Of a stretch of 64,000 nucleotides of DNA, positions 1-64,000 are shown piece by piece (within the stretch, counting starts at the first letter, position 1; each line of letters opens with the position of its first letter). The position numbers and the translations under genes were made by a program. A model generated the notes under the pieces. It made no database searches. It worked only from the letters and a program-made list of their open reading frames with translations, and was not told where the DNA came from. This DNA comes from Anthracocystis setariae (Eukaryota; Basidiomycota; Ustilaginomycetes; Ustilaginales; Ustilaginaceae), in assembly GCA_928724745.1 (NCBI GenBank), contig CAKMXJ010000007.1, positions 186,001 to 250,000 on the forward strand, given 5' to 3'.

Positions 1-215
1 GTACGTCGCACACATCGGCCGTGTGGGGGAATACTGCACTGCAATTCACGCTATCCAGCCCTGCATGTGAAATTCTGCACTCAGCACAGCGCGGAACTCA
101 ACTCCCTTCAAACTCGCATACCTCCGCGGACACCGCGACTCCTCTCCCCACCAACACTCAAACGCGATCCGAGACTCGACCAGCTCGATGCGATTACAAA
201 GAATTCAGTAACAGA

Positions 216-216
<1 letters not shown>

Positions 217-277
<61 letters not shown>
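217..277. repeat. (AC)n/(AT)n microsatellite
   Basis: About 23 AC units followed directly by about 7 AT units. A compound simple repeat downstream of the first gene. Confidence 0.95.
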
Positions 278-353
278 AGTACAGGAAAGCAACTACGTCA
301 TGTGCAATGCGGTGCGTAACAGAGGATATCAAGACAATCATCTCGAGCGAAAC

Positions 354-397
354 AGAGAGATAGAGAGAGAGAGAGAGGGCCAAAAAAAAAAAAAAAA
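354..397. repeat. (GA)n run followed by poly(A)
   Basis: A GA dinucleotide run ends in GGGCC and is followed by 16 A residues. It lies just downstream of the stop codon of the minus-strand gene. Confidence 0.85.
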
Positions 398-417
398 GGA
401 ACCCCAAAAATCGACTG

Positions 418-1815
418 TCAGAAGGTAGACTCCTTGCCGTATTGACAAAGGTAGGTCTCCCAATGACCAAAGTAATCCCTTTTCTTCGTCGACGAGCTTG
501 CTGTCGTACGATGCGGCGCAATCCTGGGAGGAGCGTAGGCAGCATTAGGCTTTTGCGGGCTGGGCGGAGAGTAGATCGGCTGGTCATAGCCATTTCGCTT
601 CTGGTCTGCCTGCGCACGAGTAAAGTCGATCACCGCTGAGAGGGTGGCAGCGGGCGACAGCGGGATGGTTGGTTGACGGCCAGCTTCAGTGACCGTGGTG
701 TTGCGTGCCTGACATGAGACGGTGGGGCGGATCGAGTCACGCGGTCTGGCTCCCGGCGTCAAAGGCGACATGTCTTCATCGGAAGAAACCATGGCGTGCG
801 TACGCGTATGCACTTGATAGACAGACTCGTCGAGCGAAACAAGTCCACCGGCGCCATCGAGAGGAAGGCTGGACTTGGGCGAGACTGGCTCATCGAAGGG
901 ATTCGAACATCTGCGAGTCACTTGCACAGATCCTTGGTGCGAGGTGGAGAGTGAAAGCATGCGAGCACCAGTGTAGTCGAGCTGGTGATCGATGATGGGC
1001 CAGAAGCGTTGTCTTTCGGGGGCTTGCTTGGCTTGGCGCTCGTCATACACCTCGACCTTGTGCGGAAGGAACGTCGATGTACCTCGGAATTGCGTCCAGC
1101 CGATGGGAGCCGTGCGCGAAGCGGACAGAAGGCGAAGCTCTGGCAGTACATCAATCTTGCTTGCCTCCTCAGGCTGGGCCGATGATGTCGACGACAACTT
1201 TGACTCTGAAACCCGTTTATGCAGTTTAGCTGCTTGAGCCTGACTCGTCTTCGAGAGACGTCGCCTTTCCGCAGCCATGCGCCATGAAGTTGTGACAGAT
1301 GGCACACGCGCACTCCCTTCGGACGTGCCGACGCACCTCGCATCAAAGTGGAGTGACCGCTTCCTCAGAGCCGAGGCGATGGCACTGCAGCTTCTCTTTT
1401 CAGGTCTTGGCGACACAATGTCGCCTTCGGACAGCACCCGCTTTGTGGCGAGCTTTGGTCTCGTGCCGATGGGAGCTTGTGTGAAAGTCTTGCTTGGCTT
1501 GCCATCCAAGCAGCTGCTGGCGCTCGAATCGGAGGCTTCCGTTAATGGAGATTTGGTAGTTGGATGGATGGACAGCACGCTTTCAGGTGGCGAAGGCGTG
1601 GGAGAATCGTTATGCCGAGCTTCCTCCTTCTGAGCTGACGTTGTAGTCGAAGCCAACTCGCGATGCTGGTGCGAAGGAGATGTGGCTGACGATGTTGACA
1701 AGCTTTGCAGCCGAGCACGAATCTGTCGGAATGCTTCTGAATGGTAGGGTTCAAACTGTGCGGACGACCTCTTCCCGTTTGGAGCGTGCCCGGCGGTCAC
1801 AGAAGAGTCCGACAT
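418..1815 (-). CDS. Hypothetical disordered protein (465 aa)
   Basis: I do not recognise this protein. The frame is open further upstream but has no ATG there, so the start is the Met followed by SDSSV at 1815. The chain is rich in Ser, Thr, Pro and Ala over most of its length and is probably largely disordered. Basic patches occur mid-protein (around KRSCSAIASALRKRSLHF and AERRRLSKTSQ). The last 20 residues (KKRDYFGHWETYLCQYGKE...) are more structured and aromatic, and could be a conserved short motif. No membrane segment or signal peptide is visible. A regulatory or scaffold role would be a guess. An upstream coding exon cannot be excluded. That it is a real gene is supported by length and codon texture only. 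Confidence 0.65.
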   Translation of the reverse strand: MSDSSVTAGHAPNGKRSSAQFEPYHSEAFRQIRARLQSLSTSSATSPSHQHRELASTTTSAQKEEARHNDSPTPSPPESVLSIHPTTKSPLTEASDSSASSCLDGKPSKTFTQAPIGTRPKLATKRVLSEGDIVSPRPEKRSCSAIASALRKRSLHFDARCVGTSEGSARVPSVTTSWRMAAERRRLSKTSQAQAAKLHKRVSESKLSSTSSAQPEEASKIDVLPELRLLSASRTAPIGWTQFRGTSTFLPHKVEVYDERQAKQAPERQRFWPIIDHQLDYTGARMLSLSTSHQGSVQVTRRCSNPFDEPVSPKSSLPLDGAGGLVSLDESVYQVHTRTHAMVSSDEDMSPLTPGARPRDSIRPTVSCQARNTTVTEAGRQPTIPLSPAATLSAVIDFTRAQADQKRNGYDQPIYSPPSPQKPNAAYAPPRIAPHRTTASSSTKKRDYFGHWETYLCQYGKESTF

Positions 1816-2719
1816 GGTTCCCGTCGACCGCAACGCCAATGGACATCGATGCAGCGACGGAGAGACGTGGGTTCCAAGCGGCGAAAAAGGTTCGGGAATC
1901 CCTGAAGGATGCAACTGGGGTCCTTACAAGCAAGTACACTGCAAGGAATGTTCGACTTGGACGAGGTGTCGACCAGAGACCAGCGGTGCAGAGTGACGGT
2001 GGTGCAAACGGCGTTGGATGATGGCGCGCAAGTGTTGAAAATGGGTGCAGCTTTTACTGTAAGCGTGTATAAGACAAGCACGTGGTGGAGGAGCGCGGTC
2101 GAGGATTGCTGGTGTACGAAGAATGGTGGTGGTGTGGTTGTGGTGATGATGGTGGTAAGGCAGAGAGATAAGGTCGGGAGTGTATAGACCGCAAGGGAGG
2201 AGGAGGATGGATAACCACTACACCTTTTACCCCTTTAATAGAGCAGCGCAGGCTGACTGGACTGCGGTAAAGTCGGGCTTGTTTCCAAGCAAAGGGTATA
2301 CAGCAATGACGAGGCGAGAGTTAAGAGACAAGAGACGAGACAGTAGAAGTCACGACGAGTCAAGAGAAACCAGAAAGTGTGGACGCGAAGCAGGGCGTCC
2401 GCTCTCCAGAATAATAGCTCAGCTCGCTGCTGTCAAGACGATCTGGATTCTGTTTCCAGAGCTCGAGCTGGGGGTGGGAGGAGCGTAGCTATTGAACAAA
2501 TTGGTAGATGCACATAAGCTACGACTTGGGTGGTGTGCAGTGCAAAAATAAGCTATGAGCCAGGATCAGAAGGTGATGAGCTCGATCTTGGAGGGCCATC
2601 GTGAACTTGACATTGGCTGGCTTTGCGCCTCCGCAAGAGTAAAAAATCGAGAAAGCAAGCGAATCGAAGGCACATGACCACTGAAGAGCCTTAATTTTTT
2701 TTTTGTGGACGGATCGGTG

Positions 2720-2721
<2 letters not shown>

Positions 2722-2769
<48 letters not shown>
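2722..2769. repeat. Poly(T) tract, 48 bases
   Basis: An uninterrupted run of 48 T on the plus strand. A shorter T run lies about 20 bases upstream. This is the longest homopolymer in the window. Its exact length may be affected by sequencing error. Confidence 0.9.
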
Positions 2770-2770
<1 letters not shown>

Positions 2771-5477
2771 GCCCCTCTGCAGTACAGCACGCAAGGCGGC
2801 AAGATTGATTTCTGGGTTCAGGTAGGCCCGATGATGATGGAGGACGGCGAGACACGCGGGTGCGGTTTTATGGCTTGGTGCATGTCATGATCACTGAGGC
2901 TGAGCGTGTCGTTATCCACCTTTATTTCATTGCCGCTCTTTGCCTGAGCAGGCCAGAACAACAAACAGAGCTTTCTCGTCCCTCTTGTCAACTTCGTGCT
3001 TGCAGATACCTTAGATCTCACTGTAAAAGAGATGGATCGGAGGCGGTTGTCTCCCAGATGTGAGTAAAGTGGGTGCGGAGCAAAGTAATGCACGGCATGC
3101 ATGCAGGCAGTTGGAAAAAAATAACCCAACAACAACAACAGAAGATGAGGTCTCCAAGCCCATGTCCCCATGCAACATGCGAGCGTCCACACCATGTTGC
3201 AGACGAGGAAGGTCGAAGCTCACACGAGCCAGGACGAGAGCAAGAAGTAAAGATTCAAAGTGAGAGGGAAACAAATGACTTGGTTGGCGAGGGCAACGGT
3301 GCCGATGACGATCGAGACTCGAGGCGTGGGCTCGAACCTCTTTGGCCCGGTCGATGATGGGGAGCGCTCGCGACGAAGGGCACAGTTCAGATACAGATAT
3401 TAGAAGATGGGCGGCGATGACGGCTGGATAGACCGATTCTGGATCATTCATGCGCGCATCGTCAATAATAACGAGGATCAGAGACAGTAGCTGCAAAATT
3501 GCACAGATCAGATCCACGACACTGCATCGAAAGCGTTCGCGTCTGGCGTTGAGGTGAGCCAACACGAAGCCGAGTCACAACGAGAGAACTCTGCCGAAGC
3601 TTGAAGCTTCGATGGCTATGTGGTGCGTCGCTTGACGTACTGAGAATCTCAGCCGTAGCTACTGTATCAACGCATGGAGCCAGAGAGAGGGTAGAGGGAT
3701 GCACCATATAGGATGGGAGAAAAAGCAGATGGAAGCGTCATAACGACGTCGACTGGTCGTCCACAGGCTCGGTTTGATTCGTCGAGGCTATCGATGAGCA
3801 CTTCGTCTGTCCCTGCGGTACACCTATTAAATGTCAATTTCCAAGCTACTGTAGTTGAGTGCCAAGAGCGCCGCCCCGTGCGGTTGAGCGCAGGTCAACT
3901 TTGTTTAGTGCGTTGCTTGTCGGTTAGGCAGGTTTACTTTCAGTCGGCACATCAGGATCAGCGGCTGGTTGGCAGCCAACGCAGGAGGCAAAGTACAGTA
4001 GTGCGGGTGGCCGTCCATGGTCATCGAAGTTCCGGCGATTTTGATCTGTCTTCTGCTCCTCTACAGCACTACAGTGAAATCAATGCTCTACAGTACCTTA
4101 TATTTTATTCCTTTATTCATTTTTGACGAAACCGCAGCAGCGACATTCAGAGAGGGCCAGACAGCAAGAGCCCGATGTGAGATCGAACCTCAGACAGACC
4201 TAATGCGAATGTCCGAAGGTACAGAACACAGAACAAGAGAGCGTCATGCTATACCACTGCGCGCAAGTCCCAAGTCTGTTTGCATCGAGCTGTGTCTTTC
4301 CCGTCATCCACAAACGGGACGCATCATTGCGACTCCGGAAATTCTGTTCTGGATATCGCCGCCATGTACTTCCAACCTGCACTCCGAAAACTGCGCGCAG
4401 GCACCACACAGACACAAGCACAACCACATACTGTATCGCCCGTAATCGGAAGTGGACCCAACACGAACAAGCGCTAGGCCGCCTCGTGACATCGGTCAGT
4501 ACCTCGTTGCATTTCGCCATCTGTGGTAACGAAGCGTAGCAGCGACGCAGGGCACTACGCCCTCTTGATCGTTAGGAAGGCCGGCTCAAGTTCCGAACAC
4601 CCACCCAAGCAACCAGTGAAACAGTGTACAGTAGAAGCAACACCACCACTTATAGCAATTGACTTTGGCTGTGGCTGAAAGACTCTGGTCCCTTGCGCCA
4701 TCTCAACTTTAACTCGCTCTCGAAGGTGACGTCTGGCAAGCGGCGCGCAGAAGAAACCCGAGGCTGTGCGCGTATAACGGAGAGATGAGAACTCATCACA
4801 TGACAAAGTCACCAAAGGCCAGCCTTCTGGTGTCAGATGAGATGATCGAAGTGGGCCTTCCGATGGTCACGAATGTGATGACAACCTTACTACGCAAGCG
4901 GCTTGAACAGTAGTTGGGAATCCGACCAACCAACCAACACTTGGCCGTAGTCGAGCCACAATTTAGCCGGTGCATCTGCAGAAGTGTTGCTCAATCCAGT
5001 GCATTCATGCATGAATGCTCGTTCTACAGAGTATTGGACTGTGAACCGTGCTGTACAGTGTAGTAAGTCAAACCAACACATCTGAGGCTTTTTTGTCTGC
5101 CTCTTGTTACACCACATCGGTTTGTCGTGGACACCAGATCGACAAGGATAGCTACTACTACTCACTGAGCATCAGATGGGATCCATTAGCTCTCACTTTC
5201 ACCGATCAAGATAGGACGGAGGGGCTTCAGAGCTGATCATCGTGCCAATCACCAATGTGCTTCACCCTACGCTATTCATAGCAAACGGCGTCGATTTTGA
5301 CGAGGCAGCGAGCACATCAATCTGAAACCTGAACGGCTCATGATCGCAGAGACTCGAGTTAGACATGACCTTGACTGCACCGTGGTCAGTGCATTTCTGG
5401 AATTCTTGTTTCACTCCCGTTGCACCTCACACTCAAAAAGTGCCAAAATACTCGCTCGCCTGGCGATCGTGAAAGAT

Positions 5478-5480
<3 letters not shown>

Positions 5481-5509
<29 letters not shown>
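5481..5509. repeat. Poly(T) tract, 29 bases
   Basis: A run of 29 T followed by an A-rich run (AAATAAAAAAAAA), giving a T-then-A structure. Confidence 0.9.
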
Positions 5510-5513
<4 letters not shown>

Positions 5514-5884
5514 AAAAAAAAAGGCACGACAAACAGTACACGTCTGCACAGAATTTCGATTTCTCGATGGCTGCAACTCGTCGATCGTACACCCATCCCC
5601 CGATCTATGCGGCTGCCATGATTTCATCCGGTCCCACACCCTCTCTCTTGGGACATTCTATGCCTCGCTAACGGCGTTCTCATGAGTCAGAGCCCAACGT
5701 TCTCGATGGCCACGAACGCCAACGAACAAGGTTTCCGTCGGATTGCACCGGGCCGTAGAGTGAAGGTCGATCCCGTTGGCGAGCTGCGAGCTGCGTGCGC
5801 CGGGAGCTGGGAATCGCTCGCTGCTCGCAAATCATGTTGGCTGAGCGCGACCAGGCAGGCCTGTGACGGGGTACGATCCTGTCC

Positions 5885-5918
5885 TTGTACAGTACAATAC
5901 TAAATAGAGCAGTACAGT
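5885..5918. repeat. TACTGTA-family motif pair
   Basis: Two neighbouring copies of the dispersed motif: TTGTACAGTACAATAC, then GCAGTACAGTTG a few bases later. The first is a near-perfect palindrome. Confidence 0.5.
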
Positions 5919-6350
5919 TGCATGCCTACGCTGTCTCCTCGTTTGCTCCTTGGCAATATGAGGGTGCACGCTGCGGTCCTCAATTACTGTGCGCTTTCGG
6001 CTGGTTGCGGTAGCGGCCGATGAATGGGGTTCCGAGCCTTTTCGCATCGATCTGTTTCGACCAGCTTGCTGGGACCGGGTATGGTCTAGAACCTGCTGGA
6101 ACTCCATCTATGCACCAGAGCGGATCTATGTCCTGTGCTGCAACTCAGCCCGAAGATGAAGGCCGAAACGCCGATTCTCACCTCACTCTAGAAGGTATGA
6201 GGGCGAAGAGGCGGGGAGGGGGCGTCGTTGCCAGAGGTCGTCGGATCACCAGAGGAACGAAGCCACCGCGGCATCCGATCGAGCTGCAGGTGTTGTTGTT
6301 GCTCTCTCAGCTTCTGTCGACTCGATTGCATTTATGCGCAGAATGCTAGA

Positions 6351-6377
6351 GTGCAGTACAGTGCAGTACAGTACCTG
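6351..6377. repeat. Tandem CAGTACAGT motif
   Basis: The motif GTGCAGTACA is repeated in tandem and then followed by GTACCTG, giving three CAGTAC cores within 27 bases. Same family as the dispersed intergenic motif. Confidence 0.6.
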
Positions 6378-6850
6378 CATCAAGATTCCATCGATATCAA
6401 CTAAACCATTGGTGGAGATCGGCATCCAACCACTTTAAACACAGGCGCTTAATGCAGTGGGACGAAGCATTTCGAGGTCCGCAGATCAGAACAAAAAAAA
6501 AAACGATGCTGTTCAGAACACAGCCCAGCTTAAGAGTGTGCCCTTTGCTTTCCAGAAGCGCCTGTCGTAGAAGATTCCTGGGTAGCGTCTTGGCATTCCA
6601 ATGCGATGTTGTTCGACTCCGAACATTGCAGACATATGAAGGTTTTGCAGTAGTGTGGGCTGCCCACATCTGGTTAGCCTGCATGCGGCTCGGGTTGGAC
6701 GCTCAGGCTCCAGATCGAAAGTCGGCAAAGCGCGTATCATGGCGCTTTCCAAAAACCCGATTTTTGTAACTTACATCTCAGGGTAAGGCTGTTCGATTTC
6801 GAAAGATCGTGGACCTCAAGGCGGGTACAGTGAGGACTGAAGTTAATTCT

Positions 6851-6970
6851 GGATTGGCTTAATGGGTAAGCGGCGCAAGCATCTGGACATCGCCGATCCC
6901 CCGTCCCGTCCAGGGAAGGTTAGACTTGCTCAACCCCCCAAACAAAAAAAAAAAAAAAAAAAAAAAAAAA
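6851..6970 (+). mobile_element. Possible tRNA-like SINE remnant (A-box, B-box-like, poly(A))
   Basis: TGGCTTAATGGG at 6855-6866 fits the tRNA A-box consensus. GCTT and AAGC flank the loop and could form a D-stem. GCCGATCCCCC at 6892-6902 is a degenerate B-box at normal spacing. A poly(A) run of 27 bases starts at 6944. No proper acceptor or T stem can be drawn, so it is not a functional tRNA. A tRNA-derived SINE remnant is possible, but no second copy is seen in this window. Confidence 0.2.
6944..6970. repeat. Poly(A) tract, 27 bases
   Basis: Twenty-seven A residues, followed by further interrupted A runs to about 6988. Confidence 0.9.
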
Positions 6971-7350
6971 CAAAAAAAAGAAAAAAAAGGCGGGCGGGTT
7001 TGACAAGAAGCGTTCGTCGACATCATCAATGACGACAACGCCCTTTCTCTAGTTGTTGGGTGGGGGTGGATCAAGATTCGTCAAGAACTTGACACGTCGT
7101 CATCTTGCTCCCCCACGCCTTCTACTTTCACTTCCTCATCGCCGTCATCGTGTTCCTTCCTCCAGTCAGCTGTACACCTGGGTCTTGTTCGCTGCAAGTC
7201 CCACACAATTACTCTATTGATGATCAGTATTCAACCATACCGCACGGCGACGCCGTGTCGGGATAAAATCATGTCAAACAAAGCGACCTTAAAGTTTAAA
7301 CTGTACACCTGCTTTATTACTTCGGTCAAATCGTCGATCTTCGCTGCCCA

Positions 7351-7536
7351 TCAAACCCACCCTTTCTGGCGCAAGAAATCCATCTCTGAGCTATCCAACC
7401 ACTCATGCTCGCTCTTGTCACCTCCTTCGTCGCCTGGGGGTGGAGCTGGGACGGACACCACTTCGCCCTTGGCGTAGCCGATCGCATACTTGGAGCGTCC
7501 GATTTTGATCTTGTTCGCGGCCGATCGGGGGGCGGC

Positions 7537-7567
<31 letters not shown>

Positions 7568-8670
7568 AGAAGAGCGAGTTGGTTGGCGTTTCTGAGTTTG
7601 GCACGGATGGTGAGTGGATCCTTCCCGACCTGTTCCTCCGTCTGTGTCGTCGATGTGATGGACGAGATTGCGGCGGGGGGGTCAAGGATGAGCAGCGGCG
7701 ATTCGGCGAGAATCCTAGCGTAGAGACGACGTTGTACACGAGGACGTGACAAATCCTTTGGATGCGAAGTCCAACCGTGAGTTCGCCAGCTCTTCTTCCG
7801 ATGAACCGACGAGTCCACATCCGATCTGTATTGCTCTACCTTGTGCCTTGCTTCAACATACAGCTTGTTTTGTTCGTCCGATTCGGCTATCTTCTGCGTC
7901 TGTGTGACTTGCGCTGCGAGTCGTTTGGGCCAGTTCACAATCCCCTCTCTTACGGGCCTTGCCTTGTCCTCGAGCCACCTGAACATCTCGCCACCCACGC
8001 CTCCCAACACCACATCCACGGGCACCTTGACTTTGCGCATGTAATCGCGTCTAAACCTAGCGGCGGCATTGGTCACCCGTCTCCTCCCCATCCCCTTGCC
8101 ATACATCTTGACCAGCACATCATCCTCGGACGGCAAATACGGCGGTGGAGGCCTCCCCGTCAGACTCACCTCCTTCTTCACGGGCGCACCATTCATACTC
8201 GCCGCACTCATCATCAATGCCTGCAACACAGGCCCGACTTCCTTGCGTCGTAGCTGCTTCGGAAACTTCTGCTCCGACTCAGCGGTCGAGCGCTGCGGCG
8301 ACAGATCCGATAGTGCATCGCGACGCAGCTTGCCCGTGCGCGCGTATGCGATCGAGAGCGCGCGGTAAACAGAGTGTTCCCAGCCGAAATTTGCATCCGC
8401 CAATTGTCGTCGGTGGAGTCTTGCCCGTTGGAGTCGTCGATACACGGTCGTAGGGTTGGGAGAGGAGGAGGAGAAGGAGGAGGAGGAGGAGGAGGGAGGG
8501 AGGAGGGGTTCGAGGTTCTTCCGCGCGATGTAGCGGTGTGAGGAGAGGACGAATGGGTCGGCTAGAGTGGTGGCGAGAAGTCGGGCTTGACACAGGATCG
8601 TCCTGTATAGATGCTTGATACCTTCATCCCCACTCGCATGGCGGAGCAGTGTGGTTGACGTGGATGCCAT
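7351..8670 (-). CDS. Large LYR-motif (Complex1_LYR) protein (439 aa)
   Basis: The start is the ATG of MASTSTTLLRH at 8670. The longer upstream frame would run into the divergent neighbour's leader. Residues 15-60 carry a LYR motif (HLYRTILCQARLL) and a following helix ending in YIARKNLE, as in mitochondrial LYR proteins that bind acyl-carrier protein and serve Fe-S or respiratory-complex assembly. LYR proteins are usually about 80-150 residues, so this one has a long extension. It includes a basic block (KGMGRRRVTNAAARFRRDYMRK), a helical middle, a Trp-rich basic stretch, a run of about 12 Ala, and the C-terminus DFLRQKGWV. The specific client is not recognisable. It shares a 202-bp divergent promoter with Pkr1. 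LYR assignment is fairly safe; function is open. Confidence 0.75.
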
Positions 8671-8872
8671 TTCTCTTGCCACCTTCGATATCGTCGAGAA
8701 GAAAAGTAAAAATGAATTGCTATGGGTTCTTGGACCCTTAAACCCCCTCCCTCTTGCCCCGAATTCCGAGAAATCCCCCTCCCCCTCAGCGTCGTGGGTT
8801 GGGGAAGAACACGCATCCCTCGATCCCCCTCTTCCCCTCCTTTCATCATCTATCATCAGGTGTAACATCACC
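8671..8872. promoter_or_regulatory. Divergent promoter between LYR protein and PKR1
   Basis: Only 202 bases separate the two start codons, so the region must serve both genes. It is pyrimidine-rich on the plus strand near the Pkr1 start, as is common in fungal leaders. No clear TATA box is seen. Confidence 0.5.
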
Positions 8873-9303
8873 ATGTCAACCTCCACCACCCCCCGCTCCC
8901 GCAACCATCCGGGCGAAACCACCTTCCTCACCTCCCTCTTCGACTCCATCTTCACCCCCGAACTCAACACCATCCCACAACGCATCATGAACTACTCCTT
9001 CCTCACCCTCTTCCTCATCCTACTCATCCTGATCCCGCTCTCCAACTACAACCCTCACGTAATCGTCCTCCTCTCCCTCGCCTTAGCCCTCTTCCTCAGC
9101 GTAAATTGGTAAGCCCACCTCCCGCACCCTGCCTTATCTCGTGAATGGTTCCAGATACTAACCTCGATGCGCTGCATTCGCGTGGTCTCAGGTTCATACG
9201 CGAAATAGCAAACATGCCCGCTTCATCAATGAAGGTCCAACAAATGCCCCCCACACAACCTCTCCAACAGGACAACGAGCAGGAAAAGAATAAAGATACC
9301 TAA
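8873..9303 (+). CDS. PKR1: Pkr1, ER V-ATPase assembly factor (115 aa, two exons)
   Basis: Two exons, 8873..9108 and 9192..9303, join in frame to give 115 residues. The N-terminus holds the family signature LFDSIFTPELN. Two adjacent hydrophobic segments follow (about residues 41-56 and 62-76), and then NWFIREIA, which matches the conserved W-F-x-R-E ending of the Pkr1 domain and is created exactly by splicing. The tail is polar and Gln-rich. In yeast, Pkr1 is a small ER membrane protein that helps assemble the V0 sector of the vacuolar ATPase. The size is normal for the family. The intron has a perfect TACTAAC box, which supports the model. Confidence in identity is high. Confidence 0.88.
9109..9191 (+). 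other. Spliceosomal intron in PKR1 (83 bp)
   Basis: Donor GTAAGC at 9109, branch-point TACTAAC at 9157-9163, acceptor CTCAG ending at 9191, about 28 bases after the branch box. Splicing restores the W of the conserved NWF motif; the unspliced frame stops at once. Confidence 0.88.
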
Positions 9304-9536
9304 CTGTCCCAATCACAAAAAAAAACAAGAACAAAAAACGATACCCTCAACTCCCAGTCATCACTGCATACACACTTCCGATCCAACCACCCAATCCAAA
9401 CCTAATCACTTCTATCGACACCTTGAGTTCAATCATTCACTTGCTTGCCTCGTACACCGATACCCTCAACCAGAATTCCAGTATGGAAGAAGCAGGCAAA
9501 CAAAGTCAGTTCAAATCAAAGATAAAAGGATCTACT

Positions 9537-10458
9537 TTACTTGCTAGCCGAAGGCGACGGCTGCTGCTCTCTCCTGGTGGCTGTTGCCGTGGTGGTGCTG
9601 GAAGTCGTGGCTGCGGTCCTTGATCGATCCGGCTTGGGACTGCCTACACCGCTGCCCTTGTCCTTGAGTAGCGACTGGAAGAAGCTATGCAGCACTTCGC
9701 TCTGTTTGGGCGCACCACCGGGGCTAGTTGCACCTGACGCCACCGCGGGACTTGAAGGGCGACTGTTCCTATCTCTATCGCCGCCCCCCGTCATCGCTGC
9801 CACCGCCGCGGCCGCAGCTGCCGAAGTAGTCTCGCGCCTTGACGCCAATGCGCTCGTGTCCAACTTGGTAGGCCTTGAGCTACCCTCCGAGAGCGGTAGC
9901 GCAGCGGCTTCGGAAGCCTTGGACATGTACTTCTCCACCGACGGCAGACCCTCCCTGTCGCCCGTCATGGGACCAACGATGCCACGCTTGCTGAATTTGC
10001 TTCGCGGATCCGGGTCCTTTTGAAGGGTAGCGTGGTGCTGGCTCAAGAAGGCTTGCTCGTCGGGAATGCGGACGCGGTTGGTTGCGTCTTTGCCGATGGG
10101 GCCGGCTTGCCAGTCCGAGACAATGTCTTCGTACAGCTTCATGGCGGATTGCACGTCGTCTGAGCCATCTGAGGAGGAATCGCCGCGACGATCGGCTTGA
10201 ATCTCCTTTTCGAGCTGATCTTCCACTTCCTTGGTCTTGGGAAGACTACGTGAGCGACGCAGCGTCTCGATAGCACAGTCGTTGTCCCAACCTCGAGCCA
10301 TGCTGCGGGTGTCAAAGGGCTCGCGCAGCGCTTTGATTTTGCCCCAACTATCCCAACCCGCAGGTACGAGGAGCGTGTCGCGATCGGTAGTCGAGGCGCG
10401 ATATGGGAAGTTGAACACTGTCACACCGCCCGCAGCGGCAGAAGCTGTTGCATTGGAT

Positions 10459-10490
<32 letters not shown>

Positions 10491-11750
10491 AGTCTGCTGT
10501 GGTGTGGTCGAGGGAGTAAAGAGTCGATGCAAGAGGTAAGAGCGCAGGATATCGATCGACTGGGCGCGCATCGATGAAGTGTAGAAGAGCGCTGCACCAT
10601 ACTTCATACAGATGGTACGCAAAACTTGCTGGATGTAGTCGAATTGTTCTTCTTTGAACTGCTTGTCGCGTTCCAATCGCGCAATAGCGTCCGCCTTTGT
10701 GCAGACGACAACGATGGGGATACCAAAGTTGTCGGTGAGCATGCCTTGGGCCAGGGGATTTGCTTCTGCGCCATCGAGCTGGACGCTCATAGTGGTGATC
10801 GGAGCAGGCAAGGCATCCGCCACGTTGCCGCCAGATGGGTGTGAAGATGGCGGGATACCATTGACTGCGGTTGAGGCGGAATCGGACGACTTTTGAGTAG
10901 GTTCGACGTAAGTTCGGATGTAAGCCTCGAGGCGTTCCTTCATCTCGTCGATAGCCACACGCGTCTTGCTCCATTTCGCGTTGTGCTGCGGGTGTGAGGA
11001 GAGAGCACCATGTGCGGTGGCATCGATCAGCTCGCGGAGGATGTTGAGCCAGTTGCGTAATTGTTCGAGGAAGGTCCAGGGCTGTTCCCAATCGAGCAGG
11101 ATGACGATTATTGAGTCCTTGAGCGAGTCGATGGATGGTTTTGGCGTTGATCTAGCGCTCGTCGTCGTCGTCGTCGTCGAAGAAGAAGCGTCGAGAGTGG
11201 CGGATGCGAGAGCGGACATGGCAGCTGCCGTGTCTTGCTCTGTGGAGCTGAGGTTGGGTTCTGGGAAGGCAAAGGGGAGCAAAGATGTGTAGGCGGGCTG
11301 GGACGAGTGAAGGGTATAGGCACCGACGCGAGCTACGATTTCGTCTCGATCCTTGTCGTCGCCGACATCGAAATAAGCGTATGAAAGACCGAGATCGTTT
11401 GCTGCTGTTGCCGGCTTGGAAGTTGAAGGCGTGGGCTTGTCGTCCAACTGTGCTGCAGAGTGGGAAGCTTTGCCACTGACCAAGCCGAAGGGGGATGTCG
11501 AGGCGAGAGCAGAGAGCAACGAAGATTTGCCAGACTTGGGTTCTCCGAGCAGGACGATGTTTTTGGTCGAGATAGCCTTGGATCCGTTGACGCTGTTCAA
11601 GATACTGGACCATAGGTCTTGTTGGGGCAGACCGTTGGGATCTGTGCTGGTGTCCTGGCTGATAGTTGATGGCTTGATTGGCGAATCGGCATAGCCAAGG
11701 GTGGACAATGAGCTGAGCTGCGGGCGCACTGGTGTTGCGGGCGCCGACAT
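9537..11750 (-). CDS. Cytoplasmic dynein light intermediate chain (737 aa)
   Basis: Residues 45-76 read DLWSSILNSV...KNIVLLGEPKSGKSSLL, the N-terminal motif and P-loop of dynein light intermediate chains. A Ras-like domain follows, with CTKADAIARLERDKQF and a later FYTSSMRAQSIDILRSYLLHRLF, also typical. The C-terminal third is Ser/Pro-rich; in animals this part binds cargo adaptors. The family is usually about 400-520 residues, so this protein carries fungal insertions, including a Ser/Thr run near residue 190 and a polyglutamine run after the Ras-like domain. It acts in cytoplasmic dynein, which drives minus-end transport, nuclear migration and endosome movement in hyphae. The start ATG at 11750 is the first in frame. 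Intron-free. Confidence 0.88.
10459..10490 (-). repeat. CAG/CTG triplet repeat coding polyglutamine
   Basis: About ten CTG triplets on the plus strand read as Gln on the coding strand of the dynein light intermediate chain. The surrounding residues are also Gln/Thr-rich. Likely length-polymorphic. Confidence 0.85.
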
Positions 11751-12543
11751 GATGGTGCAAGCGCGCTAATTGCGCAATTGATGCGATCGGAAGGGTGGCG
11801 AATGGTGAATGGTGGGTGGTTGGGAAAGAGCAACACTGCTTGGCTTGGTGAGACACACACACACCAACCACACATGAGACATAACCCACCGAAATCACAA
11901 ATTCAGGGTTTGCGAGTTGAGCCGAGTTGAAGTGCGTGTTGGCCATCGTTGTGCGATACAGTACAAAAAAAAAGTAACACGTCGCTCTACCATCGGGTAT
12001 CGGGCGAGAGTGCCTATCCCGCTTCGATTGGACCGTGACTGATGATTCATCATTAATTAATGGACCGTAGCGAGGAGTAATGACTCCACATGCGGACGGA
12101 CAGATGCGATTTGTGTGTTGCGCTGTAGCACTGCAGAGAATCGTGAATACAGTAATACAGTAATAGCACTGCAGAGAATCGTGAATACAGTAATACAGTA
12201 ATAGCTACTGTATTCACAATTAAGTAGTAAAAGGGCCTTTACTGTAGTTTGGTTGATGCTGGGTTGCATAAGTGCGTGGCGCCTCTTGGCAGATGTCTAT
12301 CTATGCCCTTGTCTTGTGCTGCCTCCACTGAAGCAATCATTACTTATTTTAGAACTCGCCATTCTTCGCTTCACTTGAACCAACGTCCATCACCACCATC
12401 ATTTTTTTTCATTTCGTTATACGTTCGTTCGATCGACATCCGTTTTTCATCACCACTACTTGCATCTTCGGTCGCTCCTCTCCTCTCACCGTCAACGGCT
12501 GACCAGCTCAAGTGACAACGCTTCCATCCTGACCACCAACGTC
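11751..12543. other. Divergent intergenic region between dynein LIC and inhibitor-2
   Basis: It contains an A run near 11965, a 38-bp tandem duplication with a hairpin (12127-12217), and the CT- and CAC-rich leader of the plus-strand gene (12360-12540). No gene is supportable. Confidence 0.6.
12127..12217. repeat. 38-bp tandem duplication plus 12-bp perfect hairpin
   Basis: A 38-bp unit starting AGCACTGCAGAGAATC is present twice in direct succession (12127-12164 and 12165-12202). Inside the second copy, GTGAATACAGTA (12181-12192) is followed after 13 bases by its exact reverse complement TACTGTATTCAC (12206-12217). Each unit contains two ATACAGTA cores. Confidence 0.85.
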
Positions 12544-13510
12544 ATGTCAAGTCCACGCCATTCCCCGCCTCCTTCGGCTGCGGCCCCCAAACCCAAGGGC
12601 ATTCTCAAGAATGCAGCCGAACCAAGACCATCGCGGGGTGAAGCACTGAGCCACGACGACGATGCTGCAAACAAGCTGCAATGGGACGAAACCAACCTAA
12701 CGCTCCACGAAATTGAACGCGAGCAACAGGGTGCACGCATGAAGATTGACGAACCCAAAACTCCCTTCGTTCAAGGTACATCGCTTGGTCCTGTCGGAGA
12801 CGACGATCGTAAGTAGCTTCCGTCACTCGAACAGAGCAACGCGTCCATTGTACTGCTTCGTTACTAACATGCTTATCTCTTCCTTCCCTTTGGCAGTGTT
12901 TGATCTAGATGGTGCGGCTCCAACTCCAAGTGCAAGTGCAGCAGCAAGCAGACCCAGCTCAGCAGCCGAACAGCTTGCCGCCAACACATCCGCCAATGCT
13001 GGTCGTACACCTAGCGAAAGTGTCGGTCTTGCTGTCGGTCTGGACGCCGCCGATGTAGCCAAGAGCAAGAGCAAGAGCAACAGCAACAGCAACAGCGACA
13101 ACACTTCAGCACCATCCCAAGGTGAATCTCGATCCACCATGGCTCGTTCCAACTCGCGCTCACCTTCATTTTCGCTGCCACCCAAGCCGTCGTCTCGCCG
13201 ATCCAGTTCAAGGTCGCAGACAGCCGCAGCAGACGATGGCAGAAGTGACGTTCGTCAGCAAGCCAACCAGATGGAAGTGGACGACAACGACGATGGTGAG
13301 GTGGAAGAGGAAGATGCCGATCCCGAAATTCAGGCTAAGCATGCGGCGTTTGCGGCAAAAAGGAACCAGCACTACGGCAACGAGGCCGAGGCCATGAAGA
13401 TTGCGGCTGCGCTGGCGGCCCAGGACGACGACGAAGATGAGGACGATGACCAAGACCGAGGTTTACCGCCTGTGCCTACTGCCCCCAACGGTACTGCTAC
13501 CAGCTCGTAG
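12544..13510 (+). CDS. GLC8: Protein phosphatase inhibitor 2 / Glc8 family (292 aa, two exons)
   Basis: Exons 12544..12808 and 12897..13510 join to 292 residues. The three motifs of inhibitor-2 are present in order: KGILKN near residue 19, KLQWDETNL near residue 43, and the HY.NE helix (KRNQHYGNEAEAMKIA) near residue 245. In the family these contact the catalytic subunit of type-1 protein phosphatase, with the HYNE helix over the active site. Between the second and third motifs lies a long Ser/Ala/Asn-rich insertion with a simple Lys-Ser and Asn-Ser repeat. The C-terminus is acidic. The protein would regulate PP1 in the nucleus and cytosol. Splicing joins GDDD to LFDLDG in frame, and the intron has a TACTAAC box. 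Identity is confident; the symbol follows yeast. Confidence 0.85.
12809..12896 (+). other. Spliceosomal intron in the inhibitor-2 gene (88 bp)
   Basis: Donor GTAAGT at 12809, TACTAAC at 12862-12868, acceptor TGGCAG ending at 12896, again about 28 bases downstream of the branch box. Confidence 0.88.
13062..13100 (+). repeat. Coding hexamer repeat (Lys-Ser, Asn-Ser)
   Basis: AGCAAG units followed by AGCAAC units encode alternating Ser-Lys then Ser-Asn in the insertion of inhibitor-2. Confidence 0.75.
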
Positions 13511-13927
13511 CTCAGCTGTGTCTTGTTCTTCTCGTTTTCCAAACCATACGCCCTTATTGATCTGCACTCAGCCCATGTTGTTCTTTTATTCCCGAACCGT
13601 CTTGCCATGTATGTGTCCAACGGCTGTTACAGCTCGTCGCCTTGCTGTGTATCATGTGCTCAGTGTGATGGTAGGTGTGGGTTGGTTCTTTGCCCGCCTC
13701 TTGCTGTGAGGGGATGTGGTGCCCGCTTCGAAATGTGGAGGGTCTCCTCCAAAGCACTTGAGAGTGCTCGACTGTGACTGTGACTGTACTGTATTGCAGT
13801 TTCAGACAGCCGAAATCGCGCACAGCAGCCGTTGAATTTTCAGAGAGCAACACTCGACTGTTGGCGAGTGGCCAATCAACACTCCTCACACATTCGGCAC
13901 AGAAGCGAGTTTTTTTTTTGGGGGCGT

Positions 13928-13963
<36 letters not shown>

Positions 13964-14244
13964 ATTTTGACCTTTTGGAATTTTCAACCGCACCACACAG
14001 CTTTCTCCGATCCACCATCATGATCATTGTCACCACCGCTTTCCTCATCGCCATCTCACCAGCACCGTATATCCTCTTACTACAAACTCACTCTTCCAGC
14101 ATCTGAGGAGCTCTGGCGTTCACCACTATCTCTGCTGCTGGCTCGATTGGCACAAACAGCAGGTCGGCTTATATCGATTGCTCTTCCCGCATCCGCCCTT
14201 AATCTACATCAACAGCAGAGGCAGCACCATAACAGACGGCAGGA
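13511..14244. other. Intergenic, tandem plus-strand genes
   Basis: It contains a TGTACTGTATTGCAG motif at 13785-13799, a short inverted repeat AGCACTTGAGAGTGCT near 13753, a (TG)n run and CT-rich leader sequence before the next gene. No gene is supportable. Confidence 0.6.
13931..13962. repeat. (TG)n microsatellite
   Basis: About 16 TG units, preceded by a short T run and GGGGG. Confidence 0.92.
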
Positions 14245-15330
14245 ATGGATCTAAGTAATCTGCGAAACAGTCTTCGCGAAGATGAGGCATCAACGCTGCG
14301 GCGTGCAAGACATCTCCGCTCTAGCGAAGACGAACTTAGCGCCGTCTTTCGTTCCGCCGCCACATCCTTGACCACCCTGTACCGGCAGGGTGTTGCGAGC
14401 AACAAGCTCAGCTACGAAAAGGGATATGCGCATGCACTTGCGCACGTGCTCGAGCTGTGGGAAAACGATCGTGACTGGCTCAAAGGCTACTTGCAGCGTC
14501 GAATCGAGGCGATCGAAGTCGATGGTGAAGATGACATGCAGCAAATCGAAGATGAGGTTGTCAGCTCACCTGCTAGGCTTCGCGATGGTGGGCAAGGTAG
14601 ACAGAGTATCAAGCGCTCCCGGTCGCGCTCGAGCCTCGCTGGACCTTCTCGTGGTGGCGCAGCCGGTTTCGACGACCAAGACAGTGCAGAAAGGAGACTT
14701 CATAAGCTGCCCACCTCTTCCAAAAATGCCAATCAAGCGTCAGCATCCGCCTTCCAGACCAGTTTCAACTTCTCCGCCCCCGTCGCATACCCGTCGCACG
14801 AATCCTCCACCCGCTCAGTAACTTCGAAACCTTCCTCTACACTTCCTCCTACTACTTTGACTACCACCACCACCAGTGGCAGCAGAACCAGCCCTACCAC
14901 TATTCCTTCTGGCGGGGTGATTAGAACCTCCAATGCGGCCACCTCGCGTCGGCGTCTTCAACGGCTCAAAGGCCTGCGTCCCGGTCGTGATCGTATGATC
15001 GAACTCGACCGTCCCACCACCACCACCACCACCACCACGGCGCACGATGAAATGATCGACCAGGACGACGACGACGACCCAACTGCATGGACCGACGAAG
15101 ACGATTCGTCGTCGCCCTCTTCACGCGCTAGGAAACTCGTCGCATGGACAGACAAGTCCTCCTCCACTCCAGCAGCAGCAACCAGCATGGACATGGATAA
15201 AGTGCTTGAGCGTGCAGATCGTAGGAAGAGGAGGAAGGCATCTGCATCGAAAAAAGACCTACACAGTTTCGACGACGCAGAACATCTCACCTTTCTCGAC
15301 GAGGATGATTTTCTCGCTTATCATTCTTAG
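14245..15330 (+). CDS. HAPSTR1/C16orf72 (DUF4588)-like protein (361 aa)
   Basis: Residues 28-90 hold a helical segment, AVFRSAATSLTTLYRQ, then a spaced SYEKGYAHALAHVLELW and WLKGYLQRR. This resembles the FQNAATAVTNLYKES...GIQIGY...VLAWVKKRRRTI core of human HAPSTR1 (C16orf72), a nuclear partner of the ubiquitin ligase HUWE1 in stress signalling. The rest is Ser/Thr/Pro-rich and probably disordered, with Thr runs and an acidic stretch (DQDDDDD), and ends in an acidic tail. The resemblance covers only about 60 residues and is from recall, so the assignment is moderate. The start ATG at 14245 fits the position of the core. Single exon. Role in this organism is inferred only. Confidence 0.6.
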   Translation: MDLSNLRNSLREDEASTLRRARHLRSSEDELSAVFRSAATSLTTLYRQGVASNKLSYEKGYAHALAHVLELWENDRDWLKGYLQRRIEAIEVDGEDDMQQIEDEVVSSPARLRDGGQGRQSIKRSRSRSSLAGPSRGGAAGFDDQDSAERRLHKLPTSSKNANQASASAFQTSFNFSAPVAYPSHESSTRSVTSKPSSTLPPTTLTTTTTSGSRTSPTTIPSGGVIRTSNAATSRRRLQRLKGLRPGRDRMIELDRPTTTTTTTTAHDEMIDQDDDDDPTAWTDEDDSSSPSSRARKLVAWTDKSSSTPAAATSMDMDKVLERADRRKRRKASASKKDLHSFDDAEHLTFLDEDDFLAYHS

Positions 15331-15440
15331 CCCCCAGTCATGACAACTTGCAATCATTGGCCACATCTATCATCATCACACTCATTGCTGCCATGTGATT
15401 CCATCAACACCTCACAGAGAGAACACACAGAGAAAGAGAA

Positions 15441-15519
<79 letters not shown>

Positions 15520-15563
15520 CAAAAAAATGGCATTGAAACTGTCAAGCAACAAGACAAAAGGGT
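15331..15563. other. Short convergent intergenic spacer
   Basis: Only 233 bases between two converging genes, and about a third of it is a (GA)n microsatellite. No gene is expected. Confidence 0.7.
15444..15516. repeat. (GA)n microsatellite
   Basis: A nearly uninterrupted GA run of about 36 units between the converging 3' ends. Confidence 0.95.
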
Positions 15564-18500
15564 TTACGCTTTCCAATCGAACCGAATCTCGCCCGTCTCT
15601 AGCAACGGGTCATCCTCCTCCTCCTCCTCCTCCTCATCCTCCTCCTCGTCGTCGTTCTTGCCCTTCCTAATCTTGTTGATATTTGTTTTGGAGGCGGTGG
15701 TGGCGGTGGTGGTGGTGGTGGTGGCATGTGCGTGAGCGGTATCAAAGTCGACCTCCTCACCAAAACTGTTGAGTCTACTCCTTGGTCGACTACCCCCACC
15801 CAACGACGAGACGTCATCGTTGTCGTCATCGAAACCTTCCGAGTCGTAGAACTGTTCATCCTCCGACTCGGGCTCTGCGGTCACCACCGGTCCCACCAAT
15901 GGCGAAGTCGCACGCGCCGCTGCCTGAACTGACCCTTCATCCGGCGAAGCAGCCCTCCGCCTCCAAGGTGCCACCCAAGACGACGTACTCGCGATCGACT
16001 CCACCGACGCCGAACTCTGCAACGTTGGCTCAGCCGAACTCGCCCTCACCTTCCCCCCCTCTCCCGCCTCCCTCTCCACCGTCTTCCTCGCCAACCCCAA
16101 CGACCCCAACCCAAATCGTGACAACCTACTGCCCCCCGCCTCCCCCCCAGCCACCCCCTGCCCACCCACACCCGCACCCGCACCGGCAACCCCCACCCCC
16201 GCCGCCGAATCCGACGTAGCACTCCTTACACTCCTCACACTCTTCCCACTCCTCGCACTCAAAGCTGGACTCACCGGCGTCAGCTCCGCCAACAACTCGT
16301 CATCCGCCGGCAACTCGACCTCGACAATCGCTGGCCGCCAGTAGTTAAAGTCGTTGAACTCGGGCTTCCGCGGCGCCTTCTCCTCCTTGGCCGTGATCGG
16401 CGGGAACATCTGATCCACCAAATCCGTCATGTGGATGTAGCTGCTCTTGTACCCCGCCAGCTCGAGCAGTTCCATCTTGACCTCGCCGTTAGTGTCAATG
16501 GTAAAGATCCGACTTGAAGGAATGTTGACCGACCGGTACGACAGCGCATCCGTAATGCGGTTGCCAAACCCGGCATAGAACGGCGTTGGATGATCCTCTT
16601 TCTTCTCCACCTTGCCCGTCGACCCCGTGTTCAGCGACGCCAGCGCAGGCGAAGACATCGAATGACTCAACCCGCCCCTCTCTCGCCCCTGCTTATCCTC
16701 CTCTGCCGCCTTCGCCGTCGCCGCCCCCGAAGAAGGCGAATCCTCGGCGCCCGCCCCCTCCTTGGCCTTCTCCACCGCCTCGGCATCCACCCCTTTCAGA
16801 TCCCCGCCCGGCTGCGAATGCGCATGCCTCGGATCCGACCCAAACAACCTGGCGATATCCCTCAAACACGCCATCTTGAACACCTCGGGCTTGCGCAGGA
16901 TCACCTCCCTATGCAAACTGGCAATCAGACGATCGGGCGACATGATCACCGGCCCATCCGGCAACTGATACCCATTCTGCCTGATCCCCTTCAGATAATC
17001 GCGCGTCGAGTCCGCCTGCCCAATCGCACGCGACGTCAGATACATGATCCGATACCCATTGCGCGCAATATCCGTATACAGCTTCGCCACCCCAATGTGC
17101 GTCCAATCGCGACCGATCATCGTAAACACATGCCCCAGCGCATCCGACTTGGTGATCGTCCCATCGATATCCGAAACTACAATCTTGTGGTTCGACTCCC
17201 ACAGGAAGATGCGCGCCGAACACGTCGCCACGCCCGAGTACGACGACGTCACCGAAAACGTGATGCTGTTCGACCCTTTGCGCAGGTTCAGCGACTTGAG
17301 CTGATCCGACGTCAGCCGCAATGTCTTGGCGTACGTCTTACCCGCTCGTGCTGCCGCCGCGACCGCCTTGGCATCTACAGCGCTGCCGATGTCAAGCGTG
17401 TTCGCTTGCGGCTTGTCCACATCCAGAAGCGCCGAATCCGTATTGCTCCTTTCCGGCGCAGGCTCGATCGCCTTTGTCGCCTCTGCCACCGCACCTTTCC
17501 CACCCTGCACTTCAGCCGCCTGCTTGAGATCCGGTATACTCTTACTGCTCCTCTTCCACCACCTCGAAAAGTACCCCCTCTGTTGACCCCTCTCGACACT
17601 CTCCACCTCCTCACCCATACTCGCCCCCTTCCCCTTCCCCAACGTCCTCCTATACAGCGACAGCGTCGCCAACACCGCACTCGCATTCTCCCACGTCAAC
17701 AACCGGTCATGATACCGAATCACCAATCTCTCATCATTCACCACCTCCTGATCGTGCGCAAACCGCTCGAAGCTCACCCGATTCTCGCGGAACGCATACT
17801 CATCCGCCTCCGCATCCGCACCGAAACCCTCACTGTAACACAGCGACAGCTCGAACGAATGCGACGAATCCTCCAACTGCAGCAGGAACGTATACGGATC
17901 CGACTCGTCCGAAGCGAGCTTGCCCGCAACCTCCCCCTCCGCCGTGGGCCGACGCAGCGCCTCGAGCGCCGCCACTTCGGACGAACGAGCATCGTAGCCG
18001 TCGGTACTGGCGAACCTCGTCCTTCGACGCATCCGTGGCTGACCCGTGGGCGTAGAAGACGACGAATCGCCCGCAGGATCCGCCCACTGCCATCGCGAGT
18101 GCGTGCTCAGCCCAAGATGCGCCGCACTCGTATCCAGATAGACCGGCGGCGACTCCTCGCTGGGCAATCGCAGATCGCGCAAGCTCGACATTACATCCTG
18201 CACCGAGTACGACGAGCCTAGCCCCTCGGTCGAGTTTTCCATCGAGTTGTGTCCCGAAGTCGACTTGGCGCGGGGCACCTCGGCCTCGGTGTCTGAGAGC
18301 GAAAACTCGTGCTTGTGTCTGCCTTTCGAAGGCTTGCCTACACGTCGGGCGCCTGGTGTCGGGTTGGCTTCGACTTGCTTGCGATTGGTGAGCGACTGAT
18401 GACGGCGGAGCGAATCGCCGCCTGCTTTGCCCTGCTTTCTGGACCCCGCCCGCAAACCGTCGCCTGCTGCCTCGGTGGCGCGATTCATCCTCGCTAATCT

Positions 18501-20291
18501 CGCCAGATCTCGCGAGAATTCAAGCTCGTCTTTGTTCCCGCTCTGACTTGCCACGGCGGCCAAACGGCTCGTATCGGCATCATCCAGGCTTTCCCTCCTC
18601 CCATCGCGTGAGGTGGATCGATGGGCTCGGTAATCGACCGAGAAGCTCGGACGGTGCGTCCTCGATCCGGATCCTCTGCGCATCGATGCGGTAGACGATC
18701 CCGGAAGCGACACCTTGTGCTGGTGAGCGGGGCCATTGAGTCTCTCCGGATGACCATGGCGTCCCTTGCCACCATGCCTCCTACTGAGCGGCATCTCGTC
18801 CGCAAACCGATGTCCTTCTTGGTACGCGAGATCCTCGCCATCGACCGTCATCTTGTAGCCGTCCATATCGAGCATATACTGCAAATCCTCTTTCCTCTGT
18901 TTGACTTTGAGCGCGCCAGGCGCATCGGCGTCTGCATCGTCCTCGTCATCATCCACAGCGGTATCCTCGTCATCTTCGTCGATGACATCCTTGTCGTGCT
19001 GTCGCTGCTTGAGCATATGAAGGTGAGTGCTGGCATCTGTCATAGCCGGATCGATCGTCTTGCTCCCATCACCGATCGGGACCGGTTTCAATTTTTTGCC
19101 GTCCAGATACTCGGAATGATGAATCGAGGCTACCGCCTGCGTCTTGCTGCGAGTCTTGTTGTCCGTCGCCTGTCCGAACGGAGCTGGGTACGCCTCTTCG
19201 GCGGAGTCGCGCGACTTGAGGCTGGCCTCCTCGCCATCCTCGGTCTTGACCTCATCGTCGATCACCTTGATTGCCCGGTCCCTCAACTGCGTTTCCAAAC
19301 GCTCCGTCTCGTTGCTCGGTGACTGTACGTCTCCGGCATCATCCTGCGCTTGTTGGCGCTTCTTGCCCTGCGGTCCACCCTGCTCGGGCTCATAGCCATG
19401 CGCATCTCCGCGATCGTCGTCGACGGTAGCACCCGTCACCCCGTCGGTCCCATCGCGGCGTTGCGCCTTCTCGGCAGTCTTGTCGAGTCTTGGGTTACTG
19501 CTGCTTCCGATCACGGCCCTGCCTGCAGCACCGATGACGCCGCTCGCCTTGGACGCGGCCGAGCCGACCTTGTCTAGTAGAGAATCGCTACCCGCCGCAG
19601 AGCCTGATCCAGCCTTGGACGAATCCGATGGAACATTGAGATCGCCTTGCTCTTGTGGCGCACCACTCTTCTTGTTATCCTTCAACCTCTCCTTCGTATT
19701 CGCATCGTCATCATGACCATCGCCGACATCGATGTTGGTCGACGCTTCGGGTTCGCCCAACTCCAACGGCTCGACTTCGACACTTTCTCCCTGCCGTCCA
19801 TCGGCCGCTTGATCATCGTCGGGACCTGAAATCGGACTGCTCGCAGCACTTAGGATGGGACTGGTGACCAGATCTGCAGGGATGTTATTCCTTTCATCCT
19901 CATCATCGATTTCGATGACAAAGAACGCCTCGCCACTATCGCCGACCTTCATCGCAAACGGTAGCGGCTCGGCAGATCCATTGAGATGCAACGTCACCTT
20001 CCTCTCCCCCGGCCGCAACACGCTCATCTTTCCAAACCGGACATGGAACGGTGTGCTTGCGAGCTCGGTGGTGGTCTTGGTGATCTCTTTGTATCTTCGT
20101 TCACGTTCGGGGAGCTTGGCGCACTCGGAGGGAGGGAGGGGTGATCCCGAGGCGTCGACTTCGACGGTTTCGGTTGTGGTGACTGGACGTTCTACGACGA
20201 TGACATCGATGGCACCAGAGAGGGTGGCGGGATTGATGTTGGGTGTGATGGTGTTGTAGACGGTGGAGACGAGCTTGCCTACGTACTGCAT
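15564..20291 (-). CDS. PAH1: Lipin / phosphatidate phosphatase Pah1 (1575 aa)
   Basis: Residues 1-110 are the N-LIP domain (MQYVGKLVSTVYNTITPNINPATLSGAID, with later HVRFGKMSVLRPGE). Near residue 1040 the C-LIP/HAD domain begins with KIVVSDIDGTITKSDALGH, which holds the catalytic DxDxT motif. GNRITDALSYRSV and IFTIDTNGEV follow, also family hallmarks. The enzyme removes phosphate from phosphatidic acid to give diacylglycerol, on ER and nuclear membranes, and controls lipid storage versus phospholipid synthesis. Yeast Pah1 is about 860 residues; here the middle and the C-terminal tail are long, charged and Ser-rich, offering many phosphorylation sites. The tail has an acidic run and then RFDWKA, reminiscent of the conserved tail tryptophan of yeast Pah1. 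Intron-free. Confidence 0.92.
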   Translation of the reverse strand: MQYVGKLVSTVYNTITPNINPATLSGAIDVIVVERPVTTTETVEVDASGSPLPPSECAKLPERERRYKEITKTTTELASTPFHVRFGKMSVLRPGERKVTLHLNGSAEPLPFAMKVGDSGEAFFVIEIDDEDERNNIPADLVTSPILSAASSPISGPDDDQAADGRQGESVEVEPLELGEPEASTNIDVGDGHDDDANTKERLKDNKKSGAPQEQGDLNVPSDSSKAGSGSAAGSDSLLDKVGSAASKASGVIGAAGRAVIGSSSNPRLDKTAEKAQRRDGTDGVTGATVDDDRGDAHGYEPEQGGPQGKKRQQAQDDAGDVQSPSNETERLETQLRDRAIKVIDDEVKTEDGEEASLKSRDSAEEAYPAPFGQATDNKTRSKTQAVASIHHSEYLDGKKLKPVPIGDGSKTIDPAMTDASTHLHMLKQRQHDKDVIDEDDEDTAVDDDEDDADADAPGALKVKQRKEDLQYMLDMDGYKMTVDGEDLAYQEGHRFADEMPLSRRHGGKGRHGHPERLNGPAHQHKVSLPGSSTASMRRGSGSRTHRPSFSVDYRAHRSTSRDGRRESLDDADTSRLAAVASQSGNKDELEFSRDLARLARMNRATEAAGDGLRAGSRKQGKAGGDSLRRHQSLTNRKQVEANPTPGARRVGKPSKGRHKHEFSLSDTEAEVPRAKSTSGHNSMENSTEGLGSSYSVQDVMSSLRDLRLPSEESPPVYLDTSAAHLGLSTHSRWQWADPAGDSSSSTPTGQPRMRRRTRFASTDGYDARSSEVAALEALRRPTAEGEVAGKLASDESDPYTFLLQLEDSSHSFELSLCYSEGFGADAEADEYAFRENRVSFERFAHDQEVVNDERLVIRYHDRLLTWENASAVLATLSLYRRTLGKGKGASMGEEVESVERGQQRGYFSRWWKRSSKSIPDLKQAAEVQGGKGAVAEATKAIEPAPERSNTDSALLDVDKPQANTLDIGSAVDAKAVAAAARAGKTYAKTLRLTSDQLKSLNLRKGSNSITFSVTSSYSGVATCSARIFLWESNHKIVVSDIDGTITKSDALGHVFTMIGRDWTHIGVAKLYTDIARNGYRIMYLTSRAIGQADSTRDYLKGIRQNGYQLPDGPVIMSPDRLIASLHREVILRKPEVFKMACLRDIARLFGSDPRHAHSQPGGDLKGVDAEAVEKAKEGAGAEDSPSSGAATAKAAEEDKQGRERGGLSHSMSSPALASLNTGSTGKVEKKEDHPTPFYAGFGNRITDALSYRSVNIPSSRIFTIDTNGEVKMELLELAGYKSSYIHMTDLVDQMFPPITAKEEKAPRKPEFNDFNYWRPAIVEVELPADDELLAELTPVSPALSARSGKSVRSVRSATSDSAAGVGVAGAGAGVGGQGVAGGEAGGSRLSRFGLGSLGLARKTVEREAGEGGKVRASSAEPTLQSSASVESIASTSSWVAPWRRRAASPDEGSVQAAARATSPLVGPVVTAEPESEDEQFYDSEGFDDDNDDVSSLGGGSRPRSRLNSFGEEVDFDTAHAHATTTTTTATTASKTNINKIRKGKNDDEEEDEEEEEEEDDPLLETGEIRFDWKA

Positions 20292-20939
20292 GGTGGGCAG
20301 CTTTTCGGGCGGGTTGGCCGGGGTCTGGAATACAGGAGGAGGCGAGGGTGGGGTCTCGACACGCGCGTTCGAACGGAATCTATGGCTTTCAACGTCGGAT
20401 GACCCCCCGCAGCGGTTGGTATGTGTAGCTGGTGGAGAGAAGTGTGTGTCGGAGAAGCCGCTATGAAATGGTATCGGTTCAATCTAGGCAGAGGCAGAGG
20501 TGAAGCAGCAACAGCAACAGCAAAGAGGGAACAGTGAAAGTCAGCTCTGCTGAACAGACTGTGAGGGAACGAGGAAAAGCTCACACAGATCGAAAGGGTC
20601 ACTCACCGGGGCTCAGGTCCACGGACGGGCCGAAACGTGTGAGTCTGTGTGTGTGTGTCATTTTTCACGCTTTCAGATCGTCACGCACGGGCACACACAC
20701 ACTCTGCCTCAGCTCAATCCGAGCGACAAAGCCGTGTGGAGGGAGCGAGGAAAGCATTACACTTCTGAGCGCCAATTGGAAAACTGCATCAAACTTATTC
20801 CTTTTAACACTAAGCGGTACTACGAAAATTAATTTAGCGCTACGATGACATCCAGCAAAAGGAATAACATGGTCAGCATCGGGTTCAGGCGTTCCCCGCC
20901 GTCACCTCCCGAATGTAACTCAAACCAACACAACCGACT
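20292..20939. other. Divergent promoter region, PAH1 / nitrilase
   Basis: 648 bases between the two start codons. Contains CAA/CAG-rich stretches and a short TG run. No TATA box or known operator stands out. Confidence 0.5.
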
Positions 20940-22277
20940 ATGGACGCCGCAGATATCAAGTTTCTTGGCGAGTTCTCCTCCATACAGCCCCATCCGGACA
21001 GCTTGCTATCTCCCAGGCCGTTCAGGAACCGTTCCGGCGAAGAAAAGGATGCTTTGATCCATATTGCTGTGGCGCAGGTGCTGCCTGACGAGTCGGGTCT
21101 TCACGATAAAGACAACGAACAGGGCGATGCTTCGCAGGCTGGACTCGACAAGCTCGAGCAGTGGGCATCAGCTGCTGCCACCAAAGGGGCAGACGTCGTC
21201 GTCTTCCCCGAATACTTTCTCTCGGGAGCTACCCATGAGCTCTGGCGACGTGTGAGGGATGCACAGCGCGAGCAGGCTGATGGGTCCGAAACCAATTTAA
21301 CTGCTGAAGAAGAGGAAGAGGAAGCACAGGGCCACGAGAAGGAGTGGATCGAGGTCATCGTCCACGTAGCCACCAAGTACGATATCGACATTGTTGCTGG
21401 CACCGTAGTCGAGCTTGGCACCCAACCCCATGCCCAACTTCTCGCCGACCATCCCGTACCTTCCTCCATGGATCCGGCCAAAGCGTCAGGTCAGCGCGAT
21501 AGGATCCCCCATCGTCTCAAGAACAAACTCGAAACAGACGTTGACGCGGAGGACAACGAAGATGCGCTTTTCAACACCTCCTACTACATCTCACGCACCG
21601 GCTTGGTGCTGCATCGGTACACCAAGCAAAACCTCTGGCATCCCGAACGCAAAACCCTACTGCACTCGCAAACCCACACCCATCCCGAACAACACCACGG
21701 CACCTCGACCTTCATCATCGAGACCAAACGTGGGACCAAGCTGCGCGCCGCCATGGCCATCTGCTGGGACCTTGCGTGGTATTCGCGGTTCTACCAGATG
21801 CTTTCGCCACCTTACTCGCGCAGCTCGGTCTCGGACCTGGATGTCGACGGCCAGGTTCCCGGCCCGGATGTGATCTTCGCCCCGACATGCTGGTATGCCT
21901 CTGATGGTGGACCTAGGGCGTTTGTGTGGAATGGAACTGGCGAGGCTCAGATGCTCGATACGCTGTGTCTGGCGAGAGCCGTCGAGTGCGAGTGCATCCT
22001 GGTCATGTGCAACGTCGCTGGCCCCTACCTCGATGACCAATCAATCCATCAGGCTAGACAAAAGTTGAGCAACCAAATCGATCAAGGCGCCAACGACGAC
22101 GATCTCAAAATGCCCTTAATAGGTCTCGGAAGGAGCTGCATCTGCGCTCCGTTCTTGAATACGGTACAACAGGTCCCCGATCAGAGAGAGGTCATGATGC
22201 TCCAATCCGTAGACCTCAACCTCTTGTCGCATGCCAGGGAGGTTTACCGCATGCGCTACGACCATGCTCAGAAATAG
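20940..22277 (+). CDS. Nitrilase-superfamily carbon-nitrogen hydrolase (445 aa)
   Basis: All three catalytic positions of the CN-hydrolase superfamily are visible: Glu91 in VVVFPEYFLSG, Lys229 in HRYTKQNLWHPERK, and Cys275 in AAMAICWDLAW. The fold N-terminus (IHIAVAQV) is normal, and IFAPTCWYASDGG and LARAVECECILVMCN fit later strands. Family members hydrolyse amides or nitriles through a Cys thioester. The substrate is not recognisable; the protein is longer than the 260-320 residues usual for amidases of this type, with an acidic insertion after the first motif (residues about 110-130). No signal peptide, so probably cytosolic. The ATG lies directly before MDAADIKF. Substrate class is inference. 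Confidence 0.82.
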   Translation: MDAADIKFLGEFSSIQPHPDSLLSPRPFRNRSGEEKDALIHIAVAQVLPDESGLHDKDNEQGDASQAGLDKLEQWASAAATKGADVVVFPEYFLSGATHELWRRVRDAQREQADGSETNLTAEEEEEEAQGHEKEWIEVIVHVATKYDIDIVAGTVVELGTQPHAQLLADHPVPSSMDPAKASGQRDRIPHRLKNKLETDVDAEDNEDALFNTSYYISRTGLVLHRYTKQNLWHPERKTLLHSQTHTHPEQHHGTSTFIIETKRGTKLRAAMAICWDLAWYSRFYQMLSPPYSRSSVSDLDVDGQVPGPDVIFAPTCWYASDGGPRAFVWNGTGEAQMLDTLCLARAVECECILVMCNVAGPYLDDQSIHQARQKLSNQIDQGANDDDLKMPLIGLGRSCICAPFLNTVQQVPDQREVMMLQSVDLNLLSHAREVYRMRYDHAQK

Positions 22278-22384
22278 CACTGCTTGGATGAGAACGAGTG
22301 ACACCCGAAAGACAAATCGCGAAACGGTGTGGTGAAATGGTTGATGTGTGATTGCATGCTGAATGGTTGGGATGGGACGTGAGC
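22278..22384. other. Convergent 3' spacer (107 bp)
   Basis: Shared downstream region of two converging genes. No feature seen. Confidence 0.6.
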
Positions 22385-24343
22385 CTAACGTTCCGGACCG
22401 CTCCTGTGCGTTTTGGCATGATCTTCGCTGTTGCTATCGCTGAACTCTTCGTCGCCGACATCAAAGATCTGCTCTGCCTCTTCTTCATCCTCGGCGGTAG
22501 GCTTACCTCGGACCAAGCGCTCCAATTCGTGATTGTCGCCACCTCGTACGCCGCCATCCTCTGCACCGAACTCAGTCGTCGAAGCCAAACGAAGCGCGCC
22601 TCCACGTCCGATGCGGTTCCTCTCCAAACGTCTCTTCTTCCTCGCGCGCAACAGCAGACACGTTCCAATCGTGACTGCAGTCAGCAGGATGACAAGCGCC
22701 AACGATCCAGCATCGTAGTACGCGCGCCATCTCGCCTCGTATGCCACCTGCTCCTCCGTCTTGCCCGAGCCGGGAATCACTCGCGAACCATCCTTACCGA
22801 TCTGCGCCACTCCTCCGCCTCCACCTGTGATCAGCACTCGGTCCGGCTCGTCGCCCACGCGTGAAGGAATCATGGCATTCGGCCCAGCCACCTTCATATA
22901 GTCGATGCCCATAAACCGAACAATCATATCGTGCGCTTCGATGGGCTTGTCCACTCCGACCATATGGCTGGCGCCCTTGATGCCGACGTAGGTGAGATTC
23001 CTCGCCGTCCTCCATGTGCCCGCAAGGGTACCGTTGACGTACCAATCTTGTGCAGCGTGGTCGCCAAATCCCTTGACTCCATCCCACTCGAGATTCTCGG
23101 CAGTCCTTCGCACGCCGATCGAGTTGCAGATGAGATCTTCTTCTCCTGCAAAGAGCATCACCTTCAAGCCCTTGCCGAGCAGCTCGGGTAGAAGCTTGAC
23201 CGAAGGAGGCGACGTCGTGTCCCTACGCATAGCTGAGCCGACGTTGGAATTGCATTCGACCCATGCTTCGGGTTTGTGCGCCTCGTCGACATGGAGTGCT
23301 TTACGCACATCGGAACGGCGAAGGTAGTCGTACATGGCCGACAAAGTGGTAGGCCAGTTCATACCGCATGCGGGGGAAGTGTCGGAGAGACGAACGTCGT
23401 AGATGTTGATGCACGTGTATGCGGAAGAACCGGGCTGCTTGGCGGTGGTGCTAGACACAATGGTTTGCAGGATGTTGTCGCACTCTCCGACTTCTCTGTA
23501 GTTGCCATGCGCGAGTCGATCAAGTTCTTTGCGACAGGACTCGACCAGACGAGCGACGTTCTTGTAGTCAGTGGAGGTTGTGGTCCAAATGTTCTTGTCT
23601 ACCATGGTTTCGAGTTCGGTTCCGTACTGATTGATGGGGTCGATGAAGCCGTTGCCGATCGCGATTCCTTTGAGTGCGACTGGAGGGCTTGGTGCGTTGA
23701 CAATAGCCTTGGCGGTGTATGGGATATACTGGCCGGCATAGCTTTCTCCGGCGAGGTAGGTGTCGACTCCGCTGCCTGAGCTGCCATAGTTGATCTCGAC
23801 ATCGCGCGAGTATTCTGGAAACACCTGCACAAATTGATTGAGGAAGTGCAGCACCTCATCGGCGGCTTGCGGGAGAGAGGTTGTGTATGCGTTGGTGTTG
23901 ACGAAACTGAAGCCTGTACCGACAGGCTGGTCCAAAAAGAGAATGTCGGCATACTCATTCCAACTGGCACCATCCTTGACCCAAACAAGACCACCCTTGC
24001 CATCCATCCTCCAAGCTCCAACTTCCATCATGGCACCGTCAAAGCTGGAACAGCCAGGACCGCCATTGAACCAGATGATGAGCTTTCGTTTCGCTGGGAC
24101 ATGACGTGCTCTGAGAAGAAGGAAGAAGAGATGTGCATTGTCCTTGGGCTCTCCGTCCGCTGCTTGAGGTCGAGCTGGAAGATAGCCAGCCGACATCTGG
24201 AGTGGATGCCCTAGCGCCGATGACGAAGAAGGGTTCGAGGATTCCGCATGAAGATCTGGGAGACCTGGAACGTGAAAAGAGGAAGCGGCAGGGATAGGGA
24301 TGCCGCGCCGCAGCAGCACCTCTCTTGGATCCAGCAGCGGCAT
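22385..24343 (-). CDS. KEX1: Kex1-like serine carboxypeptidase (652 aa)
   Basis: Family S10 motifs are complete: [17 protein letters not shown] (substrate site), GESYAG with Ser201, Asp403 in [10 protein letters not shown], and His460 in KGASHMVG. A single membrane segment near residues 545-566 ([18 protein letters not shown]) is followed by basic residues and an acidic cytosolic tail, the Golgi-resident layout of Kex1. Kex1 trims C-terminal Lys/Arg from peptides cut by Kex2, such as pheromones and killer proteins. The first in-frame ATG is at 24343; the frame is open further but has no ATG. The N-terminus ([16 protein letters not shown]...) is not hydrophobic, so no signal peptide is visible. 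Either an upstream exon is missing from this model or the start is wrong. Confidence 0.85.
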
Positions 24344-24873
24344 AGTTTGCAGATGCTTGGAGAATATGTGAGAGTGGTGATGATAGAGTAGTAATGAGGA
24401 TGTTGGAGTGTTTGAAAGGAGGAGTCGATTCAAGTGCGTGCTGGCTGCATATTTAAACTAGAAGAAGCCATCATCCGGATTGACACTTGCGGTGCGGAGG
24501 ACCCCTTGCACAGCACATTGCAACGCCCCATGCCGCCGCACTTGGCACTACAGTACTGCCTGCGCCAACCTGTGTGAGATATGCAACAAACGTAACATAT
24601 TCAATAGTTGGCAGGTGCGCTTGCTAATGACTGTATGGGATTTTTCTTGAAAAATATTAGTTAGATTGATTATATCTCACAACAAGCAGTCGCAAAAAAA
24701 AAAACTCGGTGGAGGTGAATCAGGGTCCAACCAACGCAACCCTCGATGCATCCCAACCGTAGTAGAGAAGGACTCGCAGCTACACTTCTGACCTCTTCCA
24801 TGGATTGACGCCACATATCGGTTCCAGCAAACAACAAGCGCCAACGCAGAGCGATGCGCTTGAGCAAGCCAGC
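24344..24873. other. Divergent intergenic region, KEX1-like / SNAPC4-like
   Basis: 530 bases between start codons. TTTAAATAT at about 24450, some 105 bases before the Kex1-like ATG, could be a TATA-like element. A CTACAGTACTG motif sits at 24548-24558. I looked for a signal-peptide exon on the minus strand and did not find one. Confidence 0.45.
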
Positions 24874-26841
24874 ATGGACGGTCACACGGCCGATCCAACG
24901 CCAGATCCAGATGCGCACTCGGTTCTTCAACAACTGATCAGGCAGGCTCAAGCCGGCTCCGCACTGCTATCCTCAGATCACGATCAAGTCAATCACAGCC
25001 ACACTGGCGACGATACTCAAGATGACGACGATGAAGATGAAGACAACGATCAGGGTATAGACTTTGATGCTGCTGACTCGGACGCAGAACATGTCGATCC
25101 TGTTCCGTACGAACGGCTATCGGCTACGCTCGCATCCATCGAGGCTGACCGACGCGAACTTGCTCTCCTCGGCCAGCAACGTCGACTCCTCTCTAGCGCT
25201 CTCAAGCGCAATCTCACCCACCAAAAGTCGCTCGATCGATCGCTGGCTCTGCTTTTTCAAACCAAATCCGAACTCAAGTCCGCACTCGATTCTCTCGATG
25301 CCGCCGACATTTTAGATGCCGAAGATCAGTCTCTCGAAGCGATCCGAACCCACAGGTTCGCTGAAGATGCAGCTGTCCAATCCCCCTTTCCCGCCGCCCT
25401 GATCCGACAAATCCCGCTACTTCGACTCCAATCCATCGAAAGGGCCGAGTTCGACAATGCCTTGGGCTCCAGGGTGTGGATGGATGTGGAAGATCGGCAG
25501 TTGAAGGCCGCGGTCAAGGCCGGCGCTTTGAACGAGTATACCGTTGCCTTGAGCTTGGATGCCAACTTCAAAGGTGATCCATTGGCAGAGGCTGCAAAGC
25601 TAGATGAGACTGCGGCGCTCAAGCTGGCAGAGCAGATGGAGCACCGAGCAAAGACAAGTTCCACCCGAGGCATCGACTGGACCACTGTCGTTGGACGTTT
25701 GCCGTCCCGCTCTATACAAGAGGTGCGCACGCGGTGGAACGGCGTTCTCAAGCCTAGTATCAACACCAACACTTGGAGCAAGGATGAGATCAACCAGCTC
25801 ATTCGGCTTGCAACAACGCACTTGACCGCCTACATGGCTCGACAGCAAGCAAATCCACCAGTCGCCGATTCCGAATCAGCTGGGTCTTGCAAACAGGCCC
25901 ACTTTCCTGTTCCATGGCAAATTGTCGCACGACAACTTGGCACAGACCGCAGTGCTTACGCCTGCTTGGTCGCTTTCTGTTCCGCCATCGTTTCGCAGGA
26001 TCAGCCCGAGTTCAGCTCCAAGGAAGATGACACCATCCGCGAATGCTTCAGTCTCTTCCGTGGTGCCTGGCGATTCATCGGTCTTCACCATTCCAACTCT
26101 CCCAACCTCTCGCTGGACGCCTCCGCCTCATCCTCCTCAGCTCAGCGTCCAGCCACGATTCTCGGCAAGGTCGGCAGGGATCCGACCCAAATCTATCGGC
26201 GATTCCGAAACTCGCTCGATCCAGCGCTCACGATTGGCAAGTGGTCGGCCGCAGAAGACACACTGCTGATCGATGCCGTGCGGCATTTGGGCGAAACCCA
26301 GGATAACTGGGCTGCCATTGCGGCTCGAGTGCCCGGGCGCACTTCGTCTCAGTGTCGCGAACGATGGAACCGACGGCTGAAGCAGCTCGTTGGTCAGGAT
26401 AACGCAGTGGATCAAGAGAAGCTCGAACAGCTGCGCGAAGGGAAAGCAAGGCTATCGTGGACCAACGACATGACAGAAGCACTGTTGGACTATGTGGACG
26501 AGCAGAACGGGTTTATCAAGAAGCTGGGCAAGACATATGCAGAGATAGCCGACGAGGTCGGCACAAGGTGCGGCATCAAGTTGTCGGATAAGAGTGTCAG
26601 GGATCGCATCGTCGGCTTGCAACGGGAAAAGGAGAAGAAGGCGAAGGGGGAGAAGTTGAAGAAGGGCAAAGAGCAAGAGAAGAGGTCGATACCGGATGAA
26701 GAACGGGCGGCAGTGTCCGACAAAGGTGCAGATATGAGTGCTAACGCAACCGAAATCGCACCCAGGCTAGAGGAAACGGCGGAGGGTTCTTTGCGTACCC
26801 GTACAACGATTGTTCCTGGAGCTAAGCGCCGTAAGCTCTGA
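24874..26841 (+). CDS. Myb/SANT-repeat DNA-binding protein, SNAPC4-like (655 aa)
   Basis: The start is the ATG at 24874; the frame is open upstream but without ATG. The N-terminus is acidic and is followed by a helical segment (residues about 75-150). Several Myb-type repeats follow: RGIDWTTVVGRLPSRS...VRTRWNGVL (about 265-294), TWSKDEINQLIRLA...IVARQLGTDRSA (about 299-364), one beginning FSSKEDDTIRECF (about 379), and a classic repeat GKWSAAEDTLLIDAV...WAAIAARVPGRTSSQCRERWNRRL (about 455-502). A weaker helical unit and a Lys-rich C-terminus ending GAKRRKL (possible nuclear signal) close it. Repeat number and layout resemble SNAPC4/SNAP190, which binds snRNA promoters; Bas1/Cdc5-type Myb proteins are alternatives. 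Nuclear DNA binding is well supported; the SNAPc role is inferred. Confidence 0.75.
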   Translation: MDGHTADPTPDPDAHSVLQQLIRQAQAGSALLSSDHDQVNHSHTGDDTQDDDDEDEDNDQGIDFDAADSDAEHVDPVPYERLSATLASIEADRRELALLGQQRRLLSSALKRNLTHQKSLDRSLALLFQTKSELKSALDSLDAADILDAEDQSLEAIRTHRFAEDAAVQSPFPAALIRQIPLLRLQSIERAEFDNALGSRVWMDVEDRQLKAAVKAGALNEYTVALSLDANFKGDPLAEAAKLDETAALKLAEQMEHRAKTSSTRGIDWTTVVGRLPSRSIQEVRTRWNGVLKPSINTNTWSKDEINQLIRLATTHLTAYMARQQANPPVADSESAGSCKQAHFPVPWQIVARQLGTDRSAYACLVAFCSAIVSQDQPEFSSKEDDTIRECFSLFRGAWRFIGLHHSNSPNLSLDASASSSSAQRPATILGKVGRDPTQIYRRFRNSLDPALTIGKWSAAEDTLLIDAVRHLGETQDNWAAIAARVPGRTSSQCRERWNRRLKQLVGQDNAVDQEKLEQLREGKARLSWTNDMTEALLDYVDEQNGFIKKLGKTYAEIADEVGTRCGIKLSDKSVRDRIVGLQREKEKKAKGEKLKKGKEQEKRSIPDEERAAVSDKGADMSANATEIAPRLEETAEGSLRTRTTIVPGAKRRKL

Positions 26842-27273
26842 TCATATCGTGCCCCATTTCAATCAAAGTCAGGACGAAGGTGGCTGCGAGCCACTCGTCC
26901 ATCCAGAGCTATCTTCTTTATTGGGTCTTGATTTCTACCATCTTGCTGCACTGTACTGCATTTTGCTAATGCAATGTTCAGATCGCGTTCCCCACGCATC
27001 GATTTTCGCGATCCCGATTTGTGTCTCTGGAAAAAATCACGTGCGATCCAAGGTCGGAAGACTTGAGCGTCGACACTTTTTTCATTGGCTTGCTTCGAAC
27101 ACACTGGGCTGATCCGCCTTGACAACCTCACGCTCATTGCGTTTCGACCAGCTACTTATCACCTTCGCTGGCGTGTATCGGAGTACATTGCACGACCAGC
27201 TCGCATCGCGTATTGGCAGTGCGACAAAACATCAGGACAGGGATTAGGATTCGAAGAGACGAATTGGAGAAAG
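26842..27273. other. Intergenic, promoter of uS7m
   Basis: 432 bases. Holds a CACTGTACTGCA motif near 26950 and a TCACGTGC E-box-like site near 27037, upstream of the uS7m start. No gene seen. Confidence 0.5.
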
Positions 27274-28152
27274 ATGGCTTCGCTCTTTCGAACCGCCGTT
27301 GTGGCACGAAGGGCGGCCAGCTGCATGGCGGGACCGTCTTCGTGTTGGGCTGGATTCAGTACGTCTACAATGCGACTGATTGCGGATAACGACAACGACT
27401 CGGCACCCGCACGCCATCACCACCCACGCTCTGCGGTTGGGCCTGGCTCGGCCGGTCAGATCGCGTCCGAGGTTCACAGCAAGCAAGAGAATCTGGGCGT
27501 CCAGCCCGTCCAAGGCGGTAAGACGCAACGCGATGCGATGGATTCTGCCATGAGTATATTGGACTCACTCGCTCGCAATGTTGCTGCCGACACTTCGACC
27601 TCATCTCCACCCACATTTACGACGTTGTCGGCGACAGAAGCGGCGCCGATTTCAACTCCGTCAATGCCCGGTCTTACTCGAGTGCATGATACTTCGTCCG
27701 GACCCCTCTACTCGCCCGCCACGCTACCTCCCAAGGCGGACCCAACGCTGGAGTTTTTGGCGAATCTGCTGATGAAGGACGGCAAGAAGGCGCAAGCGCA
27801 ACGATTTACGATGCGCACGATGCATCTGATCTCGAACAGGATCAATTCGAACCCGCTGCCGTTGCTGCACGATGCGATCTCGCGCGCAGCACCATTGGTG
27901 AAGCTGCAGAGCAAGAAGCAGGGTGGAAAGACGTTGCAGGTGCCTGTGGTGCTGACGAAGAGGCAGAGCGAGAGGAAGGCGCTCATGTGGATCATCGAGG
28001 CAAGCAAGAAGAGACCGGATCGCGAGCTTGAGAAGAGACTCGCGGCCGAGTTCCTCGCGGTGATAGAGGGCACTAGCTCTGCGATTTCGAAGAAGGAGGA
28101 ACAGCATAGGGCAGCTACATTGAACAGGGCGAATGCTAGTGTTAGGATTTGA
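27274..28152 (+). CDS. RSM7: Mitochondrial small ribosomal subunit protein uS7m (292 aa)
   Basis: The C-terminal half is the uS7 domain: TLEFLANLLMKDGKKAQAQR, then ISRAAPLVKLQSKKQGGKTLQVPVVLTKRQSERKAL, then IIEASKKRPDRELEKRLAAEFL, and the conserved basic tail with LNRANASVRI. Residues 1-100 are Arg/Ser/Ala-rich and begin MASLFRTAVVARRAASCMAG, a good mitochondrial presequence. The long linker before the domain is fungal-type. uS7 binds the 3' major domain of the small-subunit rRNA at the head of the mitoribosome. The ATG at 27274 was chosen because the presequence starts there; an open frame extends upstream without plausible sequence. The symbol follows yeast. Confidence 0.9.
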   Translation: MASLFRTAVVARRAASCMAGPSSCWAGFSTSTMRLIADNDNDSAPARHHHPRSAVGPGSAGQIASEVHSKQENLGVQPVQGGKTQRDAMDSAMSILDSLARNVAADTSTSSPPTFTTLSATEAAPISTPSMPGLTRVHDTSSGPLYSPATLPPKADPTLEFLANLLMKDGKKAQAQRFTMRTMHLISNRINSNPLPLLHDAISRAAPLVKLQSKKQGGKTLQVPVVLTKRQSERKALMWIIEASKKRPDRELEKRLAAEFLAVIEGTSSAISKKEEQHRAATLNRANASVRI

Positions 28153-29136
28153 TCCCATGTCCTTCCCACTCGCCTCCATCTCTCACCTACTTGCACTCAA
28201 TCAGATAAAAAAGAAAAAAATAATACGCACGATACTACTGAATGTGTACCTCGTAATCTATCGAGACATGTTGTTTTTGCTGTTTGTTGTGTTGTCTGGC
28301 AGATGGCAGGATGGAGCGTGGGTTAAGTGAGTGCACGCTCAAGAGGCAGAGAAGGAGTAACCGTCGATACGATGTGAATCTCCGGATTGCACTGCGTGGA
28401 TTTTCGTTCGACCCGATGGCAAACCGATCGCAGTTGACTGCTGCTTCCGCGCGCAGGTCTTGGCACATTAACCGAGACTCGCTGGAGACAAAAGAGTCTG
28501 AGCGTGCCCGACAGAGTAGTGGTAGTAGTGGCAACTTGGACGCATGCGATACGATGGCCACGTCGACCACAGTGTGTGGTGGATTGAGGCGCTGTTAGAT
28601 GGAGCCGCGACCCCCCACTGGATGTCTCAGAGTCGTATTCTCTTCGAAACCAAGTAGCGTAGAGAACACTCTGTGTAGGCAAGAGTGTGGTTTTTTTTTT
28701 CTCGCCGAAAGCAGTTGGGCGGACTCTTAAAACACACACAGCCCAGACCGGCACTTTTTTTCTTTTTTTTTTTTTTTTTGGTGTTTTTAATTAGGTTTGA
28801 AAAAAACGCGCGGATTTTCTTTTGGCGGCAAGCGAGTGTTGGTTACCTTTGCTTGCAGTAGAATGCACGATGCAGTACAATACTGTATGCACCTCTTGGC
28901 TACATGCGGGCCTTTGGCTTGACAGGTGCCTCTCTGTTTGTGCCGAAAAAGAAAGGATGGAAACAGCTTCATGGGTGTGTGCGCTTGGGACTCGCTTCAT
29001 CCCCCCTCACCCATGCAAGAGAGATCATCATCTGTATCCCCCCCCCCCACCGTTTCCACTTTCTTTCATCTCCTCCACCACCACCACCATCACCATCAAA
29101 CCACCAACCACACGGTCGTACCGAACTGATCTCGCC
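28153..29136. other. Intergenic, uS7m / SUR7-like
   Basis: 984 bases with T runs (28690-28700, 28756-28782), a TGCAGTACAATACTGTATGC motif at 28871-28890 and a C/CAC-rich leader before the next ATG. Frames of up to 143 codons exist but have no family resemblance and are treated as chance. Confidence 0.6.
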
Positions 29137-29940
29137 ATGGTCAAGAAATTCTACATTGGCGCACTGGTGGTCTCCTCCATCAGCGCCATCCTCCTCCTGC
29201 TCGTCACCATCTCGACACCCACTACGCTCTCTGCGCCCACCCCCTTCTACTTTGTCTCCTCCAGCAACCTTGGTGGTGTGATCGACCACGCACCCAACAG
29301 CAATACGAGGCGATTGGTCGATTCTGTTCAATTCGGCACTTGGGGCTACTGCTCCTCCGCCGTCAACGCCTCGGGCTACGCCTGCTTCCGTCACCGTCAC
29401 GGCTACAGCGCCACTTTTGGCATCAACCCGAACGGCACCACTGCCAACACCGCCGCTGTCGCCAACGTCACCATCGGCTCCTCCTGGACTCGCGGTCTCG
29501 CCGTCCACGTCGCTACGTTCACCCTCTCTGGCGTGGGAGTGGTCCTCACCGCCATCCCTAACCAAAAGGTTCACGTGGCCGCAATGGGCGTCAACGCCGC
29601 AGCCGCACTGCTGGCGCTCATCGCGTTTGCCATCGATATCGCGCTGTTTGTCTACGTCCAGAATCAGATGAGGAGGATCGCTCCCAAGGCGAGCACCGCT
29701 CCAGGTCCCGCGTTCTACATGGCGCTGTTCGCCATCCTTGTCGCAACGGGCGCTACAGTGCTCAATTGGCTCAACTGGAAGAAGGAGAAGGACTACGATT
29801 ACGGAGCGGGCGGCGAGGCGTGGAACAGTCACCGTATGGAACCGACCAGTACAACGACGGAAGCGACGGCGTATGCGGGTGCAACGGCTAGCGAGAGGAA
29901 GGTTCTCGACGCTTACAACCAGGAGTCTAAAGGGTATTGA
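29137..29940 (+). CDS. SUR7/PalI (Rim9)-family four-span membrane protein (267 aa)
   Basis: The start is the ATG at 29137 (MVKKFYIGALVV). A first membrane helix covers about residues 5-27. An extracellular loop follows with the hallmark FGTWGYCSS...ACFRH, the claudin-like Trp/Cys motif of this family. Three more hydrophobic segments come next (about 112-132, 140-165, 188-208), then a cytosolic tail with KKEKDYDYG and Thr/Ala-rich sequence. Members sit in the plasma membrane, either in eisosome/MCC domains (Sur7) or in the Rim alkaline-pH sensor complex (Rim9/PalI). The sequence alone does not tell which. The loop has several NxT/NxS sites. Length is typical. Confidence 0.8.
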   Translation: MVKKFYIGALVVSSISAILLLLVTISTPTTLSAPTPFYFVSSSNLGGVIDHAPNSNTRRLVDSVQFGTWGYCSSAVNASGYACFRHRHGYSATFGINPNGTTANTAAVANVTIGSSWTRGLAVHVATFTLSGVGVVLTAIPNQKVHVAAMGVNAAAALLALIAFAIDIALFVYVQNQMRRIAPKASTAPGPAFYMALFAILVATGATVLNWLNWKKEKDYDYGAGGEAWNSHRMEPTSTTTEATAYAGATASERKVLDAYNQESKGY

Positions 29941-30004
29941 TCAAAGCGAAGAAGCCGAGAAATGTAATGAAGTTGTTAGTAGAGTTTTGGGAAAAAAAAA
30001 GAAA

Positions 30005-30005
<1 letters not shown>

Positions 30006-30050
<45 letters not shown>
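30006..30050. repeat. (TG)n microsatellite
   Basis: About 22 TG units in the 3' flank of the SUR7-like gene, preceded by a short A run. Confidence 0.93.
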
Positions 30051-30052
<2 letters not shown>

Positions 30053-31098
30053 TGGGAATAGTGGGAAGCAGCGTGGGAGATGAACTCCTGTACTTGACCA
30101 CAAATCCTCTTCTCAGCTGGCTAGGTGGCGAGTTTTGGCAGGCACTGTGGGTTAACCAGTTGATGTCATCGGAACGAATCAACGGGTTTGGACAGCTGGC
30201 AGATGCTCGCTTTCACCAGTGTGGTTGCGGATCGGCAGTACGGGTTGAGGTGCATTGATTGCAGATTGAGCGATCGTCTCAACAACAATCTTTCAGGCCA
30301 AGACTAAGAAACAGGAGCTCGTACGCTAAGAAAGCGAGGAGATCGAAATCATTCGCTCTTACGTTCAACAACGATGGATGCTGAACCAGCCAAGGTTTTG
30401 TTTGTGCAGAGCTTCGAACAGCTCAAGCATGATGAATCATCGCAAGTTGGACTACACACGATATCGATAAAAGCAGTGATATTGGGAATCGAGACGATGA
30501 CAAGGTGTGTTGAAGCTAACAATGACCCGTGTGATTGCAGTTTTGTGTGAACGAGACAGACGAACCCAAGTGCAAGGACACGAGCTCCTGCACAAAACCC
30601 CTGCATCCGTCGATTGATCTAATCGGAAAACGAGCCGATATGGCGGTCCAACAACCTACAAAGACGAACACCGAAACAGCTTCGACCACCTCCTGCAGCA
30701 CCTTTATCAGACCCGCTTGCTTGGCTGACACCAGGAAAAGTACAATAATACTATTACAGTAAAGATGGGCAAATTTATATAGATCGTCCCCGTGATTGGT
30801 CCTTTGTCTCAACCTTTCTTGGGCGTTCAGAAGAGCTTTGATCCAGTTTAGCCACCACTTTACCTACTTCCGTACAGCACGCACCTCTCTTCCATCCTTT
30901 GCGACAAAAGAATCGCACCAATTTCTACCAGACTTTATAATGTAGACTACTGTAGGTTCACGCGCGGGCTAGCAATTCGGATGGGGAGGCAACAAGAAAC
31001 ACACCGAGGTAGCCAGCCATTCATGTTCTCGCAGTAACTTGATACCAAAAAAAAGGGAAACAAGACATGTGGTAGTTGTAAATCCATGTTACGCCTAA

Positions 31099-31111
31099 CT
31101 GTACAGTACAG
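31099..31111. repeat. TGTACAGTACAG palindromic motif
   Basis: CTGTACAGTACAG, one of the best matches to the dispersed intergenic motif. Confidence 0.5.
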
Positions 31112-31372
31112 AACACATATCAAGTTTGCAATCCTGACTCTCGTATGGAGTGTGAAGCCATGCTTGTTCCATTGGGAGCGCGATTGATTTTGAGAAGATC
31201 GGAGGCGTCATGACACGTGCAAGATCCGAGTCCATCCATCAACCCTGACCCCTCTAACTTTGTTACAGCTATCCCCAAGATCGTTCCCACCCACCACACG
31301 ACCTTGCGCCTTTTGAATTGTGACGCACACCGTTCGAGCCAAAGTTGGAGTACCACGACTTGGCTGAGGTGA

Positions 31373-31675
31373 TCACCTCAGTCTGATAGCTGGCAATATC
31401 GCAAGATTCTGGGTCTCCATTGCAGCCTCGTTTGCACCGCAGCAGATGTTATAAAATTCAAGTTGATCTCCCCCCTCGGTGAAGCAAAGGCCTTGATCAA
31501 ATCTACCTTTCACCGAGTCGCAGCATTTCGAGGTGATCAACTCGATTGGATGCCGCAGGGCAACGCCGTCTAGGGTTGTGCACTTCGATACCGACGTAGA
31601 CTTAGCAGCATACGTCGGAGTCAGGAGCAGCAGCGATGCCATGCAGCTAATGCCCAGGATTGCAGCGATCTTCAT
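31373..31675 (-). CDS. Small secreted cysteine-rich protein, effector candidate (100 aa)
   Basis: I recognise no family. The N-terminus is a clear signal peptide (residues 1-23: charged MK, hydrophobic core with LLLL, end PTYA before AKS). The mature part is about 77 residues with six cysteines in the order C32, C51-C52, C64, C78-C79 (spacing 18, 11 and 13), an arrangement that suggests three disulfides. Size, secretion and cysteine content fit the small secreted effectors of plant-parasitic fungi, but also secreted structural proteins; the C..CC..C..CC order recalls part of a hydrophobin pattern, with two cysteines fewer. It lies alone in gene-poor DNA, and a TATA box sits about 97 bases upstream. 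Single exon with ATG start. Function unknown. Confidence 0.7.
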   Translation of the reverse strand: MKIAAILGISCMASLLLLTPTYAAKSTSVSKCTTLDGVALRHPIELITSKCCDSVKGRFDQGLCFTEGGDQLEFYNICCGANEAAMETQNLAILPAIRLR

Positions 31676-31771
31676 AATGGTCTCGTGGTTTGGTTTGGTT
31701 TGGTTTGGGTGTGAGAGTGTGTCTTGTTGGAGTGGTGAAGGGATGGATGGAGGGAGGGCTGGAGGGCAGGG

Positions 31772-31780
31772 TTTATATAA
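31772..31780 (-). promoter_or_regulatory. TATA box of the secreted cysteine-rich gene
   Basis: TTATATAAA on the minus strand, about 97 bases before the ATG at 31675. Position and sequence fit a regulated, TATA-containing fungal promoter. Confidence 0.55.
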
Positions 31781-32307
31781 CCTTCACCCCCCCCCGGGAA
31801 TGATTCCGTGGTGGATTGGTGAAAGGTGAGGTTATGAGTGCACAGCTATTGCATGTTCTAGGCGCACTACTGTAACATAGTGAGCGCGGCCTTTTCCTCA
31901 ACTGAAACCCAATTAGTGGAAGAAAAGATTCAAGCCATGCCTCACAGCCCCGATATCTGTCTCAAACCCCCGCATTCATCCAATTCCCGGAAGACTCTAG
32001 ATTCAGCACGGAATCTTCCTGCTCACTTCCATACGAACCCTTCCCTCCGTCGCTTCAGCCTTCATACCGACTCTGTCTCGTATCACTGCAACATAGTGGT
32101 GTGTTGTACAGACCGGACTGCACAGCAAAAAAATGGTTGACGGAAATAAAGCTCGAGGCAGTGCATATATTAATTTTTTTTTGGATCGCGTCGGATGTCT
32201 CACGCAGCCCGGAATGGTCTCCGTAACAGTGTTCGAACACATGTCCTCCAGTTCCACACGAACCAGATTTGAATGGTTGTCCCGAGACTCATAGAGGAGA
32301 TAGCTAG

Positions 32308-32490
32308 CTAGCTTGGTGGATGGCTTTCGCAGCATGAGTGCCAGTTTCCTCTCCCATTGCAGTATCGACTCGGGCAGGCCTGCTCATCCATCTTCTTGGC
32401 CAAAGTCAAGCAATCGTTACACCCTGAAAAATCATTTTTAAGCTCCCAGATCACGTCTGCTGAAGAAACTTCACTGCTCATCAGAACCAC
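32308..32490 (-). CDS. Possible cysteine-rich exon or small protein (uncertain)
   Basis: The frame reads ...FSGCNDCLTLAKKMDEQACPSRYC...WHSCCESHPPS and stops at 32308. The cysteine spacing is C-x2-C-x12-C-x5-C-x10-CC, not expected from random sequence but possible. The TTTTTCAG just before GCNDC could be a splice acceptor, in which case this is a terminal exon and a signal-peptide exon would lie upstream on the minus strand. I could not find that exon. No signal peptide is present in the frame itself. Reported as a candidate only, next to another secreted cysteine-rich gene. Confidence 0.25.
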   Translation of the reverse strand: MVLMSSEVSSADVIWELKNDFSGCNDCLTLAKKMDEQACPSRYCNGRGNWHSCCESHPPS

Positions 32491-32539
32491 CCAACCTCAC
32501 TCAAACCAAAGATACCTCCCCCACCTTGAACTGCAAAGC

Positions 32540-32659
32540 ATGAGGCAAGCTCTCGTCCTTACTCTAGGAGCCTTGGCCATCCTCCTCACTCCGGCGGACG
32601 CTATGCCTATTCCTAGGAGCTTTCTGGATAAGTGGCCCTGGTTCACCGCCACGGACTAA
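32540..32659 (+). CDS. Small secreted peptide candidate (39 aa)
   Basis: A 39-residue frame with an ATG start begins MRQALVLTLGALAILLTPADA, a strong signal peptide by eye, leaving a mature peptide of about 18 residues rich in Pro and Trp (starting MPIPRSF and ending WFTATD). There is no C-terminal CAAX box, so it is not a lipopeptide mating-pheromone precursor of the usual type. No good splice donor is visible, so the short length may be real. The alternative is a chance hydrophobic frame or a truncated secreted gene. No family recognised. Confidence 0.4.
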   Translation: MRQALVLTLGALAILLTPADAMPIPRSFLDKWPWFTATD

Positions 32660-34174
32660 TAAACAGCTATCGGAACGGTGCTGCAAACCCAGCTACGCTT
32701 TGACGGATTAGATCTGCTTGGTACAGAAAGAAGACCAGAACGGTGTCAAGGATGACACGTTTTGGACAAGTGCCGCAAGAAACGTGGTTCTTCCGCTAAG
32801 GATGCATCGATGGACTCATCCAAAGTCGTATATCGCCAACCTGTTTCAAATCCTATACATTGTAACACTGAGAACGAAGCTCGGGCGAAAACTCCGTGAG
32901 CCTAGCTGTACACATTTCCACCGCATTAGGCAATCTCGGATGTTGGCAAGAATTCAATGCTGATCTTGCTCTCACCCTCAAAGATCACTCTATAAGTGTT
33001 TGATGATTCGCGATTGCCCATCGCTCTAGTAGCAGAGAGCAGAGCTGGAAGTGGACTGTCATCGCTTTTCCGATAGATTGGCTGAATCGGCTCTAGTGAT
33101 GTGCAGTGGCTGTACAGTAGTAGTTTGAGCGGAATGTGAGTTGAGTTCCGGGCATATTTGGGCAGCACTTGTCAAACAACGCACGCGCGATTTCTCCTTG
33201 GCGTACACAGCTTTATGGTCAGATAGCTGCGACCTCGAAAGTCATAACGATAGCAAACATGAGCCGCCTCTATGTGCCTCTCTGTTCGCCAAAGGTGAGG
33301 TCAGAAGTGATGTAGAAGATTGAGTGGAACTGGATTTCTTTCGGCATTCGGTCGGGCTGAAACAAAGCACGGGACTGTGAAGGCGGTTTTTTTTTGTTTC
33401 GGCCAACAGGAGGCAGCGCTACGACACCGGATTAAAAAAAAAAATAACTCGATCGCATGAGATCCTGGGGAGATTGCCCACGCGGGCAACGATGGCACAT
33501 GCGATCGTAAAGGCAAACACCCTCTCCCGGGACTCCCAAGGATGATTGCGAGGACCACTCAATCGTTTGTGACTTTGGATTATCGGCGGGGAAGAGCTAG
33601 AAGATCTAACTTTCCTTAGCCGAAAAAATTCTGACATCTCGTTTCTCACTCCCCTTTGTCTCGCCCATCATCTCCCCCTCAAGGCAAGCGTCGCTCTAGT
33701 CTGACCTTGCCGCCTGTTTTTATCACCCTTCCGTTCCCCCTGTATGACTCGCTCTTCTCTGCGGTCGACCGGCCCGTACGGCGAGCCGTAAGTCTCAAGA
33801 GCCAGCCAAAGACCCCGCTGACCCACAATCTAACATAAGTCTCATGCCTCATTCTGTTTCGCACCCCAAACCTGAGTTGGCATCCAAAGATCATCCTCAC
33901 AGATCCGAGCACGAAAACGATTCAACAGATGCGGTAAAATCCACACCAACGACTCGCATTACTTCCCCCCTTCCCCCCCTTTCCCTCTCTGATCAAGCTG
34001 GTGTGTGCAGCCAGCTCACGTCTCGATGCCCCTTCCCTCTCTCTCTCCCTCTCTCTCTCTCTCTCTATATTTGATTCCATGGAATGGAAAATTGGGCATT
34101 ATTCTCTTTGTATCTCGTGAACAGCGCAACTCTCTTGGATGAATGCATCTCGAATTGGGGAGACTTTGTTTGTC
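32660..34174. other. Gene-poor stretch upstream of the GPI13 3' end
   Basis: No supportable gene. A minus-strand frame at 32926-33168 ends in YRVIFEGESKISIEFLPTSEIA, which looks mildly protein-like but has no recognisable start or family. Contains T runs near 33387, an A run near 33434, a TGTACAGTAG motif at 33111-33120 and a (TC)n run near 34045. Confidence 0.5.
34036..34066. repeat. (TC)n microsatellite
   Basis: Interrupted CT/TC run followed by TATAT. Confidence 0.8.
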
Positions 34175-37100
34175 TTATTCGAATTCTGAGCCAAAGATGG
34201 TATTGACCTTATTTGCAGTCTGCCAAGCCGCAAGTGCTGCGACGAGCGCACCAACCTGACTCCACACCGCCACCACTGCGGCTAGCATGAACCTCGGAGT
34301 CCAAACTTTAAAGAGCATCAAATGTCGACGAAAAATCAACCCCCCCAACCCGGCGGTTGCCACCAACACAAGCGTCTGGTAAATCGCCACACCAACGAGC
34401 GCCGAGACGAGTTGAAGTGGAACCTGCATTTTTCGATGGCTCCCACGTGGAAGTGGAGTTGCATTCCAGAGCACTGAAAGTGTGATCAGGAATGGTGGGA
34501 GCAACGAGAGATGACCGAACGAGTTGAGTGCAACGAGGATGGGCGACAGAGGGTAGCTAAGGATGGGCGAGGTGATAAAGGCGGTTCGCCATTGGATGGA
34601 TGCCAGTGTGGCTTGATGACCCGTAGCGAAGAATAAGAGGTAACAGAGCAGCACAATGGAAGCGATCTCGGTCGACGAGAGGTGGACCGGTCGTCGTTGA
34701 GACTCTATCGACTGCGACTGATCCGACGACGATGCGGGTGTTTGAATCGTTCCCATCGTCTTCGACTTCCTCTTCTTCTTCTTTTTCTTGAAAGCACCAC
34801 CGTCGGTGGCTGGCTCAGCCGTGCAAATCTCCAGAGAAGCTCTCTGGCGATGCAGAATCACCACATCCCTCTCGGCATCTCCCAACTCGACACAAACCAT
34901 GCCCGCAATCCACACCGCCCCCAACGCCAATTGCCCACTCGGTTGCGTCACCAACCACAACAAACTCACCACCACCCCAACGAGCAACACATAGCTCGAA
35001 CCAAAACTATTGGCATACCCCAATATACTCACCTTAACCTTATCTTCCCCATCCTCCCGCGTCGCCTGCACCGTCTCGCGTCGGATCTCGAGACACAACG
35101 GCGCAAACACCCAGAACGTCACCGCCAGCACCACCAACAAGAAACAATCTCCCTTACCCACCCATCCCTTCACCCACTCCAACGTCTCCTTCCATCCAGA
35201 CGACGCTACCATCTCGAGCGGAGTCACGTGGTCCAGTACCCAGTAGCCTGCACCGAGCATCAGCGTGGGTCGTAGCACAAACGAGAAAAACACGCGCGCA
35301 ATTCCGACGTAGCTCTTGCTCTGTTTTAGGAAGCGAGCGAGTAGCGAGGGGAGTACATATGCGAGTGCGTACGTAGCCACCATGGTGTAGGGCGAGTTGA
35401 GCGCCGCGCCGCCAGTGTCCGAGGACGACGATGACGACGACGAGGCGAAGAAGGTCGAGGTGCAGAAGGGTGCCTGCTCCTCTCGACATACCTTGGCGAT
35501 GGAAGCTAGACGAACGAGCACCAAGGCGATCAGCGTGAGCACTGCGATGCGGATGCGACCGCGCGAGTCGGACGCAGATCCTATGCCGACCAATCCACGC
35601 ATGACAAGCAAAGTCCCTAAGGCGAGCAGCGTAAAGCGGTCTTCCCAAACAAGAAACGAGTTGGACGCGAAGATCCCCGCGTGGATGACGAGGACGGTCC
35701 ATCCGGCAGAATTGAGAAGCTTGGTCGTCGCTGGTAACCCTTCCTGCTCCTCAACGTCGGACTTCAGGCTGCGACCAAAGTTCCTTCCGCCACCGCCAGA
35801 GAACAGAATGGAAAAGCTCGAAGCAACCGAAGCGCCGCCCAACGCGCCGTCGAAGATGGTCAAACCCGTCGGCACCGGGCTCAACACCACCGCAATCCCC
35901 ACCACCGCACCAACAACAGCGGGGATCAATGCGGCATCGTACACGACCTGGAACAACTCTTCCGCACTCTCGCTCGACCTCAGCTGCGTCTTCCCCCCGT
36001 TGGTCTCGCCTTGCGTCTCAACCGGTAGATCCCCAATCAATCCCTGCTGTGCGCCCGCTCGGATCACCCATGCGACTGCCAAACCCAGCATCAAAACCAC
36101 AAGGCCAAATACAATCCTTTCCATATCAAATTGGGCCCAGACCTCCCTGGCCCTCACCAGACTCACCCTGTTGAAACGATGATACGCCCTGCTCGCCTTC
36201 TGCCACGCCTTCTCGACGTCGACCTGCTTACCGCTCTGGACGACCTGGGCGAGCTCCGCATCTGCGCGCACCGCATCCAGCCAGAGTGCATCGAACTCCG
36301 GCGCGAACGCGGCCAGGTCCGGCGAGCGCGTAGCGTAGGTGGTCACGTATGCTCGCATCTGCCTAGCCGTGATGCGAAGTGCGCGAAGAAGCATGTTGGG
36401 GTGTGGGAAGAGGTCGGGGATGATGCTTCCCAGGTTGTTGTAGGGTACGGGCAAGCCGAGCAGGATGGAGAGTGTGGGGACCAGGTCGATTTGTGGCACA
36501 CTGCGGTGGCCTTGGGCGTTGTAAGGTGGTGAGGGGAGAGGGGAGAAGGGAATGTACGATGGAAGGAGAGCGTCTACGGCGGGGGAGGAGATGTAGTTGG
36601 CAGGATCGGGACGGTCGATGGGTTTACGCTTTGTATGACCGAATCCGGAGGGAGAGTAGATCCATAGACCGGCGCCGACTTCAAGTTCGGCATCACCGCC
36701 ATGGTCGCCACGCTCGTCCATACCGTGGTCGCCCATCAGGATGAAGATCGTGTCATCGTCGAGCGAAGATGTGATGTTGCGGATGAAATCTTGCATCTCA
36801 CCCAATTTGGTCGCCATTTTCGGATGGCCAGCACCGAAGCGATGACCCACATGATCGACTCCCAACGTATGGCCTACGAGCAGACGCCAATCGTCATGCA
36901 TGCCCGCAACACGGTCAGGATGATCCTTCTGCAGGAATGGAAGCAGCTTGCTCTCCACACCGCGATCCACGGTGTCCAGATCCTCAACGTTGAAAGAGTC
37001 GTACGTCCAAGTGGTGTCATTGTCGAACAAGTCTGGCAAGACGGTCGCCCACGTGTCGTCTCCGGCAAACACCAGGCCTGCGTGACCGTCCTCCTTACCC

Positions 37101-37990
37101 GCATAGCCGGGCGAGGAGGAAAGGATGTGGTGCTTGAACTGAGCGATCCAGTTATCCTCGTTGATCTTGCCAACCCCTGTGCCGGCAGATCCAAAGTTGG
37201 CGCCTGCCTCGACGAATGTCGGCAGCGTTCCGGTCGTCAGCCCTTTGAGCCTTTGCAATGTTGTGGTGGGAGGATCAGCGGCAAAGTGAGCCAAGAATCC
37301 CGAGGGGCCAGGATGGTCTGCATATGCCGCAACACCATGCCTAGCAGTGAGCTCTGCGGGTAGTGAGAGAATGTTGTGGTAGTATTCATTGGGTCTCCAA
37401 GCAGATTCTCGTTGAGCGTTTGCCGGTGGAGGAGGAGCGATAAAGTCGTACCTCAGCGCATCGATGATCAGCAATACAGCCTTGGTATGTGTTGGCGCGA
37501 TTCTGCACTCGCCCTGCCCCTTCTCTGCGTCCAACGCCGTTTGGGCCCACGAGAGGATGGATGCGTCATCGAAGCTCGAAGGCGGAGAGGGGAGATTCCA
37601 GTTCTGATCGAATGGCTTTGTGCACTCATTGATTCGGTTCAACTCATGACGAGTGAGCAGAAAACCTTTGACGAACAGCCAGAGGCCGGACAAGGTATAG
37701 AAGAGCAGAAGTCCGAGGAGAGCGAGGACGCTGAGGAAAGCGCGGTTGGGAGAGGCGGCTTTTGGTGGCACACGATCCGGATGTCTGGCTGCATATGACG
37801 AGTGCGAAGAGTGTGAGGAATGAGAGCCATGCGACTCATGCGAAGAGTGGGAGGAGCGTCGGCGACGAAGGACAGAGTCACCGAAAGCGGGATGTTGTGG
37901 GGTTGTGCCGGAAGGTGGTGCATCGGTAGCGGCAGACTGGCCACGCTGGATATCGGCCAACGTAGGCGCTGGATTGAGCGCCGACGGCAT
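34175..37990 (-). CDS. GPI13: GPI ethanolamine-phosphate transferase 3, Gpi13/PIG-O (1271 aa)
   Basis: The N-terminus is Ser/His-rich (an SHSSHESHGSH-type repeat at residues 47-65), followed by a signal-anchor helix (about 82-112). The lumenal alkaline-phosphatase-like domain starts with AVLLIIDALRYDF (metal/nucleophile region, residues 171-183) and includes MGDHGMDERGDHGG, both diagnostic of this class. The ALRYDF form points to Gpi13/PIG-O. The C-terminal half has many membrane spans, with a basic KKKKKKRKSK loop. The enzyme adds phosphoethanolamine to the third mannose of the GPI precursor in the ER, the site later joined to protein. Yeast Gpi13 is about 1017 residues, so this one has longer loops. 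Single exon with ATG at 37990. Confidence 0.9.
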   Translation of the reverse strand: MPSALNPAPTLADIQRGQSAATDAPPSGTTPQHPAFGDSVLRRRRSSHSSHESHGSHSSHSSHSSYAARHPDRVPPKAASPNRAFLSVLALLGLLLFYTLSGLWLFVKGFLLTRHELNRINECTKPFDQNWNLPSPPSSFDDASILSWAQTALDAEKGQGECRIAPTHTKAVLLIIDALRYDFIAPPPPANAQRESAWRPNEYYHNILSLPAELTARHGVAAYADHPGPSGFLAHFAADPPTTTLQRLKGLTTGTLPTFVEAGANFGSAGTGVGKINEDNWIAQFKHHILSSSPGYAGKEDGHAGLVFAGDDTWATVLPDLFDNDTTWTYDSFNVEDLDTVDRGVESKLLPFLQKDHPDRVAGMHDDWRLLVGHTLGVDHVGHRFGAGHPKMATKLGEMQDFIRNITSSLDDDTIFILMGDHGMDERGDHGGDAELEVGAGLWIYSPSGFGHTKRKPIDRPDPANYISSPAVDALLPSYIPFSPLPSPPYNAQGHRSVPQIDLVPTLSILLGLPVPYNNLGSIIPDLFPHPNMLLRALRITARQMRAYVTTYATRSPDLAAFAPEFDALWLDAVRADAELAQVVQSGKQVDVEKAWQKASRAYHRFNRVSLVRAREVWAQFDMERIVFGLVVLMLGLAVAWVIRAGAQQGLIGDLPVETQGETNGGKTQLRSSESAEELFQVVYDAALIPAVVGAVVGIAVVLSPVPTGLTIFDGALGGASVASSFSILFSGGGGRNFGRSLKSDVEEQEGLPATTKLLNSAGWTVLVIHAGIFASNSFLVWEDRFTLLALGTLLVMRGLVGIGSASDSRGRIRIAVLTLIALVLVRLASIAKVCREEQAPFCTSTFFASSSSSSSSDTGGAALNSPYTMVATYALAYVLPSLLARFLKQSKSYVGIARVFFSFVLRPTLMLGAGYWVLDHVTPLEMVASSGWKETLEWVKGWVGKGDCFLLVVLAVTFWVFAPLCLEIRRETVQATREDGEDKVKVSILGYANSFGSSYVLLVGVVVSLLWLVTQPSGQLALGAVWIAGMVCVELGDAERDVVILHRQRASLEICTAEPATDGGAFKKKKKKRKSKTMGTIQTPASSSDQSQSIESQRRPVHLSSTEIASIVLLCYLLFFATGHQATLASIQWRTAFITSPILSYPLSPILVALNSFGHLSLLPPFLITLSVLWNATPLPRGSHRKMQVPLQLVSALVGVAIYQTLVLVATAGLGGLIFRRHLMLFKVWTPRFMLAAVVAVWSQVGALVAALAAWQTANKVNTIFGSEFE

Positions 37991-38450
37991 CCTATGCTGC
38001 TTTCCAAATCAGCTAGGAAGTTGAAGGAAGAGGTAAGAAGCGTGGTGATGATCCAAGGAGGAGAACAACAACGACGAGAAGAAAAAAAACGCTCGGCCAC
38101 GCGAAGTTGTCCAACGCCGAGAAACAGCGACATCGCCGGAAAACGGTCCGTGCGCCACAACACACCTTCCCCTCCTCCACTTCCTCCACCAATCACATGA
38201 TATATAACATTGTCTTCCGTACTCAGCTTGATGCAAACCTCCGCCGGCCGTTCAATATAAAACTTCTGTCGAGCACATGCCAACGAGAACAGCGATGCGA
38301 TGCACGCTTGAATGTGTAGATATGATACAGTATTTACAATTTTGAGGCTGATGCTGTGTGCCCACCTATGCCAGTCCGGAAAACCTATTCACAAGCAATG
38401 CAATCTATGTACATCCTTCTCTGTGCAGCTAGGCAGGGGAGGGGTATCAA
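37991..38450. other. Intergenic, GPI13 promoter / Ca-ATPase 3' flank
   Basis: 460 bases between two tandem minus-strand genes. A GATACAGTATTTA motif is at 38324-38336. No gene seen. Confidence 0.5.
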
Positions 38451-41400
38451 TCAGTGAGATGAAGCGGCCGACTTGAGTCTTCGCAGAAGATCGTCATCGT
38501 CCTTGGTCTCGGGGTGAAATGTGAGTTTGCCGTCCTTGTACAGCGTCGTAGTGTCGACAGGGGTGTCGTTGGCAGTCTGGATTTGGTCCGGCTGCGATTT
38601 AATCTTGCCATCCTTGTCGTTGCTCGGCTCGGCTGAATGTTCAGCACGCCAGTTACCGCCAATGCTCGCTACCACAAATCCGGGTACCATAGCCAAGATG
38701 CTCTGATGGTGAATGTTGGCGCTCTTGAGCCGATGTTGGCGAGACTCGTAGATCCTGGGAGAAGCACGGATCCGGCCACCACGGATGCCTCGGAACGAGA
38801 TCAGCTGCTCTCCGACCTGTCCAACAGCAGGAAGCCATTCTGAGAAGGTTCGTGCACGCGCACTCTTTCCTTCCTCGGCACTCTCTTCGGTAGCCGGGGC
38901 AGGCAGCACATTGGGGTCGGCCATGATGCGCCACTGAATCAGCTTGTTCTCGATGGGCTGGGTAGGAAGGAGTCGGATTAGGACCGCCAAAGGCCAAGAG
39001 ACAGCGCCAACAAGGATCGAGACTGCCCAGTCGCGTGCGCTTAGTCGGATCACCGAGAAGGCAGCACCGCCGACAAACATGATGAGGATCTGGAATGCAA
39101 TCTCGATGGCCATGATACCCAAGAACCACGGGTTCTTGTGCAGGTTGCTGAAGATGTTGAGCTTGCGAGTAAGCGAGCGAGAGTTGACCTGATTGAACAG
39201 CTGGCACCACACGAAAGTGTTGAAAACGATCGCGGACAACTCGGTGTCGTCGCGCGCCAGTTCGTACTCGCTGGTTCCGTTCATACCCAAGATCGATTTG
39301 CCGGCGAAGTTGAGCACCAAGATGACGGTAAATTGATAGACCGACTGACCAATGATCATCTTCCACATGTCTGTCGAGATGAGTGGAGCAGTGCGACGAT
39401 CAGGCTTGCGATCCAGCAGCTCAGGAGTGGCAGGATCGGTGGCAAGAGCAAGTGCTGCGAGCGTGTCCATGATCAGGTTGATCCAAAGCAGCTGTACTGC
39501 CTTGAGCGCCGATTCGCCCTCAGTCGAAGCAATAGCGGTGACAAAGGTGACGACGACGGCCGACACGTTGACGGAAAGCTGGAACTGCAAGAATTTTCGC
39601 ACGGCGTCGTTGACACAGCGTCCCCACATGATGGCGCTGACGATGGAAGCAAAGTTGTCATCCATCAGGACGATGTCGGAAGCCTCCTTGGCGACTTCCG
39701 TGCCGGCGATGCCCATGGAGAAACCGACATTGGCCGTCTTTAGCGCAGGTCCATCGTTGGTACCATCCCCGGTGACACCGACAACTTCGCCGAGGCTCTT
39801 GAGCGACTCGACCAGAATCTTCTTGTCCTCGGGAGACGATCGTGCAAGCACTTGCAGCCGGGGCACGATCTCGAGCATGGCGGTTCGACTCAGCTTACGG
39901 AAGACAGGGCCCTCCATAACGATACCTCCGGGTGTATATATGCCACACTGGGTAGCAATCGATTTGGCAGTGAGGACATTGTCACCTGTGCACATCTTGA
40001 CCTGCACACCTGCACGTCGGCAAGCCTCGACTGCTTCGGTGACACCGGGCCGCAAGGGATCCTCGATTGCAGCAATGGCAACCAGAGTCAGGTCCTTGGC
40101 TAGAGAAGCATACTCAACCTCGCCTGACTCGTCGTACTTGGCGTCAGCCGGGGGGAAGGTCTCGAGGTCCCGGTAGACAAGCGCAAGCGTCCTGAGAGTC
40201 TGATTAGCGAAGGAAGTGATGTTGGCGTTGACCTTGTCGAGCTTGGCGGCGTTGAGGGTCTCGACCTGGATCGTGTCTGAGTCGGTGGATGTGACTTCGA
40301 CATGGTGAGTGCACAGACGCGTGAGGACCTCGCTGGCACCCTTGAGGTAGACGCGGAAGCCACCCTCGCGGCGCTTGACAACGACGCCCATGGCCTTACG
40401 CTCGGAGCTGAAGGGAATCATCTGAACCACTTGGGCGCGCTCACGCGAGGCACGGTAGTCCTCCCACTTGAGCTCCTTGGCCATCTTGAGCAGCGCGGTC
40501 TCGGTCTTGGAACCGACAAAGCCTGATTCTTTCTTGATCTCGTCGGTGGCAGACTTGTTGGCAGAGTTCCACTTGAGCAGACCAGATAGACCGTGCTTCT
40601 TGACTGCAGCAATGGGGTTGGCGGGTTCCTGATCGGTGCTGGGTGCGGCGTCCTCTTCGAAGGCAGTCGAGTTGATCGCAATGCTATCGTTGAGCAGTCT
40701 TTGAAGAGGAACGCCGATGTTGCTGTTGAGCTCGCTCTGCTCGACAATGCGGGTCGGAGTGTCCGATGAAGTGTCGTGGGCGATCTCGACCCGGGCTCGG
40801 TTGGCCTCGAGGCGGTCGGCAAACTTGAAGTTGACACCAATGCTACCTGCGACGACGCTCATTTCGTTTTGGGTGAGGGTGCCTGTCTTGTCGGTGCAGA
40901 CGACGCTGGCGTTGGCCATAGTCTCGCAGGCGCCGAGCAGACGTACAAGCAGGTTCATCTTGGTCATGCGCTTGGTGGCAAACGCCAGGGCAAGGGTGAC
41001 GGCAAGTGGCAACCCTTCGGGGACTGCAACAACAACGACGGTGACGGCAATGATGAGGATATCAATAAAGTCTTCAGCCTTTTCGTTGGCAGGTCGGCCG
41101 GGTTCCTTGGCGAGATGGACAAAGAAGCGGATCATGAGTGCAGTGAAGAGGACGATACCGGCAGTGGAACCGAGCCAGGCGATGAGGTCGGCGAGACGGT
41201 TGAGCTTGGACTGAAGAGGAGTGTCCTCTGCATCGCTTCGAAGCGAAAGCATGAGCTTGCCGTTGAAGCTGGTGGGACCGACGGCAATGACAACATACTC
41301 ACCCACCCCTTCGAGAACTTTGGAGCCAGAGATGAGGAAACAGTCGCGATTCTTGGGCTTTTGGTTGTTGCGTTTGGCTTGTTCGAGGTCGGCGATGCAT

Positions 41401-42377
41401 TCGTCGTAAGGCACCTTGCGGATCATGTCGGATTCACCGGTGGCACCCGATTCGTCGCACTTGACATTGTGGCCGCGGAGGAAGATGCCGTCGCATGGGA
41501 CGATTTCACCAGGTTCGAGCTGCAAAATGTCGCCCACGACGACATCGTAGACCGACATGAGGGCGGGCTTTCCTTGTCGAATGACTTTGACGTCGCGCTG
41601 TTCCTTCTTGGCGTTGAGGCTCTTAAACTGGCGTTCCTTCTGATAGTCGTTGACGGAGCCGACGAGATCGACAATGACAACGGCAACGAGAATAGCCACA
41701 CCTTCGACCCAATCGACTTGGGCAGCTTGGCAAAATTGTTGAACACCGTTGATCTCGCAGGCAACTCGGTCCGGAGGTGTTCCGAAATCGGTGTAGAGGC
41801 CGAGAGCGAGCGAGATGACGGCGGCGATGCAGAGAAGGATGAGAATCTTGTCCTGAAGAGCGAGCCACATGAGCAGGAGAAGACTGTTGGACTTGCGCTC
41901 GGGAAGCGTGTTGCTGCCAAAGACGCGGATGCGGTCTTGCTCGGTGGCATGGACAAAGTTGGGATCGCGGTTGGGGACTGCGTCGGGTGCGGAAGGTGCG
42001 CTCTCGATGTCTTTGTCTTGAGAGCCAGCGCCGGTTTCGATGGCTTTGGTTCCGCCGAGATCGAGACCGCGATGCTCGTCTGTGCCGAGGGCAGTGAGAA
42101 CTCGCTTGACGCCGCCCATATCGCGCAGCTTCTCTACGCTCTTTGGATCCAAGAGATCGGCGAGCTCAATGGGTCGGAAGGGGAAAGGATGGGGATCGAC
42201 ATTGCGCTGGCGTTGAACCCCGGCTTCGAGTGCCTTTGCCTGTGCTTCACGTCTACCTGCCTTGGTGGCACCGTGGAGTGATTGTTTCAGCCTTGCTAAA
42301 AAGCCGGATGGGGCGTCTTGATTGGTTTGGTCGACATGGTGGGTGACCGCCTCGACCTGCTTCTCTGTAGCCGACAT
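38451..42377 (-). CDS. PMC1: P-type Ca2+-ATPase, Pmc1/PMCA type (1308 aa)
   Basis: A complete P2B-type ATPase. Visible in order: an N-terminal extension (about 1-150), the actuator motif SGATGES (about 310-316), the membrane Ca-site AVPEGLPLAVTLALA (about 452-466), the phosphorylation motif CTDKTGTLTQNEM with Asp496, the hinge GVTGDGTNDGPALK, and the late membrane spans with LLWINLIMDTLAALALATDP. The actuator and P-loop spacing fits PMCA. Fungal Pmc1 pumps cytosolic Ca into the vacuole and is usually induced by calcineurin-Crz1. The start is the ATG at 42377; a near-cognate codon three residues earlier is ignored. The C-terminus is basic and then charged, and may hold a regulatory segment. 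Vacuolar location is from family knowledge. Confidence 0.92.
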   Translation of the reverse strand: MSATEKQVEAVTHHVDQTNQDAPSGFLARLKQSLHGATKAGRREAQAKALEAGVQRQRNVDPHPFPFRPIELADLLDPKSVEKLRDMGGVKRVLTALGTDEHRGLDLGGTKAIETGAGSQDKDIESAPSAPDAVPNRDPNFVHATEQDRIRVFGSNTLPERKSNSLLLLMWLALQDKILILLCIAAVISLALGLYTDFGTPPDRVACEINGVQQFCQAAQVDWVEGVAILVAVVIVDLVGSVNDYQKERQFKSLNAKKEQRDVKVIRQGKPALMSVYDVVVGDILQLEPGEIVPCDGIFLRGHNVKCDESGATGESDMIRKVPYDECIADLEQAKRNNQKPKNRDCFLISGSKVLEGVGEYVVIAVGPTSFNGKLMLSLRSDAEDTPLQSKLNRLADLIAWLGSTAGIVLFTALMIRFFVHLAKEPGRPANEKAEDFIDILIIAVTVVVVAVPEGLPLAVTLALAFATKRMTKMNLLVRLLGACETMANASVVCTDKTGTLTQNEMSVVAGSIGVNFKFADRLEANRARVEIAHDTSSDTPTRIVEQSELNSNIGVPLQRLLNDSIAINSTAFEEDAAPSTDQEPANPIAAVKKHGLSGLLKWNSANKSATDEIKKESGFVGSKTETALLKMAKELKWEDYRASRERAQVVQMIPFSSERKAMGVVVKRREGGFRVYLKGASEVLTRLCTHHVEVTSTDSDTIQVETLNAAKLDKVNANITSFANQTLRTLALVYRDLETFPPADAKYDESGEVEYASLAKDLTLVAIAAIEDPLRPGVTEAVEACRRAGVQVKMCTGDNVLTAKSIATQCGIYTPGGIVMEGPVFRKLSRTAMLEIVPRLQVLARSSPEDKKILVESLKSLGEVVGVTGDGTNDGPALKTANVGFSMGIAGTEVAKEASDIVLMDDNFASIVSAIMWGRCVNDAVRKFLQFQLSVNVSAVVVTFVTAIASTEGESALKAVQLLWINLIMDTLAALALATDPATPELLDRKPDRRTAPLISTDMWKMIIGQSVYQFTVILVLNFAGKSILGMNGTSEYELARDDTELSAIVFNTFVWCQLFNQVNSRSLTRKLNIFSNLHKNPWFLGIMAIEIAFQILIMFVGGAAFSVIRLSARDWAVSILVGAVSWPLAVLIRLLPTQPIENKLIQWRIMADPNVLPAPATEESAEEGKSARARTFSEWLPAVGQVGEQLISFRGIRGGRIRASPRIYESRQHRLKSANIHHQSILAMVPGFVVASIGGNWRAEHSAEPSNDKDGKIKSQPDQIQTANDTPVDTTTLYKDGKLTFHPETKDDDDLLRRLKSAASSH

Positions 42378-43060
42378 TGTCACCAAATTTCGAGGCTTGG
42401 AAGGGTATGATGTTGAACACAGTTGAAGAATAGGCAGTCGCGAGCTGGCTGGCGTTGGTGGTGGTGGCTTATTTTTCCTTGCTCAAGCGAGCGATGTGTC
42501 TTGCGTCAAGAGCTGATGATGCAGTTAGTCATGTCACAAGGTGGGGAGAAAGAGAGTGATGGTTGAGATGGAGAGTAGCAAATCGAAAGGGATGAGGACG
42601 AGGACGAGGAGGAGGAGGAGGAGAGGAACGAGCGAGGAATATATACAGGACACGGATCGAGAATGGACGAGTGCCACTGGACAGAGAGCTAGGAGGCTTG
42701 CAACCAAGGATGTGAAAGGTCAAGACTTTGGCAAAGTTTGACGATTGCGAGTATAGCGTTGTCAATGAGTGTGAAATGGATGCGCGCAAGACACACTGAG
42801 ATGGAGATGGAGATGGTCGGTGGAAGCTGCGCGAGGAGCAGGATAAGCCGAAGGGCTGATTCAGTTGACAGAAAAGCTAAAGGCTCGCTGCATGCTGGAT
42901 GTGTGCGTTGTTGACTGCGTGCCAAGCCGTCCAACAACGAGCGGAGAAGGCATCGGTACTGGCTCAGCCGACTGAGCGTGGCTATGCTCCCCATTCATGG
43001 CACGCTTCCGAATGCAAGCCAAGCTTTATCGCATTTATTAGACCCTATCAATCGTTACTA

Positions 43061-43715
43061 CTGCTGTACTGTCACACAGTTCAGCGCTGCATCCGCCACA
43101 AGAAATGGATAATGATGATGATGATGATGCAACCCGAATGGATGCACTGGACTTGGCGGAATTGCAGTGTACAGTAGTGGTGCCTTTTTTTTTTTTTCTT
43201 TTTTTTTGGTCACCGGTGAAATGCTCCGTGTCGCACTTTATGCACGCCAAGACCAGGTGCATTCTGTCATTCTTTTTTCTTTCGCCCTCAGTTTGGGCAG
43301 TTCTACAGTACTTTACCATAGCGAGGAGAGAGTGCAGTGTAGGGTAGAGTACAGTAGTCGTGAGTGTGGGTCCTATTTTTGGGGTCATTCGATTTTCAAG
43401 CTTCTCCTGCCACTGATGGCTTAATGCCAACTACTGGTACAGTTTACTGTTCTTGCGACACTGCCCTCTGTTCACGTTGACGCCTTGGCATCTTGACTGC
43501 ATTCACCGTCATGTCTCTCTCTCTCTCTCTCGCGATCTGCTTCGAGTACACTACAGAAACCAATGATTCGCCTCTGTCTTGTCTCGGTGATCATATGCTC
43601 ATGCTCATGCCTATGTTCATGCTCTGCCACGTGAAGAGATATCTTGCCTCTCCACTCTACTTTCGAAGCGATCCTTGTCGATGCTAACCAGGATGTACAG
43701 TATATTGGTACAGTG
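43061..43715. repeat. Cluster of TACTGTA-family motifs
   Basis: Copies read at 43064 (TGTACTGTC), 43169 (GTGTACAGTAG), 43303 (CTACAGTACTT), 43347 (GAGTACAGTAG), 43437 (GGTACAGTTTACTGT), and 43694 (TGTACAGTATATTGGTACAGTG). This is the densest cluster in the window and lies in non-coding DNA. Confidence 0.55.
43514..43532. repeat. (TC)n microsatellite
   Basis: About nine TC units. Confidence 0.85.
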
Positions 43716-44246
43716 GGCCCTATTGCCTCTGTCAAAGCTCGATCCATCGACAAGCCGAGTGGCTCAAACCTGTCGGCTTGACCAGTCTCATTTCGATTCA
43801 AGTCAACCCACCCCGAACCTCTGAAGCAAAAGGAGGCGTGCCTCAGAAATTCTGCCAAACTGAAAGCGGAACAAAGACGCTAATCAGAACCATTTTCCAA
43901 CGATCGAACGGAACAAAGAAAGGAAGAAAGAAAGAAAGAAAGCTTGCTTCTGTGAAATCGAGGCTGTGCATTGTACTGGTAGCGTAGTGCGTGAGCTAAA
44001 GGTGCTCTCCTTTCTTCCGCTTCCGTGGCTTGCCATTCCAGTCTCTTGTGAATTTTTTCAATTTGAATTTTGATTTCAAGTGTCCCCACAATTAGGCGAA
44101 GAGCAAAATGTCTTGGCATAGGGTCTTGGCTCGCATCATCGTCATGATCGTGTTCAGCTCGGCTTCTATAGATAGCCTTTCCTTTCGCACTACGACTTTC
44201 GTCAGAACCGGCGTCAAGCGTTGCAATTGAAGGCGGACCACGCCAT

Positions 44247-47174
44247 TCAAATTTCGAGACGTTCGAAACTGTACGCGCCAACAAGCATACTCTGCTCGAA
44301 CAACTGAACACGGCGCGTCTTGGTCTCACCCTGAGTACCCAGCCTAATTCCCAAGCCACCGCCCATCTCAGCCCTCGCCGCAGCCTCCGCCTTGCTGCTC
44401 GTGCTCACTTTCTGATTGCCCGCCGACGCCATAGCACCGCCAGCCGCAAGAACGCCGCCGCTTTCCTTGGTTTTCTTGCTCGCCCAAGTCGCCACCAGTT
44501 CGCTCTCCTGCTGCAGCTTGGCAAATGCCGACAGAGGCGCGTTGAGCAGCTGCAAAGTCGAGAGCAGCTGTTCGTAGCGAGACACAGTCGATGCCAGCGA
44601 CTGCACTGTGTCAGACAAAGCAGGCGTCGCGAGAATCAAGGGAAAGAACGTGTCCAAGGCATCAATGGCCAGAGCCATAACAGCTTGGCCACTGGGCGCC
44701 TTAGCCTTGCCAACTGCAGCGACCAAATCGTCGTCACTTTGAGCGCCGAGTGGCAGCTGGATCGTCTGGCTGAGCCATGCATCGCAGATCTGGAACAGCG
44801 CCCTGACTTGATTCACATCGTCGCGCAAATGAGCCTTGAGCGCCGTTCGCAGCGCAGGTCTGGATACTGGTACTTGCACCACCTGCGAGAGCAACGCCAT
44901 CGAGGAAGCCAAACCCGCTGGCTTGGAAGCACGACGTCCCGTCTGTCGGCTCTGTACAAGACCTCGCAGCGCCAGTGTGAGACAGGAGACAACCGTGGTC
45001 TCGCTGATATCAACAAGCCTGTCGAGAGCGACGCCAGCAAGTTGTGGATCGCGCTGAGCTCCAAGTCTCGCCCAGAATTCCGTGATGCCAGCATTGCTAG
45101 TGGCCACGGGTCGAATCGTCGCAAAGATGAAAGGATGAACCCGGGGGTGTTGAAGCAGAGTAAGCAATGCTGCTCGAGGAAAGAGTGGAGCAGCTGCATC
45201 GTTGCTGTTGCGCTGTGAAGTAGCAGGCAGCAGTAGATCGAGCAACTCGCTGAAGAATTGGTTGTCGGCTTCGGAACCAGAGAGGGTCTCGAGCATGCGT
45301 CCGTCGATGGTGGCGGCCTCGATGAACTTCAAGAGCGCTTCGTTGATTTCTTTGTTCTTGTTGGCAGGTGTACCATCCATCTGGGCAATGTTGGTTATTT
45401 GCTTAAGAAGCTGCGATCGACTTGCATCCGACGAGGCACTTGTCGCAGCGTTGACCGTCGCTGCGGAACCCGAGGCGTGAATCCATTGTGCGGTGAGCTG
45501 CCCCTTGCCGAGCACGTCATGCAGTACACTTGCTTGCGGCACAACGAATGGCATCGAGAGAACGCAAACTCGACGATGCTGCAGCTGAGCCACGATTTCG
45601 GACTTTGAGCTGGAATTGGGAGGGCTCGAGAATCGAGTGGGAGGCCCAATAGTGATGATGGCTGTGGAACCAGCGATGCGCGTTGCGGAAACTGTTGAAG
45701 TGCTCTGAAGCAAGCTGGAAGGCGAAGCAGACTCGGATGCTGGGACAAAAGGCACAGGCCAATCGATCTGTCGCAGCACGGCACTGAGCTCCAGGTCAAC
45801 AATGAGAGCAGCGACTCGCTCCTTGCCAGCGGTGGCAGGAGTTGCACGGGTGACGCCGACAACGAGAGCATGGTCTCGGCTGAGAAGCAAGGCACACAGT
45901 GGCGATGCAGAGGATGAGGAGGATGGACGTGCGCTACTAGGAAGGGCAAGAGCAGGCAAGATGCTGGTGTTGATGTTTGTAAGCAATGGCTCGCCGTTGA
46001 TGGAGGTGGCGAGCGACATGGAGGTGAGGTGACCGTTGATACCGAGAATGACCAGACGGCCTTGTGGATGCAATTGAACATCTTGGATGTGTCGGGCGAC
46101 GTTGGTGCCAGGGAGCTTGATGCTACCGAGCTTGACGGTGGAAATGGTCGAATCCGAAGAACCATCAAAGCTCTTGACAAAAGCGGTGAGTTCAAGTGTC
46201 AGCGCACCGCTCGGGACAGCTGTAGCTGGCAGAGAGGCGTGGGCGGCTGTGTCGTGGTCTTCTCCACCGTCTAAGTTGCTTGCATCCTTTCTGGAACGCT
46301 TGCTTCTCTTTTTCTTTTTCGAGGAATCGTCGTCGGTGACGGTGGTTGCAGTGGCGACAGCGATGGTTGATGTGACGGCTACTCGAAGCCCAACAAGGGC
46401 GGCCTCTTCGATTCGAGAGTTGCCCGAGACGAGACGCTTAGCTGAGCTTGGATCGAGGAGATTGACGTGATAGTGAGCTCGCTGCTGACCGTCTGGCTGA
46501 TGCGAGGATCGAACGGTGTCGACGACATCGAGTGCTGAGCTGGCCGACTCGATGGAAGCCTGATCGTCGAAGGTGAGAGGGAGGGCCGAGACGATGGTAA
46601 GGCTGTCGTCGGGGTGGGTCAAGATGAGACGGCCGTCGGCGAGAGCGTGGATGAGACGGATGGACTTGGCAAGGGAGAGCACTTGTTTATTGACGTGGAC
46701 CTCGGCACTCTCCTTGCCCTTGGCAGAGAGGTGTTCGATGTAAGCGCAAAGCTGATGTGCAGCGGTGACGACAGAGGCTCGAGACTTGGTGCGTGTGTGT
46801 GTGTCGATGCCGACATAGGTGATTCGGAGCAAGCGACCGCCGCCGATGGAGCGCAGCAGTGTGAGCGGGGCGGATGAGGCGGTTTCAGCAGAAGCGAGGG
46901 TGAAGCTTTGGATGGGAGTCTGTGTGAGAGGATTGACGAGATTGAGCGCATTGCCGGCGACAAGGATAGGGAGCGTTGCCTTGAGTCGGCGCAGAGAGCT
47001 GACGTCGGATGAGAGCCTGTAGGCTGCGCCGACGCAAACGGTAGCATTCTTGACTGTAGAAGAGCCGGCCGCTGGAAGAGCTGCGTGACGAGCGAGTTCA
47101 GCAGCGTCGGGACTTGGATGTGAAAGCAGCGTGATGGGCTGCGTTAGCTCGGGATGAGCCGATGCCGATGCCAT
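44247..47174 (-). CDS. Putative NOL11/Utp8-like nucleolar protein (975 aa)
   Basis: The first 550 residues read like a degenerate beta-propeller: repeated short strands such as PILVAGNALNLVNP, DGRLILTHPDDSLTIVS and GRLVILGINGHLTSMS. A basic block KKKKRSKRSRKD near residue 285 may direct it to the nucleus. The second half is helical. The C-terminus, ...LFEQSMLVGAYSFERLEI after a conserved helix pair, resembles the end of NOL11 (YSIEVLELF), a partner of the t-UTP part of the small-subunit processome. The resemblance is short and from recall, so treat it as a hypothesis; a generic WD-like scaffold is the alternative. ATG at 47174; single exon; no membrane segment. If correct it acts in pre-rRNA transcription and processing. 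Confidence 0.5.
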   Translation of the reverse strand: MASASAHPELTQPITLLSHPSPDAAELARHAALPAAGSSTVKNATVCVGAAYRLSSDVSSLRRLKATLPILVAGNALNLVNPLTQTPIQSFTLASAETASSAPLTLLRSIGGGRLLRITYVGIDTHTRTKSRASVVTAAHQLCAYIEHLSAKGKESAEVHVNKQVLSLAKSIRLIHALADGRLILTHPDDSLTIVSALPLTFDDQASIESASSALDVVDTVRSSHQPDGQQRAHYHVNLLDPSSAKRLVSGNSRIEEAALVGLRVAVTSTIAVATATTVTDDDSSKKKKRSKRSRKDASNLDGGEDHDTAAHASLPATAVPSGALTLELTAFVKSFDGSSDSTISTVKLGSIKLPGTNVARHIQDVQLHPQGRLVILGINGHLTSMSLATSINGEPLLTNINTSILPALALPSSARPSSSSSASPLCALLLSRDHALVVGVTRATPATAGKERVAALIVDLELSAVLRQIDWPVPFVPASESASPSSLLQSTSTVSATRIAGSTAIITIGPPTRFSSPPNSSSKSEIVAQLQHRRVCVLSMPFVVPQASVLHDVLGKGQLTAQWIHASGSAATVNAATSASSDASRSQLLKQITNIAQMDGTPANKNKEINEALLKFIEAATIDGRMLETLSGSEADNQFFSELLDLLLPATSQRNSNDAAAPLFPRAALLTLLQHPRVHPFIFATIRPVATSNAGITEFWARLGAQRDPQLAGVALDRLVDISETTVVSCLTLALRGLVQSRQTGRRASKPAGLASSMALLSQVVQVPVSRPALRTALKAHLRDDVNQVRALFQICDAWLSQTIQLPLGAQSDDDLVAAVGKAKAPSGQAVMALAIDALDTFFPLILATPALSDTVQSLASTVSRYEQLLSTLQLLNAPLSAFAKLQQESELVATWASKKTKESGGVLAAGGAMASAGNQKVSTSSKAEAAARAEMGGGLGIRLGTQGETKTRRVQLFEQSMLVGAYSFERLEI

Positions 47175-47659
47175 GGTGTGGTGTGGTGTAGTGTGGCGTC
47201 GATTCGATTCGATGGCTCAGCGACAGTGGTCTAGATGCACAATGGTGAGATAGTGATGAGCAAAGTGTCAGCCGGAATTGACCCGAAGAAGCTTTCTTTG
47301 GTATCACTCGACGAAAAATTCCAAGAAGGAGACAACAGAGAAGAGAGAGATTTCTGTTACTCTGCTCTGATCCGCATTTTTTTTTTTCTCTTGAACCCTC
47401 CACGCGAAGAATGTACTGAACAAAACAAATTTGTCAGCATGACAAGCTTTTGGTAAGAATAGGTGCTATGAATTAAAGGTCTAACAAAAGTCGGGAAAAT
47501 CATGTCTGAGCTCCGCTCCTGCCGTTCTCTGCATCCATTCACAAGGTCTGCTGCCTGGCTCCATCAATGGACACGGTAGAAACAAAGCAGCAGATCTGGC
47601 TGAACATGTTCATTACTACCTTGCAACAAAGAATAGTAGAGTACAGCTACCACTTACAG

Positions 47660-47920
47660 TCACTCTGATAACTTTGTGGCAAAAGCCAGCTGCACGTTGG
47701 ATGCATGAATCTTCTTTTGGGGCCAAGAGGGACTGCCCGCTCGCATAGGCGGGGCGTTCTGATTTGCAGGGTCAGCGCCTCCAGGGTTCACAGCAACGCC
47801 GCTGCCACTGTTAGCGGTCAACGAGCTGGTTGGTCTCCCAACGTGAAACCCATTGGCTCGGCTGAGGATGTCTTTCGCTCGAATGGAATTCAGACTGTAA
47901 TGGTGTGTCAGAGCTAATGA
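47660..47920 (-). CDS. Possible terminal exon of an unrecognised gene (uncertain)
   Basis: The frame reads RAKDILSRANGFHVGRPTSS...GGADPANQNAPPMRAG...IHASNVQLAFATKLSE and stops at 47660. Composition and length of clean sequence are more protein-like than neighbouring chance frames. Upstream in the same frame lies His/Ile-rich sequence from the simple repeat, so a splice acceptor would be expected near 47890-47920 (ATTACAG occurs there). No upstream exon was identified. No family recognised. Low confidence. Confidence 0.2.
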   Translation of the reverse strand, partial: SLALTHHYSLNSIRAKDILSRANGFHVGRPTSSLTANSGSGVAVNPGGADPANQNAPPMRAGSPSWPQKKIHASNVQLAFATKLSE

Positions 47921-47937
47921 CCATTTCGGTATTGTGT

Positions 47938-47982
47938 TGAATGAATGAATGAATGTATGAATGAATGGATGGATGGATGGCT
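47938..47982. repeat. (GAAT)n/(GGAT)n tetranucleotide repeat
   Basis: Imperfect run of ATGA units followed by ATGG units. Confidence 0.85.
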
Positions 47983-48216
47983 GCGTGAGCAAGTGCGTGC
48001 GTGCGTGTGCTTGCTTCAGTGTGGGCCAAAGCAACACTACTGTGAGTTGCATGGAACGGTGCAGGTCGTGCAGATGGAGACGCAGAGCAGCCCCAGAAGG
48101 AGCGCATGTGCCGCGCTCGAATTAGAGACAGATTTGTGCGCATCCAATCCATTTGAGCAGATTATTGAGGGTTTTGCTGCCAGTTGCAGTTTGGATTTGA
48201 TACACATACAGTCCCA

Positions 48217-48262
48217 TACTGTACAATGCAGTACTGAAATGGTACCAGACTGTACTGTACAC
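48217..48262. repeat. TACTGTA-family motif cluster
   Basis: Within 46 bases: CATACTGTACAATG, GCAGTACTG and GACTGTACTGTACACC. The last is a near-palindrome. Confidence 0.6.
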
Positions 48263-48684
48263 CTGTAAAAATTCAGCGGTGTAGCGTTTGGAATTGCAGG
48301 CTGCCACGCACGCTCAAATTGAGTCAAAAGGGTTCTCTTCTGCAGTGCAATGCAACTCGCACAGCACACCCTTTATAAGTTGGCGAAATTTAGCACGCAA
48401 GTTGACAGTGCTCTACAGCAACGGCTTTCTGCTCTGCCATCGGAGTAGTACCGATTTTGTTCCGGCCCGTGTTACAGTTGCAAGTAGTGCAGGAAAACGC
48501 AAAGCTCCACGATTGGGCGCTACAGTACAGTGTGGTATCAGAATTTTAACGTTTCTGGATTGGCAACGCGCATTAGGCAGTGTCGAGCGCCCTTTTTTTT
48601 TTTTTGGTGCACTTCGGCTGAGCCGGTCCTGCCTGTCGCTTGCCTCTTCTCGACATCGATTGCAGATCGCCACATAAAGCCCTT

Positions 48685-48689
<5 letters not shown>

Positions 48690-48722
<33 letters not shown>

Positions 48723-48739
48723 TCTCTCTCTCTCTCTCT
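48690..48739. repeat. Compound (TG)n(TC)n microsatellite
   Basis: About 15 TG units followed directly by about 9 TC units. Confidence 0.93.
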
Positions 48740-49403
48740 TTGCCTGTATCTGTGGGACTGGCTTTTGTCCTTTCGACCTGTTCCATCACATCCTTGGATC
48801 ACTATCGACCTACCTTACCGCGCCTCCATCCCTACCTTTTACGCATCACTTGTCATCAGCTACTCAGCTTTGCATCGCTCCAGCGTCAACGACCCAGTTG
48901 ATCTCGAACACTGCCCGCCGTTGTATCAGTAGTAGGATCCACTTCTTTGCCCACCCATCTTGAGCCGACTCGCTACATCTAGGTTTCATTTCCTCTCAAA
49001 CCCCAACACACCTTTGCAGCGAGTCAAGCCCAGCCACCGTGGCGCAGATCTTGGTTAGCACATCGGTGCTGCTTGCCTCTGCGTGATTTGCATCGGTCAA
49101 TTTGCATGGTCCCAGTCCGCAACTTTCATCTCGATCGACGCAGCACATAACAATGACGCCTTATTGGTTTTAATACCTTGCATCAATCTTTACAACACTG
49201 CGCCGAGCGACCATACCTACGGCCCACAAGACTTTTCCAACCATCCATACCCGCTCAAACGACCTATTTACAGCCCCTGACTTCCCGACATACACTGCCC
49301 TGGCAGCTTTCTTTCCGAATTCGTCTTTTTTTCCTCTCCTGAAACGGCTTACGCATACCACTGCGATTTGAAGCTATCGTGCAACTAGTGAGGCAGGTCA
49401 ATC

Positions 49404-52400
49404 ATGCCTGCCTCGACAGAAAACAATCAAGGCGGCCTCACTCATATCCCCAGCTTCATCAGTGCTCGCTCCGCCAATGCCCTCATCTCGGAGGATCGTC
49501 CTACCCGCATTCAAGCCGAGACGCTGCTCATCCTCAACGCCTTGCTCGATGAGTTGCTACAGTCCATCCTCAGCTCGGCAAAAAGTCTCGCAACGGATCG
49601 CATCAAGTCGGATGGTGTCCTCAAAGTTCTCAACAACAACTTGCTAGCCAAAGATGCCGTTCTCGAGGCCGAGCTCGAGTATCGCGCCTATCTCGACGGC
49701 AAACGTGCCGAGGGCGCCAAAGTTCCCCTCGGACTCATGTCAACCTCGCGACTGGACGGCACCGACGACTTTCCCGTTCAGAACGCCTACAAAGCACTTA
49801 GACTGCGCTGCCAGTATTGTTCCACGCTAAGCGACTACGATGACCAAGACGGCGCCAAGGATCAAAATCTCATGAGCACTGACGGCCGACCGGTAGCTAC
49901 AGTCACGGCGGGGGTCGCCATCTACGTTACAGCTTTGCTCGAATTCGTCGGTCAGCACATTCTCCAAAACGTAGCCAGGGTCATCGAGCGCGACAACTCG
50001 GACGAAGCTAGTCTCTACGATCTTCGTGCCGCCATCACCGAGGACGAGCAGTTCAATCCGCTATACAACAAGATGTCGATCAAGCACGAACTTACTCGCC
50101 GCATCAGTGCGCTCGAGGCTCGTCAGGGTGCTCACCGCGGTCTAGGATCAGAGCCGAGGATCGTCAAACCCTGGCAAGTCCCCACAGAAGGCGACTTTGA
50201 CGAAGCTGCCGCACCTACCCTCTTTTCGTCCAAACGTGCCTCCATACACCATCTCCCACGGACTGACAACAGCGGTTCATCCGCATCCTCGTCCTCCAGG
50301 CACGGCCATGCCACATCGAGCAGCTTGGGCCACACAGAAGGATCTTCTTTGCGTATCAGCACGTCAACACTGCGCACATCATCGTCGCTTGCCAACAACG
50401 GTGTTGACGGCAACAACGCTACCTCCCCAGGCGGCAGCCTCGCCAATCACGCGGGATCCAAGCCCTCCACCGGCTCTGCCAGGGGTCGAATAGACGCAGC
50501 AGGCAGCAATACCGGTAGCTTCAGTCGCCGACAGAGCACAGAACGAAGCTGGTCCGGCGTCTTCGGCAGTATGAAGCGACGCAACAGCTTCAAGCAAGGC
50601 TCCGAGAATACTGGCACTTCAGCAGCGCTCCTTTCACCCACAAACGGAAGCTTTCCCGTCGACAGCCCGACGGACGCCTCCATGGATCCTGACGATGATT
50701 TCGAGGCGCTCATGAAGTCCAACCAGACCATGAAGGTGTCGCTGACGCCAAACCGTCTTCATACCATCGAGGTAGCCAAGAAAGGCGACGAAGCCCACCT
50801 AGCTCCCGTCCGCAGACGGCCTGGTACGGCTGGAATGCGTGAAGACTCCGCTTCTGCTGATCTCGCCCTTGGTCGTGGCCCGAGCCCCGCACCAACACAC
50901 AGCTCACGTGTTTCTTCGGGTGGCGACCCCTTCTCCCCCAACGCCAGCATGGCAATGGAGAGAACGTCGACCAGCAGTGCGAATGCCTCGGATGGAGCTG
51001 TCACTCGACCCAACTCCCGCGCTTCGCTTCAAACGGCGATGCGACCCGAACGACGTACTGCAGCTCCCCCGCCGTCATCCTATCGCAGTCCCTCGCCCGC
51101 TCTGATCGGCAAGTCCCACTTGCTGTCGCGCGAGGTCGCGGAGGAAGACACCTCTTCTGGAGTCCCACTGCCTTCGCCCTTACGTCCAAATCGACCACGC
51201 CTGCAGCCGCGTGATAGCGAAGGAGAGCGCAACTCATCCACAGCTCAGGATCTTGTCGACCTTTTCAAGTCGACGCCCCCTTCTGCCACGCAAGAGAGGT
51301 TTAGCAATTTTGACTCGGACTCTGGCTCGATGACCGAGCGTACCACCAAGAAGTCTGCGATGAGCGATCGCGTGCGTACGTTGTTCGGTCGCAAGTCTAC
51401 CAGTAGCACGGGTCACGGCTCGCCCACTTCCCAGACTCACAAGCTGCGTGCGCACCAACGCGCTGATACCAAAGCGAGTCTCGAAGCGTCACAGGATACG
51501 TACATCACCAGCAGCACTACCAATTCAATGGAGCAGACGCGATCGCTCACCTCGGCCAAGGAAATGCCTTTCAATCGAACCGCCGCTTCCCGCTCATCGA
51601 CCTCCACTTCGGAACATCCCATGGCGAATGCAGATGCGGGAGAGGTCAAATCCACTCCCAATGTCACTGTGATCGAGCCCGAGCCCACTCCGGCTAGTGG
51701 AGCCAACGGGTTAGGTACGGGCGCGGCCATGGCGGTGGCTGCAGCTGCTGGTATAGCTGGAACAGCCGCCGCGATTCGAAGCGCAAGCTATGGTTCTCGA
51801 ACTGCAGGCTACACCAGTCAATCGACCGGTACCGCGGAAACGGCAGCTCAGGACGAGGATTTGGTCGACGATGCGATGGCAAGTACCAGGAGTAAGACGA
51901 CGGAAGAGCTGGTGAGCCGAAAAGTGCCATGGGGCTACAAGCGCAACTCGGCAAGCATCCTGACGACCGAGCGCAATGGGCTGTCCAAGGCGGATCGACG
52001 CCGCAGCGTAGGCTATACGACCTCGAGCACAAATGCGGTGCTACCGATCCGCGTCGCTCCGAGCCGACCTGCATCTGACATTGGTCACGGATCATCGACA
52101 TTGCCGACTGCGTCGACCTCGGCCATGACTCACGAAGAAAGCGCTGCGCCTCCTGCATCAGCGAGCGCCACGCTGCGAGCTTCGAATGCACCAACCGCAT
52201 GGTCGGTGCCTGGAAATGCAACGGGAACGCGCACTCTGGCAAGAAGGGGCTCGCTCGGGTCAAGGTCTATTATGGCGAATCAGTCACGTCGACGCAGTGC
52301 AAACCTCGAGATGATTCAACAGCTCGCAGAATTGGAGCGGGCAATGCGCAATTGCCACACTGTCGATGAGTGCCGAGAGCTTGTTCGAAAGGCGATGCGC

Positions 52401-52976
52401 TCGGATGCGACATCTCTGTCCGCTGCCGAGACACGAGCCAACGGCGTCAACGGAGAAGAGCTGGCGCAGGACGAAGGCAAAGCGGAGGACAAGTCCGGCA
52501 ATGCATTGGTAGCGGCAATTGGCGTTGCTGTTGTTGGCGCAGCCGCCACGGCAATCGGTGAAGCGGCGCTTTCCGCACCCAAGGCGGACGCGGAAAATGC
52601 CACAAAGTCGGATGTCATCGACAATGAGATCAACGACGCGCAGAACCGCGGGTCGCACCCGAGCTTGCAGATCGGTAGCACCCAGCCGACTTCGAACGGG
52701 GCGAGGCAAGAAGCCACATCGCTGGACAAGGTGGATCAAGCGTTGGTAGTCGCATGGCTTCTCGGTGGTGACGATGATGTGGGGATGAGCCACGTGCAGG
52801 AGGTCAAAGATGGGGTACCTGCAGCGGTGGATACGTTTAAGGCGGATATCGACGACGGTGCGGTACGACAAGCGTCCGTGGACTCGCAAGTTTCTCGCGC
52901 AGGCTCACACGGTCACGCTTCCAGCAGCGTTGTATCGCTGCAGTCAAACTATAAGGATGCTCATGATGAGATCTAG
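49404..52976 (+). CDS. Tandem histone-fold protein with long disordered tail (1190 aa)
   Basis: I know no named fungal gene for it. Residues about 36-92 (RIQAETLLILNALLDELLQS, then LLAKDAVLEAELEYRAY) match the pattern of histone H2B from helix 1 to the C-terminal helix. Residues about 168-222 (TAGVAIYVTALLEFVGQHIL, then RVIERDNSDEASLYDLRAAI, then TEDEQFNPL) follow histone H2A, including the typical A.YV.A.LEF, RDN and AI..DE....L positions. Two folds in one chain recall the histone-like domain of the Ras exchange factor SOS, but no GEF domain is seen here. The rest is Ser/Thr-rich with phosphosite-like RRxS motifs, two small hydrophobic Ala/Gly-rich stretches (about residues 770-790 and 1030-1050) and a charged helix (about 965-995). 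Nuclear or membrane role unknown. ATG at 49404. Confidence 0.75.
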   Translation: MPASTENNQGGLTHIPSFISARSANALISEDRPTRIQAETLLILNALLDELLQSILSSAKSLATDRIKSDGVLKVLNNNLLAKDAVLEAELEYRAYLDGKRAEGAKVPLGLMSTSRLDGTDDFPVQNAYKALRLRCQYCSTLSDYDDQDGAKDQNLMSTDGRPVATVTAGVAIYVTALLEFVGQHILQNVARVIERDNSDEASLYDLRAAITEDEQFNPLYNKMSIKHELTRRISALEARQGAHRGLGSEPRIVKPWQVPTEGDFDEAAAPTLFSSKRASIHHLPRTDNSGSSASSSSRHGHATSSSLGHTEGSSLRISTSTLRTSSSLANNGVDGNNATSPGGSLANHAGSKPSTGSARGRIDAAGSNTGSFSRRQSTERSWSGVFGSMKRRNSFKQGSENTGTSAALLSPTNGSFPVDSPTDASMDPDDDFEALMKSNQTMKVSLTPNRLHTIEVAKKGDEAHLAPVRRRPGTAGMREDSASADLALGRGPSPAPTHSSRVSSGGDPFSPNASMAMERTSTSSANASDGAVTRPNSRASLQTAMRPERRTAAPPPSSYRSPSPALIGKSHLLSREVAEEDTSSGVPLPSPLRPNRPRLQPRDSEGERNSSTAQDLVDLFKSTPPSATQERFSNFDSDSGSMTERTTKKSAMSDRVRTLFGRKSTSSTGHGSPTSQTHKLRAHQRADTKASLEASQDTYITSSTTNSMEQTRSLTSAKEMPFNRTAASRSSTSTSEHPMANADAGEVKSTPNVTVIEPEPTPASGANGLGTGAAMAVAAAAGIAGTAAAIRSASYGSRTAGYTSQSTGTAETAAQDEDLVDDAMASTRSKTTEELVSRKVPWGYKRNSASILTTERNGLSKADRRRSVGYTTSSTNAVLPIRVAPSRPASDIGHGSSTLPTASTSAMTHEESAAPPASASATLRASNAPTAWSVPGNATGTRTLARRGSLGSRSIMANQSRRRSANLEMIQQLAELERAMRNCHTVDECRELVRKAMRSDATSLSAAETRANGVNGEELAQDEGKAEDKSGNALVAAIGVAVVGAAATAIGEAALSAPKADAENATKSDVIDNEINDAQNRGSHPSLQIGSTQPTSNGARQEATSLDKVDQALVVAWLLGGDDDVGMSHVQEVKDGVPAAVDTFKADIDDGAVRQASVDSQVSRAGSHGHASSSVVSLQSNYKDAHDEI

Positions 52977-53984
52977 ATGAAAGATCCAACGATTGATGAG
53001 GTCGCTGGCTAGGTCAGCCCACACGGGCAGTATTACTATCCATGTTACCGGTAATGATTACATTCAAGTTGAGGATTGACCTGACCTTTCTGGCTGGTTT
53101 TCGGGCTGTTCGCGGGTATGAGCATGAGTTTGACGGGCGAGGGGAAGGCTGGAAGATGCGGAAGGGGCGACGGACGGAGGTCGCGGACATGGAAGAAGAT
53201 GGTTTTGTGCTGAGTGAGTGTTTTTAGCCGTTTCCCCGCAATACTGGACGGGGGCACTCATGGAGAGAATCCGCGGTGAAAGCGGAGAGTGCCAAGAAAT
53301 GGGATCGAGGACTTGGCATTTTTGATGGGATGGTTCTGTTGGTGTAGCTAGCTCAATTGGGCCTTGTGTTAGTTTGGATCATGGTTTGGTTGCACTTGCG
53401 AAGCTTTCCGGCCCTCGTTTGTTCCCACCTCTTATCGCGGCTGTCATCTGATCGTTCAACTTGCGGCCACGTTGTTCGGTCACCTAGTCGTAAGCGTTGT
53501 GTGTTTGCCGTCCTCCCCGTGATTGCCGTTACCGCTGTCCGGTTAGGATGGATTGAGTTACCCGAGCTTGTCCCCAGCAAGCCAAACCGCCGAGGACGGT
53601 GTTCCTGGATTGCAATCGCCAACTTGCTCATCCCCGCACTGCAACGTCTGCGTGCATGGGTGGCGTGTGCGAAACGGTTGCGCTTCTCACGCGGGTCCCC
53701 ACATTTCATCTCAACCGCTAGCGCGGTTGGGTGGGAACGAGGCCCGTACTGTACAACCTTTGACGCTTGTTGAGCAAATGAGAAGAGGAGGACGAGCTCC
53801 GAAGGGGTTGCTCAATTCCGGTTGGTCTGACTCGATGCATGGAAGCGCAAGGTATAACTACTGTCCTCCCCTCGCCACCTCTGCCACCCTTGCTCCGCTT
53901 TCTTCCCGCACCCTTCCCTCCCTCTCCACGTCTCCGCACCCGCACCGTGCGCACTATCCGTTAGGACCAAGGAGAACAGCAAGG
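52977..53984. other. Intergenic / leader of the MFS gene
   Basis: 1008 bases. A frame continuous with the MFS gene is open from 53553 but lacks MFS homology. A CCCGTACTGTACAACC motif is at 53743-53758. A CT-rich leader (53880-53940) precedes the ATG. Confidence 0.55.
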
Positions 53985-55556
53985 ATGACGATCACCACTC
54001 CACCCGGCGAGATTCGCGAGGTCGACTCGGCTTCGTCCAACGATGAGAAGAACGCTGCCTACGATGGCAAACATCTTGTCGGTTCAATGGTTGCACCTCT
54101 CTACGCCACCGAGACGCCCAAAACCACCGACGCAGAATCCATCATGTACGATGCTGCCACCGAGAAGCGACTGATCCGCAAGGTGGACCTGATGATCGTC
54201 CCCACCGTAGCAGCTCTGTACCTCATGTGCTTCATCGACCGAGCCAACGTAGGCAACGCGCGAATCGCAGGTCTCGAAAAGGATCTCGGAATGAACCCCA
54301 AATCGTACCAGTTCAACATCCTGCTCACCGCGTTCTACGCAGCCTACGCGGCGTTCGAAATCCCCTCGACCACACTCACCAAGATGCTGGGCCCGGGAAA
54401 GTGGATCCCCGCCATGGCGTTTATGTTCGGAGTGCTCAGTATGGTCATGGCGTTTGTCACCAACTTTGCTGGTGCGGTTGCTGTGAGGTTGCTGCTGGGA
54501 ATCGCAGAAGCAGGCATGCTGCCATCGATCGCTTACTACCTTTCGCGATGGTATCGAAAGGACGAACTGGTCTTCCGTCTCGGCTTGTATTTGGTGACGG
54601 CGCCATCTGCGGGCGCCTTTGGCGGCTTGCTGGCTTCAGCCATTCTAAAAATCCCTCACATCGGCTCGGTTCGAAGCTGGGAAATGATCTTCCTTGTCGA
54701 GGGACTCATCACCATCGCCGTCGCCATCATCGGATTCTTTACGCTGACCGACTCGATCTCGACCGCGCGATGGTTGACACCGGAGGAAAAACAATTCCTC
54801 GAAGCGCGTCTCAAGTCCGAACTGGTGGGTCAGACGCAACTCGTGGACAAGACGCATAAGAAGCTCATCTGGAAGGGGATCACTTCGACCACATCGTTGG
54901 CTTGTGCAGCCATGTTCCTGCTCGACAACATTGCAGTTCAGGGCATAAGTGTATGGATCCCTACGATCGTTCGTGGAATCTTCCCGCCTCCTCGGTACAA
55001 TGTGATCCAGCAACAGCTGCTTACGGTGCCACCCAACGTTGCCGGTGCCATTGCGACGTTGGCGTTTGCATATGCCAGTGCCAAGTTCAAGAATCGCTCG
55101 CTCTTCTCGATCTCGGGCTCGCTGCTCATGACGATCGGCTATGTCATGTTCCTCGGCTCGCACAACCTGTCGGCTCGCTATGCGGCTTCGTTCTTCGCGA
55201 CCAGTGGAGCGTTTACTCAGGGTGCGCTCTTGCCAGCTTGGGCAGCGGTGAATGCCAACAACGACAGCGAGCGCACGGGCGCTATCGCGGTGACTGTGTT
55301 CTTTGGAAACATCGGCGGTTTGATCTCAACTTGGTCGTATCTGAGCAAGTATGCGCCCGACTTTGTCCCCGGTAACGCCCTCAACGTAGCCGGCGGCGTC
55401 ACCATGATCCTGATCGGCATCACGCTGGTGGCTTGGCAGAGGTGGGAGAATCAACAGCGAGACGCAGGTAGGAGGGACCATAGATTGGTCGGGCTCAGCG
55501 AGCACGAGATCGTGCTGCTCGGAAGCGATCATCCAAACTTCAGATTGAGGTACTGA
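53985..55556 (+). CDS. MFS transporter, Dal5/anion:cation symporter family (523 aa)
   Basis: The protein begins at MTITTPPG; the in-frame upstream stretch is not protein-like for this family. After a cytosolic N-terminus, the first helix carries KVDLMIVPTVAALYLMCFIDRANVGNARIAGLEKDLG, the signature of the Dal5/allantoate permease-like group. About 12 membrane helices follow. The loop between helices 2 and 3 holds TTLTKMLGPGKWIP, and later LLGIAEAGMLPSIAYYLSRWY is the family's second signature. Relatives import allantoate, nicotinate, pantothenate, biotin precursors or other small carboxylates; the substrate cannot be read from sequence. Length is normal for the family. It converges on the phosphate symporter downstream. 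Confidence 0.88.
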   Translation: MTITTPPGEIREVDSASSNDEKNAAYDGKHLVGSMVAPLYATETPKTTDAESIMYDAATEKRLIRKVDLMIVPTVAALYLMCFIDRANVGNARIAGLEKDLGMNPKSYQFNILLTAFYAAYAAFEIPSTTLTKMLGPGKWIPAMAFMFGVLSMVMAFVTNFAGAVAVRLLLGIAEAGMLPSIAYYLSRWYRKDELVFRLGLYLVTAPSAGAFGGLLASAILKIPHIGSVRSWEMIFLVEGLITIAVAIIGFFTLTDSISTARWLTPEEKQFLEARLKSELVGQTQLVDKTHKKLIWKGITSTTSLACAAMFLLDNIAVQGISVWIPTIVRGIFPPPRYNVIQQQLLTVPPNVAGAIATLAFAYASAKFKNRSLFSISGSLLMTIGYVMFLGSHNLSARYAASFFATSGAFTQGALLPAWAAVNANNDSERTGAIAVTVFFGNIGGLISTWSYLSKYAPDFVPGNALNVAGGVTMILIGITLVAWQRWENQQRDAGRRDHRLVGLSEHEIVLLGSDHPNFRLRY

Positions 55557-56109
55557 TCAGGTTCAAGCATCCATGCCATGGTTTCGGCAGATCCAGGTGC
55601 GTGTATATTAGTTTCACTCTTTGCTTTTCCCGAATGAAAGGGGCGTTCGGATCCAGTCGAGAACAGGGTCCAGTAGACAGAAGTGTGAAAGCATATCACG
55701 GATCAAAATGAGTCTTTCTCGAACTGTGGTCGTCGACGTCAGAACGTGAATCCGACACGGACCACCTTGCGATTCGCCAATTCGACCTAGCCTGAAGACA
55801 GCTGAGCGCTTGATCGATGGTGGTTGCAGCCTTTCCGCTCAGGTGAACGTGGATGTAAATGAAGTTGCAGCAGCCAACATGAGACGTCATACATCAACTT
55901 GCATGATGTGCTGATCCCCATCGACAACACTCGACATGGACTGTCATGCAATTCGACAAAGCAACATCACGTAAGTTTCCCGGGAGCAGGCGTGCGATAT
56001 GCAGAACGAGTAACGATTCTGCCAAGCATTTTGATATCTACATCGAGTATCAAGTCAAGAGCGACAGTGGACTCCACTTTTCCAACGCATGTAAAAGCAG
56101 CGAGGAAAA
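55557..56109. other. Convergent 3' intergenic region
   Basis: 553 bases between converging genes. Nothing beyond ordinary 3'-flank sequence is seen. Confidence 0.6.
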
Positions 56110-57996
56110 TTAGAGGATGGGGGAAGGGGTTGTCCAACTCGGGGCGTTGAGGACGATGGCTAGCAAGCAGCCGGAGATAAGACCTGCAATGGGGAGGGTG
56201 AGGACCCAGGAGAAGAAGATCCAGCCGAGCATTCTCCAATTCATGGCCTTGTAGTCGCCGTTGCAGAGACCGACGGCTAGGGTTGCGCCTGTGATCGATT
56301 GGGTGGAGGAAACCGGTAGGCCGAGGTAGGAAGCGATGATGACGGTGATCGATGCACCGAGTTCCATGGAGAACCCACGCGAGGGGGAGTGCATGGTGAG
56401 ACGGTTACCGAGTACCGACATGAGTTTCCATCCATATGTGCCGAGACCGATCACGATGGCAGCACCACCATAGGCGAGAATCCAAATGGGAACCGGTTCC
56501 TTGCTGCCAGGGAAAAGCGAGGTGGACCAAACAGCGTAGACAACAGCGAGCGGACCGATGGCATTGGAGACATCGTTGGCTCCATGTGCGAATGAGGCAG
56601 TACATGCCGTCATGACCTGCATGAACGAGAACAGGTGTTCAACACGATTGTCATACTGTTCAGCAACGGCGTGCATTTGGCGCAACTTGGCTTTCTCCTT
56701 TTCAGATCCGTGCGCCTGCATGGCATGAATGTCGGTCCTCAGTCCAGCAGAGACGGAATACCACATCCACGGCAGCGCATTGTAGCGCAAAACGATGTAC
56801 ATGTTCCAAGGCTCCATCCAACTCCCGTCGAAAGTGCGGTATTTAGGAGGAGTCGGACGACCTGGAACGTCGTTTCCGTTGAACTTGACCGCGCGAGCTC
56901 CCTCGAGTTCAGCCTCAACTTGAGCCAGCTGAGAAGGATGTGTACGGGTTTCGTTCGAGCTGGACTGGAAAAGTTTGGCATCCTTTTCGTCCGAGGACGA
57001 ATTGGCATGGTTGTCCGCCGAATTGGCGCTGGCGATTTCGTCCGTATTGGGATTCTCCAGAGCTGCACCGGCTACAGCAGGCTGAGCCCGAGCAGCAGCA
57101 GCGACGCGGGGCGAGTCGTCGGCAGGGTCAGCAAAGTCATGAAGACGGTAATCAGGGACGGCTGAGTCGGCTGTAACAGCGTCCTCTGGAGCCGGACGCC
57201 ACCAGAGCAGAGGACCCATGAAGATGTGGTACCACTTAAGAGTGTAATCGCCCTTGACCACTTTGCCGTAAACGTACGGGAGCCAGAAAAGGATGGAAAG
57301 AGCCGCAACCACCGCGGCGGTGCCGAGGACAGCAGCGACAGTGGTGCCGGCGGGGAGGTTCTTCAGATTGAGCGACGGGGAGCCTTTGACGATGATTGAG
57401 ACGGTGAGGATACCAGCGACGATGAAAAAATAGATCGGAGCAGTGATGAGGCCTGCTTTCACGGGATCTCTGGCTTTGAGCACAACATACTTGGTGATGA
57501 GATAAACGATCGCGGCAAACCCACCTGCAACGGCAGGAGAGATGAACCACGAAGCGAAGATCTGTGCCACACCGTTCCATCCCCACTTGACACCCTTAGC
57601 ACCATTGACAGCAATACCGACACCGATGACAGAGCCAACGGTGGTGTGGGTGGTGGAGACCGGCATGGCATGACGGGTAGCGAACGTCAACCAAGTAGCC
57701 GAGCCGATGATGGCGCAAGTGAAGGCGAGAAGAAGCACCGACGCGTTACCCTCAAAGACGTTGAGGTCGATGATGCCGTTCTTGATGGTCGACGCAACAC
57801 GAGCACCGACGAGCACGGCACCGAGGAACTCGCAAAAGGCTGCTGCGAACATGGCCTGCTTGAAAGTGAGTGACTTGGACGAGACCGAAGTGGCAAACGA
57901 GTTGGCTACATCGTTGGCACCTATACCGTAAGCGTTGACGAACGCGCCGATCATGGAGAAGGCGAAGAGGTAGTCATATTCGTGATACTTGGGCAT
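56110..57996 (-). CDS. PHO-4 family (Pho89-like) phosphate symporter (628 aa)
   Basis: The start is the ATG of MPKYHEYDYLFAF at 57996; the frame is open upstream but without ATG. Both halves of the inverted-repeat PiT/PHO-4 family are present: GANDVANSFATSV (residues 26-38) in the first and HGANDVSNAIGPLAVV (about 470-485) in the second, the two phosphate-binding signatures. MPVSTTHTTVGSVIG in the first and PVSSTQSITGATLAVG in the second complete the repeat. About 10-12 membrane helices flank a hydrophilic central loop (about 250-450). Fungal members (Neurospora PHO-4, yeast Pho89) import phosphate with sodium and are induced on phosphate starvation. A CACGTG site lies upstream. Confidence 0.9.
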   Translation of the reverse strand: MPKYHEYDYLFAFSMIGAFVNAYGIGANDVANSFATSVSSKSLTFKQAMFAAAFCEFLGAVLVGARVASTIKNGIIDLNVFEGNASVLLLAFTCAIIGSATWLTFATRHAMPVSTTHTTVGSVIGVGIAVNGAKGVKWGWNGVAQIFASWFISPAVAGGFAAIVYLITKYVVLKARDPVKAGLITAPIYFFIVAGILTVSIIVKGSPSLNLKNLPAGTTVAAVLGTAAVVAALSILFWLPYVYGKVVKGDYTLKWYHIFMGPLLWWRPAPEDAVTADSAVPDYRLHDFADPADDSPRVAAAARAQPAVAGAALENPNTDEIASANSADNHANSSSDEKDAKLFQSSSNETRTHPSQLAQVEAELEGARAVKFNGNDVPGRPTPPKYRTFDGSWMEPWNMYIVLRYNALPWMWYSVSAGLRTDIHAMQAHGSEKEKAKLRQMHAVAEQYDNRVEHLFSFMQVMTACTASFAHGANDVSNAIGPLAVVYAVWSTSLFPGSKEPVPIWILAYGGAAIVIGLGTYGWKLMSVLGNRLTMHSPSRGFSMELGASITVIIASYLGLPVSSTQSITGATLAVGLCNGDYKAMNWRMLGWIFFSWVLTLPIAGLISGCLLAIVLNAPSWTTPSPIL

Positions 57997-60086
57997 TTTC
58001 GGCAGATGATTCTTCTCTTTCCCAATGGAAAAGGATGATTCACTGCCAGTGTAAAGGGGAGGTCTAGACAAGGTGAACGACAATGCACCGTGCAAGCCTG
58101 AAGGAGGAAGTGGGTGTAGATGCTGTGGCAAAGAATGGCAAGGAAAAGGGGAAGTTGAGGACGTCGACTCAGGCTTCTTTTAAGGTCCCTAGAGTCCAGA
58201 TCTTGCTGGAAGACTAGGGTCGTCACTCTCGCCCGGCCATGGACGCTCACTACACGAATTCCTCCGAGGAGCCCGAAAAGTATCGATATTGTCAGAAACG
58301 AGGATCGCGTGCATTGAACCGGCTGGCTGAACACTAAGAAGAATTGCGTGAGTTCTCAGCCGACCGGGGGAGACGAAAGATGAGAAAGGGGAAAGGTAGT
58401 CCGAAACTGGAAAGCTTTGCTACACTCGCATGAGTCAAGAGGGTTTGCCGATTCGAGAACGTGGACAACTTGAATCAGCGCCACGCCGTGGTTTGAGAGA
58501 ATTTGATGCCACCGCAAATCCGTATGCCATGCCGCAGGTGTCTAGAGTCTTACTTCTTGGCAAGGATGGTAGCAGCACAATACCATGATCCGAACGCTGA
58601 GAATCAGAGGGGATGCCCACGTGCAAAGCAGGAACAGTTCAGAGATGCAGATTGGAGAAAAAGCGAGAGTAGAACGGAAGCGAGCACAGGGAGTAACCAG
58701 TCGTGGCATATAGTCTAGTGATTGTCTTGGCATCAGTGGCTAGGCGGGTTGTGCTTTTTAAAGCGGGGTATAGTATGTCTGAGAATGTGGAGACCTCCGA
58801 GAGATCCAGAAGCATTTCGTGGGAGTTCAGTGATGTGATGAGAAAGCCAAGAGCTGCAGAGACCCTGTCAAGAGATCAAGATTTGAAAACGTGGACTGGA
58901 GCATGAACGCCTGACAGCATGGAATCGGGATGACGGTCGAAGTGTTTGGAATGACAAGAGGTATACGGGACAGCCGTGATGCGGACCACGAAGCGGAGCC
59001 ACGGAGAATTGCGGTAAAGGGAATACTGCAAGCTCAGAAAGCGAAGCATGAGCTTTGCAGCTGGAACACACGGAGTCAGAGCCATCAGCGGTGTCGGGAA
59101 GACGACAACCGTGATGGGTTGAAAAGGTCAGGGCTGGAAGGTGGGTCAGTAAAACCCTAAACGCGATGCATGCAGGGCGGTGTGGTTGTTTTCGAACTGG
59201 AAATGCCAAGAACAGGCAGGCAAAGGACTTGGTAAAAGTGTTTACATGCGAGTACAGTACTTTCGAGGCCCCCTGGATATCGTGTTGTGGCGTGGCGCTG
59301 ACTGTCGCAAGCCAGGTCGGTTGTTCTGTGTTGGTAAATCAATAGTAAGTAGGCCGGCCATGTGCAATGACAGGAGCAGCTGGTTGGGTTGGTCGCTTGC
59401 TATTTCTGCCGTGGATCCATGGCTGTGATGAAGAGCAGGATGCATTTGCAAGGCGACCTCGACCCAACTGTCGTCAGAATGCCAAGAAGCGCAAAGGTGG
59501 CGAAAGGCATCGCCAAGAAATGTCCGAGCCTTGGCGCAATTGGACAGGCGCAAAAGCGCCGTCGATGCGTTTCAGACGGTCGAGAAGTGAAATACGCGAA
59601 ACGTGTCCATCTGGATTTCTTGGCTTTGCGTGCAACACCAGGACCGTTTGTTGGTGTTGAAGTACAAGGTTGCCGCAAGTACTTTCATGATACAGTACCA
59701 CCTTTGAGATCTGTTTTCGTTTGCCGTGTCGGAAGGAGCAGGATGCAAAAGTGATGCAATGATCAAACGTGTTAGGTTTCTTCGTGTTGACCAGTTTGCT
59801 TTATTATAATTCGCTCCAGGTAATTAAACGAGTGTTTGTGCGACTGACCTCGATCTGACACTCTTAATTCCGTTTGAAAAAATCGCACAGGCCAACGCGG
59901 AATTTTCCTCCACTTTGGCTCAGCCAACGCGTCAAGATCACTGTGACTGATCGGCACTGTCACAAACCCAATCAATCCACCATTCACATTGCCCACCTCC
60001 CTCCTTTTAGCTTGTCTGCCACCATATCCTAGCTCGAGGCCTGTTCGATCGCAGTCGAGGACATCAACCAAGCTGTCTTGACCATC
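57997..60086. other. 2.1 kb divergent intergenic region, phosphate symporter / CAND1
   Basis: No supportable gene. Frames of 60-121 codons on both strands have no signal peptide or family signature. It holds a CACGTG site at 58618, and GTACAGTAC motifs at 59252 and 59691. The last 100 bases are the CAND1 leader. Confidence 0.55.
58617..58625 (-). promoter_or_regulatory. CACGTG box, possible phosphate-response site
   Basis: On the minus strand the site reads GCACGTGGG, matching the core and favoured flank of yeast Pho4 and Neurospora NUC-1 targets. It lies about 620 bases before the start of the phosphate symporter, on the same strand sense. One site alone is weak evidence; E-boxes occur by chance. 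Confidence 0.35.
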
Positions 60087-63000
60087 ATGGCGTCCTCGTG
60101 GGCCCATACGGGCATAGCTCCGCTGCTCGAGCGCATGAAATCGCAAGATTCCGACTTTCGCTTCATGGCGCTCAACGACCTGATCGCCGAGCTCTCCAAG
60201 GAAAGCTACATGCCGATGGACGAAAAAACCGAGAGCAACGTGCTCACCCAAGTACTTGCGCTGATGAAGGACTCCAACACCGAGGTCAAGAACATGGCCG
60301 TCCGTTCTCTCGCTATCCTCGTGCCCCGCCTTCGCGAGAGGAACATGCAAAGTGTCATCGACACCCTCATCGAGTATATCTCGGCCAACAACGACGAACT
60401 CAGAGACATTGCCGCGCTCGCACTCAAAACCGTCACCGCACAAATGCCAACTCGCTCCAACTACGCAAGCACCGCTCTCAACAAGCTCGCACCAAGGTTG
60501 CTCAACCATGTAGCAGACTCGGCCGCATCGCAAGAGCTTCTCATCGATTCTTTGGACATTCTTGCTGAGCTCATCTCCAAATTCAGTCAATCCGTCACAG
60601 CTGCTTTGCCCCTCCAGAATGCTTTGTTGAAGGCAGTCGTACCGACGATGCGCCACAGCCGCGCCGCTGTACGCAAGCGCTCCCTCACTGTGCTCGGCGC
60701 TCTAGGCCCTTGCGCCACCTCCGACGTCTTCACCCAGCTTTGCGTTCAACTCAGCTCCGACCTCGCCCCACAAGCATCCGTCGACACCCGCAAGACTGCC
60801 ATCCAGCTCATTGGCCTCCTTGCTCGCACCTGCCCTCGCAGACTCGGTCGCCGTCTTCCTGAATTCATGCCAGCTATCATTCAGACCACTCAGCACGACG
60901 ATGATGAGCTTCGCGAAACTTGCCTTCAGTCCATCGAGCTCATCCTCCTTCGTTGTCCCGCCGAAGTCACGCCTTTCGTCAACGCTTCCATGGATGTTGC
61001 TGTCGATCTCGTCAAGCACGATCCTAACTACGCCGGCTTTGACGACGATGAGGAGATGGCCGACGACGACGACGACGACTTTGCGGATGACCAAGACGAT
61101 GACGACTTGATTGATGACGACTATTCCGACGACGATGACATGTCTTGGAAGGTTCGTCGCGCCTCGGCAAAAGTGCTCAACGCTGCGCTCACCAGTCGGC
61201 CCGAGTTGCTAACACAGAACGTCAACACAGTTGCGCCGCTACTTGTCGCCCGCTTCTCCGAGCGCGAGGAGAGCGTCCGCCTCGAAATCCTCGATACCTT
61301 CCTGGCGCTGCTCAAGCAGATCCAGCTCTATGCGGGCGGTCCTCAAGCCACCGAAGTCATCGGTTCGAGCTCCACATCAGCCGCCATTCAAGCTGCTGCT
61401 GCTGCCATTGCCGCTGCAGGGGCTCATAAGCGCAAACGCCACGAGATGGACACCGATGCCGTTGAAGGTTCCCCCCGCAGTCAGCTGCTTGCCCTCGTCC
61501 CCGCTATCACCAAGGCGCTATCTCGCGAGGTCACGTCCAAGTCCATCCCGACGCGCCACAAGAGCTTCGTCGTGTTGCGCGAACTCGTGATTGTGCTGCA
61601 TGGCGGACTCGAAGCGCACATTGGCCCGATCCTTGCTGCGACGGAAAAGTCGCTCAAGGGCGCAGAAGTAGCGTCTTCGGGCGGATCCAACCTCAAGGCC
61701 GACATCCTCAGCTTCTTCCGCGTGCTCTTCCTCACGCACACACCCAAGAGCTTCGACGACCACTTGCCCCACCTCGTGCCCATCCTGGCTGCTTCGATCG
61801 AGGACAAACTGCACCGCAGCTGCATCGAGGCGTTCCTCACGTGTTCGCAGCTTGTCGCTGTGCTACGTCCACTCGGGGCGGCTGCGAACGAGGGGCGTCC
61901 CAGTCAGTACCAGCCGTACCTGCATGAAATCTACTCGGCCACCGTGGCGCGGTTGAACCGCCTGGATTCGGATCAGGAGATCAAGGAGCGGGGCATCTCG
62001 TGTCTTGGCGTCTTGCTCGCCCATGCCGGTGACGATCTTGCCGAGAAGCACACCGAGGTGTTTGATCTGCTGACCAACCGTCTCACCAATGAAGTCACTC
62101 GCTTCATCACGGTCAAGGTGATCGCTCAGATCGCCGCTTCTCCCATCTGCACTGGAGCGACGTTCGATGCGTTCCTCCAGAGCTCGATCGGCGAGGTGGC
62201 CACCCTGCTGCGCAAGTCGAATCGTCAGCTGCGTCTGGCAGCCTTCGACTGTCTTGGCGCCGCGCTGTCGCGCTCGTCGAGCAAACTCGGCACTGCATCG
62301 GCCGATACGATCCTGGCCGAAGTGCAGCCGCTCATCCACGCCGATATGGACATGAACCTGCTTCCGCACATCCTTCACAGCGTCAACCTGCTGTTGCTCA
62401 ACGACGGTGGCGTCAGGGAGTCGGTGCGCGTGTCGGTGTTGCCGCAGATCTATAGCGTGTTGCGACTGCCGATCGCACAGGGGCCTGCGATGGAGAGTCT
62501 GCTCGAGTTTTTCAAGCTGTACGTCGGGGCTCAGCCACAGAGTGCGCGCGAGACGGTGGACGAGTTGCTGAGTAGTCTCGAGAGCGCCAAGCGGGTGACG
62601 ACGGGGACGCATGTTTATTCGACCGTGTCGCGGTGCATCGGTGCTGTCTGCACCGTCTCAGCGTCTGCTAGTGGCGATGTTGCCGCTAAGGCTACCACGA
62701 CGTTGGAGAGTGAGGCGGCCAAGGATGCAGACGTGTACTTTGCGTTGTTGCTGGTGGGCGAGTTGGGACGGTTTAGTGATTTCTCCAAGCGTGCTGGGTT
62801 GTTGGAGCGCGTGTTGCGGTGTTACCGGACTGAGTCGGAGGAGGTTAAGATGGCGGCGGCGTTTGCGGTGGGAGGGATGGCGGTGGGTGCGTTGGAAGTG
62901 TTTTTGCCCGTGATCGAACAGCATATCCGCACAACGGGAGAGGCACACGAGGTGGAGGTGAGGTTGCTGTCGTTGCATGCGCTCAAGGAGCTCATTACGC

Positions 63001-63926
63001 ATGGGTCGGTGGAGCAGCGAGCGGTGGTGGCCGAACGCGTGTGGCCGCTGCTGTTCGAAGCGTGCGAGACCAAGGAGGAAGGCTTGAGGAGTATTGGAGC
63101 CGAATGTTTGGCGAGGTTGACGTTGAGTGAGCCGACGAGGCTGTTGCCGATGTTGCAGGAACGGTTGCGATCGCCGTCGGTTTCGACGCGCGCTACGGTG
63201 CTTGCGGCGATCAGGTTTACGCTGTCGACCGAATCGAGTGCAGCGTATGATGAACTGCTTGCGGCGAATCTGGTGGATTTCCTATCGTTGTTGTCGGATG
63301 GAGAGCTCGAGGTGCGCAAGAACGCGACGTTTGCGTTGAATTCGGCGGCGCACAACAAGCCGTACTTGATTCGCGAGCATTTGGGTGTGTTGTTGCCGTT
63401 GCTGTATGCCGAGACGCACGTGCGCACCGAGTTGCTACGCAAGGTGAGTATGGGACCGTTCCAGATCGTGACGGATGATGGATTGGATTTGAGGAAGAAT
63501 GCGTACGAGACCATGTACCAGTTGTTGGACACGTTGTGGGCGAGGGTGGGGTTGGACGAGTATTTGGATCGCATCGTGGCCGGATTGAGCGATTCGGATG
63601 ATGGGATCAAGACGTTGTGTTATTTGATGGTGATCAAGTTGGTCGAGTTGAAGGAACAGGTGGTGGATAGGGTGGTGTTGGCGAGGTTGGATGAGATTGC
63701 CGATGCGGTTGGGGCGACGTTGAGGAGTAAGTTGAAGGAGACGGCGACAAAGCAGGAGATTGAGAAACAGGCTGAGTTGCAGAGGGGGATTTATAAGTTG
63801 TTGCTGGTGGTGAGTAGGGGGTTTAGTAGCCAGGGTTCGGCCAAGTTCTGGGCAGTGGTGGAAGATGCGAAATCCGCTGCCGGCTGGAGAGAGGTTGAGG
63901 CGAGTCTAGGTTCAACTGGAATGTGA
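60087..63926 (+). CDS. CAND1: CAND1 / TIP120, cullin exchange factor (1279 aa)
   Basis: The N-terminus HTGIAPLLERMKSQDSDFRFMALNDLIAEL matches CAND1 closely. The chain is all HEAT repeats, with the acidic insertion (about residues 310-350, dense in Asp) just before the DDMSWKVRRASAKVL repeat, as in animal and plant CAND1. The C-terminal TIP120 domain (ELEVRKNATFALNSAAHNKPYLIREHL, DDGLDLRKNAYETMY, LCYLMVIKLVE) is complete. Human CAND1 is 1230 residues, so this is full length. It wraps around un-neddylated cullins and exchanges SCF substrate receptors. The start is the ATG at 60087. Single exon. Codon use changes along the gene: C-ending in the first half, G- and T-rich (TTG, GTG) toward the 3' end. 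Confidence 0.95.
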   Translation: MASSWAHTGIAPLLERMKSQDSDFRFMALNDLIAELSKESYMPMDEKTESNVLTQVLALMKDSNTEVKNMAVRSLAILVPRLRERNMQSVIDTLIEYISANNDELRDIAALALKTVTAQMPTRSNYASTALNKLAPRLLNHVADSAASQELLIDSLDILAELISKFSQSVTAALPLQNALLKAVVPTMRHSRAAVRKRSLTVLGALGPCATSDVFTQLCVQLSSDLAPQASVDTRKTAIQLIGLLARTCPRRLGRRLPEFMPAIIQTTQHDDDELRETCLQSIELILLRCPAEVTPFVNASMDVAVDLVKHDPNYAGFDDDEEMADDDDDDFADDQDDDDLIDDDYSDDDDMSWKVRRASAKVLNAALTSRPELLTQNVNTVAPLLVARFSEREESVRLEILDTFLALLKQIQLYAGGPQATEVIGSSSTSAAIQAAAAAIAAAGAHKRKRHEMDTDAVEGSPRSQLLALVPAITKALSREVTSKSIPTRHKSFVVLRELVIVLHGGLEAHIGPILAATEKSLKGAEVASSGGSNLKADILSFFRVLFLTHTPKSFDDHLPHLVPILAASIEDKLHRSCIEAFLTCSQLVAVLRPLGAAANEGRPSQYQPYLHEIYSATVARLNRLDSDQEIKERGISCLGVLLAHAGDDLAEKHTEVFDLLTNRLTNEVTRFITVKVIAQIAASPICTGATFDAFLQSSIGEVATLLRKSNRQLRLAAFDCLGAALSRSSSKLGTASADTILAEVQPLIHADMDMNLLPHILHSVNLLLLNDGGVRESVRVSVLPQIYSVLRLPIAQGPAMESLLEFFKLYVGAQPQSARETVDELLSSLESAKRVTTGTHVYSTVSRCIGAVCTVSASASGDVAAKATTTLESEAAKDADVYFALLLVGELGRFSDFSKRAGLLERVLRCYRTESEEVKMAAAFAVGGMAVGALEVFLPVIEQHIRTTGEAHEVEVRLLSLHALKELITHGSVEQRAVVAERVWPLLFEACETKEEGLRSIGAECLARLTLSEPTRLLPMLQERLRSPSVSTRATVLAAIRFTLSTESSAAYDELLAANLVDFLSLLSDGELEVRKNATFALNSAAHNKPYLIREHLGVLLPLLYAETHVRTELLRKVSMGPFQIVTDDGLDLRKNAYETMYQLLDTLWARVGLDEYLDRIVAGLSDSDDGIKTLCYLMVIKLVELKEQVVDRVVLARLDEIADAVGATLRSKLKETATKQEIEKQAELQRGIYKLLLVVSRGFSSQGSAKFWAVVEDAKSAAGWREVEASLGSTGM

Positions 63927-64000
63927 TCGCAGATCGACCATGCAATGGATCTTCATACACACTCACAAGTAGAACAGCGGCATTTGATAATGAGATTGTG
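63927..64000. other. 3' flank of CAND1 to window end
   Basis: 74 bases, no feature seen. Confidence 0.5.

What the first reader, a model, noticed from the sequence alone, without database searches (positions are those of the whole stretch)
3846..59700. Dispersed palindromic TACTGTA/TGTACAGTA motif confined to intergenic DNA
Reading the window shows about thirty copies of a short motif around TACTGTA, ACAGTAC or TGTACAGTA, often as near-palindromes. Examples: 4088, 4625, 5051, 5885, 6351, 11956, 12181, 13785, 24548, 26950, 28871, 31099, 33111, 38324, 43169, 43303, 43347, 43694, 48229, 48252, 48521, 53745, 59252, 59691. I saw none in the roughly 40 kb of coding sequence. A palindrome limited to spacers could be a protein-binding site, a replication or chromatin element, a transcript-processing signal, or a remnant of a tiny palindromic repeat family. 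I know of no described smut element with this sequence; that is inference.
Basis: partly seen in the sequence, partly recalled or inferred. Interest (0 to 1): 0.8.

Follow-up and report, generated by a model that had tools for sequence, protein, structure and literature searches.

The report
Thousands of transposon excision scars
The short palindrome TACTGTA/TACAGTA that litters the spaces between genes in this smut fungus is best explained as the scar left each time a Sleeping-Beauty-like jumping gene cut itself out, and the jumping gene appears to land preferentially on its own old scars.

Summary
The window holds 35 exact TACWGTA (W = A/T) against a mean of 1.2 in shuffles; 34 of 35 lie outside ORFs of 200 aa or more. 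Genome-wide: 7,537 against 2,345 for the reversed word. It is the leading non-simple 7-mer outside ORFs in 264 kb.

TACWGTA is exactly the Sleeping Beauty excision footprint (passages). The genome holds 70 DDE_3 transposase matches. One family (C; about 1.35 kb; DDE_3, HTH_Tnp_Tc3_2, weakly HTH_SB) lies between TAs and starts CAG, predicting TA-CAG/CTG-TA. Paralogous DNA shows exact 5-bp presence/absence (tandem duplication not excluded). Two-unit 5-bp ladders have independent centres (TA 13, AA 12, TT 11, AT 7), unlike slippage. One-mismatch words are transition-biased, as in decay. A 5-bp gain shifts reading frames, which fits the intergenic excess.

Unexpected: 12 of 18 family-C insertion sites carry TACWGTA at the target TA (background about 10%), so the element seems to reuse its scars. 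Not settled: most isolated copies lack family C's GTAC context, and no related genome could be compared. A protein-binding site is much less likely.

The parts
2055..2061 (+). TACTGTA, presumed scar
   Evidence: outside ORFs of 200 aa or more
3660..3666 (+). TACTGTA, presumed scar
3847..3853 (+). TACTGTA, presumed scar
3994..4000 (+). TACAGTA, presumed scar (G before)
4089..4095 (+). TACAGTA, presumed scar (C after)
4429..4435 (+). TACTGTA, presumed scar
4627..4633 (+). TACAGTA, presumed scar (within TGTACAGTA)
5888..5894 (+). TACAGTA, presumed scar, GTACAGTAC context
6367..6373 (+). TACAGTA, presumed scar, next to 5-bp-periodic DNA (GCAGTACAGTGCAGTACAGTACC)
11957..11963 (+). TACAGTA, presumed scar
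12148..12154 (+). TACAGTA, first unit of a 38-bp tandem duplication
12156..12162 (+). TACAGTA, 8 bp from the previous one
12186..12192 (+). TACAGTA, second unit of the 38-bp duplication
12194..12200 (+). TACAGTA, second unit of the 38-bp duplication
12206..12212 (+). TACTGTA, presumed scar
12240..12246 (+). TACTGTA, presumed scar
13787..13793 (+). TACTGTA, presumed scar; inside a 166-aa ORF on the other strand, perhaps not a gene
24549..24555 (+). TACAGTA, presumed scar (C after)
28881..28887 (+). TACTGTA, 11 bases inside the predicted start of ORF 28870-29940; the only one of the 35 in an ORF of 200 aa or more
30755..30761 (+). TACAGTA, presumed scar
30948..30954 (+). TACTGTA, presumed scar
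31102..31108 (+). TACAGTA, presumed scar, CTGTACAGTACAG context
31868..31874 (+). TACTGTA, presumed scar
33113..33119 (+). TACAGTA, presumed scar (within TGTACAGTA)
38326..38332 (+). TACAGTA, presumed scar
43170..43176 (+). TACAGTA, presumed scar (within TGTACAGTA)
43304..43310 (+). TACAGTA, presumed scar
43350..43356 (+). TACAGTA, presumed scar
43696..43702 (+). TACAGTA, presumed scar (within TGTACAGTA)
48217..48223 (+). TACTGTA, presumed scar (TACTGTACA)
48253..48259 (+). TACTGTA, presumed scar, CTGTACTGTACAC context
48521..48527 (+). TACAGTA, presumed scar (C after)
53747..53753 (+). TACTGTA, presumed scar, GTACTGTAC context
59253..59259 (+). TACAGTA, presumed scar, GTACAGTAC context
59691..59697 (+). 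TACAGTA, presumed scar (C after)

Best explanation
Most TACWGTA copies are excision footprints of Tc1/Sleeping-Beauty-type cut-and-paste DNA transposons whose inverted repeats begin CAG. Insertion duplicates a TA. At excision (mechanism known for Sleeping Beauty, inferred here) the transposase leaves the last three bases of each end on the flanks. C pairs with G, and the A:A centre is a mismatch that repair turns into A or T, so TA becomes TA-CAG-TA or TA-CTG-TA, a 5-bp gain. Re-insertion at the same TA and a new excision adds another 5 bp, which gives (TACWG)n ladders. Scars in exons shift the frame and are purged; intergenic scars persist and decay by point mutation. Shown here: elements with the right tips, exact 5-bp steps between paralogues, independent W centres in two-unit ladders, a transition-biased halo, insertions sitting on TACWGTA. 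Inferred: the excision chemistry, and that isolated scars come from this family or from relatives, now lost, with a looser target.
For: Sleeping Beauty footprints are TAC(A/T)GTA (PMC3432063 passages; PMC4378557 passages). Family C in L038: TA + CAGTACCTGTCC... with a matching right end and a 358-aa ORF that has DDE_3 and HTH_Tnp_Tc3_2 above their cut-offs and HTH_SB just below (41.5 against 43 bits); 59 TIR ends with up to 3 mismatches against 0 in the control. 70 DDE_3 matches in the genome, 69 above the cut-off. W is A or T 1:1 (3,740 and 3,797); a C/G centre is 1.36x against 16.3x. Of 32 TANNNTA classes CAG/CTG is the outlier, 112 against 6.9 expected. The TACWGTA phase of the pentamer is 13-19x, the eight other rotations 3.4-8.2x. 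Two-unit arrays on C1+C2: TA 13, AA 12, TT 11, AT 7, chi-square 1.93, p 0.59; mixed 12-mers 202 and 198 sites against 0 and 1. Paralogues of family A, 15 on-target rows: 5 empty (such as GAACTGTATTGTAGCGC in L080, L088), 7 filled (such as GAACTGTACTGTATTGTAGCGC in L086, L087), 3 neither; 4 of the filled rows have 5 more bases (L041, L089-L091); in the leader L079 has 5 bases more than L077. One-mismatch words: transitions 128 against 59.9, transversions 123 against 100.4. Insertion sites: the base before TA is G in 34 of 34 flanks of 17 elements; 12 of 18 empty sites carry TACWGTA at that TA, against 101 of 976 GTAC sites in 314 kb.
Against: Present family-C elements all sit in GTAC, but of 76 isolated intergenic copies only 13 have both G before and C after, and 28 have neither; most must come from other CAG-ended donors, and the only other one found (family D) has 4 TIR ends. 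All the 5-bp differences between paralogues could be tandem duplications of CTGTA (one of them with an added transition). Three of 15 rows fit neither state there; at a second family-A site the difference is 13-14 nt; three leader rows carry a 1-nt variant TACTTGTA. The filled-in product TACAGCTGTA is not enriched (11 against 55 control). Three-base scars predicted for families A and B are only 2.7x and 2.3x (ranks 6 and 9 of 32, below classes with no known donor), and for family E absent (0 against 3.6). ORFs of 150 aa or more hold 14 copies against 5.1 expected, so the word is not below chance in ORFs. 11 of 22 longer ladders on C1+C2 are uniform, so slippage also acts. No orthologous genome could be compared.
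Confidence: 0.78

Rival explanations
1. A host motif TACWGTA (for example a dimeric transcription-factor site) came first, and family C evolved to insert into it; only the ladders are excision scars.
For: Family C lands on TACWGTA in 12 of 18 cases; most isolated copies lack the GTAC context that family C now requires; every 5-bp step seen between paralogues is next to a TACWGTA-like or CTGTA sequence.
Against: The motif equals what CAG tips would leave at any TA; the transition-biased halo of one-mismatch words looks like decay rather than tolerated binding positions; no depletion next to stop codons.
Confidence: 0.12
2. A binding site of an abundant dimeric general regulatory factor, bound upstream of genes, with no transposon involved.
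For: Intergenic, denser in divergent (1.36/kb) than in convergent (0.58/kb) spacers, depleted close to ATGs; sharp 7-bp core.
Against: No depletion within 300 bp of stops (17 against 16.6); overlapping 5-bp ladders with independent centres are not expected; 5-bp indels in paralogues; matching transposons in the same genome.
Confidence: 0.05
3. A pentanucleotide microsatellite (TACTG)n that grows by replication slippage.
For: Long uniform arrays exist, for example 11 overlapping 12-mer matches at C3:105275-105336; 11 of 22 longer arrays on C1+C2 are uniform.
Against: One phase of the pentamer is far more enriched than the others, and other pentamer classes reach 2.6x at most; two-unit arrays are as often mixed as uniform; 76 of the 120 intergenic copies are isolated.
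Confidence: 0.03

Closest known systems
Sleeping Beauty excision footprint TAC(A/T)GTA
   Same: Identical 7-bp sequence with W centre; 5-bp gain at a TA; family C is a Tc1-type element with a weak HTH_SB match (just under the cut-off), CAGT tips and TA duplication.
   Different: There, footprints are induced in experiments; here thousands seem to have accumulated in a genome, in ladders, with insertions sitting on older copies.
Tc1/mariner elements of fungi (Fusarium impala, Fot1)
   Same: Fungal Tc1/mariner elements (named as active in PMC2874221, passages); that impala leaves comparable scars is recalled, not read.
   Different: No membership test against impala was made; family C's best named match is 52% identical, in Ustilago trichophora.
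LexA SOS box
   Same: Contains TACTGTA and TACAGTA half-sites (recalled).
   Different: A bacterial repressor site with a fixed longer frame (recalled); nothing here suggests it.

Membership tests
Tc1/Sleeping-Beauty-type excision footprint | TA on both sides of a 3-bp remainder | tested here: met
   CAG/CTG is the outlier among 32 TANNNTA classes: 112 against 6.9
Tc1/Sleeping-Beauty-type excision footprint | Remainder equals the tip of a resident element | tested here: met
   Families C and D start CAG next to TA
Tc1/Sleeping-Beauty-type excision footprint | Centre A or T at random | tested here: met
   3,740 and 3,797; C/G centre 1.36x; two-unit arrays independent
Tc1/Sleeping-Beauty-type excision footprint | Exact 5-bp presence/absence at TA between otherwise alike copies | tested here: met
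   three places; tandem duplication is not excluded as their cause, and 3 of 15 rows at the first place fit neither state
Tc1/Sleeping-Beauty-type excision footprint | Target context of scars equals that of present elements | tested here: not met
   Elements 34 of 34 G before TA; isolated copies both G and C in only 13 of 76. This denies that family C, as it targets now, made most of them; it is not part of the definition of a footprint
Tc1/Sleeping-Beauty-type excision footprint | Minor filled-in product TACAGCTGTA enriched (side prediction, not defining) | tested here: not met
   11 against 55 control
Tc1/Sleeping-Beauty-type excision footprint | Excision observed | not testable with these tools
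   Needs an assay or strain comparison
Tc1-type transposon (family C itself) | DDE_3 with helix-turn-helix domains, TA duplication, short TIRs | tested here: met
Transcription-factor binding site | Concentrated in promoters and absent downstream of genes | tested here: inconclusive
   Denser in divergent spacers, depleted next to ATGs, not depleted after stops
Transcription-factor binding site | Positions conserved between species | not testable with these tools
   No related fungal genome is held
Microsatellite | All phases of the unit alike; arrays uniform | tested here: not met
   phase; mixed centres; 11 of 22 longer arrays are uniform

The most novel reading that the evidence does not exclude
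Family C is an auto-targeting transposon: its preferred landing site (CWG-TA-CWG) is what its own excision creates, so each jump makes two better landing pads. The genome's spacers have thereby been seeded with some 5,000 scars (7,537 copies less 2,345 of the reversed word) and 5-bp ladders that count past insertion-excision cycles, a readable fossil record of cut-and-paste transposition.
Probability: 0.42. Interest if true: 0.78.

Novelty: new variant of a known kind. Interest (0 to 1): 0.65.

Why it matters
Excision footprints are textbook, but here they seem to be the commonest non-simple word of a genome's intergenic DNA. If so, past transposition of elements that have left can be counted and dated from scars, 5-bp insertions are a main source of spacer variation in this fungus, and motif-discovery programs run on its promoters will report a false 'binding site'. 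The re-use of scars as landing sites would be a simple positive feedback in target choice and is directly testable.

Tried and rejected
Promoter-motif reading: of 20 flanking proteins scanned, 13 have a Pfam match and these are mixed (BET bromodomain, dynein light intermediate chain, p24, clathrin adaptor, P-type ATPase, MFS and others). Paper searches for a smut motif listed nothing of the kind (0 papers; 40 of 472 listed; 1; 5 of 6 listed). Simple pentamer satellite: rejected on phase and on mixed centres. Filled-in footprint TACAGCTGTA: not enriched. Scars of families A, B and E as an independent test: weak, weak, absent; their tips are not self-complementary at the outer bases, so clean scars may not be expected (inference). 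Palindromic MITE reading: flanks of isolated copies carry little information, and a scan for ends of the form TAC...GTA with at least 16 of 20 matching bases over 314 kb of chromosome samples plus nine short loci gave only two family-A elements and one long-TIR structure. An empty-site search over 173 held sites showed, in the part of its output that was not cut, clear paralogues only for family A; other matches were ladders. In A4 two rows (L082, L084) and in A5 two rows (L083, L085) are off-target and were not counted. PMC2874221 prints the Sleeping Beauty footprint as TAG(T/A)CTA, against TAC(A/T)GTA in two experimental papers; I follow the latter.

Not-in-print statements rest only on (25 of 34 listed; 20 of 48 listed), 68 and 74 in an open-access library; listings only, apart from the passages named.

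Full report
WHAT IS THERE. The word TACTGTA/TACAGTA is one motif, TACWGTA, its own reverse complement with W in the centre. The window has 35 copies, against a mean of 1.20 and a maximum of 4 in 100 dinucleotide shuffles. In C7:86001-350000 (264 kb; the window is C7:186001-250000) TACTGTA on either strand has 98 copies outside and 11 inside ORFs of 150 aa or more; the reversed word has 12 and 20. With 98 observed and 5.7 expected under a second-order Markov model it is the leading 7-mer outside ORFs that is not a simple repeat. With ORFs of 200 aa or more, 4 of 109 copies are inside. A second sample, 50 kb of C3, has 17 copies, 2 in ORFs. The word is not below chance in ORFs: over both samples 14 copies lie in ORFs of 150 aa or more against 5.1 expected from their own composition; that set includes doubtful ORFs. 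Genome-wide: 7,537 against 2,345 for the reversed word, with equal strands. One protein of the window was searched: its ten best named relatives are smut proteins (Ustilago, Melanopsichium, Sporisorium) at 57-64% identity, so this is a smut of that group; the species was not determined.

SHAPE. Isolated copies have a sharp 7-bp core and little information outside it. Single substitutions reduce the enrichment from 16.3x to between 0.75x and 2.9x. Among non-central one-mismatch words, transitions are in excess (128 against 59.9), transversions barely (123 against 100.4) (from the table): this looks like decay by mutation, not like tolerated positions of a binding site. Copies also occur in 5-bp-periodic ladders. 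The TACWGTA phase of the pentamer is enriched 13-19x, the other eight rotations 3.4-8.2x, and no other pentamer class exceeds 2.6x.

THE KEY COMPARISON. TAC(A/T)GTA is the canonical footprint of the Sleeping Beauty transposon. PMC3432063 (passages) found it in all sequenced excision products, though with a primer that itself ends in the footprint; PMC4378557 (passages) names TACAGTA and TACTGTA as the two consensus footprints and notes that a footprint in an exon is a frameshift. I therefore looked for the donor. The genome has 70 matches to the DDE_3 transposase domain, 69 above the cut-off. I read eight regions holding such matches (L034-L041), which fall into five families. Family A (L034-L036, and the derivative L041) has tips CACC; B (L037) CTCC; E (L040) TTCC. 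Family C (L038:424-1773) is TA-CAGTACCTGTCCAAAAGTTTCCGC...-TA with a 358-aa open frame, and family D (L039:541-2183) is TA-CAGTGCGTTCG...-TA. Family C's protein has DDE_3, HTH_Tnp_Tc3_2 and a match to the Sleeping Beauty HTH domain just under its cut-off. Its TIR, with up to 3 mismatches, has 59 ends in the genome and 0 in the control: 12 pairs of about 1.3 kb with perfect ends (L038 among them), one pair of 1.7 kb, and five pairs of about 655 bp that are too short for the transposase. Sixteen DDE_3 matches with a similar profile range have open frames of 352-362 aa without stops (my count from the table; only those with TIR pairs are confirmed as family C). Tips that begin CAG predict TA-CAG-TA or TA-CTG-TA.

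TESTS OF THE FOOTPRINT READING. (1) Centre: A and T equal (3,740 and 3,797), C/G near background. (2) Ladders: repeated visits should give independent centres, slippage uniform ones. Over C1 and C2, from the places listed exact two-unit arrays split TA 13, AA 12, TT 11, AT 7 (chi-square 1.93, p 0.59). One of the 13 (C2:1457551) overlaps an element end listed and is a junction rather than a scar pair. Of 22 longer arrays 11 are mixed and 11 uniform, so slippage adds to the long ones. Genome-wide mixed 12-mers: 202 and 198 sites against 0 and 1 in controls. (3) Empty sites: family-A copies serve as paralogous DNA. In the 3' region, of 15 on-target rows, 5 are empty (L080 and L088 read GAACTGTATTGTAGCGC; also L036, L092, L093), 7 filled (L086 and L087 read GAACTGTACTGTATTGTAGCGC; also L034, L041, L089, L090, L091), and 3 fit neither (L035, L076, L078). 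L041, L089, L090 and L091 have a further 5 bases, ATTGCACTGTAGCGC for ATTGTAGCGC. In the leader, L079 has 5 bases more than L077 at the same place. All these steps are exactly 5 bp, but each could also be a tandem duplication of CTGTA, in the second case with an added transition. Against: L036, L076 and L086 differ at a second site by 13-14 bases, and three leader rows (L035, L036, L081) carry TACTTGTA, a one-base variant. (4) Other triplets: CAG/CTG is the outlier among 32 TANNNTA classes; CAC (family A) 2.7x and CTC (family B) 2.3x rank only 6th and 9th, TTC (family E) 0 against 3.6 expected. (5) The blunt filled-in product TACAGCTGTA is not enriched: 11 against 55.

LANDING ON OLD SCARS. 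I fetched both flanks of 17 family-C-type elements, all TIR pairs in the right orientation and spacing apart from L038, which was already in hand. The base next to the duplicated TA is G in 34 of 34 flanks, so the target is GTAC; further out the half-site reads GTACWG (from outside: G 21, T 18, A 26, C 24, W 30, G 34 of 34). Joining flanks, 11 of 17 empty sites, and L038 as a twelfth of 18, contain TACWGTA across the target TA: 10 of 13 for the long elements, 2 of 5 for the short ones. In 314 kb, 101 of 976 GTAC sites have that property, so 12 of 18 has a binomial probability of about 1.5e-8. L038 itself sits in a ladder. Whether the transposase prefers scars as such, or only GTAC with CWG neighbours, cannot be separated here; the effect is the same.

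WHAT DOES NOT FIT. Of 76 isolated intergenic copies only 13 have both G before and C after, 35 have one and 28 neither. Family C as it targets now cannot have made most of them. Other CAG-ended donors are needed; D has 4 TIR ends. Older, less choosy relatives are an inference. No related fungal genome is held, so positions could not be compared between species. Distribution is ambiguous: density 1.36 per kb in divergent, 1.04 in tandem and 0.58 in convergent spacers of the 264 kb; of 120 copies between ORFs, 15 lie within 300 bp upstream of an ATG against 28.3 expected (none of 2,000 permutations as low) and 17 within 300 bp after a stop against 16.6.

HOW IT MOST LIKELY WORKS. Insertion at TA duplicates it. 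Excision with a 3-base stagger leaves CAG overhangs on both flanks; outer bases pair, the A:A centre is repaired to A or T (chemistry inferred from Sleeping Beauty). The site grows by 5 bp and now offers two TA targets in a favoured context. Exons tolerate no 5-bp gain, spacers do. Over time the spacers fill with scars, some repeatedly used, all slowly mutating.

COMPARISON AND NOVELTY. The footprint itself is already known; a genome in which it is the leading intergenic word, with ladders and re-use, would be a new variant. [quoted passage not shown] PMC7913693 (passages) reports footprints of zero to three base pairs for a fish element whose junctions read TAcagc. I found no report of this in smuts in the searches named in Tried and rejected; most subscription journals are not covered.

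Noticed in passing
L011:2697-6645 (C7:108697-112645), outside the window: A structure of about 3.95 kb with inverted ends alike over about 160 bp (the likeness goes on a little further outward), containing a family-C end; its ORFs of 129-183 aa were not searched.
   Followed up: partly
L041 (C8:433000-435000): Two inverted arms, 99.6% identical over 770 bp, of a family-A derivative, with the same TACWGTA sites in both.
   Followed up: partly
window 12133-12205: A 38-bp tandem duplication that carries four of the TACAGTA copies.
   Followed up: no
C3:105275-105336: A uniform TACTG ladder of 11 overlapping 12-mer matches, the longest among the places listed.
   Followed up: no
C7:86001-350000, outside ORFs: CTTGGC/GCCAAG is about 1.9-fold enriched (137 against 72.2); it resembles the PacC/Rim101 site (recalled).
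   Followed up: no
L037:577-1818: Family B transposase matches the PAX paired-box domain above its cut-off (28.4 against 22 bits).
   Followed up: no
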